DNA of 64,000 nt from Niastella vici (lineage in GTDB: Bacteria; Bacteroidota; Bacteroidia; Chitinophagales; Chitinophagaceae). Both the position numbers and the translations under genes were made by a program. The stretch lies in NCBI RefSeq assembly GCF_002077945.1, contig NZ_LVYD01000056.1:62001-126000 (forward strand), in the 5' to 3' direction. The notes under the pieces are model-generated. The model saw nothing but the letters and a program-made list of their open reading frames with translations, ran no database searches and was not told the origin of the DNA. Position 1 is the first letter of the stretch, and each line of letters begins with the position of its first letter. Below are positions 1 through 64,000 of the stretch, piece after piece.

Positions 1-1292
1 TGTTGCAGGTCGACCAAATTGGTAAGCCCGTTCCTGTACAACACGCTCTTTTGCAAAAATGCATCGGCAGCAGCCTTGTATTGTTGCGGCACCTCGTGCA
101 CACTTTGCAAACTATTCTCGAACCGCTGATCGGCCAGTATCAATTGGTCCTGCAATTGCGTGGCCACCTGGTCGTATTCATTTTTATAGGCATTGGTAAC
201 AAATTGCTGCGCTTTCACCTGTTGTTTGATCTTTGCAATGCTGGTGATATTCCAGGCAATGGACAACCCGGCCACATAGTTGGTACGGGTTGGCTTTATG
301 CCATCCATAACATCATGTGAATATTTGGGATTGGTAGCCGGCGAATAATCATAATTAAAACCGGAGCCCCGGGTTTGAATAATACCAAAAAGGTTCACGC
401 CGGGCAATATGCTTCTTTTAAGGTACGCCGTAGCCACATCGCTTTGATTAATGCGCGACTGGAAAAACTTCACCTGCGGGTTTTGCGTAATGGAGCTGTT
501 GGTTTTCGCCACAGCAGGTATGGTAATAAAAAAAGTAGTGTCTAAATTGAAAGCTGCCGGTGACATGTTCAGGAATTGCGCCAGTTGGTTGCCTACCTGC
601 AGCTCGCCATTCCGCGCTTCTATCAGGGCCAGCCTTGCCCGCGACACTTCGGCGTTGGCAATGGAAGAATCAACCCCGGCATTTAAACCCGAACGGGTAC
701 GCGCAATTACTGCCTGCTGCACATACAGGGCCCTTTCCAGATTCTTCTGAGCATTGTCAACCAGCTTTTGGGTGGCCAGCAGGTTCAGGTAAGCGCCCGA
801 GATCTTTACGCTATGAATAAACTGTTCCTGCACCAGATCGGCCGAATCTTTTTGCACCTGGGCATTGGCCAAACTGATCTTTGACTTCAACCGGCCGAAT
901 GTAAAAAACTCCCAGTTCGTATTTAAAAAATACAGCGAGCCAAAGGCGGCATTCCAATTTTGCGAAGGGGTTATAGGGCCACTTGAAGAAACACCCGGTA
1001 CGCCCACAGCGGCGAGCGGACCGTACTGCCCATTGATGGTACCATAATCCTGTTGCACCGAAGCAATCACATTCGGCAGGTACTCATTACGGGTATTTTG
1101 CACCAGGGCTGTGGAAGCCTGCAGGTAATTGCGTTTAGCCTGGATGCTTTGATAATTTTTTAACCCGGTATTAATGGCATCAGACAATAATAATGGTTGC
1201 GATGACTGGGCTGTTACTGTTTGTTCTCCTGCCAGCAAAAGCATTAGCAAAATGGCGACACCCGGGAATGCATGCATAGTTCTTTGGGTCAT
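1..1292 (-). CDS. TolC-family outer membrane efflux protein (3' end beyond window)
   Basis: The minus strand reads open from an ATG at 1290-1292 to the left edge, about 430 codons without a stop. The protein starts with a signal peptide (hydrophobic stretch, then ATAQS at about residues 26-30). Long alternating polar/hydrophobic helical segments follow, typical of the coiled-coil alpha-barrel of TolC-like channels: LLSDAINTGLKNYQSIQAKR near the N-terminus, and a later helix with AQFLNMSP. TolC-family proteins are usually 430-500 residues, so most of it is present. They form the outer membrane exit duct of RND or ABC efflux pumps. The membrane fusion protein and pump would lie beyond the left edge, which is inference. 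A second in-frame ATG five codons downstream is an equally possible start. The gene diverges from the AraC regulator, with about 300 bp between them. Confidence 0.85.
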   Translation of the reverse strand, partial: MTQRTMHAFPGVAILLMLLLAGEQTVTAQSSQPLLLSDAINTGLKNYQSIQAKRNYLQASTALVQNTRNEYLPNVIASVQQDYGTINGQYGPLAAVGVPGVSSSGPITPSQNWNAAFGSLYFLNTNWEFFTFGRLKSKISLANAQVQKDSADLVQEQFIHSVKISGAYLNLLATQKLVDNAQKNLERALYVQQAVIARTRSGLNAGVDSSIANAEVSRARLALIEARNGELQVGNQLAQFLNMSPAAFNLDTTFFITIPAVAKTNSSITQNPQVKFFQSRINQSDVATAYLKRSILPGVNLFGIIQTRGSGFNYDYSPATNPKYSHDVMDGIKPTRTNYVAGLSIAWNITSIAKIKQQVKAQQFVTNAYKNEYDQVATQLQDQLILADQRFENSLQSVHEVPQQYKAAADAFLQKSVLYRNGLTNLVDLQ

Positions 1293-1594
1293 AGCTGTAA
1301 TGATAACTTTTACCCCGTAACTTCTTTCGCGTAAAACCATGGTTGGTTGTTAATTGAGCGTTAACGGTAAAACAACCCTTCCCTGTTGAAGAGGATGTGC
1401 TTCACCTTTTTTAATCTATTTTTAATGGCAGCATCGTTGAAGAGACATTATGTTTGTCCGTAGTTCATTGAGCAGATTGTCAATAGATCAGGTAGTTACC
1501 AGGACGTATACTTTTAAAACGAGGATGTAAAGGTGCGAATACGGTAGCGATTTTCTGTTGTACAATTTTGGGTTTATTCTGTACTTTTACAGGT
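1293..1594. promoter_or_regulatory. Divergent promoter region, TolC gene / AraC regulator
   Basis: This is 302 bp without a convincing gene between divergent genes. A plus-strand TATGTTTG at 1449-1456 matches the Bacteroidota -7 consensus TAnnTTTG, but I see no TTG at the right -33 spacing, so the promoter call is weak. No clear palindromic operator was found. Confidence 0.3.
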
Positions 1595-2485
1595 ATGAAC
1601 GCGGAGAACCTTCACCAACCATTTGAAATAGTATACAAAGAAACAGACGAATGTCTTAAACCAGCCCACAAACATAATTTTTTTGAACTGGTATATATTA
1701 TTGATGGTAGCGGCACCCACTGCATCAACAAGAACAAATTCGAATACAGGAACGGTCATTTGTTTTTGCTTACCCCCCAGGATTTACATAAATTAACGGT
1801 CAGGACAACCACTAAATTTTTCCTGATCCGCTTCAACGATATTTACTTCAAATCACAGAACGAACAGGCGAACAGCCAGCAAAGCGAATGGATAAAAAAG
1901 CTGGAGTTCATTTTTCATAATACCACGCATTCACCCGGTTGTATCTTAAAAGGTATGAACGACCGCGTGCTGGTAAAGGCGTTGATTGATGGATTGATAA
2001 AAGAGCACATCAATAAAGATCCTTATCACCAGGAGATCATACACCAAATGGTGAATACCGTGATCTCGATAGTGGCGCGCAACCTGTATATCAAATTGCC
2101 AAACAAAATGAGGTACGATTCAAACAATGATGAAACCACATTAAAGATCATTCATTATGTACAGGCCAATATTTACAAACCGGAACTATTAAAAGGGGAG
2201 CAAATTGCCAGCGCTTTTCAGATCTCAGTCAATTACCTCAGCGAATATTTTAAAAAACATACCGGCGAAACCTTACAGAATTATATTACCAACTACAAAT
2301 TAAAGCTGGTAGAAACAAGATTGCTGCACAGCGATATGCGCATTAACGAGATTGCCTTTGAATTACATTTTACTGATGAAAGCCATTTAAACCGCATCTT
2401 TAAAAAATACAAAGGCATAAGCCCTACCGGCTACCGTAAACAAGTAATGTTTGACAGGAAAATGGTAGTAGCTGCTACAGCCTGA
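1595..2485 (+). CDS. AraC-family transcriptional regulator (cupin sensor + HTH)
   Basis: A 296-residue regulator. The N-terminal ~110 residues look like a cupin/AraC-binding sensor (CLKPAHKHNFFELVYIIDGS, then HLFLLTPQDLHKL). The last ~100 residues form the double HTH of AraC proteins (QIASAFQISVNYLSEYFKKH, then INEIAFELHFTDESHLNRIF and KKYKGISPTGYRK). The open frame extends upstream to a TTG at 1568, but the ATG at 1595 begins the normal sensor domain, so I chose it. An MFS gene follows on the same strand after 114 bp that hold a heptamer hairpin element. The regulator may control the MFS gene or the divergent efflux gene; the sequence does not decide which. Confidence 0.9.
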   Translation: MNAENLHQPFEIVYKETDECLKPAHKHNFFELVYIIDGSGTHCINKNKFEYRNGHLFLLTPQDLHKLTVRTTTKFFLIRFNDIYFKSQNEQANSQQSEWIKKLEFIFHNTTHSPGCILKGMNDRVLVKALIDGLIKEHINKDPYHQEIIHQMVNTVISIVARNLYIKLPNKMRYDSNNDETTLKIIHYVQANIYKPELLKGEQIASAFQISVNYLSEYFKKHTGETLQNYITNYKLKLVETRLLHSDMRINEIAFELHFTDESHLNRIFKKYKGISPTGYRKQVMFDRKMVVAATA

Positions 2486-2486
2486 G

Positions 2487-2553
2487 CCAGGTACCGGTTT
2501 CCGGTTGCCGGTTCCCGGGAAAAACCGGTACCTGGTAGCTGGTAACCGGTAAC
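2487..2553. repeat. Heptamer-array hairpin element A1 (GTTNCCR units)
   Basis: This starts two bases after the AraC stop. The left arm holds consecutive 7-base units GTTTCCG, GTTGCCG and GTTCCCG, and the right arm holds the complementary unit type (CTGGTAG, CTGGTAA, CCGGTAA). A perfect 14-bp stem joins 2487-2500 to 2522-2535, with the variable heptamers in the loop. It is the shortest of four related elements; the others are at 53897, 56163 and 60055. Confidence 0.8.
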
Positions 2554-2599
2554 AGTAACTATTATTACATTGAAAAATTAACTCTGGTATTTCGTTATT

Positions 2600-3757
2600 A
2601 TGTCTGGTGCATTACTTACTGACAATCCCCGCAAATCCCGTATAGCAACGGCGGTATTCTTTTTTGTTTCGGGTTTTGGTTTTTCATCCTGGGCCTCCCG
2701 GATTCCCACCATTCAGCAGAACCTGCATTTAAGTGAAGGAAAGCTGGGTGCGGTATTGTTCGCCCTTCCGGCCGGCTTAATGTGCACGCTGCCGGTTACC
2801 GGTTATTTATTACGGCGGTTCAGCAGCCGGCATATTATGTTTACCGGTGCGGTGCTGTTCAACATCATGTTGTGCCTGGTAGGTTTTGCCCAGCAAACCT
2901 GGCAACTGGTGCTGGTGTTGTTCTTTTTTGGTTCATCGCGCAACCTCTTTAACATTTCGGCGAATGCGCAATCAATAGGTGTGCAAAAATTATACGACCG
3001 TTCCATCATTGCCACCTTTCACGGCATCTGGAGCGTGGCCGGTTTTGCTGCAGCAGCCGTAGGGTCGCTGGTGGTTTCGTTCAGCGTTCATCCTTCCTGG
3101 CATTTTCTCACGGTTGCTATTATATTAACCAGTCTTTGTACTTTCTTTTTCAGGGATACGGTAAATCAACGGCCGCAACCCCACGAGCGTTTACAGAAAA
3201 CAACCATCCGCATACCCGATAAAGCCCTGTTGAAACTCGGCTTCATTTGTTTTGCTTCCATGGCCTGCGAAGGCACCATGTACGACTGGAGCGCCATCTA
3301 TTTAAAAAAAGCGGTTCATGCTTCCAAAGAAATGGCAACCGCCGGTTATGCGGTATACATGGTGGCTATGATGTTCGGCCGTTTTACCGGTGATAAATTA
3401 GCCAACAGGATCGGGGTGAAAGCCATGTTGAAATACAGTGGATTGTTCATTATGGCAGGACTGTTGCTCGCTGCTGCCCTTCCTTATACAGTGACCACTG
3501 CACTGGGTTTTATGATGACGGGCTTTGGCGTATCGTGTGTTGTGCCCATGGTGTTCAGTATGGCGGGAAGAATAAAACACATGAGTGGCGGACCCGCCAT
3601 TGCAGGCGTTTCAACCATTGGTTATTTTGGTTTCCTGATAGTACCCCCTACTGTTGGGTTTATTGCAGAACAATTTAACCTGCGCTGGTCAATAGCATTG
3701 ATTGCCCTGTTCGGCGCTTTGATCACCTGGCTGGTGAGTGAATTGAAAGAAAACTAA
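2600..3757 (+). CDS. MFS transporter
   Basis: A 385-residue polytopic membrane protein with about twelve hydrophobic segments and the length of a major facilitator protein. It begins with a short cytoplasmic tail and TM1 (AVFFFVSGFGFSSWASRIP). The loop after TM2 carries YLLRRFSSRHIMF, a degenerate MFS motif A, and the second half repeats it as MFGRFTGDKLANRIG. The closest general resemblance is to the FucP/YbjJ-like group, but the substrate cannot be read from the sequence. It is co-oriented with the AraC gene and ends at a hairpin terminator shared with the convergent chitinase gene. Confidence 0.85.
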   Translation: MSGALLTDNPRKSRIATAVFFFVSGFGFSSWASRIPTIQQNLHLSEGKLGAVLFALPAGLMCTLPVTGYLLRRFSSRHIMFTGAVLFNIMLCLVGFAQQTWQLVLVLFFFGSSRNLFNISANAQSIGVQKLYDRSIIATFHGIWSVAGFAAAAVGSLVVSFSVHPSWHFLTVAIILTSLCTFFFRDTVNQRPQPHERLQKTTIRIPDKALLKLGFICFASMACEGTMYDWSAIYLKKAVHASKEMATAGYAVYMVAMMFGRFTGDKLANRIGVKAMLKYSGLFIMAGLLLAAALPYTVTTALGFMMTGFGVSCVVPMVFSMAGRIKHMSGGPAIAGVSTIGYFGFLIVPPTVGFIAEQFNLRWSIALIALFGALITWLVSELKEN

Positions 3758-3764
3758 AATAAAA

Positions 3765-3825
3765 AAACAAGGAACATGGAATATTGGGTGGGGGTACCCG
3801 CAATTCCTGTTCCTTGTTTGGTTTT
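3765..3825. terminator. Bidirectional intrinsic terminator
   Basis: Stem AAACAAGGAACA(T)GGAAT at 3765-3782 pairs with ATTCCTGTTCCTTGTTT at 3803-3819, with one bulge. It is flanked by A and T runs on the two sides. It sits between the convergent MFS and chitinase genes, as expected for a shared terminator. Confidence 0.75.
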
Positions 3826-3907
3826 TCCAATAACCTGTACGCCGAAGCAACCAGGAATACACTAACTCCTAACGCCTCGCTTCCTCATCGTCGTTTATAG
3901 TTCCATT

Positions 3908-6900
3908 CTACAGTTTCACCAGGCGGGTTGTGCTCACATTGCCTGTTTTCCTGTTGGTAATGCGAACGATCCAGATCCCTTTCGACAGGTTACCTGTTTG
4001 AATAGTGATGGCACTTACACCGGTAGAAGAAGCAGTAAATGAACGGCTGCTCACGGAATAACCACGCACGCTTTGTACTTCTACAATCAACTGATCGCCG
4101 GCTTCTGCATACTTCAACACCTGTGCGGTGGTACCCTCTGTGGGGTTGGGAACAACAGCTGCTCCACCTACTGTAGTGGCAAGGCTGGTTGCTGCACTGG
4201 TCCTTGTAGTAGCACTGCAGGCGCCTAATGGCTGCCACCAATAGTCAGCAGTGCCAGGTGTCACGTTGTACAACGCATCAGACAGGCTTACATACAAATA
4301 ACCATTGTAAGTTACCTTATCACCTTTGTTGTAAATTTTTGGATAAGGCTGGTATGCAGCCACACCGGCGCAATTCCCTGTATTGGTGCTACCGCTTACT
4401 GTTACAGTTGCAGCAGATGAAGTGGTAACGGCACCTGCATTATCAGTTGCTTTAGCCGTAATGGTATACGTACCGGCTGCTACATTGCTCCAGGTATAGC
4501 TGTAAGGCGCTGCAAATACTTCACTCAACAGTGTGCTGCCATTGTAGAAACCTACTTTGCTTACAGAACCATCTGCATCACTGGCAGTTGCCGTAATAGC
4601 AATGCTGGCCGGTGCCGTGTAGCTGGCGCCTGATGCAGGAGCTGTAAGGGTTACAACAGGGGCTGTATTGGTACCGCCACCGCCGCTGCAATCACTCACA
4701 TATTTCCAGGGCATTCCATCGCCGGTGTTCAGGTCGGGCTGTTGGTTTTGCGTCCACCATTTTGCTTCATAGATCTTGTTGTTATATACCACCTGGTTGC
4801 CGCCTACATATACAGCAGTTGCGCTGTAAGCTGCAATACCACTGCAACCGGTACCACCGCCGGTTCCAACCACAATGGTAACAGCTGCTGATGTTGTAAC
4901 AGCGCCGCCATTATCGGTTGCTTTGGCAGTAAGGGTATATGTACCGTTTGTTACGTTACTCCAGGTAACAGTATAGGGAGAAGCTGTTGCAGAACCGATG
5001 CTGGTGCTGCCGTTAAAGAATTCCACTTTAGTTACAGAACCATCGGCATCGCTGGCTGAAGCTGTTATTGAAACAGTCGCAGGCGATGTATAGGTAGCAT
5101 TGTTAGCCGGTGCAGTAATGCTCACCGTGGGCGCATTGTTGCCGGGTGTGCTACCGAAGAAATAATCATAATAATTATTGGCGAACTCATCACCATTGGT
5201 CTTATCCCAATTGATTGACCAGGTCATGATACCTCTTAAATTTGGATAACCGCCTGCTTTCCGCAATGTATAACCACCACCAAATGAAGTTCCTTTGGTC
5301 AGGTAATTCAACGCTTGCTTTACACTGGCAGGGGCCAGGTAACCACCGCTTGGTGCAGCAGCTGGTACTGCAGGCAAGCCAAACGCTACCTGGTCTTCAC
5401 GCAATGCAGGGAAAGTTTGATTTGTTCCTGATACGGGGAAACCGTACAGCAACATTTCTGTCATAGAAACAATGAAATCAGGCGTAGCCTGTGAGTATAC
5501 TTTGTTATCCATGCCGGTTACCGAACCGGTGTTGTATAACTGGGGATGAATGAAAGTAAGTTGGTCGCGTAACCCATAGATCAGCGGCAGGTACGCACCC
5601 ACCAGCGGTGAATATTGTGCGCCATATGCTGTTTGCACATAATAAGTTTCTGGCGCCATGGTAAGCCAGCAGTCTTTTCCTTTCGCCTTCCGGTAGTTAA
5701 TGATCTCTTTTACGGCAGCGATCAGGTTCACCACTTTGGCCGTTGTGGGGCTCATAAAGTTATTATCGCCGTTATCCAATTGCAGGGAAAGACCGCCTTC
5801 GAGGTCAAGGTCAAATCCATCGAAATTGTAATTATCGATAATGGATTCCATAGAACTTATAAAGGCCGCCTTGTTAGCAGCAGTCGCCAATACAACAGTA
5901 CCGTTTTGCCCGCCCAATGACAACAACACTTTGCGGCCTTGTGATTGCAGGGTGGCAATGTCTGATTTGAAATCAGCATCGGTTGTACCTTCCGGCGCAA
6001 AGCTGATGGTAGAATAATCTGAACCACTTACGCCAAAGGCCACCTGTATAACATTGTATTTCGAATTCACATCGCGCAGGCGGATGTAAGGCGGCGTGGT
6101 GGAAACCCAGTTATGCCAGTAACCTACGATCACTTTTGAGGTATTGCCACCACCGGTATTGCTGTTCACCGTTACAGCAACGGCTGAAGAGGTAGTGGTA
6201 GCGCCACTGTTATCGGTTGCCTTTGCAGTTATTGAATAGCTGCCGGCCGCTACATTGCTCCAGGTAACAGTATAGGGAGAAGAAGTTGCAGAACCAATGC
6301 TGGTGCTGCCGTTAAAGAATTCCACTTTTGAAATGGAGCCATCAGCATCTGCTGCACTGGCAGTAAGCGTAACGCTTGCTGGTGCTGTATAGGTGCTGCC
6401 ACTTGCAGGCGCAGTGATAGAAACAGTTGGTGATTGATTACCGGTGCTGCCGCTGGCAAACACCTGGTTGATCTTGTTCACCAGTTTTGATTTGGTATTG
6501 GGACAGAAGATCAGCTTTCCATAAGCCGTGGTGCTGCTGGTCATATCGGTCATGTCGCCAAATACCTGCCACACAATTACACCAGCCAGGCCATTGTCTT
6601 TTATATATTGTGCCTTGGCACCAATTGACTGTTCGTTATCGTAGCTTAAGAAATAATTGCCTTTAACTTTATAAGGCACTTTCGCTACATCATCCCAGTA
6701 TTCTGTCCAGCCCGAACCACTGCCGGTTGCCAGCTGAATTTCGCTGTAGGCCGGGGTTCCATCCCACAGGTCTTTTTGCCAGTTGGTAAAGTCGGCGCAG
6801 GTTTGAATGGGGCCATCGGGTTGAACCGTTTCGGCGCGTTTTACCGTAGCTGCATTCACTGCAGCAGTGCCGCTACAAACCACCCCTCTTCCGTAGAAGG

Positions 6901-7996
6901 GAGCGCCCAGGTTCACTTTGCTCAGGTTAACACCAATGGTACGCAGCCCCTGTACGGTTCCGTTCAAAGAAAAACCGGTATACTCCATACCGGGATAATC
7001 GTACAAAGGTGCATTGTGACCTGCCTTGTTGCTCCAGCCGCCATTATAGTCATAGGTCATCATGTTATAAAAATTCATAGCACTGTTCAGGCGGCTCCAG
7101 GGAAAACCGGTTAATTTGGAAGGTACTGCAGAAAAAGCAGCGGTGATCAGCTTGCTGCTGCCGATGGCTGCACGTACTTCTTCCACTATAGTCGCAAAGT
7201 TGTTATAATCAGCCGCGCTGTAATGCTCGATGTTCATACCGGGATCGTTGGGATATTCCCAGTCGAAATCAATACCATCAAAACCCATTGCGATCAGGTC
7301 TTTACAATTGGCCACAAATTTGGCGCGCTTGGCAGCATCAGCAGCCATTTCAGGATAATGCTTACACATGCTCCAGCCACCAACAGATGCCATTACTTTC
7401 ACGCCTTTTGAATGAGCCAGCTCAATGAGGCCGGGCGCCCCACCCTGTTTATGAATAGCCAGCGGGAACGAACCGGTTTTGCCGGTATTTACATTCGACC
7501 AGCCGCTGCCTGAGTTACGGTAACCCTGGTTGTACGCATAACTGCCGTCAGAGATATAATACAGGGTTTCCAGTTCACCTTGCAACAGGTACAGGTCCCA
7601 GCTGCTGTAGATGTCTTCATTTAGCAGCGCCGCCGGTTCCTGCACCTGGCCTGCCTGGTAAATGTTTTTGTTACGAAAATCACCACTGTGCAATGAACCG
7701 TCTTTCGCAACACCGAAAAAAGAAAAGTTCAGGATGGTATACTGCGAGTAATCAACGTTCAATTGATTAAACCCGCCCTTGGGAACCAGGTTCGCCACTT
7801 CCTTCCAGGCGTCCCATTGGGTAATATACCCGATCACCTGTTTGGTGTGCTGGGCAGTAGTGGCCGGCACACTGGGGCTCACCTGCGCCCGGGCCGTGGA
7901 AAACAAACAGAACAAAATAGCCAAATGAACATACTGCAAAAAACGCCAGGGGCGCCTTTTGTACAGGGTAGACAACACTTTCATACTGTAAAGCAT
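3908..7996 (-). CDS. Large secreted chitinase, two GH18 domains, T9SS cargo
   Basis: A 1362-residue extracellular enzyme. Domain order: N-terminal signal (~1-38); GH18 domain 1 (~53-500) with DGIDFDWEYP, catalytic Glu247; Ig-like domain (~522-611); GH18 domain 2 (~620-945) with DGFDLDLEGG, Glu733; Ig-like (~954-1043); CBM5/12-like chitin-binding module (~1051-1103); Ig-like (~1112-1200); second CBM5/12-like module (~1209-1260); T9SS C-terminal domain (~1280-1362, PNPTEG, ending RLVKL). Both GH18 domains keep the DxxDxDxE proton-donor glutamate, so both should be active on chitin. The architecture, two different GH18 domains around a linker, recalls the T9SS-secreted ChiA of Flavobacterium johnsoniae, but this protein adds CBM5/12 pairs. 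The alternative start M5 (7984) gives MKVLST. It is convergent with the MFS gene. Confidence 0.93.
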   Translation of the reverse strand: MLYSMKVLSTLYKRRPWRFLQYVHLAILFCLFSTARAQVSPSVPATTAQHTKQVIGYITQWDAWKEVANLVPKGGFNQLNVDYSQYTILNFSFFGVAKDGSLHSGDFRNKNIYQAGQVQEPAALLNEDIYSSWDLYLLQGELETLYYISDGSYAYNQGYRNSGSGWSNVNTGKTGSFPLAIHKQGGAPGLIELAHSKGVKVMASVGGWSMCKHYPEMAADAAKRAKFVANCKDLIAMGFDGIDFDWEYPNDPGMNIEHYSAADYNNFATIVEEVRAAIGSSKLITAAFSAVPSKLTGFPWSRLNSAMNFYNMMTYDYNGGWSNKAGHNAPLYDYPGMEYTGFSLNGTVQGLRTIGVNLSKVNLGAPFYGRGVVCSGTAAVNAATVKRAETVQPDGPIQTCADFTNWQKDLWDGTPAYSEIQLATGSGSGWTEYWDDVAKVPYKVKGNYFLSYDNEQSIGAKAQYIKDNGLAGVIVWQVFGDMTDMTSSTTAYGKLIFCPNTKSKLVNKINQVFASGSTGNQSPTVSITAPASGSTYTAPASVTLTASAADADGSISKVEFFNGSTSIGSATSSPYTVTWSNVAAGSYSITAKATDNSGATTTSSAVAVTVNSNTGGGNTSKVIVGYWHNWVSTTPPYIRLRDVNSKYNVIQVAFGVSGSDYSTISFAPEGTTDADFKSDIATLQSQGRKVLLSLGGQNGTVVLATAANKAAFISSMESIIDNYNFDGFDLDLEGGLSLQLDNGDNNFMSPTTAKVVNLIAAVKEIINYRKAKGKDCWLTMAPETYYVQTAYGAQYSPLVGAYLPLIYGLRDQLTFIHPQLYNTGSVTGMDNKVYSQATPDFIVSMTEMLLYGFPVSGTNQTFPALREDQVAFGLPAVPAAAPSGGYLAPASVKQALNYLTKGTSFGGGYTLRKAGGYPNLRGIMTWSINWDKTNGDEFANNYYDYFFGSTPGNNAPTVSITAPANNATYTSPATVSITASASDADGSVTKVEFFNGSTSIGSATASPYTVTWSNVTNGTYTLTAKATDNGGAVTTSAAVTIVVGTGGGTGCSGIAAYSATAVYVGGNQVVYNNKIYEAKWWTQNQQPDLNTGDGMPWKYVSDCSGGGGTNTAPVVTLTAPASGASYTAPASIAITATASDADGSVSKVGFYNGSTLLSEVFAAPYSYTWSNVAAGTYTITAKATDNAGAVTTSSAATVTVSGSTNTGNCAGVAAYQPYPKIYNKGDKVTYNGYLYVSLSDALYNVTPGTADYWWQPLGACSATTRTSAATSLATTVGGAAVVPNPTEGTTAQVLKYAEAGDQLIVEVQSVRGYSVSSRSFTASSTGVSAITIQTGNLSKGIWIVRITNRKTGNVSTTRLVKL

Positions 7997-8994
7997 TTTT
8001 TAATTAACAATACATACATAATAAATGGAACAAAAAATTTATAAGATCCTGTTGGGCCAAAGCAATACCATATGCATGCGCGTACAGGCACACATAGTAC
8101 AGCAGGGAACCCAACAGGATAGCAAAGGATAACGGGAATGGATCATAAGACAGGCATACAGACGCCGAAAAAAGGCAAGCCTGTTACCGGCCCATTTCAT
8201 TCCGTTGTAATAAATCGACTTTGGTTGAGAAATTGTAAGCAGCCTGTAAACACCCGATGGCTATACAGATCATAACAGCTGCAACAATTGAAGAAGGTAT
8301 TTAGTAAAAGCGTAATGTAGTTGAAGAAGCAGATGCAAAGTAAAAACTGTTTAAAATACTTTTATTACGAAAGCAGTTTTATTTTTTTCCACATTATTGG
8401 TCGCCGTTATACGCAGGCTGATAATCAGAACAGAATATATATACTTCAACAAAACATTTCTGCGAACCCGTATTCTTAAGATATTACATTAATGCATTGT
8501 TATATAGGAGTGCTAATTAATTGTATCAGCTATGAATGCCGCTCACTGAAATTATCGAGTAATTTTACTCTTTTTCATCCTGAGAATCATTTATAGCTTT
8601 GAAATTCCAAAACGATTTAGCGGTTATGAGTTAATTGGAGTGATTTTTGTCTTTTACCTTCTTTGTAAAAATCACTTGACTGTAAGTAGTAATGTAAGTT
8701 GTAGCAGCGTCCCTTAGCACTAAGCGGGAAATATGCCCGCATCCCTGGAATATCCATTTTTCCCCTTTCATTTTCTATTGTCACCCTATACCGGGTTACG
8801 GTTGCACGTTTCGTATTACGCATACCGTGCATGCCTGTACCGCCCGGTTCCCGGCTTTAGCCGGGAGTTACCAAATGTCTATAGCCAGTTGCAGGCTTAG
8901 GGCATGGGTACGTGTTATGCATTATGCATAAAGCATGATGCGTGGCTATTGCTATGCTTTTAACTATTCACCATTAAAACCAAACTGTTTTTCT
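7997..8994. other. Long intergenic region between chitinase and GH16 genes
   Basis: About 1 kb without a supportable gene, AT-rich in its middle, between divergent secreted-enzyme genes and probably holding both promoters. It has a perfect hairpin TCCCGGC-TTTA-GCCGGGA at 8849-8866 and a plus-strand TAGCTTTG at 8594-8601 that fits the -7 consensus, though without a clear -33 element. The 71-codon minus-strand frame at 8617-8832 has no recognisable protein features. Confidence 0.4.
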
Positions 8995-10719
8995 ATGAAA
9001 AAGTTTTTACCCACCTGTTTATTATTGGGTGCGCTGACCACACTGCAAAAAAATGCCGAGGCGCAGAACTGGCAGCTGGTGTGGCAGGATGAATTTACCA
9101 ATGGCATCAGCTCCGACTGGGTTTTTGAAACGGGTAATGGCAGCGGCGGCTGGGGCAACAATGAACTGGAATATTACCGCGCCGAGAATGCCACCGTTGA
9201 AAACGGACAACTGGTAATTACCGCCAAAAACGAATCGTATGGCGGTTATAATTATACATCGGCCCGCATGAAAACCCAGGGTAAAAAATCCTGGAAATTC
9301 GGCAAAATAGAAGCCCGGATAAAAATGCCGGCATTCTCAGGCATCTGGCCGGCATTCTGGATGCTGGGCGATAACATCTCCTCAGTTGGCTGGCCTTCCT
9401 GCGGTGAATTGGACATCATGGAACATATCAATTCCGAAAACATAAATTACGGCACAGCACACTGGTCGGACCCCAATGGCCAGCATGCTTCCTATGGTGG
9501 CAATACCGGCGTTACCGTAACCGATTATCACGTTTACAGTATTGAGTGGGATACCAACTACATCCGCTGGTTTGTAGATGGGGTTAAATACCATGAAATT
9601 TATATTGGTGGCGGCATCAACGGCACCAGCGAATTCCAGAATAATTTTTTCATTCTGTTGAACATGGCCGTAGGTGGCAACTGGCCCGGCTTTAACATTG
9701 ACAATGGCGGTTTCCCTGCCAAGATGTATGTTGACTATGTGCGTGTATACCAGGACGGCGGCGGCTCTGTAACCGGTCCTGTAGTTGTATACCAGGATTG
9801 TAATTACGGTGGAACTGCAGTAGCATTGAATCCGGGCAGTTATACCCTGTCGCAATTACAGGCCCTGGGCGTGGCAAATGACTGGGTTTCTTCAATAAAA
9901 GTGCAAAGCGGTTACAAAGCAACGTTGTATTGGGACGACAACTATAGTGGCAGCACGCTGGTTAAAACAGCCGACGACGCCTGTTTGGTTGATGACGGCT
10001 GGAATGATAAAGTATCTTCTATAGTGATCGGTTCCAACACCGCTTCCAGCACGCTGATACAGGCCGAGAGCTACAGCAATATGTCGGGCGTGCAAACCGA
10101 AGCCACTACCGATGATGGCGGCGGACTGAACGTTGGTTATATTGATGCAGGTGACTGGATGGCCTACCCTGCTGTAAACTTCCCCACTTCCGGTTCTTAC
10201 CTTATTGAATACCGCGTGGCCAGCCTGAGTGGCGGCGGCCGTTTATCAACTGACCTCAACGCCGGTTCTATTGTACTGGGTCAACTGGATGTACCTTCTA
10301 CCGGTGGCTGGCAAAACTGGACCACCATCTCACACACCGTAAATGTAACTGCAGGCACTTATAATCCGGGCATTTATGCCGTAGCAGGCGGCTGGAACCT
10401 TAACTGGATCCGCATTACACCGCTTAGCACCGCCAAATCGGCTGCAACCACCGGCATGGTGAACAGCCTCATCGATAACTCTGTACAGGCAGGAAAAGCA
10501 TTTACCATTTACCCCAATCCGGTTAAACAACTCCTGAACATCAGCAGTGGAGAATCACTGGCAGGTGGGCTTATCCGCATTTATGATATTAGCGGCAAAC
10601 AGGTTATATCTGCACGGCCTGCCAGCAACCACATTGATGTATCGGCACTGGCGCCGGGTGTATACACACTTTTATTCTCCAAAGACAAAACAAGGATCAC
10701 TAAAGAATTTGTGAAATAA
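8995..10719 (+). CDS. GH16 endo-beta-glucanase (laminarinase type) with beta-gamma-crystallin and CBM6 modules, T9SS cargo
   Basis: A 574-residue secreted enzyme starting at MKKFLPTC; an upstream in-frame ATG at 8935 would spoil the signal peptide. After the signal (~1-24) comes GH16 (~25-253) with GELDIMEH, nucleophile Glu138 and acid/base Glu143, of the laminarinase/lichenase type acting on beta-1,3 glucans. Next is a beta-gamma-crystallin domain (~263-345) with two Ca-binding-type D/N-D/N-x-x-S-S motifs (NDWVSS, NDKVSS). CBM6 (~352-476) follows, then a T9SS C-terminal domain (~495-574, YPNPV). It is 33 bp upstream of a GH18 gene whose C-terminal half is a close paralogue, so the two probably form an operon against fungal-type walls. 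Confidence 0.93.
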   Translation: MKKFLPTCLLLGALTTLQKNAEAQNWQLVWQDEFTNGISSDWVFETGNGSGGWGNNELEYYRAENATVENGQLVITAKNESYGGYNYTSARMKTQGKKSWKFGKIEARIKMPAFSGIWPAFWMLGDNISSVGWPSCGELDIMEHINSENINYGTAHWSDPNGQHASYGGNTGVTVTDYHVYSIEWDTNYIRWFVDGVKYHEIYIGGGINGTSEFQNNFFILLNMAVGGNWPGFNIDNGGFPAKMYVDYVRVYQDGGGSVTGPVVVYQDCNYGGTAVALNPGSYTLSQLQALGVANDWVSSIKVQSGYKATLYWDDNYSGSTLVKTADDACLVDDGWNDKVSSIVIGSNTASSTLIQAESYSNMSGVQTEATTDDGGGLNVGYIDAGDWMAYPAVNFPTSGSYLIEYRVASLSGGGRLSTDLNAGSIVLGQLDVPSTGGWQNWTTISHTVNVTAGTYNPGIYAVAGGWNLNWIRITPLSTAKSAATTGMVNSLIDNSVQAGKAFTIYPNPVKQLLNISSGESLAGGLIRIYDISGKQVISARPASNHIDVSALAPGVYTLLFSKDKTRITKEFVK

Positions 10720-10752
10720 GTTCCGAACCTTAAAAATTAAAAATCTAAGATC

Positions 10753-12630
10753 ATGAAGAAAAATCTACCGGTCAGCATTTTCCTGTTATTATTGCTGTTT
10801 GCCTCCGTGCAACGCGTAGCCGCGCAATTCAGGGTCATCGGCTACATGCCCTCCTGGACGGGTGATGTAAATGCTGTACAGTACAGCAAGCTCACCCATA
10901 TTAATTATGCATTTCTGTTGCCTACCGCAACGGGAGGAATACAGAGCATTGAGAACCCATCCAAACTGCAAAGCCTGGTTTCCCTTGCCCACTCCAATGG
11001 AGTAAAGGTGATGATCTCTGTAGGCGGCTGGAACAATGGCGATGACAGTGGTTTTGAAACACTGGCCGGCAATAGCAGCTACCGCAGCACTTTTGTGACC
11101 AATATGATCAATTTTGTGAATCAATATGGTTTGGATGGTGTTGACATAGACTGGGAATATCCCGATGCCGGCACCTCAGCCAATAACTATGTTACATTGA
11201 TGACACAACTGGCTACCGAAATGCACAACCGCGGTAAATTGCTGACTGCCGCTGTAGTGGGCACAGGCGGCAACAGCATTCTGCCTGCCGTTTTCAATGT
11301 AGTTGACTTCCTGAACCTGATGGCATATGACTATAACAACTACGATCACTCAACGTATGCATACGCGCAGCAGTCAATGAGCTACTGGCGGGGTCAGGGT
11401 TTACCACAATCAAAATGCGTTCTGGGTGTTCCATTTTATGGCCGGCCCAGCTGGGAAACATTTGCAGCATTGGTTGCCCGTGGCGCCGATCCCTATGCCG
11501 ACACCTATAATGGCGTTGGTTATAATGGGATCACCACCATCAAGAATAAAACCAACCTGGCCTTCGATCAGGGCAGTGGTATCATGATCTGGGAACTGAG
11601 TGGCGATGCAACCGGTTCCAACTCATTGGTATCGGCCATTCATGATGTAGTGTTGACCCATGGCGGCGGCAACACAACAGGCGTGGCTACCTTCTACAAA
11701 GATTGCAGCTACGGTGGCTATGCCGTTTCATTACCTGTTGGCACCTACACCCGGACGCAAATGATAGCCAGCGGCATTAGTGACGACGATATCTCTTCTT
11801 TAAAAGTACAAAGCGGTTATAAAGTAACGTTGTACTGGGACGACAACTTCACCGGCACCACGCTGGTTAAAACCGGTGACGATGATTGCCTGGTTGATGA
11901 TGGCTGGAATGACAAAGTAACATCTATCGCGATCAGCACCAATACCTCAGCAACGAGCATTTTGATACAGGCCGAGAATTATAACAATATGGCTGGTATA
12001 CAAACTGAAACCTGTACCGATGATGGTGGCGGGTTGAACGTTGGTTATATTGATGCCACCGACTGGATGGCTTATTACAACATTAACTTCCCTGTTAGCG
12101 GCACCTATAAAGTGGAATACCGCGTTGCGAGCCTGAGCGGTGGCGGCACTGTTTCCTGTGACCTGAATGCGGGTTCCATTCAACTGGGCCAACTGGCTGT
12201 TCCTTCAACCGGTGGCTGGCAAAACTGGACAACCATTTCACACAACGTTACCATTACTGCAGGCACTTACAACTTTGGTGTATATGCTCAGGCTGGTGGC
12301 TGGAACCTGAACTGGATCCGTATTACACCACTCAGCACCGCAAAAGTGGCAACCACTGCCGGCATGGTAAACAGCCTGATCGATAATTCTGTACAAACCG
12401 ATAAAGCATTCACCATTTACCCCAACCCTGTTCATCAACAATTGAACATTTCGAACGGTGGCGAATCTTTGTCTGGCGGCATTATCAGAATTTATGATAT
12501 CATGGGCAAACAGGTGGTAACAGCCCGCCCGGCTGCGAACCAGATCAACGTATCATCTTTGGCGCCTGGTGTATATACACTGGAGTTTACAAAGAATGGT
12601 AAGCGCATCGTTCGTCAGTTCATTAAGTAG
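10753..12630 (+). CDS. GH18 chitinase with beta-gamma-crystallin and CBM6 modules, T9SS cargo
   Basis: A 625-residue secreted enzyme: signal peptide (~1-24), GH18 (~25-302) with DGVDIDWEYP and catalytic Glu135, beta-gamma-crystallin (~311-396; DDDISS and NDKVTS motifs), CBM6 (~402-527) and T9SS C-terminal domain (~545-625). The GH18 domain is compact and lacks a visible chitinase-insertion domain, suggesting an endo-type open groove (inference). From the crystallin domain to the end it closely matches the GH16 protein just upstream, including the linker MVNSLIDNSVQ and the C-terminal domain. This points to duplication of a targeting and binding tail onto two catalytic domains. Confidence 0.93.
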   Translation: MKKNLPVSIFLLLLLFASVQRVAAQFRVIGYMPSWTGDVNAVQYSKLTHINYAFLLPTATGGIQSIENPSKLQSLVSLAHSNGVKVMISVGGWNNGDDSGFETLAGNSSYRSTFVTNMINFVNQYGLDGVDIDWEYPDAGTSANNYVTLMTQLATEMHNRGKLLTAAVVGTGGNSILPAVFNVVDFLNLMAYDYNNYDHSTYAYAQQSMSYWRGQGLPQSKCVLGVPFYGRPSWETFAALVARGADPYADTYNGVGYNGITTIKNKTNLAFDQGSGIMIWELSGDATGSNSLVSAIHDVVLTHGGGNTTGVATFYKDCSYGGYAVSLPVGTYTRTQMIASGISDDDISSLKVQSGYKVTLYWDDNFTGTTLVKTGDDDCLVDDGWNDKVTSIAISTNTSATSILIQAENYNNMAGIQTETCTDDGGGLNVGYIDATDWMAYYNINFPVSGTYKVEYRVASLSGGGTVSCDLNAGSIQLGQLAVPSTGGWQNWTTISHNVTITAGTYNFGVYAQAGGWNLNWIRITPLSTAKVATTAGMVNSLIDNSVQTDKAFTIYPNPVHQQLNISNGGESLSGGIIRIYDIMGKQVVTARPAANQINVSSLAPGVYTLEFTKNGKRIVRQFIK

Positions 12631-12663
12631 TATAAGCGCTCCTTTAAGTTAAGTAGTTAATAA

Positions 12664-12745
12664 CCCTGTCAGGTCTTAAGCCGTGCGCACACATATTTAT
12701 AATATGTATGCAACATGGAATGCTTTTTGACCTGACAGGGTTTTC
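12664..12745. terminator. CCCTGTCAGGTC inverted-repeat hairpin, probable terminator
   Basis: A perfect 12-bp inverted repeat, CCCTGTCAGGTC at 12664-12675 and GACCTGACAGGG at 12729-12740, is followed by TTTTCTTTT. The loop contains a further small hairpin (ACATATT-TAT-AATATGT). It lies between the GH18 and protease genes. A related element is at 50764-50823. Confidence 0.6.
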
Positions 12746-12778
12746 TTTTACATCCATACCAAAACTTAATCACGCACC

Positions 12779-15391
12779 ATGCATAAACTAAATCTGTACC
12801 TGATGATAGGCCTGTGTATAATAGGCTCCGCCACCTATGGTCAGGACAAACGTTATCCCATTGGCAGTAGCACCAATGTCTTAAGCAGCTTTCGCAAACA
12901 ACTAACGGCCACACAAAGGCCCAATGGACTCAGCCGTTTGCAGTTAAAAATTTCATCAACTGTTTCCATGCCGGCAAGCATCAATTTCCGCCGGTCAATA
13001 AGCGCCACCTCAGAACAACTGGCAGGTAGCATTGAAAACATACCTAATTCTTCTTTCTACCTGATGATCGAAGGCAAATCGGTGAACGGGCACATCCTGT
13101 TACGTGATAGTAAAAAAGCTTATAAGTATTTTTCCGATAATGATGGCGCTGTTTTTATTGAAGAAACAGATATCAACAAAGTGGTTTGTATAGATTATCA
13201 AAAAGCAAACACGACTACTACCACGGAGGCCAGCACGACCGACGCTCCTGTAGCTAATGCACCAGCAGCTGTCACCGACCTGCAAAGCTATCCGGGTGGC
13301 AATGGCTGTGTACTGCTCGATTTCGATGGGCAATATGTTTCAGGCACTGGCTGGAACAACGGTAATCCGATCACTGCAGCCCCGGCTAATTTAACAGATG
13401 CAGAAAAGGAAACCGTATGGAAATTGATCAGCGAAGATTACCGCCCATTTCATGTGAATATCACAACCAGTGAGGCCGTTTTTAATACGTACCCAAAAAC
13501 GAAAAGAATGCGTTGCATTTTTACACCTACCAATACAGCTGCCCCGGGAGCCGGCGGGGTAGCGTATTTAAATTCCTTCAGGTGGAATGATGATACCCCC
13601 TGCTGGGTTTTCAACAGTGGCGCCAAAGCAGCCGGTGAAGCCGGTTCGCACGAAGTGGGCCATACATTCGGTCTTTCACATGATGGCAGAACATCGCCTG
13701 TTGAAGAATATTATGCAGGCCAGGGCAACTGGGCCCCCATCATGGGTGTAGGGTATTATGTAACCCTGGTACAATGGAGCAAAGGAGAATATGCCAATCC
13801 CAGTCAAACCCAGGACGACCTGGCTATAATCTCCAGCACTGCCAACGGCGTAGGTTACCGGGCCGACGATTATGGCAACACGATATCTGCCGCCGGATCG
13901 CTTACTGTTGATGGCTCGGGCAATGTAAACAATGCAGGTATTATTGAGCGCACCGGTGATGTGGATATGTTTGCATTCACCACTACCGGCGGTAACCTCA
14001 GTCTTACCTTCAACCCCAATGCCACGCATCCTGATCTGGATATTCTGGCTACTTTATATGATAATAACGGAACTGCCATTACAAGCTCCAATCCCACGGC
14101 CCTGAACGCCAGCATCAGCAGTACGCTGGCTGCGGGCACGTATTATGTTTCGGTTACAGGTACGGGTTCAGGCAATCCTGCTACCACCGGTTATTCCAAC
14201 TATGCTTCGCTGGGTACTTATACCATTACCGGCACCATCGCCGGCGGTTCTACCCCAACCGGTATTGCCATCTTCTATAAAGATTGTAACTACACAGGCA
14301 CTTATGCAATCGGACTGAACGAAGGCAACTACACAACAGCGCAGCTTACCGCAAAAGGAATATCCAACAAAGACATCTCTTCCATTAAAATAACTTCAGG
14401 CTATGAAGTAGTGTTGTACAAGAACGACAATTTCGGTGGCAGCGCTGCCGGTTATACCGCAGATGTTTCCTGCCTTGTGAGCAGCGGCTGGAATGATTCT
14501 GCTTCTTCGTTACGCGTTCGTAAGGTGGCCAACACCTTACCTACAGTAAGCATTACTTCACCAGCCAATGGCAGCACATTTACCCCACCGGCCAGCATTA
14601 CGATCAATGCAACCGCCGCAGATGCCGATGGCGCCATCAGCAAAGTGGAATTTTATAATGGTTCTACCAAACTGGGTGAAGATGCCAGCAGCCCGTATTC
14701 ATATACCTGGGCCAATGCAAGCGGCGGCACTTATACCATTAAAGCAGTGGCAACAGACGATCGTGGCGGACAGGCCACAGCACAGATCACGGTGGCAGTC
14801 AGCAACCCGGCCGGGGCTACTGTGTTCAAACATTGCAGCTATGGCGGCTATACGATCAACCTGCCGGTTGGCACCTACACGCTCAACCAGTTAATAGCAC
14901 TGGGCGCTTTGGACAATGATATTTCTTCATTAAAAGTGAACAGCGGCTATGAAGTGATCCTGTACCGCGATAATAATTTTGTAGGTCCTGCTTATTTGTT
15001 CAGAAGCAATTACGAATGCCTGGTGAGCGTTGGCCTGTCGGGCGGTTCAACCGTTAACTTAAACGACTGGACCAGTTCCGTTGTGGTTCGTCAAACTGCT
15101 GCACAAGCTATGGCTGCATCAGAAAATGGCGGCGTAATTCCATATATTGAATACGCATCAACCATGCGCATATTGCCTAACCCCGTCATCAGTGAAATGG
15201 TTATTCAATATGGCAACATGGGCGATTATTTTGATGTGAAGATCGTTGACGTAAACGGCTCCCTTGTTTATACTGCTCCGCGTATTTTAAGCGGACAGGC
15301 CATCAACATCGCGAACCTGCGACCAGGCCTTTATTTCGTTAAAATAAATACGGGTAAAGAAACAATCACGAAAAAATTGATCAAGCGTTAA
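12779..15391 (+). CDS. Secreted metzincin-type zinc protease with PPC, beta-gamma-crystallin and Ig modules, T9SS cargo
   Basis: An 870-residue protein. After a signal peptide (~1-21) and a ~150-residue propeptide-like region comes the protease domain. Zinc site HEVGHTFGLSH at 291-301 fits HExxHxxGxxH, and a Met-turn candidate is Met322 (PIMGVGY). Then follow a pre-peptidase C-terminal-like beta domain (~365-487), beta-gamma-crystallin 1 (~495-581), an Ig-like domain (~586-674), beta-gamma-crystallin 2 (~680-771) and a T9SS C-terminal domain (~795-870, ending KKLIKR). All Ca-site motifs of the crystallin domains are kept (NKDISS, DNDISS). The modules are shared with the neighbouring chitinase and glucanase genes, so the protease is likely co-deployed outside the cell; the substrate is unknown. 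Confidence 0.9.
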   Translation: MHKLNLYLMIGLCIIGSATYGQDKRYPIGSSTNVLSSFRKQLTATQRPNGLSRLQLKISSTVSMPASINFRRSISATSEQLAGSIENIPNSSFYLMIEGKSVNGHILLRDSKKAYKYFSDNDGAVFIEETDINKVVCIDYQKANTTTTTEASTTDAPVANAPAAVTDLQSYPGGNGCVLLDFDGQYVSGTGWNNGNPITAAPANLTDAEKETVWKLISEDYRPFHVNITTSEAVFNTYPKTKRMRCIFTPTNTAAPGAGGVAYLNSFRWNDDTPCWVFNSGAKAAGEAGSHEVGHTFGLSHDGRTSPVEEYYAGQGNWAPIMGVGYYVTLVQWSKGEYANPSQTQDDLAIISSTANGVGYRADDYGNTISAAGSLTVDGSGNVNNAGIIERTGDVDMFAFTTTGGNLSLTFNPNATHPDLDILATLYDNNGTAITSSNPTALNASISSTLAAGTYYVSVTGTGSGNPATTGYSNYASLGTYTITGTIAGGSTPTGIAIFYKDCNYTGTYAIGLNEGNYTTAQLTAKGISNKDISSIKITSGYEVVLYKNDNFGGSAAGYTADVSCLVSSGWNDSASSLRVRKVANTLPTVSITSPANGSTFTPPASITINATAADADGAISKVEFYNGSTKLGEDASSPYSYTWANASGGTYTIKAVATDDRGGQATAQITVAVSNPAGATVFKHCSYGGYTINLPVGTYTLNQLIALGALDNDISSLKVNSGYEVILYRDNNFVGPAYLFRSNYECLVSVGLSGGSTVNLNDWTSSVVVRQTAAQAMAASENGGVIPYIEYASTMRILPNPVISEMVIQYGNMGDYFDVKIVDVNGSLVYTAPRILSGQAINIANLRPGLYFVKINTGKETITKKLIKR

Positions 15392-15438
15392 TAAGGGAAC
15401 TATTCCTTTACACGCGGAAGATTCTGGCATGAAAGAAT

Positions 15439-15466
15439 AGTCCACAGTCCATTAGTCATAGTCCGT
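15439..15466. repeat. One-armed heptamer array (AGTCCRY units)
   Basis: Four consecutive 7-base units, AGTCCAC, AGTCCAT, TAGTCAT and AGTCCGT, lie 3' of the protease gene and just before its terminator. They have the same 7-base periodicity as the paired hairpin arrays elsewhere in this window, but a different unit and no obvious inverted partner. Confidence 0.55.
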
Positions 15467-15470
15467 CATC

Positions 15471-15505
15471 ACGGAGCGGGAGCATGCCACCCGCTCCGTT
15501 TTTTA
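15471..15505 (+). terminator. Intrinsic terminator after the protease gene
   Basis: Perfect 10-bp stem ACGGAGCGGG (15471-15480) with CCCGCTCCGT (15490-15499), a 9-base loop, then six T. Confidence 0.85.
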
Positions 15506-15511
15506 TTTTAC

Positions 15512-15681
15512 ACCCCCCGGCCCCCTAAAGGGGGAGTGCTGGCGCGTTTTGAGAAGTCACTACTCAATTCAGCAATCTGAAATTCTAAAAAAATATGTAG
15601 ACTTAAGCTATGTCAGCCTGTTGAATTTTGTTATGTTTTTTAAGGTGGGGTAGTTCACCCCCATTAGGGGGCCGGGGGTAT
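15512..15681. repeat. Inverted CCCCCGGCCCCCTAA repeat pair
   Basis: CCCCCGGCCCCCTAAAGGGGG at about 15513-15533 is mirrored by CCCCCATTAGGGGGCCGGGGG at about 15658-15678, roughly 125 bp apart. Each arm also folds on itself. The segment between has no gene. It resembles the G/C-rich dispersed palindromes common between Bacteroidota genes; that it is mobile is inference. Confidence 0.6.
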
Positions 15682-15753
15682 TAACCAAAAACTTGCAAGC
15701 CGTTAACAATATTGCGCACCGTTAACCGTCTAACCTTACATAAACTCGGCATT

Positions 15754-15870
15754 ATGCATTCAATAGCTTTCCCTATTATTACCGGCGTTGTACTGATTGG
15801 CCTTATTTTATCATTTTACCTAAACAACAGGGGCAATAAAAACGACAGCGACCTCAATATTTACTCTTAG
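15754..15870 (+). CDS. Small single-pass membrane protein (38 aa), function unknown
   Basis: ATG at 15754 and TAG at 15868-15870 give 38 residues: a transmembrane stretch (IITGVVLIGLILSFYL) followed by a polar tail rich in N and D. No upstream domain is visible. It stands alone between a repeat and the SHOCT-type gene. Small ORFs of this size can occur by chance. The clean TM-plus-tail design is the only support. Confidence 0.4.
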   Translation: MHSIAFPIITGVVLIGLILSFYLNNRGNKNDSDLNIYS

Positions 15871-16169
15871 GTGCTGCTTTTAATGGATAAATGATCCAGG
15901 TTAACTTCTTGATGTATTCCCCCGCCATCGCCGGCCAGGCGATGACAAGTTTTTTACTTATCAACTCTTTTTTGTAACTTAGTGATAATAGGTCATTTCC
16001 TGGGAAAAACCCCAACGCTTCCATTAAATAACTACGATAGAAAGAACTGTACTATTTTATACTTATAGTTTTCCATTTCCAATGATTAGCTCCATACAGC
16101 TGATGGGGGAAAAGCTATTGCCATTCCAAAGCTGACTGCTATTTCTAAACGGTAAAAAACTATGTACTT

Positions 16170-16496
16170 ATGAATTTATTAATAATGAATAAGCAACGCC
16201 GGCTCGTTTTATCTGTAGCGATCATTGGCATTGTAGTGGCGGCATTTGGAACAGTATCTTCAGGCAATGGCATATGGCTGTCGTTACTGGCGCCTTTAAC
16301 GTTGATCTTATTGGCACTGTTGATTAAAAGTCCGGGTAATGCGAAGCCAGCAAATACACCCGTCCCCAACCAGCCACCCGTGGCTACGATCAATAAGCTG
16401 GAAGAGATGATAAAACTGATAGACCTGAAAGATGCGGGAAAAATATCAGATGTAGAATACCAGGAAAAGAGAGAACATTTGATCTACTATAGCTAA
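16170..16496 (+). CDS. Small membrane protein with SHOCT-like C-terminus
   Basis: A 108-residue protein with two hydrophobic segments (~14-30 and ~36-52), a proline-rich linker (PANTPVPNQPPV) and a C-terminal short amphipathic domain LEEMIKLIDLKDAGKISDVEYQEK. The L-x-D/K-L-x-x-x-G-x-I-S/T-x-x-E-Y/F-x-x-K pattern is that of SHOCT domains, found at the ends of many bacterial membrane proteins and thought to mediate oligomerisation or binding. A second ATG at 16185 is a possible start. Its 3' end abuts the tandem repeat downstream of the oxidoreductase gene. Function unknown. Confidence 0.7.
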   Translation: MNLLIMNKQRRLVLSVAIIGIVVAAFGTVSSGNGIWLSLLAPLTLILLALLIKSPGNAKPANTPVPNQPPVATINKLEEMIKLIDLKDAGKISDVEYQEKREHLIYYS

Positions 16497-16508
16497 GCTA
16501 TAAAATTT

Positions 16509-16747
16509 ATTTTCGCTCAGGTATCAACAACAGAGCATCGGCCACCACTGACCCACCGGCATTGGCTGCCTGAATGGTTACATTTGATCTATTTTCGCTC
16601 AGGTATCAACAACACAGCATCAGCCACCACTGCCCCATCGGCATTGGTTGCCTGTATGGTTACATTTGATCTATTTTCGCTCAGGTATCAACAACACAGC
16701 ATCGGCCACCACTGCCCCATCGGCATTGGCTGCCTGTATGGTTACAT
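16509..16747. repeat. 82-bp tandem repeat, three copies, from the 3' end of the oxidoreductase gene
   Basis: Copies begin at 16509, 16591 and 16673, each opening ATTTTCGCTCAGGTATCAAC. The unit is exactly 82 bp, and the third copy is the genuine 3' end of the minus-strand oxidoreductase gene. The two outer copies lie beyond its stop codon. Because 82 is not a multiple of three they could not extend the same frame. They differ by a few substitutions, so the duplication is not brand new. Confidence 0.9.
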
Positions 16748-18683
16748 GCGCTTTGGAGCCGGCCGGTAATTTATATTTTCCCACTGCTATCCATTCGCCT
16801 GAGGTTTGTCCCTGTACCTGCATATCCCTTTTCTTCAATGTAATGCGGGTTTCCCGGTTGCCATCATAAACAGCCACCATAGTTTGCGAAGCCAGCTTAT
16901 TATAAGCAGGCAGCATATATACATAGATGTGATAGTATCCTTCCTTCTCAATGACCGGCTGGTATTGCACTGAACGTTCTTCGGCAGAAGGCTCATCGGC
17001 AGTAAGCACCGAAGGGCCATACCCCAGATGCTCTTTAGTTGTCCAGCTCCCTTTTATTTGTACCTGCGCTGTATTGTCATTATCAATTACGATCTCTGGC
17101 AGGCTGCCATCAGCAAGCGGATTTGTTTTAAGCGCCTGCTGCAGTTCGGGCACATTTATTTCCTGTACACCGGCTTTGGCTTTAATGGCCATGGAAGCAG
17201 CCGTGGCAGCAACCTGCCCCAGCACCATAAATACCGGTTCCATACGAATGGAACCATACGCTATATGACTGGCAGATAAACACACCGGCACCAGCAGGTT
17301 CTTACATTCTTTTGCCCCTGGAATGATGGAACGATATGATATCGGGTATGGACCGAAACCGCCTACCTGCACATCCCCTTCATTCTTCACCATGTCATTC
17401 ACCACAATGCGTTCGCAATTGTGTGAATCCATGGTATAAGCAGCCAAACCAATACCATCCGTTACAACTTCTTTTCCCTGGCAATTAGCTTGCGTCATTA
17501 CATAGTCGCCGATCATTCTGCGTGCTTCGCGCACATACAATTGTGGCGTAAAGTTATTGTTGTTGGTAAATTCATCTTTCGGATAGCCCCAGTTCAACAT
17601 CTCCTTCCGCAGGTTTTCAGGCATCCGCTGATCATGACCAATGAAATACAACAGCCCTTTTATGTATACCTCATGTTGGTGCCTGATGGTATTCCGTATT
17701 TCCTGATCTCCTTCGGGATAGCCATAGTTCATCCCGATCATATCGGTTGAAAAAGGACCATTGTTATTGATATCTGTTTTGTGATTGGGCATGCGGTCGA
17801 TCTTCAAAATTGCGCCGAGGCTGGCAGCGGGCTTTTTTTGCAGTAAACGCAACAATAATTCATACCTGGTTGAATCATATGCTGAGGGCCGGGTAATGGC
17901 AATGCGGTTGGCTGCATCGTCGGTAAGGCAGATCCTGAAATTATAAGCCTGCACTTTTGTGTCGGCCGAACCGTTTGCCAACAACATGGCATCGGAAATG
18001 CCCCACAATAAACCGCTCTCCCGCCTTCCGGGTATCTTATAAGGATCAACCCCATCGGGGAACTGGTGTTTGTCGCGCAGCTGTACGCCATTAAAAGATT
18101 CATTGTACAGGCTGCCCGATTCACGGCCCACTGTAAACGAAACCCCGGCCTTGGCCATCAGATCGCCTTCATAAGAACAATCGATGAACATTTTCGCTGC
18201 TACCCTTTTTGTAAGGACCTGTCCTGCTGCATTACGATAGTTCAGTTCTATTTCTTTTATATATCCGAATTCATTGCTAACGTGCTGCAGCGTATGTTCC
18301 AGCGCCACTTCCACCTTAGCCAATTTAAGGTATTGTGAGAACACGGCTGTGGCCACGTGGGGTTCAAAGATCCAGGATTCAAATTGTCCATATTGCTTAC
18401 CAACCCGCCGGTAAAAATCAAGCCCTAACCCCGATACAGCATATTTATTACCAATATCGGTAAATCCCAAGCCACCCGAAGTTAACCCGCCAATATGTTT
18501 GCCGGGATCAATCAGCAATACAGAATGATGTTGCATTTTAGCCGTATAGGCTGCAATTACACCAGCCGAAGTGGCTCCATATATACAGATATCAACCTGT
18601 ACAGGTTTTGCATGTTGAGCATAAGCGGGGAAAACAAAGAAGAGTATACCAACGGCAAGCATGCGCAACTGTAGCATAGGCAA
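16671..18683 (-). CDS. Secreted FAD-dependent oxidoreductase with C-terminal golvesin/xanthan-lyase-type domain
   Basis: A 670-residue protein: signal peptide to about residue 22 (FPAYAQ); Rossmann FAD-binding start DICIYGATSAGVIAAYTA (~30-47); a second FAD motif around GLTSGGLGFTDIGN; FIDCSYEGDLMAKAG (~168-182), typical of the FAD_oxidored (PF12831-like) family. Another family motif is near VVTDGIGLAAYTMDSHNCER. The last ~130 residues form a beta-rich domain resembling the golvesin/xanthan-lyase C-terminal type. Such proteins are common in Bacteroidota polysaccharide loci, but the substrate is unproven. The gene ends within the last copy of an 82-bp tandem repeat. Confidence 0.8.
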   Translation of the reverse strand: MPMLQLRMLAVGILFFVFPAYAQHAKPVQVDICIYGATSAGVIAAYTAKMQHHSVLLIDPGKHIGGLTSGGLGFTDIGNKYAVSGLGLDFYRRVGKQYGQFESWIFEPHVATAVFSQYLKLAKVEVALEHTLQHVSNEFGYIKEIELNYRNAAGQVLTKRVAAKMFIDCSYEGDLMAKAGVSFTVGRESGSLYNESFNGVQLRDKHQFPDGVDPYKIPGRRESGLLWGISDAMLLANGSADTKVQAYNFRICLTDDAANRIAITRPSAYDSTRYELLLRLLQKKPAASLGAILKIDRMPNHKTDINNNGPFSTDMIGMNYGYPEGDQEIRNTIRHQHEVYIKGLLYFIGHDQRMPENLRKEMLNWGYPKDEFTNNNNFTPQLYVREARRMIGDYVMTQANCQGKEVVTDGIGLAAYTMDSHNCERIVVNDMVKNEGDVQVGGFGPYPISYRSIIPGAKECKNLLVPVCLSASHIAYGSIRMEPVFMVLGQVAATAASMAIKAKAGVQEINVPELQQALKTNPLADGSLPEIVIDNDNTAQVQIKGSWTTKEHLGYGPSVLTADEPSAEERSVQYQPVIEKEGYYHIYVYMLPAYNKLASQTMVAVYDGNRETRITLKKRDMQVQGQTSGEWIAVGKYKLPAGSKAHVTIQAANADGAVVADAVLLIPERK

Positions 18684-18738
18684 TCGTTCAATTGAAGGTT
18701 ATATTAAAAGTAAAGCTACAACGCAGGCCCCTGACTAA

Positions 18739-19287
18739 CTATTTTTTACTAAGGGAAGGATCAGTGATCACCAGGAAAGGATCAACACCATTGGTCAGCG
18801 GCTTTTGCTTAACCTCTTGATTGTTGAATAAATGCTCGTACCGCCCTTTCGCGTTTATGGTTTGAACCGACAATACGATCTGGGTAAGCCGCAGAAATGC
18901 CTGTTCCCATGTTTTACGAACCAGCTCACACCAGGCAGGATATTGCTGCAGCAAGGTATTCATATTTTTTCTGGATATATATAATAAGGTACAGTTTTCA
19001 ATGGCTTGTATATTAAATTTTGCCTTACATTGATAGGTGTAACTTTCAAGATCAGTAAAAAAATTGCCTTCAAAAGCAAACCAATTGGTAACAACCAGGT
19101 TATCGACCATCGTATAAATACGAAGCGAACCGGCTTCAACAAAATAATAATTATCGCAGTATTGTCCGGCTTTAAGCAGGTGGGTCTCTTTGTCAAGGGA
19201 GAGCGGCTGAAATGAACCGACCATATGTTCCAACTCCCTTTCCGTAACGGAAACAGTGCGTTTTATATGATCTTTGAGCGTTTTCAT
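18739..19287 (-). CDS. Crp/Fnr-family transcriptional regulator
   Basis: A 182-residue protein starting at MKTLKDHIKR; the upstream ATG at 19335 adds a non-homologous tail. A cyclic-nucleotide-binding-like beta roll fills ~10-125 (HLLKAGQYCDNYYFVEAGSL, then NWFAFEGNFFTDLESY). The dimer helix follows, then an HTH remnant at the end (DPFLVITDPSLSKK). The HTH end is a few residues shorter than in usual Bacteroidota Crp/Fnr proteins (normally ...LSRIRKK), so DNA binding may be weaker. The cNMP ligand pocket residues are not obvious, as in most members of this Bacteroidota group. Target genes unknown. Confidence 0.8.
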   Translation of the reverse strand: MKTLKDHIKRTVSVTERELEHMVGSFQPLSLDKETHLLKAGQYCDNYYFVEAGSLRIYTMVDNLVVTNWFAFEGNFFTDLESYTYQCKAKFNIQAIENCTLLYISRKNMNTLLQQYPAWCELVRKTWEQAFLRLTQIVLSVQTINAKGRYEHLFNNQEVKQKPLTNGVDPFLVITDPSLSKK

Positions 19288-19498
19288 TTCAATTCTTTTA
19301 TAAGGACGGGATGGTGCAACAGGCGGGATATGCACATTTCAACAGGACCATAACCGGTACTCAAAGGTATGATTAATAATATCTGATTCACATACGTGAA
19401 AATACTATTTCGGAATTAATAATTTGTTTTCCCTGAATCGTAAGTTCATTATGATTTTTACGCCTATGTTTGTACCTACGCACACATTACAAGACCAG

Positions 19499-19571
19499 CG
19501 GAACCCCAGGATGATCCCGGGGATTCCGCCTGGCACAAGATCCTGAGCGAAGTCGAAGGATCGAAGGGTCG
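19499..19571. repeat. Pair of intergenic palindromes (one with TTCGACTTCGCTCAGG-type core)
   Basis: GCGGAACCCC...GGGGATTCCGC at about 19499-19529 forms an imperfect hairpin. Next, GATCCTGAGCGAAGTCGAAG at 19548-19567 extended by GATC (to 19571) is a near-palindrome. Its reverse complement contains CTTCGACTTCGCTCAGG, a sequence I know as a recurrent dispersed repeat in diverse bacterial genomes. An ORF across it encodes the tell-tale SFDFAQD peptide and should not be called. Confidence 0.6.
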
Positions 19572-19621
19572 AAACGCTTCTGTAACTACTCAAATTTTTC
19601 TTTCCACTTCAACTTGCAATG

Positions 19622-20236
19622 TCACCCATTAAACAGCTTATGCCTTTTGATGGCTTTCCCCTTTCTCAACAAAATGGCATGGTAAACCGAAGGAACATCA
19701 TTCGTCCATTCACGCAAAAAAAGCAAAATAGCGATGATCTCCAACCGGGAGAGCATGCCCACATAAAAACACCATTGAAACAAGGCTGGCGCCTTACACG
19801 CCACCATTATCTGTATGAGGGTGGCAAATAAGATCAACGTCCACACCTTTGATGCAATAGCATGTGTAGCCACTTCTTTTTTAAACTTTATAAAACTCAC
19901 CACGTAGGTCAATGCTTCAGTGCCCAGCAAAATAGCCAGCTTTACAGCGTTGTTATAAAAAAATTCCCTGCATTGAATATAGGTGGCTATGGCTACCATA
20001 ATAAAAAATACCTGGTCAATGGTAGAGTCCATTCTGCGTAGTTGCGGGGACGACACATTCAAACGCCTGGCAATGATACCATCGAAAATATCGGTCAGTA
20101 AGCCGGTTGCAAAAAGCACCACGGCAATTACGTTGTAATGATCTATCTGTACAATACTCAAAAGCAGGATACATACACCCAAAAGCAATCTTGTATAAAT
20201 AAGTGTGATGGGGATCTTGTTCATATTCAATAGCAT
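19622..20236 (-). CDS. CDP-alcohol phosphatidyltransferase family membrane protein
   Basis: About 205 residues with five to six hydrophobic segments. The CDP-alcohol phosphatidyltransferase signature is at DIFDGIIARRLNVSSPQ followed by LRRMDSTID. The pattern DG-x2-AR-x8-G-x3-D-x3-D is kept for all four aspartates, but the usual Gly is Leu. Family members transfer phosphate-alcohol head groups from CDP-diacylglycerol or related donors. With the Gly lost and no lipid genes nearby, the substrate is open. The start is uncertain: ATGs at 20284, 20236 and 20224 are all in frame, and the last two give the usual short tail before the first helix (NKIPITLIYTRLLLG). Confidence 0.8.
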   Translation of the reverse strand: MLLNMNKIPITLIYTRLLLGVCILLLSIVQIDHYNVIAVVLFATGLLTDIFDGIIARRLNVSSPQLRRMDSTIDQVFFIMVAIATYIQCREFFYNNAVKLAILLGTEALTYVVSFIKFKKEVATHAIASKVWTLILFATLIQIMVACKAPALFQWCFYVGMLSRLEIIAILLFLREWTNDVPSVYHAILLRKGKAIKRHKLFNG

Positions 20237-20461
20237 GTTGTCACGAAAATAGCTAAAATGTTTTGCAATGCTGCGCGGGCGCACAGCAATAAATTAATAC
20301 ACGCTTCACATTGTAGTAACATCCAAAGTTTCCCTTTGGCCTTCCCAAAAAGTAAGATTAACCATCCTTTCCTATCGCTAACGGAGCTATGCCTGCATTT
20401 TAAAATTTAAATTTATAGTGGTTCACTGATTCTCAATCTCGTAACACCAAACAATTTATCT

Positions 20462-23461
20462 ATGAGAAAAAAAGTCATGCGTTTTTTTTGTTTTGCGCTT
20501 GTCCAAAAAACAACCTTATTCTTTCTAATAACCCTTTTGCAGTTTTTTGCAACCCCTGTTTTAGCCTTCCAGCAACAGGAACGTACAATTAAAGGAAAAA
20601 TTACAGACGAAAACAAAGCACCGCTGGCCAATGTGAGCGTAACCTTGCAGGGCAGCAGTAAGTCTGTAATGACCGATCCCGATGGAAATTTTGAAATAAT
20701 TGTTCCATCAGCTAAAGCTGTTTTGCAAATTACTTCCGTAGGCTATGTAGCTAAAGAAATTGCTGTCGGCAGCCAGACTACTATCACCGTGGCACTCACG
20801 TTAACATCGAAACAATTAAGCGATGTGGTGGTTACCGGTTATGGCAAAACGAGCAAAAGGAATATCACCGGTTCCGTAACCAGCATCAGCAGCGAAAATT
20901 TCAACCAGGTAGTAACCGGTTCACCCACCCAATTACTACAAGGTAAAGTGCCAGGTTTGAACATTGCCCGCAGTGGCGACCCCAACATAAAGCCTACTGT
21001 AATTCTGCGTGGCCCTTCTACCCTGCGCGATGGCGCCAACGAGCCATTCTATGTGATCGATGGCGTACCCGGCGCTGCACTGGAACTGGTAGCGCCCACC
21101 GACATTGTTTCAATTGATGTATTGAAAGACGCTTCTTCAACTGCTATCTATGGTTCCCGTGCTGCCAATGGGGTGATCATGGTCACCACCCGCCGGGCAA
21201 AACAGGGCCAAACCATCTTAACCTATAACCCATATGTAGCCTTTGAAAAAGTTGCCAATCAAATTGACATGCTTACCGGTGATGAACTGAGAGATTACCT
21301 GAGCCAGAACGGACAAACCTTATTATCGCAATACAACGACAGCGGCGCCAACACCAACTGGCAGAAAGAAGTTATGCGGCCAACCGGCGTTTCGCATAAC
21401 CATAACCTTGCTATCAATGGTTCTCAGGGCAATACCCTGTTCGGCGCCAGCATCAACTACTTCGATAACCAGGGTATTGTTAAGATCTCCCGACTAAAGC
21501 GTGTTACTGCCAGGGGAAACCTCGAAAGCAAGTTCTTTAACGAGCGGTTAAAACTGGGTATATCAATAACCAACAGCACCACCCGGCATAATGATGTTGA
21601 CCAGGGCGCGCTGTTTAACAATATGCTTACTTACATGCCTACGGTAAACGTACGCCGCCCCGATGGTTCTTTCACTGAAGACTTCAGCCGCGGTGGTTAC
21701 TTAAACCCGGTAGGCATCCTTGCCAACAATGTACTGAAAAGCAAAGAAGAAAAAACACTGCTGACCGGACTGGCAGAAGTAAAGATCCTGAAAGGACTGG
21801 TGTACACCCTCAGTATTTCGGGACAGAAAGAACAAACCACCCGCGACATCTACTATAACGCTTCTTCAGGACAGGCAGTAGGCGCCAATGGCCGTGCTTA
21901 CCGCAGCAATTTTGAGAATACCAAACAGGTGATCGAGTCTTACTTCAACTACGACAGATCATGGGGACAGCATAACATCAAATTACTGGGCGGTTACTCC
22001 TGGCAGCAGGACCGCATTGGCGACGGCTTTGGCATCTCAACCCAGGGCTATACCAACGACCTGCTTACCTATTATAACTATGCAGTAAGTAACCCCTTTA
22101 CAGTTGGTAATGTAAGATTTGACAATGCCATCATCTCTACCTTGCGGTTGATCTCTTTCTACGGCCGTATAAACTATCAGTACGACGACAAATATCTGTT
22201 ACAGGTGTCATTACGTAACGATGGTTCTTCAGCTTTTGGTAAGAACAATCGCTGGGGTTATTTCCCGGCCGTATCAGCAGGCTGGCGCATTACCCGCGAA
22301 TCGTTCATGGCCGGTCAAAAGATCTTTGATGAGTTGAAATTAAGAGCCGGTTATGGCGTATCGGGTAACTCACTCGGCTTTGATGCCTTTACCTCTATTG
22401 TACGATATGGCCTGGGTGGAAAGTTCTACCTGAATGGTAATTACCAAACCGGGTTACTCCCTGTACAAAATGATAACCGCGATCTGAAATGGGAAAGCAC
22501 AGCCATGACGAACATTGGTCTCGATTTCGCCATTTTCAATAACAAAGTGAGCGGGTCTATCGATTATTATATCAAGAACACTTCCGACCTTATCTATAAC
22601 TATCCCGTATCAACAACCCAGTATTTTGTAAGTACAATGACTGCCAATGTGGGTAAAGTAAAAAACACCGGTATTGAACTAACCCTTACCGCCATCCCGG
22701 TTTCAACAAAAGGCTTTACCTGGACCACCTCAGCCAACCTGGCGCATAATAAGAATGAAGTGACCTCGCTGGCAAATGACAAATTCCCTTCTTTAACAGT
22801 TATACCAACGGCTTACCTGGGTGGTAAAGGACAAACAAATGTCTGGAGCCAGGTGATCAGGGAAGGTGAACCGTTGGGAACATTCAGTTTATGGCATTAT
22901 GCTGGGAAGAACGATGCAGGCACCAGCACTTTCTTAACAGCCGATGGAAAGGTAATTGCCAGCCAGCCTTCAACGAACGATCTCATGATTGCCGGCAATG
23001 CACAACCCAAGCTGATGTTTGGCTGGAATAACAGCTTTACCTATAAGAATTTCGATCTGAACTTCTTTTTACGAGGCGTAACCGGTAACAAGATCCTGAA
23101 CAATACACTGGCTCAGTTAAACAATCCGGCCGATTCAAAAACCCTGAACATCCCCAAATTCACCCTGGGCGAATCATACAAGGACAATATCGCCTACCTG
23201 ACATCAGACCGTTTCCTGGAAGATGGTTCTTACATCCGTATGGATAACGCCACACTGGGCTATTCGCTGAATGCAAAGGTCAAATACATCAGCAAAATGC
23301 GCTTTTATCTTTCAACCAACAACCTGTTTACCATAACCGGTTATCGCGGTATCGATCCTGAGATCAGTATCGGCGGTCTTACACCGGGACCGGGTATAGA
23401 TGCCAAGAACTTCTATCCCAAAACAAGATCGTTCATCTTTGGCGCTAACCTCATGTTCTAG
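20462..23461 (+). CDS. SusC-family TonB-dependent outer membrane transporter
   Basis: A 999-residue protein: signal peptide (~1-36, ending VLAFQQ), carboxypeptidase-regulatory-like domain (~42-115, GKITDENKAPLANVSVTLQG), TonB-dependent plug (~120-240, with LSDVVVTGYG, PFYVIDGVPG and SIDVLKDASSTAIYGSRAAN) and a beta barrel ending in FGANLMF. These are the standard SusC/RagA features. SusC works with the SusD lipoprotein encoded 56 bp downstream to bind and import oligosaccharides or other nutrients. There is no adjacent enzyme gene, ECF sigma or HTCS regulator, so the substrate cannot be inferred. It diverges from the phosphatidyltransferase gene. Confidence 0.95.
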   Translation: MRKKVMRFFCFALVQKTTLFFLITLLQFFATPVLAFQQQERTIKGKITDENKAPLANVSVTLQGSSKSVMTDPDGNFEIIVPSAKAVLQITSVGYVAKEIAVGSQTTITVALTLTSKQLSDVVVTGYGKTSKRNITGSVTSISSENFNQVVTGSPTQLLQGKVPGLNIARSGDPNIKPTVILRGPSTLRDGANEPFYVIDGVPGAALELVAPTDIVSIDVLKDASSTAIYGSRAANGVIMVTTRRAKQGQTILTYNPYVAFEKVANQIDMLTGDELRDYLSQNGQTLLSQYNDSGANTNWQKEVMRPTGVSHNHNLAINGSQGNTLFGASINYFDNQGIVKISRLKRVTARGNLESKFFNERLKLGISITNSTTRHNDVDQGALFNNMLTYMPTVNVRRPDGSFTEDFSRGGYLNPVGILANNVLKSKEEKTLLTGLAEVKILKGLVYTLSISGQKEQTTRDIYYNASSGQAVGANGRAYRSNFENTKQVIESYFNYDRSWGQHNIKLLGGYSWQQDRIGDGFGISTQGYTNDLLTYYNYAVSNPFTVGNVRFDNAIISTLRLISFYGRINYQYDDKYLLQVSLRNDGSSAFGKNNRWGYFPAVSAGWRITRESFMAGQKIFDELKLRAGYGVSGNSLGFDAFTSIVRYGLGGKFYLNGNYQTGLLPVQNDNRDLKWESTAMTNIGLDFAIFNNKVSGSIDYYIKNTSDLIYNYPVSTTQYFVSTMTANVGKVKNTGIELTLTAIPVSTKGFTWTTSANLAHNKNEVTSLANDKFPSLTVIPTAYLGGKGQTNVWSQVIREGEPLGTFSLWHYAGKNDAGTSTFLTADGKVIASQPSTNDLMIAGNAQPKLMFGWNNSFTYKNFDLNFFLRGVTGNKILNNTLAQLNNPADSKTLNIPKFTLGESYKDNIAYLTSDRFLEDGSYIRMDNATLGYSLNAKVKYISKMRFYLSTNNLFTITGYRGIDPEISIGGLTPGPGIDAKNFYPKTRSFIFGANLMF

Positions 23462-23517
23462 CTTAATTAATTTATTCAGCATAATTCAAGTAAACGACAA
23501 CATAAATAATTACCAGT

Positions 23518-25155
23518 ATGAAAAAGATTTTGATCGCATTAGCAGCTATCACCATAATAGCTGGTGCGTGTACCAAACTGGATGTTACACCCGAATCACA
23601 ATATGTTGACAACAACTTTCCCAAAACTCCTGCCGACTACCAGGCGCTGATCGGGCCCATTTATACGCAGCTGGCCAGTAAATATGCCATTGACTATTTC
23701 CGGATGCAGGAGCTCACCACCGACGAATTGATCCTTCCCGGCCGCGATGGTAACTACGATGATGGCGGTCAGTACCGTCAGCACCACCACCATACTTATA
23801 CGCCCGACCATGTTAACGTAAACGACGTATGGCAATGGGGTTTTGGCGCCATCAACACCTGCAACCGGGTATTGAGCAATATTGCCAATTCATCAATGGC
23901 GCCTACAGATCCTTCCCGCATAAGCTCCGTTGCTGAAGTCAAAGCCATGCGTGGGTTGTTCTATTACTTTATGATGGATCTCTATGGAAATGTGCCTATT
24001 GTAGATACCTTTCCTGTTCCGGAATTACCCAAAACAAAATCAAGACTGGAAGTATTTCAGTTTATTGAAAAGGAGTTAAAAGCGGTAGTTAAAAGCCTGC
24101 CGGTAAAAAGCAGTACCAATGCCATCGCAACCTATGGCCACCCTACGCAGGGAATGGTGTATGCCCTCCTGGCAAAAATGTACCTCAATGCGGCAGTGTA
24201 CACCGGCACTCCCAGACCTGCCGAAGCAGTAGCCATGTGCGACAGCGTTATTGGCTCTAAAAAATATTCCCTCGATCCTGTGTATGCCGATGTATTTGCA
24301 CCCGATAATGGCCCGGCTACTCTTGAAACCATTTTTGCCATTCCATATGATCCGCTGCTGCTCGATGGAAACCAGTTTACCCGTCATGGCATTATGGCCT
24401 ATCTGTGGCCGAAGTATGGCGTGCCCAACAACCTGAGTATTTCCATGAGCACCACACCGGAATTTTATGACCGCTTCAACTTACCCGGTGATGAAAGAAA
24501 TGCCACCTGGCTGGTTGGTAAACAATACAACCTGGATAGTACGCCATTTACGATAAAGATCCCTAAAACTGACCTGGATGCCAGCTATACAGGACCTAAA
24601 GGCGATACCACCTGGCAACTGGAGATCACAAAAGCCATCAAAATGACCGGCAAAAAGCCATTCGATGTTGGTAATGATTACCTCGCCCGTTGTATGGGAA
24701 TCCGGTCTATCAAGTACTACCCCGACAGAGCGACCACAGCCGCTACGCGTATGAGTGGTAACGACATGCCAATATTCCGGTTGGCCGATATTTATTTGAT
24801 GAAAGCAGAAGCCCTTATACGCGGTGGCATCCTCAGCACAACGGTGAACGGAGAAGTACAAACACCGCTTGTATTACTTAATAAAGTACGCGCCCGCGCC
24901 AAAGCTCCATTGGCAACTTCCCTTACCCTCGATGACCTGTTAGATGAACGCGCCCGCGAATTGTACTGGGAAAACTGGCGCCGCAATGACCTCATCCGTT
25001 TTGACAAATATGAAATTGAATATCCCATTCCCGGTGATGTGGCTACATCGGGTTATACACCCGGGATGAACAAAGATCCCCGCAGAAGGATCTTCCCCAT
25101 TCCTACTTCGGAAAGAAAACTCAATACTTTCCTGGATCAGAATCCTGGTTATTAA
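23518..25155 (+). CDS. SusD/RagB-family outer membrane lipoprotein
   Basis: 545 residues with a lipoprotein signal (IIAGAC, Cys18). The SusD TPR-like helical fold is indicated by TPADYQALIGPIYTQLAS, AEVKAMRGLFYYFMMDLYGN and PTQGMVYALLAKMYLNAAVY. The typical C-terminal block is LLDERARELYWENWRRNDLIRF followed by RIFPIPTSER and LDQNPGY. It is the surface-exposed binding partner of the SusC encoded upstream. It ends at a strong terminator shared with the convergent second system. Confidence 0.95.
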   Translation: MKKILIALAAITIIAGACTKLDVTPESQYVDNNFPKTPADYQALIGPIYTQLASKYAIDYFRMQELTTDELILPGRDGNYDDGGQYRQHHHHTYTPDHVNVNDVWQWGFGAINTCNRVLSNIANSSMAPTDPSRISSVAEVKAMRGLFYYFMMDLYGNVPIVDTFPVPELPKTKSRLEVFQFIEKELKAVVKSLPVKSSTNAIATYGHPTQGMVYALLAKMYLNAAVYTGTPRPAEAVAMCDSVIGSKKYSLDPVYADVFAPDNGPATLETIFAIPYDPLLLDGNQFTRHGIMAYLWPKYGVPNNLSISMSTTPEFYDRFNLPGDERNATWLVGKQYNLDSTPFTIKIPKTDLDASYTGPKGDTTWQLEITKAIKMTGKKPFDVGNDYLARCMGIRSIKYYPDRATTAATRMSGNDMPIFRLADIYLMKAEALIRGGILSTTVNGEVQTPLVLLNKVRARAKAPLATSLTLDDLLDERARELYWENWRRNDLIRFDKYEIEYPIPGDVATSGYTPGMNKDPRRRIFPIPTSERKLNTFLDQNPGY

Positions 25156-25184
25156 TTCTTCTTTCATAGTTGCTAACTACTAAT

Positions 25185-25222
25185 AAAAAAGGCCGCCCCG
25201 AAAAAATCGGGGCGGCTTTTTT
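25185..25222. terminator. Strong bidirectional terminator between the two SusC/D systems
   Basis: GCCGCCCCGA (25192-25201) pairs with TCGGGGCGGC (25207-25216) across a five-A loop. It is flanked by AAAAAA on the left and TTTTTT on the right, so it can work for both convergent operons. Confidence 0.93.
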
Positions 25223-25250
25223 ATAGGGTTGGTATTTATTCTAAACGCAC

Positions 25251-27005
25251 TCAATACCCCTGGTTCTGGTCAAATAATTTGGAGGCATCCCTGGTACTCT
25301 GTGGGATGGGGTAAATACGGCGGAAAGGCTGAGAGACCGGCTTGGCGGTGCCAGCTGCTTCGAATTTACCAAAGCGGATGGCCGCTTTTCTTCTGTACAT
25401 TTCCCAGTACATTTCAAACCCGGTTTCATTGTAAAGGGTGTTCATGTCGATAGACGTAAGCGCTTTTCCGGGAGCATTAGCATAGAGCGCTTCGCGCGTT
25501 CTGCTTGTACGCAGCATGTTCACATCGGCCAACGCCAGACTGGTTTGGCCTTTGCGTAAATACGCTTCAGCACGCATGCAATACATACCGCCCAAACGGT
25601 AAACCGGCAGATCACAGTTGCTTTTGCTATTAAGGCCTTCGGGATCAAACTCAAATTTGAATGGCCGAACACCCCGATTGATCTGCGCCTGGGTGAATAC
25701 ACTCTGGCTGGGATCATCAAAATTAAGCTCTGGTGTAAAGTCCATCAGTTGTGTGGAAGCCTTTTCGCAATACAGCTTATTTACTTTAATACGCCCGTCG
25801 GGTGTATGCTGAAAGTCGGTTCCCACGATGCTTGGTCCATACTGCTGACCATACTGCATGCCGCGGTTGAAATGAAACCATGACAGGGAACCACCTACTA
25901 CAAGGCTGTTGGCTGGTACGCTTACATCAGTGCCATCGTTCATGAACCAGGTTCCATCGGCATATTGATAGTGCCGTTGAAAGCGCGGATCATCCCGGTT
26001 ATTATCCCACGTATGAAAAAACTCAGGCGTAGTGCAGGAAGCATTGGTACCCCGGTTAGCAGTAGAAGGTTTCTGATTCCTTTCCATAGGCATGTAAGCA
26101 AAATTATTACTGCTGGTGGTCAGGGTGTTTACATCCTGGGTTATAACAAAGATCAGTTCCGTTCCGTTCCCGTTCTCAATATCGAAATTGTGGAAAAAGT
26201 TGCTTTCCAGTTGATACTTTCCTGACCCAATGAGCTGGGAAGTATACGTGATCACTTTATCCATGTCGGTTCCGTTACCATCCACCGCCTGTTCATTAAA
26301 ATTAAATGTAGTGGCATAACGGTCTTTGAACACCGCCCGGTTAAGGTACATTTCTGCCAGCATGGCATAAGCTGCCTGTTTGGTGAAACGCCCGTTGCCG
26401 GTATTATTCTGGCCTGAGTTCGACAGATCAGGTATTAATGATTCTACATCTTTGATCAGATCATCGATGCCGGTTGCCGCTTTTCGCACCTGCAGCGGTC
26501 CATTATCTACACCTGGGTCGCGGTAAGGCGCCTGGCCAAACAGGTCAAACGCATGAAAAGTGTATAAATCCAGCAGGGCTTTGGCTTCGGCCAGCAGTTG
26601 GGCCTTATTGGCAGCAGTCGATTTGTTAATGCTGCTGATGGCCGTGAGCGATAGGGTGATACCGGTATTAAGACTGTTCCAGGTGTTGGTGATCATGGAA
26701 TTGTCGGGCCCCCAGGTAAATTCATGAATAGCCCGATAAATACCACCGTCGCCCCAGTCGCTGCCACGTGTAGGCAATATTGCCTCATCAGTTGAATATT
26801 CCTGCAGGGCAAATGCCTGGGCATGGTTTGTAAAAGTACCATTGTCCATTTGTTCGTATGCGGAGGCCAGTGCATTTTCGGGAGCTGCGGCATTGGAGCC
26901 CAGTACTTCGTCAATTACTTTTTCATGAAGCTTGGTACAGCCTGCCGTGGCCACTAACAGAAAGGCGCAGGCTATTGTATGTAGTTTAAATGATTGCTTG
27001 TTCAT
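25251..27005 (-). CDS. SusD/RagB-family outer membrane lipoprotein (second system)
   Basis: 584 residues with lipoprotein signal LLVATAGC (Cys23). SusD landmarks: SAYEQMDNGTFTNHAQ, AKALLDLYTFHAFDLFGQAP, QAAYAMLAEMYLNRAVFKD and the end block YNETGFEMYWEMYRRKAAIR with RIYPIPQSTR and LFDQNQGY. It follows its SusC partner by 12 bp in the same operon and is only distantly similar to the SusD protein encoded at 23518. Confidence 0.95.
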   Translation of the reverse strand: MNKQSFKLHTIACAFLLVATAGCTKLHEKVIDEVLGSNAAAPENALASAYEQMDNGTFTNHAQAFALQEYSTDEAILPTRGSDWGDGGIYRAIHEFTWGPDNSMITNTWNSLNTGITLSLTAISSINKSTAANKAQLLAEAKALLDLYTFHAFDLFGQAPYRDPGVDNGPLQVRKAATGIDDLIKDVESLIPDLSNSGQNNTGNGRFTKQAAYAMLAEMYLNRAVFKDRYATTFNFNEQAVDGNGTDMDKVITYTSQLIGSGKYQLESNFFHNFDIENGNGTELIFVITQDVNTLTTSSNNFAYMPMERNQKPSTANRGTNASCTTPEFFHTWDNNRDDPRFQRHYQYADGTWFMNDGTDVSVPANSLVVGGSLSWFHFNRGMQYGQQYGPSIVGTDFQHTPDGRIKVNKLYCEKASTQLMDFTPELNFDDPSQSVFTQAQINRGVRPFKFEFDPEGLNSKSNCDLPVYRLGGMYCMRAEAYLRKGQTSLALADVNMLRTSRTREALYANAPGKALTSIDMNTLYNETGFEMYWEMYRRKAAIRFGKFEAAGTAKPVSQPFRRIYPIPQSTRDASKLFDQNQGY

Positions 27006-27017
27006 ATTCCAAAAAAT

Positions 27018-30000
27018 TTAAAATTTGATCGTTGCGCCTAACAGGAATGTTTTTATTGCGGGATAGGTAGTATAATCAACGCCCAGCGACTGGTTACCGT
27101 CTACATTTTTGGTGGTATTCACCAACGGATCGTAGCCGGAATATTTAGAAATGGTAAACAGGTTCTGCGCGCTTACATAAATATTAAGCGATTGCATCCA
27201 GGGAATTTGTTTGAACTTAAAGGTATTTCCCAAACGCAGGTTGCTGAGGCGGAGGAGATCTGATTTCTCCAGGAACAGCGACGACACTACTACCTGGTTG
27301 CCAAGGTCGGCTTTGGCGTCAACATATTTTTTCAGCGTATTACGATCTGTTTTCAGGTTGTTGATGCTGAGGTCAAGCGCGGTGTTGTTAAACAGGTACC
27401 CACCGGTTTGGCCAATGAAGGCAACTGCCAGGTCAAGGGTCTTATAGCGTAACTGGCTATTGAAGCCGTAGTTGAATTTGGGAATAGCGCCCGGGAAGAT
27501 CTGCCTGTCATCTGCATTGATAATGCCGTCGCCTGTTTTGTCTTCGAAAATATCCTTGCCATTTTTGTCGTAGCCCAGGTGCTTCAACATAAAGAATGAA
27601 CCTGCCGCATACCCATTTTTATAGATGTTGGCGCTTACACCAGAAAGTCCCGGACCTGAGATATTACCAGAATATAACTGAGAAACCGGCAAATCTTTAA
27701 TGGTGTTTTTCAAGGTAGCCCCGTTTACATCAACTGTTAAGGAGAGGTCTTTGGTGTTGATGAGCTGCGACCCCAGTGTAAATTCAATACCCTTGTTCAC
27801 GATCTGTGCGCCTACGTTCTTCCATACCATAGAGGTAGGGCTCAATGGTTCAGAAGGTATGTACAGGATAGGGTCTTTGGTGGTCTTGTTATAATATTCA
27901 ATTGATCCGTACAGTTTGTTCTTCAAAAGCTCGAAGTCAACACCTATGTTGTACTGTTCAACCAGTTCCCATTTAAGATTCGGGTTAGCGGTACGGTTCA
28001 CCGTAACGCCGTTTACCAGGTTGGTACCATCGAGGTAATAACCTGAGGCTGATGATAAGGAGTAACTGGCCTGGGTAATTTTGTTGGGTACTTCCTGGTT
28101 ACCGGTTTGTCCCCAGCTGGCACGCAGCTTCAGGTTATTGATCACTGAAACATTTTCAAGGAATTTTTCACGCGTAAGGTTCCAACCTGCTGCAAAAGAG
28201 GGGAAGTAACCATACTTGTTGTTTTCACCAAAACGGGTACTACCGTCTGCACGGATAGAGGCAGTAAACAGGAACCGGTTGTCATAGTTATAATTCACCC
28301 GGCCGAAGTAAGATTGCAGCTCGTTCTCCTGCGCATATCCGCTGGGAGAGCCTGGCGTTCCGGAATAACCCGGGTTATACATGGGTGGTACACCTGTACC
28401 CTGTGCTGCCAGGTTCTGCATATTGAAAGCTGTACCTGCGAAAGTGAACTTTTGATAGGAGAAACCACCCAATACTTCTACCTGGTGCTTTTGAATAGCC
28501 AGGTTATAAGTGAGGTAGTGCTCCAACAAAGTTGTCAATGATTTCAGGTTATTTTGTGTATAGACGCCTTTAGGGGTACGGTCGGTAAGGTTCGGGTACA
28601 TGGTGGTGTTACGCTCAGAGGTTGATTTGTCAACACCCAGGTTGAAACGGTAGTTCAATCCTGGCAATAAACGCAAGGAAGCTTCCATATTGCCCAACAC
28701 CCGGAAAGTATTGGTTCTGTCATCATAAACGCTCAACACGTAAAGGGGATTGAAGATCTGAACCTTTTTGAAATTGGTAAAGTTGCCGGTAGAATCATAT
28801 ACGTTCCAGGTGGGGTTGGCCATCAGGGCATACATGAGCACCTGGCCGTCTGACCCGGCGGTACTTCCATTGGGGATCCCTGTTTCGCCGATATTACTGG
28901 CGGTAAGGTTCATTTTAACGGTCAACCGCTTGTTGTCGAAGAACGACTCTTCGGCATTCAACCTGGCAGTTGTTCTTTTGAACCCACTATTCTTTATAAT
29001 ACCAGTCTGGTCAAGGTGAGAAAGCGATGCCAGGTAGCTGCCAGTACCAGTAGTTTTTATAAACGACAAATTGTGGTTCTGTACAAAACCGTTGCGCATG
29101 ATCGCATCCTGCCAATCGGTATTTCCACCGTGGTCAGAAGATGGGTCAACAATTGCATTCCTGTACTCCGATGCAGAAAGCAGTTTCAGTTTTTTTATAA
29201 CTTTAGAGGTGCCTACATACATATCATACGTTAATGAAGGATCTCCTTTTTTACCACGTTTGGTTGTAATAAGCACCACCCCGTTTGAACCCCGGGCGCC
29301 ATAGATGGCCGCAGCAGAAGCGTCTTTTAACACCGTGATGGTTTCAATATCACTGGTATTCAAAAAATTCAGCGGATTCTTGGCATCAGTGCTACCCATA
29401 CCTACATCAGTACCGGCTGCGCTCACATTATCATTACTCAGGGGTACGCCATCTACTACAAAAAGTGGCGTGCTTCCGCTGCGGATAGAGCCCACACCAC
29501 GGATGAATACATCAACACCAGCGCCGGGTTCACCGCTGGATTGAGCGATGCGTACACCCGCTACTTTACCCTGCAGCATGTTATCTACAGAAATGTTAAC
29601 GCCCTGTCTTATGTTATCGGCCTTTAACTGGGTTAATGCACCCGTTACATCGGCTTTAGTACGGCTACCATAACCTACTACAACCACCTCGCCCAATTGG
29701 CTATTGCCAACCGTCATGGTTACCTTCAGTGAGGTACCACTTACGGTAACTTCCTGATCGCTGTAACCAACAAATGAGATCATCAATTTTTCACCTTCAG
29801 CTGCCTGCAGGGTAAACTCTCCTTTTTCATTGGTTGTTGTACTGTGTTTGCCAGAAAGGGATCTAACTGTGGCGCCGGCAATTGGTGTGCCGTCTGTGCC
29901 AACAACTGTTCCTTTAACAGGTTCCTGTTTGGTAACCTGGTCATACTTATTGTATGGAGCATTAGCCCGGGAAAAGCTAACGAACGAAAGCCATACCGCT

Positions 30001-30026
30001 ACCATTAAAACAAATCGAATGTTCAT
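27018..30026 (-). CDS. SusC-family TonB-dependent outer membrane transporter (second system)
   Basis: 1002 residues: signal peptide (~1-22), carboxypeptidase-regulatory-like domain (~37-110, VKGTVVGTDGTPIAGATVRS), plug with GEVVVVGYGSRTKADVTGAL, PLFVVDGVPLSN and TITVLKDASAAAIYGARGSN, then a barrel ending LLGATIKF. It is first in a two-gene operon with SusD. No catabolic enzyme lies in the operon. The divergent neighbour is the AzgA-like permease 385 bp away. Confidence 0.95.
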   Translation of the reverse strand: MNIRFVLMVAVWLSFVSFSRANAPYNKYDQVTKQEPVKGTVVGTDGTPIAGATVRSLSGKHSTTTNEKGEFTLQAAEGEKLMISFVGYSDQEVTVSGTSLKVTMTVGNSQLGEVVVVGYGSRTKADVTGALTQLKADNIRQGVNISVDNMLQGKVAGVRIAQSSGEPGAGVDVFIRGVGSIRSGSTPLFVVDGVPLSNDNVSAAGTDVGMGSTDAKNPLNFLNTSDIETITVLKDASAAAIYGARGSNGVVLITTKRGKKGDPSLTYDMYVGTSKVIKKLKLLSASEYRNAIVDPSSDHGGNTDWQDAIMRNGFVQNHNLSFIKTTGTGSYLASLSHLDQTGIIKNSGFKRTTARLNAEESFFDNKRLTVKMNLTASNIGETGIPNGSTAGSDGQVLMYALMANPTWNVYDSTGNFTNFKKVQIFNPLYVLSVYDDRTNTFRVLGNMEASLRLLPGLNYRFNLGVDKSTSERNTTMYPNLTDRTPKGVYTQNNLKSLTTLLEHYLTYNLAIQKHQVEVLGGFSYQKFTFAGTAFNMQNLAAQGTGVPPMYNPGYSGTPGSPSGYAQENELQSYFGRVNYNYDNRFLFTASIRADGSTRFGENNKYGYFPSFAAGWNLTREKFLENVSVINNLKLRASWGQTGNQEVPNKITQASYSLSSASGYYLDGTNLVNGVTVNRTANPNLKWELVEQYNIGVDFELLKNKLYGSIEYYNKTTKDPILYIPSEPLSPTSMVWKNVGAQIVNKGIEFTLGSQLINTKDLSLTVDVNGATLKNTIKDLPVSQLYSGNISGPGLSGVSANIYKNGYAAGSFFMLKHLGYDKNGKDIFEDKTGDGIINADDRQIFPGAIPKFNYGFNSQLRYKTLDLAVAFIGQTGGYLFNNTALDLSINNLKTDRNTLKKYVDAKADLGNQVVVSSLFLEKSDLLRLSNLRLGNTFKFKQIPWMQSLNIYVSAQNLFTISKYSGYDPLVNTTKNVDGNQSLGVDYTTYPAIKTFLLGATIKF

Positions 30027-30410
30027 ACTTTACGCTATTAATCGAGGTTGTTTAAAAAACAAAAGAATTAATAGCCGCCCGTGAGGATTATACCTGAATG
30101 ACTACCTGCTGCATTCATAAAAGCAAACAGCTGTACTACTAAACAGAGCTATAAGTAGTACAACACCTGCCTTATATATTAAAAAACCTCATAAGCGGCT
30201 ACTTTTGCAAAAACGATGCAATGTTAGTTTTCAGAAAAAACCTGTGTGTTAAGCGCACATTATGTTAATTTTAATTCTAAAGCTTACTTTTAATATGAGG
30301 TACATAATTTATTTTGAAGCCTGAGCCTGAAACGAGGGGCCTGCACTTAGCACTTAGCGCTTGGGGCCTGCAGCTTTCCTTCTTATCTTCAATCCTTAAC
30401 GCATCATTGC
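30027..30410. other. Divergent intergenic region, susC / purine permease
   Basis: No gene seen. It contains a plus-strand TACTTTTG near 30201 that fits the -7 consensus TAnnTTTG (no good -33). It also holds the short heptamer array at 30344-30364. Confidence 0.35.
30344..30364. repeat. Short heptamer array (CRCTTRG units) within a direct repeat
   Basis: Units CACTTAG, CACTTAG and CGCTTGG run head to tail and are bracketed by the direct repeat GGGGCCTGCA (about 30336-30345 and 30363-30372). Only three units and one arm, so support is modest. The 7-base period matches the other arrays in this window. Confidence 0.45.
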
Positions 30411-31712
30411 ATGTTTTCAGCTGATCTTATCAAAAACAAAAGCACAATTACCACCGAGATCATTGCCGGTACTTCTTCGTTCCTCGCAACTTCCTATATT
30501 ATTGTAGTGAACCCTTCAGTGCTGAGCCAGGCCGGTATGCCTTTCAGCGGGGTATTAACAGCCACGGTGCTGGTGTGTTTTTTCAGCAGCCTGATGATGG
30601 GTTGGTATGCGAAGAACCCGGTGCTGGTAGCACCCGGCATGGGGCTCAATGCCTTCTTTACATTTTCGGCAGTGATCGGTATGAAAGTGCCCTGGCCCGT
30701 TGCCCTGGGCGCCGTTTTCTGGAGCGGCATTTTCTTCCTGCTGCTATCAGCCTTCAATATTCGCACCTATATCGTGCGCGCTATCCCGCGGCCCTTGCGG
30801 TACGCCATTGCTGCAGGCATCGGTTTATTTATAACACTCATCGGTTTTGTAAATGCCGGTTTTATTGTACACAACCCCGCCACCATCGTAGGTATCGGAA
30901 AATTGCAGCCGGCCCTGCTTACCTTTTTAGCGGGATTGCTTTTTACCGCCATACTGGTAACCCGGCAAATAAAAGGAGCCATTCTTATAGGCATTGTGTT
31001 CACCACCCTGGCCGCTTTGCCATTGGGCCGCTGGTGGGCAATGGGTACGCCGCCATTAATTACCTGGAAAGGAATTTTTGCAGCGCCCGATTTCAGCCTG
31101 CTGTTTAAACTCGATCTCATTCACTCCCTGCAATGGTCGGTAGTACCGGTGATCTTTGCCTTTGTGTTTACAGATATGTTCGACAGTTTGTCTACATTGG
31201 TAGGTTTATCTGAAGCAGCGAACCTGCTGGATGAAAAAGGCGAACCCCGCAATATAAAGCGGGCACTCATAACCGATGCCATGGCCACTACTATTGCCGG
31301 GTTGGTTGGTTCCAGTCCGGGTACAGCATATATTGAATCAGCCGTGGGAATTAAAGAAGGGGGCAGAACCGGTTTAACGGCCATCACCGGCGCCTTGTTG
31401 TTCTTACCATTTTTATTTTTAGCGCCATTATTATCTGTTGTACCAGCAATTGCCACGGCGCCGGCATTGGTACTGGTGGGCGTGTTCATGGTGCAACCCG
31501 TTACAAAGATCAACTGGACACAACTTGATGAAGCCATACCGGCCTTTCTGGCTATGGTGATCATTCCGTTTTCCTATAGCATTACACAGGGGATCATTTG
31601 GGGTTTCCTTAGCTGGACAGCCATCAAGCTCATCATTGGTAAAAAGAAAGATATCAGCCTTGCACTCTATATAATTGATGCCTTTGCTATTTTAGCGTTA
31701 GTGCTTGAATAG
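30411..31712 (+). CDS. AzgA-type NCS2 purine (adenine/guanine/hypoxanthine) permease
   Basis: 433 residues with about twelve to thirteen hydrophobic segments. It starts in the usual AzgA way (TEIIAGTSSFLATSYIIVVN) and keeps the family signatures VAPGMGLNAFFTFSAV, FVFTDMFDSLSTLVGL and the stretch GSSPGTAYIESAVGIKEGGR. Family members are proton symporters for adenine, guanine or hypoxanthine in the inner membrane. A gene for a secreted MTA/SAH nucleosidase, which would release adenine, follows 49 bp later on the same strand. This supports adenine uptake (inference). Confidence 0.92.
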   Translation: MFSADLIKNKSTITTEIIAGTSSFLATSYIIVVNPSVLSQAGMPFSGVLTATVLVCFFSSLMMGWYAKNPVLVAPGMGLNAFFTFSAVIGMKVPWPVALGAVFWSGIFFLLLSAFNIRTYIVRAIPRPLRYAIAAGIGLFITLIGFVNAGFIVHNPATIVGIGKLQPALLTFLAGLLFTAILVTRQIKGAILIGIVFTTLAALPLGRWWAMGTPPLITWKGIFAAPDFSLLFKLDLIHSLQWSVVPVIFAFVFTDMFDSLSTLVGLSEAANLLDEKGEPRNIKRALITDAMATTIAGLVGSSPGTAYIESAVGIKEGGRTGLTAITGALLFLPFLFLAPLLSVVPAIATAPALVLVGVFMVQPVTKINWTQLDEAIPAFLAMVIIPFSYSITQGIIWGFLSWTAIKLIIGKKKDISLALYIIDAFAILALVLE

Positions 31713-31761
31713 GTTCCCCTTTAACGTTTGCTGCCTGCCGTTTCACAATTAACCAATTATT

Positions 31762-32586
31762 ATGCGCACAACCATCTTATTGTTTTTTTGCATCACCACC
31801 ATCGCCACGCAGGCACAAATTAAGAACACAACCGCCGTCACCGGCATACTCGGTGCATTTGGCGAGGAAATAAAATACCTGTTAACGCAGGTTCAGCAAC
31901 AAAAAGAGACCGTTATACAACAGGTGCATTTTACCGAAGGCATTTTACAGGGAAAGAAAGTAGTGATCGCGCAAACCGGTATTGGCAAGGTGAATGCGGC
32001 CATTACCACCACGTTGATGCTGGAGCATTTTCAACCCCGGGCCATCATTTTCACAGGCATTGCAGGTGGTGTAAACCCCGTATTACAACCCGGCGACCTG
32101 GTGATAGGCACCCGCGTTGCGTATCACGATTATGGAGCCATAGTGCCCGATAGCATTATAAGAAAACCTACCCGCAACCCCTTTACGCTTTCAGAAAATC
32201 CATTATACTTCACCTGCGATTCGGCGCTGGTAGCGAACGCCCGCATTATTGGCAACAGTATTCCACTCGAAAAGATCACCCGATCAACCGGCGAACAGGC
32301 GCCCCGGATCATTACCGGTACCATTGTAACCGGCGATGTATTTGTATCATCCAATAAAGCAGCCGGGGACCTGGTTCAACAACTACAGGCAGATGCCACT
32401 GAAATGGAAGGCGCCGCTGTAGCACAGGTTTGCTGGCAACAAAAAACACCGTTCATAGTTATCCGCAGCATGAGCGACAATGCCAATAACAATGCGCATA
32501 CTGATGTAGCGGCTTTCTATCAAATTGCAGCCCGTAACTCAGCAAAGTTTGTGATGGCGATTTTAGAATACCCCGCAGCGCCCTAA
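31762..32586 (+). CDS. MTA/SAH nucleosidase homologue with signal peptide (periplasmic)
   Basis: 274 residues. A cleavable signal peptide (LLFFCITTIATQAQ, ~1-19) precedes a complete PNP/UDP-type nucleosidase domain (~25-270). It shows GILGAFGEEI (Glu35/36 region, equivalent to Glu12 of the cytosolic enzyme), FTGIAGGVNPVLQPGDLVIG, the ribose-binding EMEGAAVAQV (Glu214-Glu216) and the general acid Asp239 in RSMSDNAN. The family hydrolyses methylthioadenosine or S-adenosylhomocysteine to adenine and a thioribose. The usual enzyme is cytosolic, about 230 residues, without a signal, so export is the unusual part. Together with the upstream permease it suggests scavenging of extracellular nucleosides (inference). 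Confidence 0.88.
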   Translation: MRTTILLFFCITTIATQAQIKNTTAVTGILGAFGEEIKYLLTQVQQQKETVIQQVHFTEGILQGKKVVIAQTGIGKVNAAITTTLMLEHFQPRAIIFTGIAGGVNPVLQPGDLVIGTRVAYHDYGAIVPDSIIRKPTRNPFTLSENPLYFTCDSALVANARIIGNSIPLEKITRSTGEQAPRIITGTIVTGDVFVSSNKAAGDLVQQLQADATEMEGAAVAQVCWQQKTPFIVIRSMSDNANNNAHTDVAAFYQIAARNSAKFVMAILEYPAAP

Positions 32587-32670
32587 AGGAGGAGCCGTTA
32601 ATCGTTATGCCGCTTTGTTTGTAACCGGTATAAAATCACCGATAAACTTAATAACTGAAAAACCTATAAA

Positions 32671-33378
32671 CTACTGGATCTGATACACCCTGAACTTACT
32701 GATCTCCTGGTGCGATTTGGTGCTGCGGAACCCAAAATAACCTTTTTGTAACGGCGCAGCATCTTTATATACGAAATAACACTGGCCATTTACCCAAAAA
32801 GAAGTGACGCCGTTCTTTACAACAATGGCAATATGATACACTTTATTTGCCTGTAATAAATGCGCCGTATCGGTATATTCCTGTATCAATCTTCTTTCTC
32901 CATTTCCTTCATATTTGCGGAACCGGTTGGTGCGATTGCTGTTACCGCCCATGCCTACATAATATAATTGCAGGGAATCGTATGACTCCAATACTCCATT
33001 TCGCGTAAACAGGTTTTTATTATGGGGATCGCCGGCCATCCAGAAATTATTGAGGTCACTCAGGCGGTCGTTCACGCCGCCAGCCATCACTACGTTACGA
33101 TCGTATTCAATGCGGATATTCTTTTCAAGCAACCGGTTCAACCAAACAGTTACCCCGCCTTTGGTATCCAACACCAGTCTGTTGTCACTGGTGTATACTG
33201 ATGAATTTGGTGCCGGCGCCATTTCAACGATCCATTGCGTGGTATCTAAACGCCCGGCAAAATCAGCAGCGGCAATCAGCTTTCCGCCCAACAGCACCGA
33301 TGTATCTGCCGGTTGTTGCTGTGCTACCGCCGCCAACTGCATTGCCATCACCATCATTAACCCGATTGATCTCTTCAT
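32671..33378 (-). CDS. Small secreted concanavalin-A-like (DUF6250/DUF1080-type) protein
   Basis: 235 residues: signal peptide (~1-20, LAAVAQ) then one beta-jelly-roll domain with FAGRLDTTQWIVEM, DNRLVLDTKGGVTVWLN, NNFWMAGDPHN and the closing GYFGFRSTKSHQEISKFRVY. This layout is that of LamG/DUF1080-like or DUF6250 proteins seen beside pectin-active lyases. The exact family assignment is from memory. It lies 7 bp downstream of the PL11 lyase gene on the same strand, so a role in rhamnogalacturonan binding or processing is likely (inference). Confidence 0.7.
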   Translation of the reverse strand: MKRSIGLMMVMAMQLAAVAQQQPADTSVLLGGKLIAAADFAGRLDTTQWIVEMAPAPNSSVYTSDNRLVLDTKGGVTVWLNRLLEKNIRIEYDRNVVMAGGVNDRLSDLNNFWMAGDPHNKNLFTRNGVLESYDSLQLYYVGMGGNSNRTNRFRKYEGNGERRLIQEYTDTAHLLQANKVYHIAIVVKNGVTSFWVNGQCYFVYKDAAPLQKGYFGFRSTKSHQEISKFRVYQIQ

Positions 33379-33385
33379 ACACCGG

Positions 33386-35311
33386 TTATTTTTTTGGAAT
33401 TGTAATATTGGGTACTGGTTGTTGCTTCATGCCGGCGCCCAGGTAAAAACCGGGATGCGGCGGCTGGTTATAACTCACATTCTGCCAGGCAATGGCCAGC
33501 CTGTATTGCGGATCGTGCATCAGGGTATAAAAACGATACGCAGTGGGAATGGCAGTTGTATAAATTCTCAGTTCTTTGTTGTCCGTTGTTCGCCAGATCA
33601 CTTCTTCGCGCCAGTCGCCAAACAGATCGGCGCTTAAACAGGGCGTTGCCTTGGTGCCGTTGTTAGCCGTGCAGCCTTCGGCCGTAAGCAGGTTATTGGT
33701 TGTTTCCTGTTGCCAATCCCATTTATCAATGCGGTTCTTATCGAGCAACTCCCGCGTCAGGTCTCCATCCCACCACACCACGAAATTGGTGGAAGAAGGT
33801 GTTTTCTCACTGATCGTTTTTCCCTGTACATCGCGCAGTCCGCCGGGACCGCCCCAGTTCTCAAAACCTGCATGGGTGGGGTCAATGTCTGCCGCTACCC
33901 CACGCCCAACATCAACACCCGGCGCCATGCTCCACAATATCTTTCCAGTTTTTGCATCAAACATGGCCACACCCGGTGTTTGCAGGGCCAGCGTTTTTTC
34001 TTCACTTTCATGAATACCAAATACCTCCATACCCGGCCGGTCGGGGTCCATGCAGGTCATATGTAAAGCATCGCCATGCCGCAGCCCGGTTGTGAACAAT
34101 CCTTTGCCATCATCATCGACCGTCATGGCGCCAATACAGATCTCATCTTTACCATCGCCATCAACATCGGCCACACTTAAACTGTGATTACCCATACCAG
34201 AGTATGGATTGCCTGCATCCTTTGAATCAAAGACCCAGCGGCTGGTGAGCTTTCCATTTCTAAAATCCCAGGCAGCCAGCACAGAGCGGCCATACCAACC
34301 GCGTACAAATACAACACTGGGGTGAACGCCATCGAGGTAAGCGATGCCGGCAGTATAGCGATCGGCCCGGCCGCCATTGTTATCGTTGCCGCCATTTCCG
34401 CCAATACCGCCCCAGCCATTCAATGGATAGCGGTTGGGAATAAACGGGCTTGTAGCCAGCGCCGCGCCGGTACGGCCATCAAATACAGTCAGGTATTCCG
34501 GTCCATTCACCACTTTGCCATAAGTGGGATCATTGGCCGTATAGGTTCGCCAGTCTTTTGTGCTATCGCCAATTATTTTGCCGGTTCCATCAATAGTGCC
34601 ATCGGCTGTTTTGCAAACCAGTTCTGCGCGGCCATCTCCATCCAGGTCATATACCATGAACTGGGTGTAGGCTGCGCCGGCACGAATATTCTTACCCAGA
34701 TCGATGCGCCATAATAATTTTCCTTTAAGCGTATAAGCATCCAGTATTTGGGAACCGGTAAAGCCCGGCTGCGGCGGATTCCTTGCATTGGAAGGTTCCC
34801 ATTTTAAAATAACCTCATATTCGCCATCGCCATCCACATCACCCACGCTGGCATCATTGGCGCTGTATGTATACGATTGATCCATTATAGTTGAAGCCGC
34901 TGGTGGTTGCAAAGGGATGGAAAGGTATTGCTGTACAGGCGCACTGGCCGGCAGGGCGAATTCACCGGAACCCGCCATTGCTTCTTTTCCGTTCACGACC
35001 GGTTTCACCAGCCAACTTGTTGCCAGGGAGGCATCTCCCAATGAATCTATAAAACAGGTAACTGTAGTAAGCGGTGCTGTATTCAACAGTACCGGCGCTT
35101 TTGTCCCACTCTTTCTGTAGACGTTAAAAGCGGTTCCAACCGGCTCTGTGCCCAATAACCGCCAGCTGATAAATACCTGTTTTCCGGCCGCCCGCACGGC
35201 CACCACGCCACGGCCCAATGCTTCCATTTGCCGTTGTGCCCAGGTTGCTGTGGAGCAAAAAACAAGCGGGGTGATAAAAATAACAGCGAGGGAAATAACG
35301 CGTTTTTGCAT
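33386..35311 (-). CDS. PL11 rhamnogalacturonan lyase
   Basis: 641 residues: signal peptide (~1-25), a fibronectin-like N-domain (VFISWRLLGTEPVGTAFNVY, ~45-130), then an eight-bladed propeller catalytic domain. The domain carries repeated calcium-type loops DVDGDGEYE, DLDGDGRAE and DVDGDGKDE, and the motifs NGPEYLTVFDGRTG and ADRYTAGIAYLDG. These are hallmarks of PL11 rhamnogalacturonan I lyases, which split the rhamnose-galacturonate backbone by beta-elimination with Ca2+. It is transcribed ahead of the small jelly-roll gene. No rhamnose or galacturonate catabolic gene lies in the window. Confidence 0.92.
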   Translation of the reverse strand: MQKRVISLAVIFITPLVFCSTATWAQRQMEALGRGVVAVRAAGKQVFISWRLLGTEPVGTAFNVYRKSGTKAPVLLNTAPLTTVTCFIDSLGDASLATSWLVKPVVNGKEAMAGSGEFALPASAPVQQYLSIPLQPPAASTIMDQSYTYSANDASVGDVDGDGEYEVILKWEPSNARNPPQPGFTGSQILDAYTLKGKLLWRIDLGKNIRAGAAYTQFMVYDLDGDGRAELVCKTADGTIDGTGKIIGDSTKDWRTYTANDPTYGKVVNGPEYLTVFDGRTGAALATSPFIPNRYPLNGWGGIGGNGGNDNNGGRADRYTAGIAYLDGVHPSVVFVRGWYGRSVLAAWDFRNGKLTSRWVFDSKDAGNPYSGMGNHSLSVADVDGDGKDEICIGAMTVDDDGKGLFTTGLRHGDALHMTCMDPDRPGMEVFGIHESEEKTLALQTPGVAMFDAKTGKILWSMAPGVDVGRGVAADIDPTHAGFENWGGPGGLRDVQGKTISEKTPSSTNFVVWWDGDLTRELLDKNRIDKWDWQQETTNNLLTAEGCTANNGTKATPCLSADLFGDWREEVIWRTTDNKELRIYTTAIPTAYRFYTLMHDPQYRLAIAWQNVSYNQPPHPGFYLGAGMKQQPVPNITIPKK

Positions 35312-35783
35312 ATCTGTAACGGCAGGCTTTCGTTTAATTAAAACCGGAAATTAATTACCCATATGAAATCTCCATCCTGCACCTGCCTGAGCAATGCTTT
35401 CCATTCTTTACAGGCACTTAACAAATTATCTGAATAATTCTTTGATAACAACCAATAACCCACTAATTTTATAGAGTATTTAAATCAATACCATCATGCT
35501 TTCCCTGAATACCCTTTTTGCCCTTCGATGTTGCGCCAGCCGGCGAAACAAACACTAAACAGGCAGCGCTTACATGCTTAACAATTGTAAGTACATTGTT
35601 ATTATATCCACCATAGCAGAGATTGGCACGCTTTTTTAATAGTTGAGGCCATTAAACAAAATCGCTTTATTCAATCAATTTGTATTAGCTTTTCATTTCA
35701 TGGAGATAATTAATAATATCTTAAACAGGTATTAATACTCCGGTGATAAGTAATCATTTATTTCAAACCATTAAATAAACTAT
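35312..35783. other. Gene-free AT-rich stretch
   Basis: 472 bp between divergent genes (PL11 lyase, minus; small ORF, plus). I see no gene, hairpin or clear promoter motif in it. Confidence 0.4.
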
Positions 35784-36065
35784 ATGAACACATTTACTGC
35801 GCGGGTTGAATTACAAAGTGCGAACCCGGATGATTATAAGAGGTTGTATTCAGAAATGCAAAAAGAATCGCTGGTTGCCAGCGGCGACAAGGTAAACTCG
35901 GGCAATGTAGAATTCAAAAGCAAGGATAAAATATCTATACGGGAAGTGATCGATGCAGTAGTTCGCGCTGCTTCCAAAACAGGTAAGAAGTTTTCATTTA
36001 CCGTGATGAAGGATAAGAACCTCGATAAACTGGAAAGCAGAATGCGGTATCATTTGCAGCATTGA
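35784..36065 (+). CDS. Small conserved-looking protein, function unknown (93 aa)
   Basis: 93 residues, no signal peptide, highly charged, and predicted by eye as beta-alpha-beta (NTFTARVELQSANPDDYKRL, KDKISIREVIDAVVRAASKT, KFSFTVMKDKN), which would suit a small ferredoxin-like fold. I do not recognise the family. It is a single-gene unit, downstream of a long AT-rich spacer and followed by a heptamer hairpin element. Confidence 0.65.
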   Translation: MNTFTARVELQSANPDDYKRLYSEMQKESLVASGDKVNSGNVEFKSKDKISIREVIDAVVRAASKTGKKFSFTVMKDKNLDKLESRMRYHLQH

Positions 36066-36114
36066 TTGCTCGTTGTTAGGGTACTAATTACTTAAAATGG
36101 GGCCCACCTTATCT

Positions 36115-36218
36115 AAGTAACAGAAGTAAGAAGTAAGAGGTATGAAGCGTACTAATTTCATAACTCGTACTTCTTCTTCTTACTTCCTACCTCCTACTTC
36201 TTACCTCCTACCTCCTTC
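36115..36218. repeat. Heptamer-array hairpin element B1 (CYTCYTA / TARGARG units)
   Basis: Left arm GAAGTAA GAAGTAA GAGGTAT, a short core with ACTAATTTCATAACT, then right arm CTTCTTA CTTCCTA CCTCCTA CTTCTTA CCTCCTA. The units are 7 bases long and vary only at pyrimidine positions 2 and 5. The right arm overlaps the 3' end of the minus-strand gene ending at 36194 and supplies its last codons and stop. Confidence 0.85.
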
Positions 36219-36922
36219 CCCCCGGCATAAAAATGCATGTCGGCGGCATACTTCGCCCCGCTTTCGGTCAGCTTGTTTATTTCCCTGATCTTCTCTAACC
36301 AAAGTCCCCTTACCTCCAGCAGCTGTATATAATACTTATGCGTTTTATCCTGCTTATTCAAAACCGCATTGTATCCTTTTTTATTCAGATACTCATTCAT
36401 ACCACCGATCACCCCTTTTGCTTTCTTTACAAAACCGGGAAGGATGCGCTGATAAGCCTTTAGTATTTTTTCAGCCTGTATACCGTAATCGGTTTCGCTT
36501 TTGACAATAGAGTCCAATGCATTATTGATGACCCTTTGAAAGTTATCCAACTCATAAAAGTAATCGGTAGTTGCCGCCTGTTGTTTCTTTTTCAACTCCG
36601 GTTCTTCGGCAATAACCACTTTAATGAAATCATCGTACCGCTTTCTTTCCTGGTCAAAACGGCCGGCCAGCATCGATAACACCGCGCTCTGGTGCTGTGA
36701 CTCATCAGCCAGTAAATTAATTTGAGCCTGAACAGAACTTTCATATTGTTGATAGACTGATTTTTTTCCTTTTGGATAAAACTGCCCGTATGCTTCGGTT
36801 ACAGTGGCCGATACAGGTGGCTGCTTCTCCATCAACTGCATGATGTCAAATGCAGGCGATTGTGCATTGCTTATATAAAACAAAAGCAGCGCACCAGTTA
36901 TCATTGGTATTTTGTACAACAT
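36194..36922 (-). CDS. Secreted helical protein, function unknown, C-terminus encoded by repeat
   Basis: 242 residues: signal peptide (ALLLFYISNAQS, ~8-20), then an almost wholly alpha-helical, coiled-coil-like body (SSVQAQINLLADESQHQSAV, DNFQRVINNALDSIVKSETD). I recognise no family. The final residues KEVGGKK and the TAG stop are encoded by the heptamer array at 36190-36218, so the natural C-terminus has probably been replaced by insertion of the element. It diverges from the GH89 gene. Confidence 0.75.
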   Translation of the reverse strand: MLYKIPMITGALLLFYISNAQSPAFDIMQLMEKQPPVSATVTEAYGQFYPKGKKSVYQQYESSVQAQINLLADESQHQSAVLSMLAGRFDQERKRYDDFIKVVIAEEPELKKKQQAATTDYFYELDNFQRVINNALDSIVKSETDYGIQAEKILKAYQRILPGFVKKAKGVIGGMNEYLNKKGYNAVLNKQDKTHKYYIQLLEVRGLWLEKIREINKLTESGAKYAADMHFYAGGKEVGGKK

Positions 36923-37010
36923 GCTATAAACCTACGCAGGGCCGCTGAGGGGGAAAAGCAGGTTAATGATAAATTGGGAAAAAGGAAGAATGAATTGAGA
37001 AAATAAAAAC

Positions 37011-37083
37011 TGAAGAAGGAATTAAGAAGTAGGAAAAGTATGAATTTCGGGCAGTACTTCCTACCTCTTACCTCCTACTTCTC
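37011..37083. repeat. Heptamer-array hairpin element B2
   Basis: Left arm with GAAGAAG, TAAGAAG and TAGGAAA-like units, a core GTATGAATTTCGGGCAGTAC, and right arm CTTCCTA CCTCTTA CCTCCTA CTTCTCA. It sits in the divergent region between the unknown secreted gene and GH89. Confidence 0.75.
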
Positions 37084-37130
37084 AAACTTATTAACAAAAG
37101 AATCAAATACTGAAAGGTATCTTATACAAT

Positions 37131-37168
37131 AAAAAGAACAGGGCACATACCTACATGCCCTGTTTTTT
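37131..37168. terminator. Terminator-like hairpin in a divergent intergenic region
   Basis: AACAGGGCA (37137-37145) pairs with TGCCCTGTT (37156-37164); A-rich on the left and six T on the right. It is a good intrinsic terminator by sequence but lies upstream of both neighbouring genes, where no transcript should need ending. Confidence 0.7.
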
Positions 37169-37384
37169 GTGTCTGTTCGCATTCCCCCCATTATTATTAA
37201 ATGTCTTTATCAGTTAACTAATATATAGAATTCACCCAGTTCCGGAAACAGTTTAAACACGGTTTTTATAACGAAACCGGTTTCGTACAAACCCCAGCTA
37301 TTTGCCCGGGCATTTTGGCCGGGATTAAAATTGGCTTTATCTTGACGGCGTAACCAATTTGGTATTGATAACCGGCCACCATTT

Positions 37385-39595
37385 ATGCTAAAACAAGTAC
37401 GAACTCCCGGATCATTCAGCTGCATGCTGTTGCTCCTGGTTGCACTGCTGCCCCTAACCATTGCTGCCCAATTAAACGCCAAAGCTTCTTACGCGCTTAT
37501 TCAACGCGTTATTCCCAAACAGGCTGCCTCGTTTGTCGTAGAATCCGTAGCTGCTGAGAACGGAAAAGACCTGTTTGAAGTGGAAAGCCGCAACGGAAAA
37601 ATCGTATTGCGTGGTAATAATGGCACGGCTGTGGCTTCGGCTTTATACCATTATCTTACCGAATATTGCCATTGCCAGATCACCTGGAACGGTAGTAACC
37701 TGAACCTGCCCGCCACCCTGCCCATTGTTACAAAAAAAGTACACAAGGCCACTCCCTATACTTATCGTTACTATCTCAACTACTGCACCTTTAATTACAG
37801 TATGAGCTGGTGGAACTGGGAACGCTGGCAAAAAGAAATTGACTGGATGGCCCTGCATGGCATTAATATGCCGCTGGCCATTACCGGCGAAGAATACACC
37901 TGGTATGTTGTATATAAAGAAATGGGATTTACTGATGAAGAACTGAAAGACTTCTTTAGTGGTCCGGCATATTTTGGCTGGTTCTGGATGGGCAACCTCG
38001 ATGCCTGGGGTGGCCCGCTACCCCTGAGCTGGATGAAAAGTCATAAAGGGTTGCAGGAAAAAATATTGGCCCGTGAACGCGAACTGGGCATGAAACCGGT
38101 ATTGCCTGCCTTCACCGGTCACGTTCCGCCGGCATTTAAAAAGAAATTCCCGAATGCAAAACTGAAAGCCACCAACTGGACGAATGGTTTTGCCGATACC
38201 TATATCCTTAATTCGGAAGATCCGTTGTTTGCCGAGATCGGAAAACGGTTCCTGCAAACTCAAACCAAATTATTTGGCACCGATCACCTGTATTCAGCCG
38301 ATACATTCAATGAAAATGAACCGCCTTCTGATGACCCGGCTTTTTTATCGGCCCTGAGTGCGCGTATTTATGAAGGCATGAAACAAGCCGATACCGCCGC
38401 CACCTGGGTAATGCAGGGCTGGTTATTCTACAGTGACCGAAAATTCTGGAAAGCGCCACAAATAGAAGCATTGCTGAAAGCGGTGCCGGGCGATAAAATG
38501 CTCCTGCTCGACCTGGCCGCTGAAATTGAACCTGTGTGGAAACGCACCGATGCTTTTTATGGAAAGCCCTGGATCTGGAATATGTTGCACAATTTCGGTG
38601 GTAATGTAAACCTGTTCGGCCGCCTGGATGGCGTAGCGGGTGGCCCCGCGCTGGCCCTGAACGATAAAGCATCGGGCAAAATGTGGGGCATTGGGTTAAC
38701 CATGGAAGCCATTGAACAAAATCCAGTGATGTATGAACTCATGATGCAACATACCTGGCAAACAGAACCCATTGAGCTGGATGCCTGGATCCCCAAATAT
38801 GTGTTGAACCGATATACCACTACCAGCAAAGACCTTATAAATGCCTGGCAAATTTTACGGCAAACTGTGTACAATGGAAAAGAGATCCGCGATGGCGCCG
38901 AATCGATCATTACCGGCCGGCCAACCTTCGATAGTACCACTATTTGGACGCGCACCAAACTGAATTATGCCCGGGAAGACCTGCTACCGGCCTGGGACCT
39001 GTTTATACAGGCAGCGTCGAAAGGCGTCAAAACCGATGGTTTCCGTTACGACCTTGTTGATGTAACCCGCCAGGTGCTTGCCAACTATGCCGGGCCGTTA
39101 CAAAGGAAATGGGTGAATGCTTATAAAGAAAAAGACACCGCTGCTTTCACTACATACAGCAAAGCATTTTTAGAACTGATCAGCGATATGGATGTATTGC
39201 TGGCCACCCGCAAGGATTTTATGCTGGGTCCCTGGTTAGCCGCGGCGCGCAGTAATGGCACCACGCCTGCAGAAAAAGCATTGTATGAGCAGAACGCCCG
39301 CGATCTTATCACCCTCTGGGGCGATGCCAACAGTCCCCTGCATGAATATTCAAACCGTCAGTGGAGCGGTTTGCTGAATGATTTTTACAAACCGCGCTGG
39401 CAGCAATTCTTTGCGCTGCTGCAACTGTCATTGCGCACCGGTAGTGACCCCGATCTGAAACAATTTGATGAAACCATCCGCAACTGGGAATGGAAATGGG
39501 TGAAGACGGAAATGGTGTTTCCGGTAGTGGCGATTGGCGATCCGGTGCAGGTTTCGCAAAAAATGTATCAGAAGTACAGGAAGGAGATGAAATAA
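37385..39595 (+). CDS. GH89 alpha-N-acetylglucosaminidase
   Basis: 736 residues: signal peptide (LLPLTIAAQ, ~1-28), small N-terminal alpha/beta domain (~35-115), then a TIM-barrel from RYYLNYCTFNYSMSWWNWER (~128) and an all-helical C-terminal domain (~455-736). It has the two glutamates of the family, Glu310 in DTFNENEPP and Glu441 in TMEAIEQNP. Their 131-residue spacing matches human NAGLU (Glu316/Glu446). Such enzymes remove terminal alpha-linked GlcNAc from glycosaminoglycans or mucin-type glycans, in the periplasm or on the surface. The stop codon TAA starts a heptamer element. Confidence 0.93.
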   Translation: MLKQVRTPGSFSCMLLLLVALLPLTIAAQLNAKASYALIQRVIPKQAASFVVESVAAENGKDLFEVESRNGKIVLRGNNGTAVASALYHYLTEYCHCQITWNGSNLNLPATLPIVTKKVHKATPYTYRYYLNYCTFNYSMSWWNWERWQKEIDWMALHGINMPLAITGEEYTWYVVYKEMGFTDEELKDFFSGPAYFGWFWMGNLDAWGGPLPLSWMKSHKGLQEKILARERELGMKPVLPAFTGHVPPAFKKKFPNAKLKATNWTNGFADTYILNSEDPLFAEIGKRFLQTQTKLFGTDHLYSADTFNENEPPSDDPAFLSALSARIYEGMKQADTAATWVMQGWLFYSDRKFWKAPQIEALLKAVPGDKMLLLDLAAEIEPVWKRTDAFYGKPWIWNMLHNFGGNVNLFGRLDGVAGGPALALNDKASGKMWGIGLTMEAIEQNPVMYELMMQHTWQTEPIELDAWIPKYVLNRYTTTSKDLINAWQILRQTVYNGKEIRDGAESIITGRPTFDSTTIWTRTKLNYAREDLLPAWDLFIQAASKGVKTDGFRYDLVDVTRQVLANYAGPLQRKWVNAYKEKDTAAFTTYSKAFLELISDMDVLLATRKDFMLGPWLAAARSNGTTPAEKALYEQNARDLITLWGDANSPLHEYSNRQWSGLLNDFYKPRWQQFFALLQLSLRTGSDPDLKQFDETIRNWEWKWVKTEMVFPVVAIGDPVQVSQKMYQKYRKEMK

Positions 39596-39687
39596 GAGGT
39601 AGGAAGTAAGAAGAGTATTAATTTCGAAGTTCCCGACTATTTGTAGATCTTTTAATCATATTTGAGCTTCATACTTCATACTTCCTA
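39593..39687. repeat. Heptamer-array hairpin element B3
   Basis: Units TAAGAGG TAGGAAG TAAGAAG start exactly at the TAA stop of the GH89 gene. The core includes GTATTAATTTCGAAG, and the right arm is CTTCATA CTTCATA CTTCCTA. Confidence 0.8.
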
Positions 39688-39742
39688 ATTCAGTATCTTA
39701 AAACAAAGTGGTTTCACCTAAAAGAAAAGCACTTTTATAAAC

Positions 39743-40741
39743 TCAATTAAACTTATAAACAATCCCCGGCAACCACCTTCCAAATTGATACTGTGGAGCA
39801 AATGAAATGGTATTCTTGTGCCTGACGGCTTCCTGGGCTGCTTCGGTCTTCAATTTAGCATAGCGGTGGTAGTTATTCACTACCTGGCGGCCTATTAAAT
39901 GGCCGAGAAGGCCACCTATCAGCACATCAGAAGCCCAGTGTTTGTTTTCTGTTATCCGGCTTAACCCAACGATAGTGGCCGCGCCGTAGGAAAGGATCTT
40001 GATAGCAGGCCGGTCGCTGTATTCCATGGCATATACGGTGGCAGCGGCAAAGGCCAGCGTGGTGTGGCCCGAAGGGAATGAAGTATAGGAGTAACTATTA
40101 GGCTTGTTCCCGTTTGCATCTTTTTTAAACTGATAAAATGGCCCATGCCAGGTAGGATCGTTTGAGTTGGTCTCCGGATCGTAATAGTAAGGCCGTTGAC
40201 GGCCCGATAAAAACTTGGCGGCTTCAAAGATGACGGCAGAAGTAATATAAGCCTGTGTGGCGAGTAAGGTGGTGGTCTTTATTTTTGTATTCCTGAACAC
40301 CCACCCATAGGTGCCCAGGGCAGCAAGGGTGATCACTTCATAGGGTCCGCCAAAATTCGTCACAAATTTACTGGTGTTCACCATTCCCGGACTACTCTTA
40401 CGCCAATCTACGGCCGCGCGGCTAATACTTTCATCCAATAATAATACCCCACCGGTGACTGCCACTACAGCAGCTGCCCGGTACCAGAGACGCGGCTTTG
40501 CATGAAAAGGTGAAGTTACCTGTTGCTTCAGGTCGCTTGCCATTAACTTCCAGTAAACGGGAAAGCTGATCTTTGTGGTCTGATTGTAGAATTCCCGCCT
40601 TATACTGTCCTGGTTGCCTCTTTTTAAAGGCGGGGGCTGCCTGCTCATGCTATCCATTTTTCTAAAGATGTCACGCTGCGCATTGGCAGCTAATGGGAAC
40701 AGCAGCAACAGGTAGAAACCATATTTATAATAGCTCCTCAT
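39743..40741 (-). CDS. PAP2-family membrane-associated phosphatase
   Basis: 332 residues with signal peptide (~1-21, LAANAQ) and several hydrophobic helices from residue ~88. The three PAP2 motifs are complete: KFLSGRQRPYYY (~187-198), YTSFPSGHTTLA (~226-237) and SRITENKHWASDVLIGG (~268-284). Family members dephosphorylate lipid phosphates such as undecaprenyl pyrophosphate, phosphatidate or lipid A on the periplasmic face. Lipid A phosphatases of the LpxE/F type belong here, which fits the nearby two-component system and LTA-synthase-like gene, but the substrate is inference. Confidence 0.9.
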   Translation of the reverse strand: MRSYYKYGFYLLLLFPLAANAQRDIFRKMDSMSRQPPPLKRGNQDSIRREFYNQTTKISFPVYWKLMASDLKQQVTSPFHAKPRLWYRAAAVVAVTGGVLLLDESISRAAVDWRKSSPGMVNTSKFVTNFGGPYEVITLAALGTYGWVFRNTKIKTTTLLATQAYITSAVIFEAAKFLSGRQRPYYYDPETNSNDPTWHGPFYQFKKDANGNKPNSYSYTSFPSGHTTLAFAAATVYAMEYSDRPAIKILSYGAATIVGLSRITENKHWASDVLIGGLLGHLIGRQVVNNYHRYAKLKTEAAQEAVRHKNTISFAPQYQFGRWLPGIVYKFN

Positions 40742-40824
40742 AATCGTAGCTAATTTTTCAACCTGTGCCTGGTGAACACAGGAGCTTCCCAGGAATCATT
40801 AAAAAACTATGCCATGGAGTACGA

Positions 40825-40970
40825 TGTAAGAAGTAGGAAGGAAGAAGTAGGAAAAACCTGGAATTTCCGGCCTCGCCTTGCTTATTTCTGCCTCACTAAC
40901 ATGAAGTTAAGCCATAATAAGGGTTTTCGAAAATAAGACTCTTCATACTTCTTACCTCCTACTTCCTATT
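40825..40970. repeat. Heptamer-array hairpin element B4
   Basis: Left arm TAAGAAG TAGGAAG (GAAG) AAGTAGG, then a ~95-base middle including GGAATTTCCGG, and right arm CTTCATA CTTCTTA CCTCCTA CTTCCTA. The right arm contains the TAG stop codon (40966-40968, minus strand) of the TonB-dependent receptor gene. Confidence 0.8.
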
Positions 40971-43140
40971 TGTGGGCCCAATTCCAGCGTAGAGAAAGAT
41001 TCACCACCCTTCCATCAATAGGTGCCCATAAGGGTTTAAATGTAGGATCGGTAATGGTGCCGGTATACAATGCTTCGTGTTTGCTTTGCCGGTAATCGAG
41101 TAAATTCTCACAGTTGAGCACCAGGCTCAGTTTGTCGCCAAATTTCTTTTCAACCATCGCCGCCATAAACATATAACCCGGCGTTTTGGAATCGTTGTCG
41201 CGGTATTGCCTGCCGGTATAAGAACCTTCGAGCCCAAACCGCCAGGCATCTTCAATTTCATACACCACCACAAAAGCCATGCGGTTGCGGGGGGTCAATG
41301 GCATAAACTGGTTATTGGGTAAATATTTCCGTTCAGCAACGGTATAAGTATAGCCGGCATACAATTCCAACGCATCGAGCTTTAATTGCACATAGGTATC
41401 AAAACCGCCGGTCAATATATGACTGCCGGTTGAAAAATCAACTTCCCCGTTCCCTTCCTCGGTGGTAATTACCGGATCATTGATGCGGGTAAAAAAGAAA
41501 GCATGATTTATGAATAAAGAAGCATGCTCACCGAATTGTTTTTTGAAATTCACTTCGGCATTATAGCCGGTTGATAATTCAGCTTTTATGCCGGCCGGCA
41601 ATGGTTGAATATTCTCTATAGGATAATCCACTGTTTGAACGGCCAGCGGGTTGGGCGCTTTATACCCCCACCCTGCACCCAGGCGGGTAGCCCATTGCTC
41701 ATTGAACCGGTGAAATAACGCTACACGTGGCAATAAAAAATTCCCATAGCGATTGTGATGGTCGGCCCGCAACCCGGCTTCCAGTACGGTGTTGGCCGGT
41801 AAATTAAGTGTAGCCTGTGCAAAGGCGCCGATGGTATTATTACCGTAGTTACGTAATGCAACAGCACCTGAAGATGGCAATACGTTAAACTGGTCACCGG
41901 TTACATTCATCCCGGCCACTATGCTGTACTTTTCTTTGGGCAGCAGCCAGGAGGCTTCGGTAAAATAATTTAACTGGTTCCCCTTAAAATAATGAACATT
42001 GGTAGTGATGGCCCGGTCGAATGAGCTTACACTGGCTTTCAGCTCCAACCTGCTTCCATTGCCCAATGTATGATCAACCAGCAGGTCGCCCGTATTCCGC
42101 ATGGTCTTATTCTTTTCAAAAAACTGGTGAACCACGTCTTTATTTCCTTTGATCACCTGCATATCGCCACCATTACGTGTTTCAAAAGTACCGGTATATC
42201 CCATGGCAATGGTTGTATTGCTGCCGGGGTATATGAAGAACCGCGGATGCACGATCACCGCATCGAGTTTTGGTACATCTGAAAACGAATCGTCATTCAC
42301 ATCTACAGCGCCCTGGTGCGTAACCCCGCCAAAAAAAGTATAACCAACGGTTTTATTTCGTTTAGCGATATAGGTATTGACATTACTTTCTTTTAAAGTC
42401 GTTTGGTTAAGCGTAAGGATGCCTTCCTGTTCATAGCCGGGCTTTTTTGAAATTAAGTTGATCAATCCGCCAATGGCGCCGCCACCATACAATGTGGAAG
42501 CAGAACCTTTGATCAACTCTACCTGTTTAAGATCGAGCGGTGGTATTTGCAGAATGCCAAAGCCGCCGCTAAAACCGTCAAAGAGCGGCATACCATCGCG
42601 CAGGATCTGCGTATAGCGGCCATCAAGGCCCTGTATGCGCACATTTGCATTGCCCGATACGGCCGATGATTGCTGAATTTGTATACCGCTAATATCACCC
42701 AGAATGCTGGCGATATTCCCGGGCTTAATGGTATTTTCTTCATCCATTTCTTCCTTTCCGAGTACTTCCACTTTCAGGGGCGAATTTTCTATGCGCTGGT
42801 TATTGCGGGTACTGGCCACCACGGTTACTTCTTCCAGTGATTTTTGTACAGCGGTCAACAATACTTCATGCCAGCTGGTATCGGGCAGTTTGGTGGTGAG
42901 GGTATACAGTTCATACCCTACAAAAGAAAATTGAATGCTATGTTTACCGGCAGGCAATGATGCTGTTTCAACCCGGCCGCTATCGTTGGTCGTAATACCT
43001 TTACCGCCCCCGGTAATTACCGTTACGCCCGGTAATGGTAGTTGTGTTTGTTTATCTTTTACCAGGGCACGGAATATTTCCTGCGCAGAAGCAGGAAGCA
43101 GGAAGCAAGAACAAAATAGGAGAAGCATCCAGTTTTTCAT
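40966..43140 (-). CDS. TonB-dependent receptor (siderophore/metal type, not SusC)
   Basis: 724 residues: signal peptide (~1-19, LLPASAQ), carboxypeptidase-regulatory-like domain (~22-95, FRALVKDKQTQLPLPGVTVI), TonB box and plug (~100-230; LEEVTVVASTRN, VRIQGLDGRYTQILRDGMPL, GSASTLYGGGAIGGLINLIS), then a barrel to the end. Length and plug resemble CirA/FecA-type receptors for siderophores, haem, cobalamin or metals rather than SusC. It is third in a minus-strand run after a response regulator and a histidine kinase (53 bp gap), so that system probably controls it. The ligand is unknown. Confidence 0.92.
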   Translation of the reverse strand: MKNWMLLLFCSCFLLPASAQEIFRALVKDKQTQLPLPGVTVITGGGKGITTNDSGRVETASLPAGKHSIQFSFVGYELYTLTTKLPDTSWHEVLLTAVQKSLEEVTVVASTRNNQRIENSPLKVEVLGKEEMDEENTIKPGNIASILGDISGIQIQQSSAVSGNANVRIQGLDGRYTQILRDGMPLFDGFSGGFGILQIPPLDLKQVELIKGSASTLYGGGAIGGLINLISKKPGYEQEGILTLNQTTLKESNVNTYIAKRNKTVGYTFFGGVTHQGAVDVNDDSFSDVPKLDAVIVHPRFFIYPGSNTTIAMGYTGTFETRNGGDMQVIKGNKDVVHQFFEKNKTMRNTGDLLVDHTLGNGSRLELKASVSSFDRAITTNVHYFKGNQLNYFTEASWLLPKEKYSIVAGMNVTGDQFNVLPSSGAVALRNYGNNTIGAFAQATLNLPANTVLEAGLRADHHNRYGNFLLPRVALFHRFNEQWATRLGAGWGYKAPNPLAVQTVDYPIENIQPLPAGIKAELSTGYNAEVNFKKQFGEHASLFINHAFFFTRINDPVITTEEGNGEVDFSTGSHILTGGFDTYVQLKLDALELYAGYTYTVAERKYLPNNQFMPLTPRNRMAFVVVYEIEDAWRFGLEGSYTGRQYRDNDSKTPGYMFMAAMVEKKFGDKLSLVLNCENLLDYRQSKHEALYTGTITDPTFKPLWAPIDGRVVNLSLRWNWAHK

Positions 43141-43193
43141 GATGCAAACCTACTTAGGCATTCTGTTAAAAGTTTGAAGCGTAGATTATGGAA

Positions 43194-44450
43194 TTATAAC
43201 AAAATAGAGAAAATATGCATCCCATGCTGGTAATCATACTGCAACGTATACCCTGTTACCTGGCATACCTGTTTTACGATCGATAGCCCCAACCCATTGC
43301 CATCGGCTTTTGTTTCGGGATGTCGGTAAAAGCGCTGGCTTATTTTGCCGGCTTCCAGTGCAGGCAATGACGAAGTATTGGAGATGATCAGTTTTTGAGG
43401 GGTAAGGTTGATAATGATCTTCCCGCCTTCCACGTTATACCGGATGGCGTTTTTCAGCAGGTTATTGACGATCACTTCGGTTAAATGCTGGTTACCCGAA
43501 ATACGTACCGGTACGGTTTGTATCTGACAGGTAATTTTTAATGAGGACAGTAACTCTGCCAGTTCCTCCGACTTCTGTTGTATGATCTTATCCAGTTCAA
43601 TCTTTTCCTGTAAGGGAAACTGACCGTTCTCAATGCGCGCCAGTAATAGCAGGTCCTGGTTCAGGCGCGTTAACCGGTTCACCGATTGGTCAATAGTTTT
43701 TATGGATGCATTGTGTTGTTGCAATAATTGTTCATCCTGCATCAGGGCTTCGGTATGGCTCCTGATCACTGCCAGGGGTGTTTGCATTTCATGGGCGGCA
43801 TTGGCGCTGAATTCCTTTACCACCTGGTATTCCTGCTGCGCCCGGCTGGTCATTGTGGTAAGACATTTATTCAGCAGGTCAAACTCATTGGTGCCGGTCA
43901 CCGGTAGTTGCAATGCCTGTTGTTTGGCTAACTGAAATTGCTCCACTTCATGTACGGTTGTATAAAAAGGTTTCCACAACTTTTTTATCACCATGCGGTT
44001 AATTACGTATCCGGCCAGTAAGATCAGGGCGATCATTCCGGCGCCCACCATGATCACCATTTGTAACAGGTCTTCGGTTTCAACCTGCGATTTGGTAACA
44101 GTGGCCTGGTAATTTATACCGGCAACGGTAATACCAAAGATCAATTTGCGCGACCATTCAATTTCATCCTTTTCCCGGTCCCTGATCTTTTCACTTATAT
44201 AAATAGACCCCCGCAATGGTTTTTCAATAGAAGTAAAAGTGATCTGCTGGTTATAGGCATTCACCACTTCGGGCAGGCGGTTATGCGATTGTACATAGGC
44301 TATAATTTCTGTTTGTTCGGTATGCAGGGCATCATCGAGCTGCCTGATCAACACCACCCGCAATACAAAATAAAAAGCGGCGCATCCCACTAAAAATACA
44401 ATAATGGAAACAGCAATATTGATGCGGTTATATTTAGAGAAGAGCTTCAT
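43194..44450 (-). CDS. Two-component sensor histidine kinase
   Basis: 418 residues: TM1 (~12-33), periplasmic sensor (~35-128), TM2 (~130-153), HAMP-like linker, HisKA with FSANAAHEMQTPLAVIRSHT (phospho-acceptor His220) and HATPase with NNLLKNAIRYN, LIISNTSSLPALEAGKISQR and DGNGLGLSIVKQV. It overlaps the response regulator gene by 4 bp (ATGA), a sign of translational coupling. The kinase type resembles the QseC/RprX-like sensors of Bacteroidota; the signal is unknown. Confidence 0.94.
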   Translation of the reverse strand: MKLFSKYNRINIAVSIIVFLVGCAAFYFVLRVVLIRQLDDALHTEQTEIIAYVQSHNRLPEVVNAYNQQITFTSIEKPLRGSIYISEKIRDREKDEIEWSRKLIFGITVAGINYQATVTKSQVETEDLLQMVIMVGAGMIALILLAGYVINRMVIKKLWKPFYTTVHEVEQFQLAKQQALQLPVTGTNEFDLLNKCLTTMTSRAQQEYQVVKEFSANAAHEMQTPLAVIRSHTEALMQDEQLLQQHNASIKTIDQSVNRLTRLNQDLLLLARIENGQFPLQEKIELDKIIQQKSEELAELLSSLKITCQIQTVPVRISGNQHLTEVIVNNLLKNAIRYNVEGGKIIINLTPQKLIISNTSSLPALEAGKISQRFYRHPETKADGNGLGLSIVKQVCQVTGYTLQYDYQHGMHIFSILL

Positions 44451-45124
44451 TTCAATGAAAATTTATACCCCATGCCATATACGCTGTGTATATAATCGCC
44501 GGCGCCATATTGTAACAGCTTTTTTCGAAGGTTCTTTACATGGGTATAAATAAAATCGAGGTTTTCGGCCAGGTCGGCATCGGCGCCCCACAAATGGCTG
44601 GCAATGGCATCTTTTGACAGCACACGGTTCCTGTTCACCAGAAAATACAAAAGCATGTCATATTCCTTACGGGTGAGGGTTATTTCCTTACCCTGTATGG
44701 TGACGATCTTTGCCAGCACATCTACTTCTATTTCTTCAAACTTAATAATTGTACTTCCCTGCAGATTCTTGCGGCGGATGATTGCCGCAATGCGGGCGCT
44801 TAATTCGGGCAAATGAAAGGGTTTGGTGAGATAGTCATCAGCCCCTAACTGAAGTCCGTTCAATTTATCATCCAGCTCATTCCGCGCCGAAATAATGATA
44901 ACACCCTCGGTCTTTTTATTGGCTTTCAATTGACGCAACAACTCCAATCCATTGCCACCCGGCAACATAATATCCAGTACAATGCAATCATATTCGTAAC
45001 TTTCTGTTTTTTCAAGCGCATCGTGAAAATTATTGACCGATTCGCACAGGTACTGCTGATGATGCAGGTAGTCGACCATAGCTTTGTTCAGTGATGGTTC
45101 GTCCTCGACGATCAAAATTTTCAT
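44447..45124 (-). CDS. OmpR-family response regulator
   Basis: 225 residues starting at MKILIVEDEP; an upstream ATG at 45145 is in frame but adds a non-homologous tail. The receiver domain has phospho-acceptor Asp51 in CIVLDIMLPGGNG and LTKPF (Lys ~102). The winged-helix domain (~125-225) includes EITLTRKEYDMLLYFLVNRN and YTHVKNLRKKLLQYG. It diverges from the sulfatase gene; the 117-bp gap carries a 12-bp inverted repeat that is a good candidate operator. Confidence 0.95.
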   Translation of the reverse strand: MKILIVEDEPSLNKAMVDYLHHQQYLCESVNNFHDALEKTESYEYDCIVLDIMLPGGNGLELLRQLKANKKTEGVIIISARNELDDKLNGLQLGADDYLTKPFHLPELSARIAAIIRRKNLQGSTIIKFEEIEVDVLAKIVTIQGKEITLTRKEYDMLLYFLVNRNRVLSKDAIASHLWGADADLAENLDFIYTHVKNLRKKLLQYGAGDYIHSVYGMGYKFSLK

Positions 45125-45160
45125 ATCCAACATTTCTTTATGCAAAGTAAGTTATCAAAA

Positions 45161-45209
45161 TTGAAGGAATTCAGAAAAAAGGGCCGGCCGGGCTTCAGAA
45201 TTCCTTCAA
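45161..45209. promoter_or_regulatory. 12-bp inverted repeat in the divergent promoter, candidate operator
   Basis: TTGAAGGAATTC at 45161-45172 is perfectly mirrored by GAATTCCTTCAA at 45198-45209. The 25-bp centre contains the palindrome GGCCGGCC. It lies midway between the divergent starts of the response regulator (45124) and the LTA-synthase-like gene (45242), so it is a plausible site for control of both. Confidence 0.65.
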
Positions 45210-45241
45210 AATCGGCTGGTTCATTTGCGGTTTTATCCAAT

Positions 45242-47194
45242 ATGCACATACATAAATCGCGGTATTCTGTTTTGGCCAACTTCATTTTGTTCTTCCTGGT
45301 CATTTCCTTTATTACCAGAACGGTGTTTTTAGTGTTGTCGTTCCATAAGGCCGATCTGGGCTTTTTACCGGTTTTGCGCATTTATGGTAAAGGGCTGGTT
45401 TTTGATACCATCGTGGCGCTTTATTTCAGTGCTTTGTATGCCATTTACCTGCTGGTGCTGCCTCAACGCTGGAACCGTTCGCTCGCCAATAGAATATTTA
45501 CCTACGCCGGCTTTTTTTTGGTGGTACTTATCCTGATGTTCTCCTTTTTTGCAGAATTCGCATTCTGGAATGAATTTGAAAGCCGCTTCAATTTTATTGC
45601 GGTCGATTACCTGGTATACACGTTTGAGGTAATACAGAATATCAATCAATCGTACCCGTTGCCCTGGCTTATCAGCGGCATGGTGCTGCTTACACTGGCC
45701 GTATTATTTATCTTCCATAAAAGAGGGCTGTTTAAACAAAGCTTTTATTCCAATACGCCCATCAAACAACGGTTGCTTTCTACAGGGATCGTTTTGGCCG
45801 GTGCCCTCATTGGTTTCCTTGTTCCCAATTCATGGGCTGAAAGCAGTCATAACCGCTACCAGGGTGAATTATCAAAAGCGGGGATCTTTTCCTTCTTTTC
45901 CGCTTTCAGGAACAATGAGCTGAACTATTATGATTTTTATGCCAAAACACCAGAGGCCACGGCTTTTTCAACAGTACGGAATGAGCTGCAGACGCCCAAT
46001 ACCCGTTATATTGATAATGGCTACAGCATACGCCGGCAGATCAATAATGGTGAAGTGGCCCAACAACCCAATGTGATCCTGGTGACCATTGAAAGTTTCA
46101 GCGCCGATTTTATGGCTCATTTTGGAAACGTTCAGCATTTGACACCAGTGCTCGATGCCCTGGCCGATTCGGGGATCCTCTTCACGAATATGTATGCCAC
46201 GGGTACGCGTACGGTAAGGGGAATGGAAGCATTGACCTTATGTGTGCCCCCTACTCCCGGTAATAGCATCGTTCGCCGCAATGATAACGCCGGACTGTTT
46301 ACCGTTGGTTCTATTTTTAAGAAGGCCGGCTATGCAAGATCATTCTTTTATGGGGGGGATGGGTATTTTGATAATATGAATAATTTCTTTGGCAATAATG
46401 GATTCGATATCGTTGATAAGGGCGGCCGGTTTGCACCGGGTGACAATTTCACTGGCAAACGTTCCATTATTCCCGATGAAGACATTCATTTCAGCAATGC
46501 CTGGGGTATTTGCGATGAGGACCTGTACGATGCGGTTATGCGGGATGCAGATGCCCGGCATGCGAAGCAGCAACCTTTCTTTGATTTTGTAATGACCACC
46601 TCGAACCACCGGCCTTACACGTATCCTGAAAAAAAGATTGATATCCCTTCCGGTTCGGGCCGCGATGGCGCGGTAAAGTATACTGATTATGCCATTGGTG
46701 AATTCCTGAAAAAGCTGCGGTCGAAACCCTGGTTCAATAATACAGTTGTGGTATTTGTGGCCGATCATTGCGCCAGCAGCGCGGGTAAGAACGAGATCGA
46801 TGTTTTAAAATATCATATCCCCTGCATCATTTATAATTTAAAAAGGGATGGCTTACACACCATTCCGCAACAATGTTCGCAGATCGATCTGTTCGCTACT
46901 TTGTTTGGATTATTGCACTGGAATTATGAGAGCAACTGGTATGGCAACGATGTGCTGCTGCCGGGTTTTACCCCCAGGGCCTATGTTGCTACCTACCAGA
47001 AGCTGGGGTATCTGCAGCATGACAGCCTCACCATTTTAAGTCCGCAACAGCAGGTTACCAGTAGCAGGTGGAATGCCCAAACAGATGAGCAATCGCCCAT
47101 AAAAATTGATCCTGCGATGAGCAATAAAGCTATAGCGGCCTATCAGACGGCGTATTATCTATTTAAGAATGGGGGGATGAAGGAAAAGCGGTAG
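45242..47194 (+). CDS. LTA-synthase-like sulfatase-family membrane enzyme
   Basis: 651 residues starting at MHIHKSRYS; an upstream ATG at 45140 would overlap the inverted repeat. Five N-terminal transmembrane helices (~10-200) precede an alkaline-phosphatase-fold domain (~275-615) on the outer face. Its metal and nucleophile sites look intact: NVILVTIESFSADF (Glu284), TGTRTVRGMEAL (probable Thr324 nucleophile), VVVFVADHCASS and the HIPCIIY strand. Family members transfer phosphoglycerol or phosphoethanolamine groups to envelope glycans or lipids, or act as sulfatases. The divergent two-component system and PAP2 gene suggest envelope modification (inference). Confidence 0.88.
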   Translation: MHIHKSRYSVLANFILFFLVISFITRTVFLVLSFHKADLGFLPVLRIYGKGLVFDTIVALYFSALYAIYLLVLPQRWNRSLANRIFTYAGFFLVVLILMFSFFAEFAFWNEFESRFNFIAVDYLVYTFEVIQNINQSYPLPWLISGMVLLTLAVLFIFHKRGLFKQSFYSNTPIKQRLLSTGIVLAGALIGFLVPNSWAESSHNRYQGELSKAGIFSFFSAFRNNELNYYDFYAKTPEATAFSTVRNELQTPNTRYIDNGYSIRRQINNGEVAQQPNVILVTIESFSADFMAHFGNVQHLTPVLDALADSGILFTNMYATGTRTVRGMEALTLCVPPTPGNSIVRRNDNAGLFTVGSIFKKAGYARSFFYGGDGYFDNMNNFFGNNGFDIVDKGGRFAPGDNFTGKRSIIPDEDIHFSNAWGICDEDLYDAVMRDADARHAKQQPFFDFVMTTSNHRPYTYPEKKIDIPSGSGRDGAVKYTDYAIGEFLKKLRSKPWFNNTVVVFVADHCASSAGKNEIDVLKYHIPCIIYNLKRDGLHTIPQQCSQIDLFATLFGLLHWNYESNWYGNDVLLPGFTPRAYVATYQKLGYLQHDSLTILSPQQQVTSSRWNAQTDEQSPIKIDPAMSNKAIAAYQTAYYLFKNGGMKEKR

Positions 47195-47227
47195 TGCTTC
47201 TGTCAACATGGAAGAAGCCTCAACTAC

Positions 47228-47536
47228 CTATTTTATTCCCCGGGTAATCAATGAAGCACTCTGATTTACTTCATAGTCAACCGAAGAAACATTCTTTACG
47301 TACGGGCGGCTTACAACAGCTTTTACCAGGTCAGAATTCATAAAATCTTCCATTGCCGATTTGCTTTCCCATAAATAGAAACCGCCAAAAGAGTTTTTTT
47401 CTATGTCTGCGAGCCAAACTTTTGAAATTAGCCCTTTTACTTTCGCTATAATTGGTGCATCTGGTTCCACCATTTGCTTAAGATATTCCGCCTGGGAAAT
47501 ATCATTTAATTGATAAGTGATTATTTGTGCATGCAT
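47228..47536 (-). CDS. YdhR-like putative monooxygenase (ABM fold)
   Basis: 102 residues, no signal peptide. The sequence GLISKVWLADIEKNSFGGFYLWESKSAM, read here in two parts around ADIEKNSF, matches the core of the E. coli YdhR family of small alpha/beta-barrel (ABM-like) proteins, which are close to 101 residues. The family is thought to bind or oxidise small aromatic compounds; no function is proven. It is monocistronic, convergent with the sulfatase gene. Confidence 0.75.
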   Translation of the reverse strand: MHAQIITYQLNDISQAEYLKQMVEPDAPIIAKVKGLISKVWLADIEKNSFGGFYLWESKSAMEDFMNSDLVKAVVSRPYVKNVSSVDYEVNQSASLITRGIK

Positions 47537-47679
47537 TGTTCAATATTTTAAATAAATATTAATGCAAAGGTAAAAGTGTACCACCACCTAAAAATACACA
47601 AAAGTCTCTTTGCTCCATGCATTATTCATTCGTGTACAATCAACATAACCGTTACGTCATAGCATTACCGCTCTAGCTA

Positions 47680-48996
47680 TTACTGCATAAAAGTACTTAG
47701 CGGGATCCTATTTTTCATGTTCCTTTGGCGAACCTCATAGGCAATCTCACAATCTTTGGGTAATAGCTTTTTAATTTCTGCGGCCCGGTCTGGTTGAATA
47801 CGGGTTAACTGTATCTGTAACCATTTTAGTTTCCTGAATTCCTGAATTTCATCCGGAATATTTAAGAGCGGGTTCATGCTTATTGTTAGCCACTCTAAAT
47901 TGGCTAACTTAAAAAAATCCTGGGGAAGACTGGTAATTTGATTATTGTCCAGCTCAAGTCTTTTTAGGCTCTTCAGACCAGATATAAACGCTGGAAATTC
48001 TGAGATTGAATTATTGGTTAATGAAAGCTTTTCAAGATTATTCAATAAACCTGCTTCCTGAGGGAAAATTTTGATCTTATTATCATCAAGAAATAATTGT
48101 TTTAGTTTAGGAAATTGTGTGTATTCTTCTGGAAAGCTGGTAAGCTTGTTCTGAGATAAATTTAGCAGCGTTAAGTTTTGTAAATCTTTGACCTCCTCTG
48201 GAAGGCTGGTTAGCTTATTACAGGATACAATTAGCACCGTTAAGCTTCGTAAATCTTTTATTTCTTTTGGAAGGCTGGTAAACTTATTGCAGGATACATA
48301 TAGCCGCGTTAGGTTTTGTAAATCTTTGATTTCTTCTGGAAGCGTTGTGAGGTAATTTTCTGATAGGTCTAAAGTTATCAATCTGATAAGCCGTCCTATC
48401 GATGCCGGTAACACCTGTAGTCTATTGGCACTTAAACCTAGATATTCAAGACTTTTCAGATCCCCGATTTGGTCAGGTAAATATTCAATTTTATTGTCCT
48501 GGAATGAAACCTCTACAAGATTCTGAAGATTTCCAAACTCAACAGGTAAGCGTGAAATGTTATTATTGCCGATATGTAATTCCCGAAGATTAGTCAGTTC
48601 CCCGATTTCTGGAGAGATAACTGATAGCTTACAGCTATGTACTGAAAGATATTCTAATTTTTTGCAAAACTTTATTCCTCTTGGAAGAGTAGTAAAGGAA
48701 TTATAATCTAAAAAAAGAGTTCTTAGATTTGGGAGCTTAAAAATTTCATCGGGTAAAGTTGTTAAGTCGCATTTCTCGATATACAAAAATTGTAAGCTAT
48801 CTAATGTCCCGATCTTTTTTAAATCAGCCCGGGTAATCTTTTGATTATAAAGACTAAGATTATATACTTTTTCTTCCGCTTTAAAGGCTTCACTAAGACT
48901 CTTATAAACCTTTTTATCAGGAACATACCTCCAGTTTTGGGAATATCCTTTAAATGTGAGCAAGAGAAAAGCTGCTAATGTAAGTATACGGTTCAT
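47680..48996 (-). CDS. Secreted leucine-rich-repeat protein
   Basis: 438 residues: signal peptide (AAFLLLTFKGYSQ, ~7-20), then about fifteen 23-residue leucine-rich repeats (~50-400), for example LPEEIKDLQNLTRLYVSCNK and SLPKEIKDLRSLTVLIVSCN. They have the LxxLPxxIxxLxxLxxLxLxxNx pattern of Shoc2/SDS22-type repeats. The middle repeats are nearly identical in DNA as well, pointing to recent repeat expansion. No catalytic domain is visible, so it is likely a surface or periplasmic binding protein. Base composition is more AT-rich than in flanking regions. Confidence 0.88.
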   Translation of the reverse strand: MNRILTLAAFLLLTFKGYSQNWRYVPDKKVYKSLSEAFKAEEKVYNLSLYNQKITRADLKKIGTLDSLQFLYIEKCDLTTLPDEIFKLPNLRTLFLDYNSFTTLPRGIKFCKKLEYLSVHSCKLSVISPEIGELTNLRELHIGNNNISRLPVEFGNLQNLVEVSFQDNKIEYLPDQIGDLKSLEYLGLSANRLQVLPASIGRLIRLITLDLSENYLTTLPEEIKDLQNLTRLYVSCNKFTSLPKEIKDLRSLTVLIVSCNKLTSLPEEVKDLQNLTLLNLSQNKLTSFPEEYTQFPKLKQLFLDDNKIKIFPQEAGLLNNLEKLSLTNNSISEFPAFISGLKSLKRLELDNNQITSLPQDFFKLANLEWLTISMNPLLNIPDEIQEFRKLKWLQIQLTRIQPDRAAEIKKLLPKDCEIAYEVRQRNMKNRIPLSTFMQ

Positions 48997-49127
48997 AAAT
49001 GCCGAAAATTAAGAACTAAAGCCCCAATTGGATTGTCCAGCCCAAAACCACAGCCTGGCCAGGTAAAAAAGTTAAAGTTTAGTTTAGCCAGCCACACTTG
49101 AGCAAACCCTTTGTTGTGGGCAGGCAG

Positions 49128-49561
49128 TTAGTATTTGTGAATCACTATTGTACCTGCGACTAAATCTCCGATTCTCTTTTTCTTTTTGTTTATTGCTGCA
49201 ACAATTAATCCAAGAAAAAGAGTTAAATCAACTATGTTAAATATATGTCTGATTAATGAAATCGGAATATTTGTTGGACTCAGATTATTTTTAACAACCT
49301 TAATTTTTAAAACCTTCTTGCCAATTGTTTGTCCAGATATTCCTTCATTTATTGGAATTATAACAATAAAACCCAAAAAAATGCCGGATATCCTTTTAAA
49401 TGAAACCCAATGCTTTCACTGTCCTGATAAAAGTCGCCACCAATTATTCCAATTACAAAGCCAATAAACCAACATATAAAAAAGTCGATTAGCGCTGCGG
49501 CTATTCTTGTTCTTTTTAATGCAATTTTATAATCTACTTCAAATTCTGGTAAAAAGTTCAT
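49128..49561 (-). pseudogene. RDD-family membrane protein, frameshifted
   Basis: Two overlapping frames together encode one RDD protein of about 145 residues. The upstream frame has IALKRTRIAAALIDFFICW and FVIGIIGGDFYQDSES; the downstream frame has IPINEGISGQTIGKKVLKIK and ILNI-type helices ending AGTIVIHKY. They join in a run of seven A (49375-49381, plus strand). Eight would restore the reading frame as PAFFLGFIVIIP. The break may be a true frameshift, a phase-variable tract or a sequencing error. The gene is very AT-rich and flanked by TTGTGGGC-type inverted repeats. Confidence 0.75.
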
Positions 49562-49608
49562 TAGTGTATAGGGTTGATTTTTTAAATTTTTGAAAGCGAC
49601 TGCTTGCT

Positions 49609-49813
49609 TGCCCACAACGTTCAGGACTTTGCGTTCGGCGGGACGGATTTATTCGTCCCACCCATAACAAAAGCTGATTAAAAATAAAAAGTTGAGAACA
49701 TATTCTATTGATGAGTTCCGTTGGGTCGAGCCAGAACTAAAGCTTACCGGAGTTACTGTTGCGGAGGCTCGACCTCGTTAGCCCTGCTGACGCAAAGCTT
49801 TTTGTTGTAGGCA
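49609..49813. repeat. attC-like structured intergenic element
   Basis: The ends are TGCCCACAACGTTCAGG and GTTGTAGGCA (an imperfect terminal inverted repeat). Just inside are ACTTTGCG and CGCAAAG (a second inverted pair). The middle holds two hairpins, GGGACGG...TTCGTCCC (about 49640-49659) and GGTCGAGCC...GGCTCGACC (49724-49732 with 49766-49774). It lies between two same-strand AT-rich genes. Related half-sites, TTGTTGTGGGCAGGC at 49111-49125 and TTGCCTACAACGTTAGCG at 50411-50428, border the cassettes on the other sides. Confidence 0.55.
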
Positions 49814-49819
49814 GTTTTG

Positions 49820-50398
49820 TTACGATACCCAATCCATTGCGCCAATAAAATATTTCTTTTGACCTGGCAAAAAGTAAACTCTTCCACCAGTACCAGTAAA
49901 GTTCCCCGTTTTCTTTGAGCCTTTGTGTCGGATAATTATGAAATGTCGTTTATTGTCACTGCCAAAGATTGCACAATTATTCTTTTCAATCATGTCGGGA
50001 AAAAAGCTGTTTAAAGCGCCTAATCCTACTTTGTCAAATATTTTTTGAGTTAGAAATATTGTGTCCTGTGTCGTGACCTGCTTTTTTAAAAGCTGATATA
50101 CTGAGTCAATTATTTTCCATCTTGGCTCGTAATCTGGGTTGATATACTCGCCTCTTCTTTTCTCTCGTTTAGTTCCTTTCATTCCATCATGATACCTTTT
50201 CCAACAAATATATAGTTCGTTTTTGTAGTCTTCATAATTGACAAAAAACGTCACGGAGTTAATCTGATACGAAACAACTTTCTTAAAGTGAATATCAGTC
50301 AATGTAATTGTGTCAACTGTATAGGTATCATAATATTTGTCCTGGCTTTGAGCCTTTAAAAATATTATCAATGTCCCAATAAGAAGAAGTATTCGCAT
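49820..50398 (-). CDS. Secreted protein of unknown function in a cassette-like position
   Basis: 192 residues: signal peptide (LLLIGTLIIFLKAQSQ, ~4-19) and a basic/aromatic mixed alpha-beta body (CWKRYHDGMKGTKREKRRGE, YFLPGQKKYFIGAMDWVS). No family recognised. AT-rich, same strand as the RDD and LRR genes, and bordered by inverted TTGTAGGCA / TGCCTACAA sequences only a few bases outside the ORF. Confidence 0.7.
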   Translation of the reverse strand: MRILLLIGTLIIFLKAQSQDKYYDTYTVDTITLTDIHFKKVVSYQINSVTFFVNYEDYKNELYICWKRYHDGMKGTKREKRRGEYINPDYEPRWKIIDSVYQLLKKQVTTQDTIFLTQKIFDKVGLGALNSFFPDMIEKNNCAIFGSDNKRHFIIIRHKGSKKTGNFTGTGGRVYFLPGQKKYFIGAMDWVS

Positions 50399-50859
50399 AG
50401 GAGGTTAAAGTTGCCTACAACGTTAGCGGCATTATAAGGTGAAAAATTCGTTTTAAATCAATTGTATCCATGTACCTGGTTTTTAGCTTTTGGATGCGAT
50501 GCGTGTTCAGCAAAGCTTCGCCCCATCAGCCACAGTATCGCAATTAATCAAATCCTTTGGAATACTACAAGGGGAGAGCCGTTAACTTAACGATCTCCCG
50601 GCACCGAGGTTACTAAAATTTGATGAATAACCGAAGACGTTTTCTCTTTTTTTGAACTTTTTATGAAATGGAAGAATCCGGTAAAGGCAGGAAATAATCT
50701 AAAAAGCAATATTAGAGTATATAAGTATTGATAATCAAACACCTATTAAGCCGAGGTAAGAAAACCTGTCAGGTCCAATTCAGCCTGATAATAATGCAAG
50801 CTCAGGTGATGGACCTCACAGGTCTGGTTACTAACTTATAAACAAACAAACTTAAAAAC
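50399..50859. other. Gene-free region with several hairpins
   Basis: It contains the attC-like half-site TTGCCTACAACGTTAGCG (50411-50428) and a hairpin GGGAGAGCCGTTAACTTAAC completed by GATCTCCC (about 50571-50600). It also holds an imperfect CCTGTCAGGTCC inverted repeat (50764-50776 with 50811-50823) that may end transcription of the mannonate dehydratase gene. No gene seen. Confidence 0.5.
50764..50823. repeat. CCTGTCAGGTCC inverted repeat, possible terminator of uxuA
   Basis: ACCTGTCAGGTCC and GGACCTCACAGGT form a 13-bp stem with one mismatch across a 34-base loop. It is the same element type as at 12664-12740 and is placed just 3' of the minus-strand uxuA gene. Confidence 0.6.
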
Positions 50860-52017
50860 TTACAAACTTCTTACGATCCCCAACTCCAATCCCCGTAACT
50901 CTGCCAGTCCGCGCAAACGGCCAATAGCACTGTAACCGGGATAGGTCGTTTTTTTGAGATCATCGAGCATCTGGTGACCATGATCGGGCCGCATGGGTAA
51001 CGACACGCCTCTTTTTTTCATCACCAGCACCAATTCCTTTATCACCGCATACATATCTACATCACCGGTCAGGTGATCGGCTTCAAAGAAATTACCGGCG
51101 GCATCTCTTTTAGTGGCACGCAGGTGCACAAAATGAATATGATCGCCATAGCGCTGTACTATGCCCGGCAGATCGTTATCGGGCCGTACTCCAAACGACC
51201 CGGTACAAAAACACAAGCCGTTCGATTGGGAAGGTACCGCCTGCAACAGGTCTTTTACATCCTGTTCGGTGCTCATAATACGCGGCAATCCCAATACCGG
51301 GTATGGTGGATCATCGGGATGAATGGCCATTTTCAAACCACATTCCTCCACTACCGGCATCACCTGTTGCAAAAAATAGAACAAATGTTCTTTCAGCTTT
51401 TTTGCATCAATATGATGATAGGTGGTGAGCGCGGCCAGCACCTGTTCTTTGGTAAACGGTTCATCGCTGCCGGGCAAACCCAGCAGGGCATTGCGGTACA
51501 GGGTTTCCTTTTTCTGCGGCGTTATGTTGTCGAGATATTGCCGTGCAGCACTGAGTTCTTCTTTTGTATATTCTTTTTCGGCCCCCGGTCTTTCCAGCAT
51601 AAATACATCAAAGGCAATAAAGGCCAGCCGTTCAAACAACAGGGCCTTACTGCCATCGGGCATTTCATAGTTAATATCTGTACGCACCCAATCGAGAATG
51701 GGCATGAAATTATAAGTGATCACTTTCAATCCGCAGGCGGCTACGTTGCGCAGGCTTTGCTGATAGTTTTGAATGTATTGCTGGTAATTACCGGTTTGTT
51801 TTTTTATGTCTTCATGCACCGGTAAACTTTCAATGACCGTCCAGCTCATGCCGGCCGCTTCGATCATGGCTTTTCGTTTGTTGATCTCGTCTATCGTCCA
51901 CACGTCGCCCACCGGAATATGGTGCAAAGCCGTTACCACACCGGTACATCCGGCCTGCCGGATATGTTGTAAAGGAACGGGATCGTTTGGCCCGAACCAA
52001 CGCATTGTATATTCCAT
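50860..52017 (-). CDS. uxuA: Mannonate dehydratase
   Basis: 385 residues from [16 protein letters not shown]; an earlier ATG at 52155 overlaps the upstream gene remnant. Close to the 394 residues of E. coli UxuA. TIM-barrel motifs of the family: [65 protein letters not shown] and the end [12 protein letters not shown]. It dehydrates D-mannonate to 2-keto-3-deoxygluconate in the glucuronate pathway, which fits the alpha-glucuronidases encoded across the divergent promoter. It lies 19 bp downstream of a broken esterase gene, presumably in one transcript. Confidence 0.95.
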
Positions 52018-52036
52018 AGCAAGTTTTTTGTTACGT

Positions 52037-52723
52037 TTACCAACTGTCTGTTCTAAATGAAGAAGCCGGTAGACCTTCTTTATTATATAAATTCGCCTCC
52101 TCCGGGTTATCCGCCCAGGCGTATCGTACCGCCACGGGATCAGCCACCTGGTCACTCCACACCACTACACGGTTCCCCCTCAATGGCAGCCTTAGCCCAT
52201 ACAAACTTTTTATCGGTTCCGGCAATGGCAAAATATTTCAGTTCCCCATTTCCTTTTGCCATCAATCCGCTTCCGGTACTGGTAAATTGCAGTACGATCC
52301 TGTTGCCCTGTTTTGTCATTGACTGGTATAACGGACCTGAATATACTACCTTCTTATCGCCATACGCCTGCTTTTGCGCCCACAAGGCCGGCCGTTTTCC
52401 CACATCTTCTTTATTCAATGGGTGTATATCGTTCCATTCGCCAATGTCGGTTATTACTGCCATTCCGGTGTTGGGTAATGATAATGTTTTCAATTGCGCT
52501 TCGCGCGTCATGGCCCAGCTGCTTTCACCGGGCTGGTTGTCCTTTTCGCCAGCGGCCGCCCAACCCCAAATGGTTAATATTTGGCATCGCGTTGCAGCAC
52601 CATGTTATCGCTGATGAGGCGGGGCAGTTTTATTTGGGCGGTTGCCGTTATGCCTAACGAGCAGAATATTATTAATAACTTTATTTTTAGGGAGCCTGAT
52701 CTTTTTTCAATCGTTTTAATCAT
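52037..52723 (-). pseudogene. Broken sialate O-acetylesterase/acetylxylan-esterase-type gene
   Basis: Fragments in three frames make up the ends of one SGNH esterase. The N-terminus MIKTIEKRSG with signal peptide and IKLPRLISDNMVLQRDAK comes first. A two-base gain near 52577 then gives a stop, and the new frame reads LTIWGWAAAGEK. That passes directly into DNQPGESSWAMTREAQLKT near 52543, so about 300 or more residues, including the GQSNM nucleophile block, are missing. The C-terminal DIGEWNDIHP (catalytic Asp/His) remains. A third frame, entered at a five-C run (52175-52179), carries [13 protein letters not shown] to the end. Relatives act as acetylxylan esterases in xylan loci. This copy cannot be functional. 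Confidence 0.85.
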
Positions 52724-52775
52724 GATGGCAATCTATTGATTAACAATTCACGACGCTAATTTACAACCCAAAACG

Positions 52776-52801
52776 AAACAATGTAACCGATTACATTGTT
52801 T
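52776..52801. promoter_or_regulatory. LacI-type operator
   Basis: AAACAATGTAA-CCGA-TTACATTGTTT: perfect 11-bp arms around a CG-containing centre, the usual shape of LacI-family operators. It lies between the LacI gene (+, 52853) and the esterase-remnant/uxuA unit (-, 52723), so it can control both. A weaker related site, ATGTAAGCGATTGTAT (52839-52854), overlaps the LacI start codon. A TACCTTTA at 52822-52829 is a possible -7 element. Confidence 0.85.
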
Positions 52802-52852
52802 TTTTAAGAATATTTTTATTTTACCTTTACTATCAAGTATGTAAGCGATTGT

Positions 52853-53893
52853 ATGACAAAACCAAAAGAAGTAACCATTTATGACCTCGCCCGTAAGTTG
52901 AACGTCTCCATAGCAACGGTAAGCAGGGCCTTAAAGGACGACCCGGTCGTAAGCAAAAAAACCAAGAAAAAGGTATTTGACCTGGCCGAAGAAATGGGCT
53001 ACCGGTACAACCATTTTGCCCGTAATCTTCGCGAACAGCGCACCTATACCATCGGGGTCATTGTTCCCCGGCTCAACAGTTACTTCATGAGCACGGTGAT
53101 CGCCGGTATTGAAAGCGTTGCCAATAACGAGGGCTATACCCTTATTATCAGCCAGTCGTCTGAATCGGCCGAAAAAGAACTGGCCAGCGCCAAAACCATG
53201 TTCAATAACCGGGTCGATGGCATCCTGGTTTCCCTCGCTTACGATACTGAAAACCTAAACCATTTCTCTCCCTTCTTTCAAAAGAACATCCCGCTTATCT
53301 TTTTCGACCGCGTGGCCGACCACCCCGAATGCACCAGTGTGCTGATCGACAATCGCAAAGGCGCTTATGAAGCTACCAGTCATTTGATAGCCCAGGGCTG
53401 CCGCAACATTGTGCATATTACCGCCACCCCAAAACGAAATGTGTATGTTGACAGGCTGGCCGGTTACAAACAGGCGCTGGCCGATCACCAGCTACCCTTC
53501 GATGAAAAAAATGTGCTCATCAATAACCTTAGCCAGGAAGCCGGCGCACAGGCTGCCGGGGCCATACTGCAGATGAATCCTTTACCCGATGCCGTTTTTG
53601 CCGCAAACGACAATTGCGCCGTTGGCTGCATGATCGCATTGAAAAAAGCAGGCATCCGTATTCCGCACGACATGGCTTTTGCCGGTTTTAACAACGACCC
53701 CGTTAGTACCGTAATTGAACCAAACCTCACCACCATTAATTACCCCGGTTATAAAATGGGTGAAATGGCTGCTGCCAGTTTGATCAATCACCTGAATGGC
53801 GTAAACAGTATCGATGCTACCAATACTATCTTGTTACGCTCGGAACTGATCATAAGAGCATCATCATTAAAAACAAGATCAGATAGTGAATGA
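52853..53893 (+). CDS. LacI-family transcriptional regulator
   Basis: 346 residues. The N-terminal HTH is TIYDLARKLNVSIATVSRAL (~8-27) with hinge RYNHFARNLREQRTYTIGVI. The periplasmic-binding-protein-like sensor (~62-335) includes PRLNSYFMSTVIAGIESVAN, DGILVSLAYD, PLIFFDRVADHPE, AVFAANDNCAVGCMIALKKA and FNNDPVSTVIEPNLTTINYP. It heads the plus-strand run LacI-GH67-SDR-GH115-GH10 and faces uxuA. The operator at 52776-52801 implies autoregulation and control of both arms, with a glucuronate or xylo-oligosaccharide-derived inducer (inference). Confidence 0.95.
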   Translation: MTKPKEVTIYDLARKLNVSIATVSRALKDDPVVSKKTKKKVFDLAEEMGYRYNHFARNLREQRTYTIGVIVPRLNSYFMSTVIAGIESVANNEGYTLIISQSSESAEKELASAKTMFNNRVDGILVSLAYDTENLNHFSPFFQKNIPLIFFDRVADHPECTSVLIDNRKGAYEATSHLIAQGCRNIVHITATPKRNVYVDRLAGYKQALADHQLPFDEKNVLINNLSQEAGAQAAGAILQMNPLPDAVFAANDNCAVGCMIALKKAGIRIPHDMAFAGFNNDPVSTVIEPNLTTINYPGYKMGEMAAASLINHLNGVNSIDATNTILLRSELIIRASSLKTRSDSE

Positions 53894-53896
53894 AGC

Positions 53897-54006
53897 GTTC
53901 CCGGTTCCCGGTTTCCGGTTACCGGGTAAAAAATTCGGGCTGCCCGATTACAATTAGAATAATCAACATTCAAGGCCCGGCAACTGGTAACCGGTAACTG
54001 GTAACT
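53897..54006. repeat. Heptamer-array hairpin element A2
   Basis: Left units GTTCCCG GTTCCCG GTTTCCG GTTACCG. The core GGTAAAAAATTCGGGCTGCC has a small inner stem, followed by ATTCAAGGCCCGGCAACTGG. Right units CTGGTAA CCGGTAA CTGGTAA. It lies between the LacI and GH67 genes and shares core and arms with element A3. Confidence 0.85.
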
Positions 54007-54015
54007 AAAAGACAT

Positions 54016-56160
54016 ATGAAAAAACTGGTCATTGTAATAATAGGCATTTTCCTATATACTTCCGTAATCGCAGAAGACGGCTACCGGTTGTGGTTACGAT
54101 ATAATACGATCGACAATGCGACCCTGCTACAACAGTACCGGTTACAGATCACCAGCATAAACTGTGCAGCGGACAATGATATACTCAAAGCAGCACAACA
54201 GGAACTGCAAACAGGGCTTTCGGGGTTGCTGGGCAGGGAAATTCCCGCGCAAAAGGCCGTTACCAATGGCACCATCCTGATGGGCCTGCCCACGCATTTA
54301 CCTTTTATTCACCAATTGGTAGACGATACGGCACTGGCGCGTTTGGGCGAAGAAGGGTTTATCATTCGCACCATACGGCACGAGGGAAAAAACGTTACGT
54401 TAATAACCGGCAATAAAGAAGCCGGGATCTTATACGGTGCTTTTCATTTTTTGCGGTTGCTGCAAACGCAACAACCAATTACCTCACTGAACATTTCCAG
54501 TGCACCCAAAATACACCTTCGCCTGCTTAATCACTGGGATAACCTGAACCGCACGGTTGAACGCGGTTATGCCGGTTGCAGTATCTGGGACTGGCAACGA
54601 TTGCCCGGTTACATCGATCAGCGGTATCTTGATTATGCCCGGGCCAATGCGTCCATCGGCATCAATGGCACGGTGCTCACCAATGTGAATGCCAATGCCA
54701 TGATCTTAACAGCACCCTGGTTACAAAAAGTGGCGGCGCTGGCCCGCGTATTCAGGCCCTATAATATAAAGGTATATCTCACGGCCCGCTTCAGTGCGCC
54801 GGTTGAGATCGGTAAACTGAAAACAGCCGATCCGTTAAATGACCAAGTACAAAAATGGTGGAAAGATAAAGCCGATGAAATTTATCGCCTCATTCCCGAC
54901 TTTGGCGGCTTCCTGGTAAAAGCCAATTCAGAAGGGCAACCGGGCCCGCAAAGTTATCAGCGTACCCATGCCGATGGCGCCAATATGCTGGCCGATGCAG
55001 TAGCCCCGCACGGCGGCATCGTAATGTGGCGCGCTTTTGTTTACAGCAGCGAATCGCCCGAAGACCGGTTCAAGCAGGCTTATAATGAATTCAAACCACT
55101 GGATGGACAGTTCAGAAAAAACGTATTGATACAGGTAAAGAACGGACCAATAGATTTTCAGCCGCGTGAACCCTTCCATCCGCTTTTTGGCGCCATGCCG
55201 CAAACGCCGCTGATGATGGAATACCAGCTCACGCAGGAATATACCGGTTTTGCCACACACCTGGTTTACCTGGGGCCCTTATTCAAAGAAATACTGAACG
55301 CCGATACCCACGCGAAAAGTAATAACAGCAGCGTGGCGCAGATCGTTGAGGGAACCGCAGATAATCATACCCTCAGCGGTATGGCCGGGGTTTCGAATAT
55401 CGGCAGCGATATCAACTGGACGGGCCATCCCTTTGGCCAGGCCAACTGGTATACCCTTGGCAGGCTGGCCTGGGACAATACGCTTACGGCGCAGCAGATC
55501 GCCAATGAATGGATAAGGCAAACCTTTTCCAACAAACAGGCCTTTGTTGATACCGTACAAAAACTCATGCTGGCATCACGTGAGATCATGGTGAATTATA
55601 TGACGCCATTGGGCCTGCACCACATTATGGGTTATGGGCATCATTACGGCCCCGCCCCCTGGTACAACAAAGCGCCACGGGCCGACTGGAACCCGGTGTA
55701 TTTTCATAAGGCCGATTCAATAGGTATTGGTTTCAACCGCACTGCCACAGGCAGCAATGCACTGGCCCAATACCAGCCGGCCGTGCAGCAACAGTTTGAG
55801 CATATGGCTACCTGTCCGGAACAATTTTTACTCTGGTTCCACCATGTGCCCTGGAATTACAAACTGCAATCGGGCAAAACGCTATGGGAAACCTTGTGCA
55901 TTAAATATTACAGCGGCGTTGATTCTGTTCGCTGGATGCAACGCAGCTGGAACGGACTTCAACGTTTTATTGATGAAGAACGGTTTAAACAGGTGCAGCA
56001 ATTGCTGGCCATCCAGGAGCAGGAAGCCGTGTGGTGGCGCAATGCCTGTGTATTGTATTTTCAAACCTTTTCCAACAAACCTGTTCCGGCAGGGTATGAG
56101 CAACCCGATCATACGTTGGAATATTATGAGGAATTAAGTTTTCCGTATGCGCCTAACTAA
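54016..56160 (+). CDS. GH67 alpha-glucuronidase
   Basis: 714 residues with signal peptide (~1-19, LYTSVIAE). The N-terminal alpha/beta domain (~20-165) is followed by the TIM barrel with LLNHWDNLNRTVERGYAGCS and the catalytic region FGGFLVKANSEGQPGP (general acid Glu306). The proposed base pair is Asp380 in KNGPIDFQPREP and Glu402 in MMEYQLTQEY. A C-terminal helical domain completes it. GH67 enzymes remove (4-O-methyl)glucuronic acid from the non-reducing end of xylo-oligosaccharides, probably in the periplasm here. It fits the GH10, GH115 and uxuA genes of the same locus. Confidence 0.95.
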   Translation: MKKLVIVIIGIFLYTSVIAEDGYRLWLRYNTIDNATLLQQYRLQITSINCAADNDILKAAQQELQTGLSGLLGREIPAQKAVTNGTILMGLPTHLPFIHQLVDDTALARLGEEGFIIRTIRHEGKNVTLITGNKEAGILYGAFHFLRLLQTQQPITSLNISSAPKIHLRLLNHWDNLNRTVERGYAGCSIWDWQRLPGYIDQRYLDYARANASIGINGTVLTNVNANAMILTAPWLQKVAALARVFRPYNIKVYLTARFSAPVEIGKLKTADPLNDQVQKWWKDKADEIYRLIPDFGGFLVKANSEGQPGPQSYQRTHADGANMLADAVAPHGGIVMWRAFVYSSESPEDRFKQAYNEFKPLDGQFRKNVLIQVKNGPIDFQPREPFHPLFGAMPQTPLMMEYQLTQEYTGFATHLVYLGPLFKEILNADTHAKSNNSSVAQIVEGTADNHTLSGMAGVSNIGSDINWTGHPFGQANWYTLGRLAWDNTLTAQQIANEWIRQTFSNKQAFVDTVQKLMLASREIMVNYMTPLGLHHIMGYGHHYGPAPWYNKAPRADWNPVYFHKADSIGIGFNRTATGSNALAQYQPAVQQQFEHMATCPEQFLLWFHHVPWNYKLQSGKTLWETLCIKYYSGVDSVRWMQRSWNGLQRFIDEERFKQVQQLLAIQEQEAVWWRNACVLYFQTFSNKPVPAGYEQPDHTLEYYEELSFPYAPN

Positions 56161-56162
56161 TA

Positions 56163-56311
56163 GTTACCGGTTACCAGTTACCAGTTGCCGGGAAATTCAG
56201 TTACCGGTTGCCAGTTTCCGGTTACCGGGGTAAAAAATTCGGAAACCCCGACAGCAATAAGAGTGATCGAAATTCAAGGCCTGGCAACTGGTAACCGGCA
56301 ACCGGGAACAG
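56163..56311. repeat. Heptamer-array hairpin element A3 (longest copy)
   Basis: Left arm GTTACCG GTTACCA GTTACCA GTTGCCG, then a second block GTTACCG GTTGCCA GTTTCCG GTTACCG. The core GGGGTAAAAAATTCGGAAAC is followed by CCCCG and then ATTCAAGGCCTGGCAACTGG. Right arm is GGTAACCGGCAACCGG. It lies between the GH67 and SDR genes. The doubled left arm suggests internal duplication. Confidence 0.85.
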
Positions 56312-56360
56312 GAACATAGACCACTAACCCTGAAATTAAAGAATGATAAACCTGGTATAA

Positions 56361-57104
56361 ATGAATAATCAATTAGTAGCGATCGTGACCGGTGGTGGTT
56401 CGGGCATTGGCCTGGCCATTACAGAGAAATTTGTACAGCACAACATCACTACGGTCATTGTAGGCCGTGATCCCGAAAAACTGCAACAGGCCAAACAAAA
56501 ACTGGGCGCGCTGTGCATTCCCATGGTGGCCGACCTCAGCAACCTCGATGCCATCCCCAACCTGGTAAAAGAAGTAATTACACAATTTGGCCATATCGAT
56601 ATACTGGTGAACAATGCCGGCATCAATATGAAGAAGGAATTCACCGAGGTTACCAATGAAGATTTTCAAAAAGTGATACAGACCAATTTAGTGGGTGTAT
56701 TTGTATTGACGCGTGAAGTGGTAAAGACCATGTTGCCCAATAAAAAAGGCAGCATTGTGAACATCAGTTCCATGGCGGCGCAATATGGTATTCCGAAAGT
56801 AATTGCTTACTCGGCTTCCAAAACTGCTATCGAGGGTATGACGCGGGCCATGGCCACTGAACTATCGCCACAGGGCATTCGCATCAATTGCATTGCGCCC
56901 GGTTTTATTGCCACCGATATGACCTCCAAAGCATTTAACCAGGATGTTGACCGTAAGAACAAGGCGTTGGGCCGTACGCCCATGGGGGTGATGGGGATGC
57001 CTGCCGATATCGGCGATGCCGCCCTGTTCCTGGCCACTGATAGTGCCAAATATATCACCGGCGTGGTATTACCTGTTGACGGCGGCAATTCGATCGGATT
57101 TTAA
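56361..57104 (+). CDS. SDR-family oxidoreductase, candidate fructuronate (mannonate) reductase
   Basis: 247 residues of a classical short-chain dehydrogenase: cofactor loop TGGGSGIGLAI (~10-20), NNAGINMKK (~85-93), catalytic Ser in NISSMAAQYG, YSASK (Tyr-x-x-x-Lys, ~154-158) and the end TGVVLPVDGG. Overall it resembles the gluconate-5-dehydrogenase/KduD group. Its place between two alpha-glucuronidase genes and opposite uxuA makes reduction of fructuronate to mannonate the best guess. In many Bacteroidota an SDR appears to take the place of UxuB. The substrate is inference. Confidence 0.85.
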   Translation: MNNQLVAIVTGGGSGIGLAITEKFVQHNITTVIVGRDPEKLQQAKQKLGALCIPMVADLSNLDAIPNLVKEVITQFGHIDILVNNAGINMKKEFTEVTNEDFQKVIQTNLVGVFVLTREVVKTMLPNKKGSIVNISSMAAQYGIPKVIAYSASKTAIEGMTRAMATELSPQGIRINCIAPGFIATDMTSKAFNQDVDRKNKALGRTPMGVMGMPADIGDAALFLATDSAKYITGVVLPVDGGNSIGF

Positions 57105-57127
57105 GTTTATCGAAATAAAGACGCAGC

Positions 57128-57216
57128 TAACCAAACAGCTCAATCAGCTGATCAGTTTGGTTAAAGCTTACTAAGAAAAGTATAAGGGCATCGTTGATTG
57201 TACGATGCCCCTCTTT
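57128..57216 (+). terminator. Two hairpins between SDR and GH115 genes, second a likely terminator
   Basis: TAACCAAAC...GTTTGGTTA (about 57128-57163) is a nine-base stem. GGGCATCG (57186-57193) pairs with CGATGCCC (57203-57210) and is followed by CTCTTTT, an intrinsic-terminator shape just 15 bp before the GH115 start. It may instead be an attenuator. Confidence 0.6.
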
Positions 57217-57230
57217 TCGCTGAATTCCAT

Positions 57231-60047
57231 ATGAAAAGAACGATACTGACCATATTGATGGGGCTCGCCCTTCATTCCCTTTTTGCCCAACAACCGGTTG
57301 GCGCCTTCCCCATTGTTGCCAGCAAATCGGCTACCCCCATTTATGTTGATGCCGGCGATCACTGGCTGGTACAAAAAGCAGCCGCTTTACTGCAAACCGA
57401 TATTGAAAAAGTTACCGGCAAAAAACCCGATACCGCCCATACGCATCCCCGTGGCACTGCCAAAAATATTATCGTCATTGGTTCGCTCGATCAATCCCTG
57501 CTCATCAGGCAATTGGTGGCCCTGAAAAAATTATCCGTCGACAGTATAAAAGATAAATGGGAAGCTTTTCAGCTCACCGTTATACCCAATCCCTTTCCCG
57601 GCGTAAATAATGCCCTGGTGATTGCGGGCAGTGACAGGCGCGGAACTGCTTACGGTGTTTTTGAATTGTCGAAACAGCTGGGCGTATCGCCCTGGTACTG
57701 GTGGGCCGATGTGCCGGTGAAAACGGCCCGCGAATGCTGGTATAACCCGCAAATAAGACAATACCAACACCCCGGCGTACGATACCGCGGTATTTTTCTC
57801 AATGACGAAGCACCGGCTTTAGCCGGCTGGAGCAAAGCTACCTTCGGCGGGTTCAATCATTTATTTTATGAAAAAGTGTTTGAGCTGTTGCTTCGCCTGA
57901 AAGCCAATTACCTGTGGCCGGCCATGTGGGGCAATGCTTTTTATGACGATGATACGCTCAATGCCGTGATGGCCGACCGGTATGGGATTGTAATAGGCAC
58001 CAGTCACCACGAACCCATGTTGCGCGCGCATGATGAATGGCGGCGCTATGGCAGCGGTAAATGGAATTACGATAGCAACGAAATGCGTTTGAAGCAATTT
58101 TGGGCGGAAGGCATTCGCCGCAAACGGGGGTATGAAAGCATTGTCACTGTTGGCATGCGGGGCGATGGTGATGAGCCCATGAGCGAAAAAAGCAATATCG
58201 CCCTGCTGGAAAAAATTGTTGCCGATCAACGCCAGATCATTGCCGATGTAACCGGTGCAGCCGCTACGGCCACACCCCAATTGTGGGCACTGTATAAAGA
58301 AGTGCAGGACTATTACGACCGGGGCATGCGGGTGCCCGATGATATTACCTTGTTATTATGCGATGATAACTGGGGCAACATCCGCAAGCTGCCAAAACGG
58401 GATGCCCCTGCACGGGCTGGTGGTTATGGCATTTATTATCATTTCGATTATGTGGGCGGCCCGCGCAATTACAAATGGATCAACACCAATACCATTCCCC
58501 GCACCTGGGAGCAAATGCATCTGGCCTGGGAATATGGGGTGAACCGCATCTGGATCGTGAATGTAGGAGACCTGAAGCCCATGGAATTGCCCATCTCGTT
58601 CTTTCTTGATTATGCGTGGAACCCTGCTGCGTACCCGGTTGATCCTTCCCGTGGTTATACCGAAAAATGGGCGGCCCAGCAATTCGGAAAAACCTATGCA
58701 GCAGATATCGCTTACCTGCTTACCAAATACACGCAGTACAACAGCCGCCGCAAACCGGAGTTGCTGGCGCCTGATACCTATAGCCAGGTAAATTACCAGG
58801 AAGCAGATAAAGTGGTGCGCGATTACAATGAACTGGTTCTACTGGCTGAAAAATTATACAAGCTCATCCCTGCCCAATATAAAGATGCATTCTACCAGTT
58901 GGTGTTGTACCCGGTAAAGGCCAGCGCCAACCTGAATGAACTGTATGTTACAGCCGGCAAAAATCATTTGTATGCAAAGCAGAGCCGTGTAGCAACTAAT
59001 GAGCTCGCCAACCGCGTGCAGGAATTATATGATACCGATTCCCTGCTGAGCCTGCATTACAACAAGGTAATGGCCAATGGAAAGTGGGACCACATGATGG
59101 ACCAAACGCATATCGGTTATACCTGGTGGCAACAACCGCCGGTGAACAGGATGCCGGCTGTTAAAATTAGAAAGCCGGCCATTCATACCCTTATGGCCAT
59201 TGCCATTGAAGGTTCAGAAACGGTGTGGTGGTCCAATGATACAGTTAAAGCTGTGCTGCCCGCATTCAGTAATCATCGGGGTGATAAACATTATATCGAT
59301 GTGGTTAACGCAGGCAACGCTTCATTTAATTATACCATAAAACCAGCTGGTTCCTGGCTACAGCTATCACAAACCAGTGGCCGGGTTGAAAAAGAACAAC
59401 GGATATGGGTGCAGGTGAAATGGCAGGCTGTGCCGGAAGGAAAGCACCAGGCGCCCATCACTATTAGCGGTCCGAATGGTGATGTGACTGTATTTGCTAC
59501 CCTGGAGAAAACAACTGTACCGGGGCTCAAACAGCAAACACATGTGGAAGCAGATGGATATATTTCTATGGATGCAGACCATTTAGCAAACGTAGTAGAT
59601 GATGCGGTCACGCATTGGGTCAGGATCGCAGATATAGGCAGGACCGGTAACGGCATGACCTTTTTTCCGCCATTTCCACGACCGGCCACCTTTAGGGATA
59701 CTTCGGCCCATCTTGAATACGACCTGTTCACTACCGATACAGGCGCCACGAAGGTGATGGTATACTGCTCGCCTACCCTGCCCTTCAATGAATCGAACGG
59801 GTTACGGTATGGCATTTCCTTCGATGAGGAGGCGCCACAGTTGGTGAATTTGCATGCAGATAATTCTGAAAATGCCTGGGCGCAATCGGTAAGCGATAAT
59901 ATCCGCATCAGCACCTCTGTTCACACGTTGCATAAGGCGGGGCATCATATGTTGAAGATCTGGGCGGTTGATCCCGGTGTGGTGCTGCAGAAGATTGTGA
60001 TTGACTGGGGTGGGGTGCGGAAGAGCTATTTGGGGCCGGAGAGGTAA
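57231..60047 (+). CDS. GH115 alpha-glucuronidase
   Basis: 938 residues from MKRTILTILMG, with signal peptide (~1-21, LHSLFAQ); an in-frame ATG at 57198 lies inside the hairpin region. GH115 landmarks: SDRRGTAYGVFELSKQLGVS, WWADVPVK, LKANYLWPAMWGNAFYDDD, GTSHHEPMLRA, GMRGDGDEPM, LLLCDDNWGN and GIYYHFDYVGGPRNYKW. A C-terminal Ig-like plus beta-sandwich part extends from ~680. GH115 cleaves glucuronic acid from internal as well as terminal xylose units, complementing GH67, which needs terminal substitution. Length is in the family's range. Confidence 0.95.
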   Translation: MKRTILTILMGLALHSLFAQQPVGAFPIVASKSATPIYVDAGDHWLVQKAAALLQTDIEKVTGKKPDTAHTHPRGTAKNIIVIGSLDQSLLIRQLVALKKLSVDSIKDKWEAFQLTVIPNPFPGVNNALVIAGSDRRGTAYGVFELSKQLGVSPWYWWADVPVKTARECWYNPQIRQYQHPGVRYRGIFLNDEAPALAGWSKATFGGFNHLFYEKVFELLLRLKANYLWPAMWGNAFYDDDTLNAVMADRYGIVIGTSHHEPMLRAHDEWRRYGSGKWNYDSNEMRLKQFWAEGIRRKRGYESIVTVGMRGDGDEPMSEKSNIALLEKIVADQRQIIADVTGAAATATPQLWALYKEVQDYYDRGMRVPDDITLLLCDDNWGNIRKLPKRDAPARAGGYGIYYHFDYVGGPRNYKWINTNTIPRTWEQMHLAWEYGVNRIWIVNVGDLKPMELPISFFLDYAWNPAAYPVDPSRGYTEKWAAQQFGKTYAADIAYLLTKYTQYNSRRKPELLAPDTYSQVNYQEADKVVRDYNELVLLAEKLYKLIPAQYKDAFYQLVLYPVKASANLNELYVTAGKNHLYAKQSRVATNELANRVQELYDTDSLLSLHYNKVMANGKWDHMMDQTHIGYTWWQQPPVNRMPAVKIRKPAIHTLMAIAIEGSETVWWSNDTVKAVLPAFSNHRGDKHYIDVVNAGNASFNYTIKPAGSWLQLSQTSGRVEKEQRIWVQVKWQAVPEGKHQAPITISGPNGDVTVFATLEKTTVPGLKQQTHVEADGYISMDADHLANVVDDAVTHWVRIADIGRTGNGMTFFPPFPRPATFRDTSAHLEYDLFTTDTGATKVMVYCSPTLPFNESNGLRYGISFDEEAPQLVNLHADNSENAWAQSVSDNIRISTSVHTLHKAGHHMLKIWAVDPGVVLQKIVIDWGGVRKSYLGPER

Positions 60048-60054
60048 TTTGTAT

Positions 60055-60160
60055 AGTTACCTGTTACCAGTTGCCTGTTACCGGGGCTCATTTGCAGGCC
60101 GAATATTAGCTAGCACGCTGACATTAAGGACCTGGAAACCGGGAACTGGTACCCGGTAAC
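60055..60160. repeat. Heptamer-array hairpin element A4
   Basis: Left units GTTACCT GTTACCA GTTGCCT GTTACCG; middle ends ACATTAAGGACCTGG (compare ATTCAAGGCCTGG in A3); right units CTGGAAA CCGGGAA CTGGTAC CCGGTAA. Between the GH115 and GH10 genes. Confidence 0.8.
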
Positions 60161-60196
60161 AAAAGATACATTATTTACGACTTAAGAACTAATTAT

Positions 60197-61264
60197 ATGA
60201 AAAGAACAGTGTCTGTTTCTATATCGTTGATCCTGTCTACAACACTTTTCTGCCAAAATATAACCAAAGGATTAAAAGACTATTACGCTGACTACTTCCC
60301 TATTGGCGTAGCAGTTAGTTGGCGCAATTTGAGTGGCCCCGATGCACAACTTATTACCCAACAATTCAATAGCCTGACACCAGAGAATGCCATGAAGATG
60401 GGGCCTATTCACCCGGCAGAAGACCGGTACAACTGGGGGCCGGCCGATAGCATCGTAAACTTTGCACAAAGACATGGCATGAAGGTGCGCGGCCACGCCT
60501 TATGCTGGCACGAACAAACGCCGGCCTGGTTGTTTAAAGATGCATCAGGCAACCTGGTTACCAAAGAAGTGTTGCTCAATCGCCTGAAAGAACATATCAC
60601 TACCGTAATGAACCGGTATAAGGGAAAGGTTTATGCCTGGGATGTGGTGAATGAAGCGGTGGATGATAACAGCAGCCGGCTGTTGCGTAATTCGCTGTGG
60701 TACCAGATCTGTGGGGAAGATTTTATTGCGAAGGCATTTGAATATGCGCATGCAGCAGACCCCAATGCGGTGCTGTTTTATAATGACTATAATTCAGAAC
60801 GACCCGAAAAAATGGAGCGCATCTACCAACTGTTGAAAAAACTGGTTGATGCCAAAGTACCTATTCATGGAGTGGGCTTGCAGGCGCATTGGAGCCTATA
60901 CGAGCCTACCGAAAATGAATTACGCACTGCCATTGAAAAATTCTCCTCCCTGGGACTGAAAGTACAATTTACCGAACTGGATATTTCTGTTTATCCCTGG
61001 GAGAAGAATCGCCGCGCGAAGCGAGCCGATGATGTGGATACCTTTACACCCGAACGCGAACAGCAACAACTGGAGCAATACAAAAAAGTGTTCCGCATTT
61101 TCCGCGAATATAAAAATGTGATCACCGGTGTTACCTGCTGGGGTGTGAGCGACCGGCGCACCTGGCTCGATGAATACCCCGTTATGGGAAGAAAGAATTA
61201 CCCTACCCTGTTTGATGTGAACGGGCAACCGAAGAAAGCGTTTTGGGAGGTGGTTGGGTTTTGA
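60197..61264 (+). CDS. GH10 endo-beta-1,4-xylanase
   Basis: 355 residues, a single GH10 domain after a signal peptide (~1-20). Acid/base Glu153 lies in AWDVVNEAVDD and nucleophile Glu260 in VQFTELDISV. Other GH10 landmarks are LTPENAMKMGPIHP, RGHALCWHEQTPAW, GVGLQAHWS and VTCWGVSDRRTWL. There is no CBM or T9SS tail, so it probably works in the periplasm on imported xylo-oligosaccharides (inference). It is last in the LacI-GH67-SDR-GH115-GH10 run. Confidence 0.96.
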   Translation: MKRTVSVSISLILSTTLFCQNITKGLKDYYADYFPIGVAVSWRNLSGPDAQLITQQFNSLTPENAMKMGPIHPAEDRYNWGPADSIVNFAQRHGMKVRGHALCWHEQTPAWLFKDASGNLVTKEVLLNRLKEHITTVMNRYKGKVYAWDVVNEAVDDNSSRLLRNSLWYQICGEDFIAKAFEYAHAADPNAVLFYNDYNSERPEKMERIYQLLKKLVDAKVPIHGVGLQAHWSLYEPTENELRTAIEKFSSLGLKVQFTELDISVYPWEKNRRAKRADDVDTFTPEREQQQLEQYKKVFRIFREYKNVITGVTCWGVSDRRTWLDEYPVMGRKNYPTLFDVNGQPKKAFWEVVGF

Positions 61265-61316
61265 ATGGTGGTGCCAACTTAATTTGGCAAGGGGTGATTG
61301 CAAAATTGCAAACCGT

Positions 61317-61373
61317 TTATTTTCAGCAAAATAAGTTGAATCGCTTAATTGTGCAAGTGGTGCTTGCACAATT
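61317..61373. terminator. Hairpins between convergent GH10 and FecR-like genes
   Basis: TTATTTT-CAGC-AAAATAA (about 61317-61334) and AATTGTGCAAG-TGGTG-CTTGCACAATT (61347-61373) are perfect stems of 7 and 11 bp. Position fits a bidirectional terminator, though only A/T-rich flanks rather than a strong T run follow. Confidence 0.55.
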
Positions 61374-61413
61374 GGAAAATAAGGATAGGCCCCAAAATTA
61401 AATCCCCGACGCA

Positions 61414-62349
61414 TCAGGGGTCATCGCTAGTAGTACCTGACTGAAAATGAATAGATTGTTCTTCAAAATAAGTCGATTTTATTTTTGTTACGATTATTTT
61501 GCCCTTGTGAATTTGAAACTCCAATCCGGGATTGGCTCTTTGATAGATACTTAGCATTTCATCCACAGGAGTAATACGATAAGGGAATTCGACAACCCGA
61601 CCATTTTCAACATCCCTATTATTGAAGAAAATGGGGTAATCATACCAGCGGAGGATTCGTTTCAGCGCGGAAGGAAGATCAGGAGCTTCCATTTTTCCAT
61701 ATACCCATTCGCAAGCTTTTTTCGCATGGCTTTTTTTTGTGCTAAGATGTAGGCCTGACTTATTGATATATGCCTCGGTATACTGAGGCAGGAGGCCTAC
61801 GCTCCCCTGATATTTGATTTCAACTAATCCCTCTATACACGAAATGATAATGGGCTCGTCAGGATAATTGAAGATATTTAGTTTCGTCCCACTTCCTGCT
61901 TTTACGATACTCCCCTCCACCTCTATCGATACAGAATCGTTGCCGGTAGCTACATACAGCTCACCCCTTATAATTAATTTCTTTTTCCCTTCGTTTATAG
62001 AAGCAAACTGCAGAAAAGAGCCAGCATTCAACAGGATTTCGGTGCCGGTTTCAAAAGGAAGAAGATATTGTTCTGAAGGTCCGGCGCCGAGAAAATAAAA
62101 CAGCGTATCATCACCGGTGAGCTGTTTTTTATGAAAAAAGCTCATTAGTGATAACGTATCCGCTGGACAATTGCCAATGCCATATTTCCAGACCGGCATT
62201 TCGGTATGATCATTAGGAAGAATGAGGCTGATCTTTTTCAAATAAAATGGTTTCGGAATCTGCCTGGGAAATAACGACAACAAATCGTTTTGACCATACA
62301 GGGTAGCAGATAAAAAGTGGAGTAGTAACAAAAGCGTCTTTTGCCTCAT
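61414..62349 (-). CDS. FecR/DUF4974-like protein with signal peptide, lacking the usual sigma-binding domain
   Basis: About 311 residues from MRQKTLLLLLHFLSATLYGQ; the frame continues upstream to 62421, but that part has a second hydrophobic stretch. A FecR-type beta domain (~85-190; LLNAGSFLQFASINEGKKKL, IRGELYVATG, SGTKLNIFNY) is followed by a DUF4974-like end (~215-300; ALKRILRWYDYPIFFNNRDV, TPVDEMLSIYQRANPGLEFQ). Normal FecR proteins have a cytoplasmic N-domain that binds an ECF sigma factor, then one TM helix. Here a cleavable-looking signal replaces that N-domain. It is on the same strand, 545 bp after an ECF-sigma-like gene. Role unclear. Confidence 0.7.
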   Translation of the reverse strand: MRQKTLLLLLHFLSATLYGQNDLLSLFPRQIPKPFYLKKISLILPNDHTEMPVWKYGIGNCPADTLSLMSFFHKKQLTGDDTLFYFLGAGPSEQYLLPFETGTEILLNAGSFLQFASINEGKKKLIIRGELYVATGNDSVSIEVEGSIVKAGSGTKLNIFNYPDEPIIISCIEGLVEIKYQGSVGLLPQYTEAYINKSGLHLSTKKSHAKKACEWVYGKMEAPDLPSALKRILRWYDYPIFFNNRDVENGRVVEFPYRITPVDEMLSIYQRANPGLEFQIHKGKIIVTKIKSTYFEEQSIHFQSGTTSDDP

Positions 62350-62894
62350 ATCAAATAGGGTTAATAGTTCAATCAGGAAAAAGGAAGAGAGAAAAGCAAG
62401 CCGTTTAAAAACAGCCCGCATGGGGCGTCTTCAAGGAACTGAAAAAACCAGTCATTCATAGGTCAATGATGTTACCAACGATATCCTGATGAACATCATT
62501 GTAAATATCTTATGTTGTAAGGAAGGCCAGGCCATATCGCAATGACCTGGCATGCTCACATCCTTAGCCGGTTATGGTTGAATTGCTCTGGTAATCAACA
62601 CCGGACTTTGTGCTTCTGCTATCAAAACGTTTATAGGAAACAATACAAGATCGCTGGAATGATTAGGTTATCCTCCATTTTAAAAACAACAACTCATAAG
62701 GCATAAAATAAAGTTTAGCCTGTTTTCAGTTGTTGCCCAAAAACTTTAATTATTTGGTTGAATTTTTATACCGGGTAGGCTGGCCTATAATATTAAAACG
62801 ACGCGAAAGAAATTACTTACTATAGAAAAATGAAAGTTTTTTCAAATCTGAACTCCATGGATCATAAATAATTGAATTCCAAAGCCTAATATTA
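62350..62894. other. Gene-free region upstream of the FecR-like gene, with a perfect hairpin
   Basis: CAATGATGTT (62464-62473) and AACATCATTG (62492-62501) form a perfect 10-bp inverted repeat over an 18-base loop about 120 bp before the FecR-like start. It could be a leader hairpin, a terminator of the upstream gene or an operator. No gene seen. Confidence 0.4.
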
Positions 62895-63428
62895 TCAAAC
62901 AAGGATATAATGAAGTGTGTAAAAAGCGTAATTCAATAAAGTTTGAGCCGGTAAAGGATGCGGGCCTACCCCAGGATTAGATGGATTACCTGGCGCGGGC
63001 TGGTAATAAAATTTAAAGGTTTTTCGGATCAATCCTTTTTGAAATACCGTCAAATTCTCGTACAAATTAGCCAGGTGATAAAAAGGTCGCTCATATTGAA
63101 CCGAAAGGAGCTCGTTTAAAACTCCCAGCTCGTGGTGAATGCGCCGGTGATCATCACGCAAAGCCTGGGTATAACGAAGCAACCGGCTACGGACATAGCC
63201 GAAATAATATTGTTCTGAGGTGATACCCTCACAGTGGATCCAGCTTTGAATACAACTAAGCTGCACCCCGGTGATTGATTGTTCCTGATCGTTCACCAGG
63301 CAGGTTGCTTCATCAAGCAACTTGTTATAAATTTTCCTGTACAATTTTTGAAATTCAGAAGGGTCTCCAGATTGTATTTTTTGGAAATCAATGGGAGTAA
63401 TGGCAGTGTCCGTAATGGCAAGCTCCAT
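62895..63428 (-). CDS. Divergent ECF-sigma-like protein with degenerate region 4
   Basis: 177 residues from MELAITDTAITPIDF; the frame is open to 63494. The first ~95 residues follow the pattern of ECF sigma region 2 (QSGDPSEFQKLYRKIYNKLL, then EATCLVNDQEQSITGVQLSC and a YFGYVRSRLLRYTQ helix). The second half should be the DNA-binding region 4. It keeps only a faint helix pattern, is interrupted by the Pro/Gly-rich PAPGNPSNPGVGPHPLPAQ, and ends ALYTLHYILV-like as YAFYTLHYILV. No usual LSYKEIA-type HTH is visible. This may be a decayed or repurposed sigma factor paired with the FecR-like gene downstream. The assignment rests on pattern only. Confidence 0.5.
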   Translation of the reverse strand: MELAITDTAITPIDFQKIQSGDPSEFQKLYRKIYNKLLDEATCLVNDQEQSITGVQLSCIQSWIHCEGITSEQYYFGYVRSRLLRYTQALRDDHRRIHHELGVLNELLSVQYERPFYHLANLYENLTVFQKGLIRKTFKFYYQPAPGNPSNPGVGPHPLPAQTLLNYAFYTLHYILV

Positions 63429-64000
63429 GGATAATAGTTTATTGACTGAGGTTAAATAAATGATGGTTCCCAGAGGATATATAAAAGGGGACACTAATCA
63501 GACCATACCAACGAGAAAATGCGTTAAAAAAATTGAGCCGGCAATTTACTGAGTTGCTTTCTATTGAAATTAACTATTTGCCACCACTAAATTGAACTAA
63601 ATAGCAAGATATACAGGGTTACCTGTACCGCTATCCGGTCAAAGAGATCAAGCTTAAAAAAAGTCATCTTTTGCATTGAAAAACATAGTTCTATATATAG
63701 ATAACAACAAATTAAACATCCACCTTTATTCAATTCTGTAATTTTTTTGTTAACAATTATTTACCAATGTAATTTTTAATCTAACTATAATGCTTACATT
63801 ATTTTAGAACTAACGATAATTTAAATATTAATTTGTGACATCATCTTTTGCAATAATCCTCCTAATTTTATTTCACTCACAGTCCTGAAAACACGTTCAA
63901 CCCATTTTCAGGAAAAGATAATCCTTATTGATGTAGACAAATGTTGTAGCTAGAATGAATGAATGTTACGACATGACATTTTTCTGACCTTAACCTTGTC
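63429..64000. other. Gene-free AT-rich right end
   Basis: 572 bp without a supportable ORF on either strand, rich in A/T. It probably holds the promoter of the sigma-like gene and the upstream region of a gene beyond the window. Confidence 0.4.

Follow-up and report, generated by a model that had tools for sequence, protein, structure and literature searches.

Inverted arrays of degenerate heptamers form dispersed intergenic hairpins in Niastella vici and its relatives

The intergenic regions of Niastella vici, a soil bacterium, and of other members of the Niastella/Longitalea genus carry numerous elements in which short tandem arrays of degenerate 7-nt units face inverted counterparts across a core, so that each element could fold into an imperfect hairpin. 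At least eight such elements, built on one design from unrelated unit families, had been proposed in a first-pass annotation of a stretch of 64,000 nucleotides of the N. vici genome (hereafter, the window); our analysis confirms the hairpins as a real and genome-wide feature and supports both the unrelated families and the hairpin capacity. The known kinds to which they compare are heptamer-repeat elements and REPIN-like elements, and in the dominant GTTNCCR family the architecture is strict. We consider the best reading, to which we assign a probability of roughly 0.4, to be that these are REPIN-like mobile hairpins, one family of which is perhaps served by the product of a single-copy Y1 transposase gene, tnpA. 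That one heptamer family tracks such a gene hints at how repeats of this kind spread, and the combination of many unit families, one period and layout, and one tracking transposase gene offers a concrete test, namely, the action of TnpA on heptamer hairpins.

Seven pairs of 7-periodic arrays in inverted orientation were detected in the window by a generic scan, compared with zero in each of 100 first-order Markov resamples. Period-7 segments number 17, compared with a resample mean of 0.5 and a maximum of 3; under a stricter cut, ten segments have a period of 7, and every other period between 3 and 24 is represented by 0–3 segments. On reading the window, all eight proposed intergenic elements were found to have inverted partners (Table 1), including a weak pair at 37 kb that falls below the threshold of the pair scan and is hence absent from its seven. 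Known structured RNA families were not encountered in the window (no Rfam match at the gathering score), and a tRNA search returned none. The window also contains two tandem repeats of longer unit, one at 16508–16747 (82-bp unit, 2.9 copies, 94% match), which reaches into the end of the open reading frame (ORF) 16671–18683, and one at 48124–48342 (69-bp unit, 3.2 copies, 80% match), which lies inside ORF 47680–48996.

Table 1. Heptamer elements and arrays in the window (uncurated gene calls, based on the longest open frames)
Position	Strand	Feature	Genomic context	Remark
2490–2553	.	GTTNCCR hairpin, 4+4 units, 8-nt loop	between AraC-type regulator and MFS transporter genes	
8915–8944	.	single-arm TTATGCA array	gap of ~1 kb	other heptamer arrays in this gap in 3/3 relatives compared
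30343–30370	.	single-arm GCACTTA array		scan found no inverted partner
36122–36222	.	GARGTAD-family element	between convergent genes	right array enters 3' end of ORF 36194–36922
37015–37082	.	degenerate GARGTAD-family hairpin	between divergent genes	by eye, below pair-scan threshold
39590–39692	.	GARGTAD-family element	convergent genes on either side	
40829–40968	.	GARGTAD-family element with long core	between two minus-strand genes	
53897–53924	+	canonical element, left arm, four GTTNCCR units	gap from LacI-type gene to GH67 gene	element overall, 53897–54005
53925–53977	.	canonical element, 53-nt core	same LacI-type/GH67 gap	
53978–54005	-	canonical element, right arm, four inverted units	same LacI-type/GH67 gap	
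56163–56190	+	extra left arm, four units		outside canonical element; array region with inverted partner including this arm, 56163–56309
56200–56309	.	4 units, 54-nt core, 4 units	between GH67 and SDR genes	by eye inside scanned pair
60056–60160	.	4 units, 49-nt core, 4 units	between GH115 and GH10 genes	by eye; pair scan finds the pair in another register

The elements are not isolated to the window. In 464 kb of the same 10.06-Mb genome (10,058,349 bases; G000), the search for inverted pairs returned 49 hits at period 7 and five at period 8, with periods 5, 6 and 9 unrepresented, hits being counted when at least 60 bp apart, so that one long element can count twice; in 400 kb from five relatives, the corresponding numbers were 22, nine and none. 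Likewise, 320 kb of one contig contain 41 segments of period 7, eight of period 8 and 0–1 at each of 5, 6, 9, 10 and 11. All ten Niastella/Longitalea genomes contain the three-unit GTTNCCR pattern, with 4 to 650 matches per genome. Across the phylum, nine period-7 segments were found in 6 of 39 sampled genomes (20 kb each, apart from one of 1 kb and one of 13 kb). Two further kinds of array were observed along the way. A rarer second class, of period 8 (with units such as TTGTTAAC), sometimes occupies the same gaps, as in relatives, for instance, across L061–L080. Moreover, G000 carries giant, near-uniform heptamer arrays quite unlike the degenerate four-unit arms: one of GAAGTAA (75 units, contig C24 near 289 kb) and one of GTCAATG (93 units, contig C13 near 318 kb).

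Most counts on architecture derive from 942,023 of the 10,058,349 bases of G000, part of which was fetched because of matches there, and cover 37 GTTNCCR elements with both arms, together with 16 forward arrays that lack a partner. Exactly four units make up 54 of the 74 paired arms, a regularity that argues against a simple tandem repeat (microsatellite) set by slippage alone and bears out the earlier remark that the arrays are unlike slippage-only microsatellites. The 4+4 arrangement is found in 21 of the 37 elements, and the core measures 52–54 nt in 15 of the 22 elements with equal arms (8, 25, 31, 31, 49, 91 and 91 nt in the others). The outer boundary is sharp at GTT...AAC, the array beginning at the G of GTT; the base preceding GTT is A or G in 45 of 57 arms, and partial units of greater length are seldom found, the element ends amounting to CA-GTT...AAC-TG at most. 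Target duplications of 2–11 bp show no clear excess in the flanks of 34 elements (4 against 2.7 expected at 2 bp, 0 against 0.9 at 3 bp and 1 against 0.3 at 4 bp), and a DDE-type MITE was rejected because these 34 elements show no clear sign of the expected target-site duplication.

Outside GTTNCCR, the four-unit rule is a tendency only. GARGTAD arms contain four units in 16 of 34 cases and three in 9 of 34, with only 3 of 17 pairs being 4+4, and arrays of the other families are most often 26–32 nt long (22/55 in the window's genome and 45/139 in relatives), lengths of 19–25 nt being almost as common (18/55 and 42/139, respectively). In the relative G002, the paired elements have cores of 51, 52, 53, 53 and 61 nt, only one of the five is 4+4, and 19 arms are unpaired. 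The AATTYCGG-like string that the first-pass annotation considered common to the cores does occur in a number of GARGTAD elements and in a single core type of GTTNCCR; it is absent from the dispersed GTTNCCR core type for which we searched (GGACCTTAATGCGGAATGCC...) and thus stands as a mark of some core types rather than as a general core feature.

When this core type was used as a query together with the inner arms, 46 genome matches were obtained at E up to 0.01, 34 of which cover 79 or more of the 88 query positions; as scoring extended to 40 of the 150 first-look candidates, these 34 full copies are a lower bound. The source copy has 95% identity to the query and the other 33 full copies 69–86%. 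The copies are distributed over many contigs, and inspection by eye of 28 of the 30 fetched loci showed differing flanks, indicating that they are dispersed rather than products of local expansion. No near-identical copies were seen, which implies that this core type did not spread recently, nor were strain-level empty sites seen.

The two arms of an element are far from perfect complements, and their disagreements are not randomly placed. Among the 84 unit cells of the 21 GTTNCCR 4+4 elements, the arms agree in 79–84 at positions 1, 3, 5 and 6 and in 68 at position 2, but in 27 and 22 at positions 4 and 7, respectively, so that the fixed variable positions described previously are real. At position 7, the 22 agreements compare with 41.3 in shuffles and with 39.8 expected after core orientation; in the 14 clearly oriented elements, the value is 14 of 56 against 23.0 (p = 0.003), and the mismatch effect is seen only when the units are aligned in register (20 elements). 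Position 4 shows less of an effect (p = 0.04 without orientation, 0.05 with orientation and 0.21 for the 14 elements whose orientation is clear). The oriented strings show that a main subfamily has much of its mismatch pattern in common through descent, so that part of the signal probably reflects ancestry. When folded, the actual arms are less stable than swapped arms in 18 of 21 elements with RNA parameters on the plus strand, and in 20 of 21 on the minus strand and also with DNA parameters. Selection for pairing, which the annotation had suggested, is therefore unsupported, the arms mismatching at the variable position beyond chance, and selection for full pairing is rejected on the comparison of actual with swapped arms; we read the hairpin as one that keeps its mismatches. 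In other species, three 4+4 elements, a small number, gave agreement at position 7 in 2 of 12 cells against 3.5 expected (p = 0.36). The architecture was not replicated in a set of GTTNCCR arrays from viral contigs, which may derive from unrelated bacteria (54 stretches with 13 distinct pairs and 92 unpaired arms): its five 4+4 cases have cores of 3–38 nt and agree at position 7 in 16 of 20 cells. A viral GARGTAD set of 18 stretches comprised three pairs and 20 unpaired arms.

These properties bear directly on a mutational origin, in which slippage, a process described as favouring 7-mers in many bacteria, would grow the heptamers and template switching at hairpins would make the inverted partners, with neither mobility nor function. 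The giant near-uniform arrays of 75 and 93 units, the gradual change of units along some arrays and the position of heptanucleotides as the top category of long simple repeats in most surveyed genomes (Mrazek 2007, as cited in the part of PMC4679880 available to us) would all be in line with such a process. Nevertheless, we regard it as rather unlikely, because the exact preference for four units and the 53-nt core are unexpected from slippage, the cores are dispersed homologues, and template switching would erase arm mismatches, which instead exceed chance.

The behaviour of orthologous gaps was analysed in one region of 64–80 kb from each of six genomes (the window and five relatives), a slot being the gap between the same genes; 26 slots were represented in at least four genomes, and 39 slots in at least three (165 cells) entered the final test. 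Concordantly occupied pairs numbered 42, compared with 19.8 expected from a permutation stratified by genome, orientation and residual length (0 of 3000 permutations), and 42 compared with 22.1 when short gaps were excluded (p = 0.0003). By contrast, units from the same slot were within one mismatch of each other in 8 of the 42 pairs, against 15.8% of 688 different-slot pairs. Orthologous gaps thus tend to stay occupied across species, their units being no more alike than elsewhere, which is unusual for a neutral repeat or for a sequence-specific binding site. For instance, the gap preceding the GH67 gene is occupied by GTTNCCR arrays in the window and by AGCTGCA and GAACTGA arrays in G002, and is empty in G006. 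In 518 kb, array blocks occupied 20 of 229 co-directional, 6 of 48 convergent and, least often, 2 of 48 divergent gaps, and half of the co-directional blocks (10 of 20) begin no more than 16 nt from the stop codon upstream. A gap of another kind, at 12631–12778 of the window, contains the stem CCTGTCAGG...CCTGACAGG, or a close version of it, in six of six genomes and a heptamer array in none.

Conserved occupancy by changing units, together with the placement close behind stop codons and the scarcity in divergent gaps, is what would be expected of RNA hairpins that, within an mRNA, insulate, stabilize or attenuate the neighbouring genes. Any such hairpin would suffice, the units would be interchangeable, and the mismatches, reflected in the poorer pairing of actual than of swapped arms, would keep RNase III from cutting the transcript. 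We nonetheless consider this explanation unlikely: homologous cores are dispersed in many copies, and the same slot bias would be expected if insertions survive only where harmless. Least probable is a binding platform on which a DNA-binding protein, for example, a nucleoid protein or transposase, contacts each heptamer at five fixed positions, which would suit the high agreement at positions 1, 3, 5 and 6 (79–84 of 84) and 2 (68 of 84) while core copies diverge to 69%, as well as the location of arm mismatches at variable positions, but the unit families, despite a common period of 7 and often about four units, are unrelated in sequence, so that one sequence-specific protein cannot serve them all.

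Heptamer repeats have been reported to be over-represented in many bacteria, slippage and G-quadruplexes having been offered as reasons in the available parts of two reports (PMC4679880; PMC4692102). Among the literature records listed by our searches, none describes an inverted heptamer element from Bacteroidota, in keeping with the earlier statement on that phylum. Outside it, inverted pairs are already known for the GGGAATC arrays of Xanthomonas, with 70 in Xcc and 75 in Xac and a preference for four units that was related to G-quadruplexes (Rehm et al. 2015, PMC4692102, in the part accessible to us). As described there, the Xanthomonas arrays resemble those reported here in consisting of degenerate heptamers (GGGANTN) with two variable positions and preferably four units, and in being intergenic, close behind the upstream gene and arranged in inverted pairs; long arrays are located at different genes in Xcc and Xac. 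Unlike the single G-rich unit of Xanthomonas, however, several units lacking G-tracts occur here and likewise keep to four, so that G-quadruplexes cannot be what sets the number in this case, and some other cause must be sought, at least for these elements. Neither a constant core length nor a linked gene is seen for GGGAATC within the same portion of that paper. The TAACTGA repeats of Beggiatoaceae, a range of Cyanobacteria and five Bacteroidetes are intergenic heptamer arrays as well, but differ, judging from the sections at hand, in being direct repeats of one fixed unit that are almost never inverted (MacGregor 2015, PMC4679880).

With REPINs and their RAYT transposases, as far as the accounts available to us describe them, the elements share inverted arms that form one hairpin around a spacer, many dispersed intergenic copies, the lack of a clear target duplication and a single-copy HUH Y1 gene adjoining its own family, which here applies only to GKSAATS and only in this genus. 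In REPINs, each arm is a REP palindrome whose foot is of the GTAG or CGTC type. The arms described here differ, on the same accounts, in being heptamer arrays rather than a single REP palindrome, and the Y1 protein differs from TnpA-REP (class 2) in being of the IS200-like type, with a Y---Q--HH motif.

A profile search identified one Y1_Tnp (PF01797) gene in the window's genome, located between the DAHP-synthase gene (aroG) and aroB and encoding a protein of 142 aa with the motifs DHMH and YIEKQEEHH. One Y1 gene of this type is present in each of the ten genomes of the genus, the eight aligned proteins being 87–91% identical to that of the window's genome. TnpA scores 59.5 bits against NCBIfam NF033573 (cut-off 55) and 22.5 against REP_Tyr_transpos (cut-off 80), and its Y---Q--HH motif, short length, low copy number and occurrence in Bacteroidetes fit HuH subclass 1.2, a placement made by motif, length and copy number. 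Members of this subclass share the Y---Q--HH motif, measure about 148 aa and occur at low copy number in Bacteroidetes and Cyanobacteria, and no REP sequences are listed for them in the part of the source available (PMC6006769). Unlike the members listed there, the gene described here is adjoined by a heptamer hairpin in 9 of the 10 genomes of one genus, the gap before tnpA in the remaining genome (G009) being 14 bp.

Unlike those in other slots, the units in the tnpA gap are within one mismatch of each other in all 36 genome pairs, being GTSAATG in six genomes and C-type (GKSAATC and variants) in three. The cores fall into at least two groups, one comprising G000, G002, G004, G005 and G007 and the other G003 and G008, those of G001 and G006 being weakly related to the others. 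In nine of nine genomes, the variant that dominates the genome is the one beside tnpA (Fisher p = 0.012, the genomes being related). Matches to GTSAATS/GKSAATC, two patterns that overlap in GTSAATC and whose counts are inflated by long arrays, number 269/4 in G000, 189/5 in G001, 59/13 in G002, 321/14 in G004, 124/27 in G005 and 86/63 in G007 (a genome that is 61% complete) for the GTSAATG type, and 3/51 in G003, 2/156 in G006 and 32/384 in G008 for the C-type; G009, which has no element at tnpA, yields 2/0. The count for G000 includes the 93-unit array, and subtraction of its ~90 matches leaves the direction unchanged; the 63 C-type matches of G007, a genome of the GTSAATG type, exceed the 51 of G003, which is C-type. 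In a tree of aroG and GH67 from nine genomes (G002 left out), the two types are interleaved, G008 grouping with G005 and G003 with G007. The tnpA gap may merely sample whichever variant dominates.

Beyond the genus, Y1 orthologues with 56–57% identity occupy the same operon, 2–3 nt behind aroG, in Flavitalea, a Chitinophagaceae bacterium and a MAG labelled Sphingobacteriales; none of these three genomes has an element beside the gene, and two of the three 20-kb loci are devoid of heptamer arrays. In the phylum sample (up to 20 kb each), 22 genomes have this kind of Y1 gene and 17 lack it; period-7 arrays turned up in 4 of the former and 2 of the latter, which shows no association. Consequently, heptamer arrays at large neither require tnpA nor follow from its presence. 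No linked gene was found for unit families other than GKSAATS. Weak further Y1-like matches (nine loci in seven genomes) had no adjoining arrays but one, a short array in L123, and, among 30 other Bacteroidota Y1 loci, the 13 with a reading frame included a heptamer array only at L320, ~1.5 kb away. Other small hairpins were noticed by eye beside the Y1 genes of L320, L331 and L349, one of them in the gap that precedes the gene in G262.

From the architecture, dispersal, slot behaviour and tnpA association, we infer the following route for REPIN-like mobile hairpins. The elements would be non-coding and probably mobile hairpins of about 110 bp, each arm typically a tandem run of four heptamers (28 nt), with a core of ~53 nt separating the two inverted arms and mismatches at two unit positions. 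They would spread as dispersed copies into intergenic gaps, often just behind a stop codon, moving as single-stranded hairpins that a HUH Y1 transposase cuts and joins without leaving a target duplication. The best candidate enzyme, for the GKSAATS family only, is the single-copy TnpA of the aroG–aroB operon. Subsequently, slippage and turnover might let unit number and sequence drift, giving rise to unrelated units in the same gap of different species. We know of no Y1 enzyme that explains a period of exactly 7.

A broader proposal, which we consider improbable, is that inverted four-heptamer hairpins constitute a general class of bacterial mobile elements, recognized more by period and shape than by unit sequence and served by orphan transposases of HuH subclass 1.2. 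If true, this subclass would gain its missing substrate, and the surplus of heptanucleotide repeats long noted in Cyanobacteria, Bacteroidota and Xanthomonas would be explained.

The element that precedes tnpA in L111 contains a palindrome, CCCCGATGAAATCGGGG, between the heptamer units of its right arm, and similar palindromes are present in gaps of relatives.
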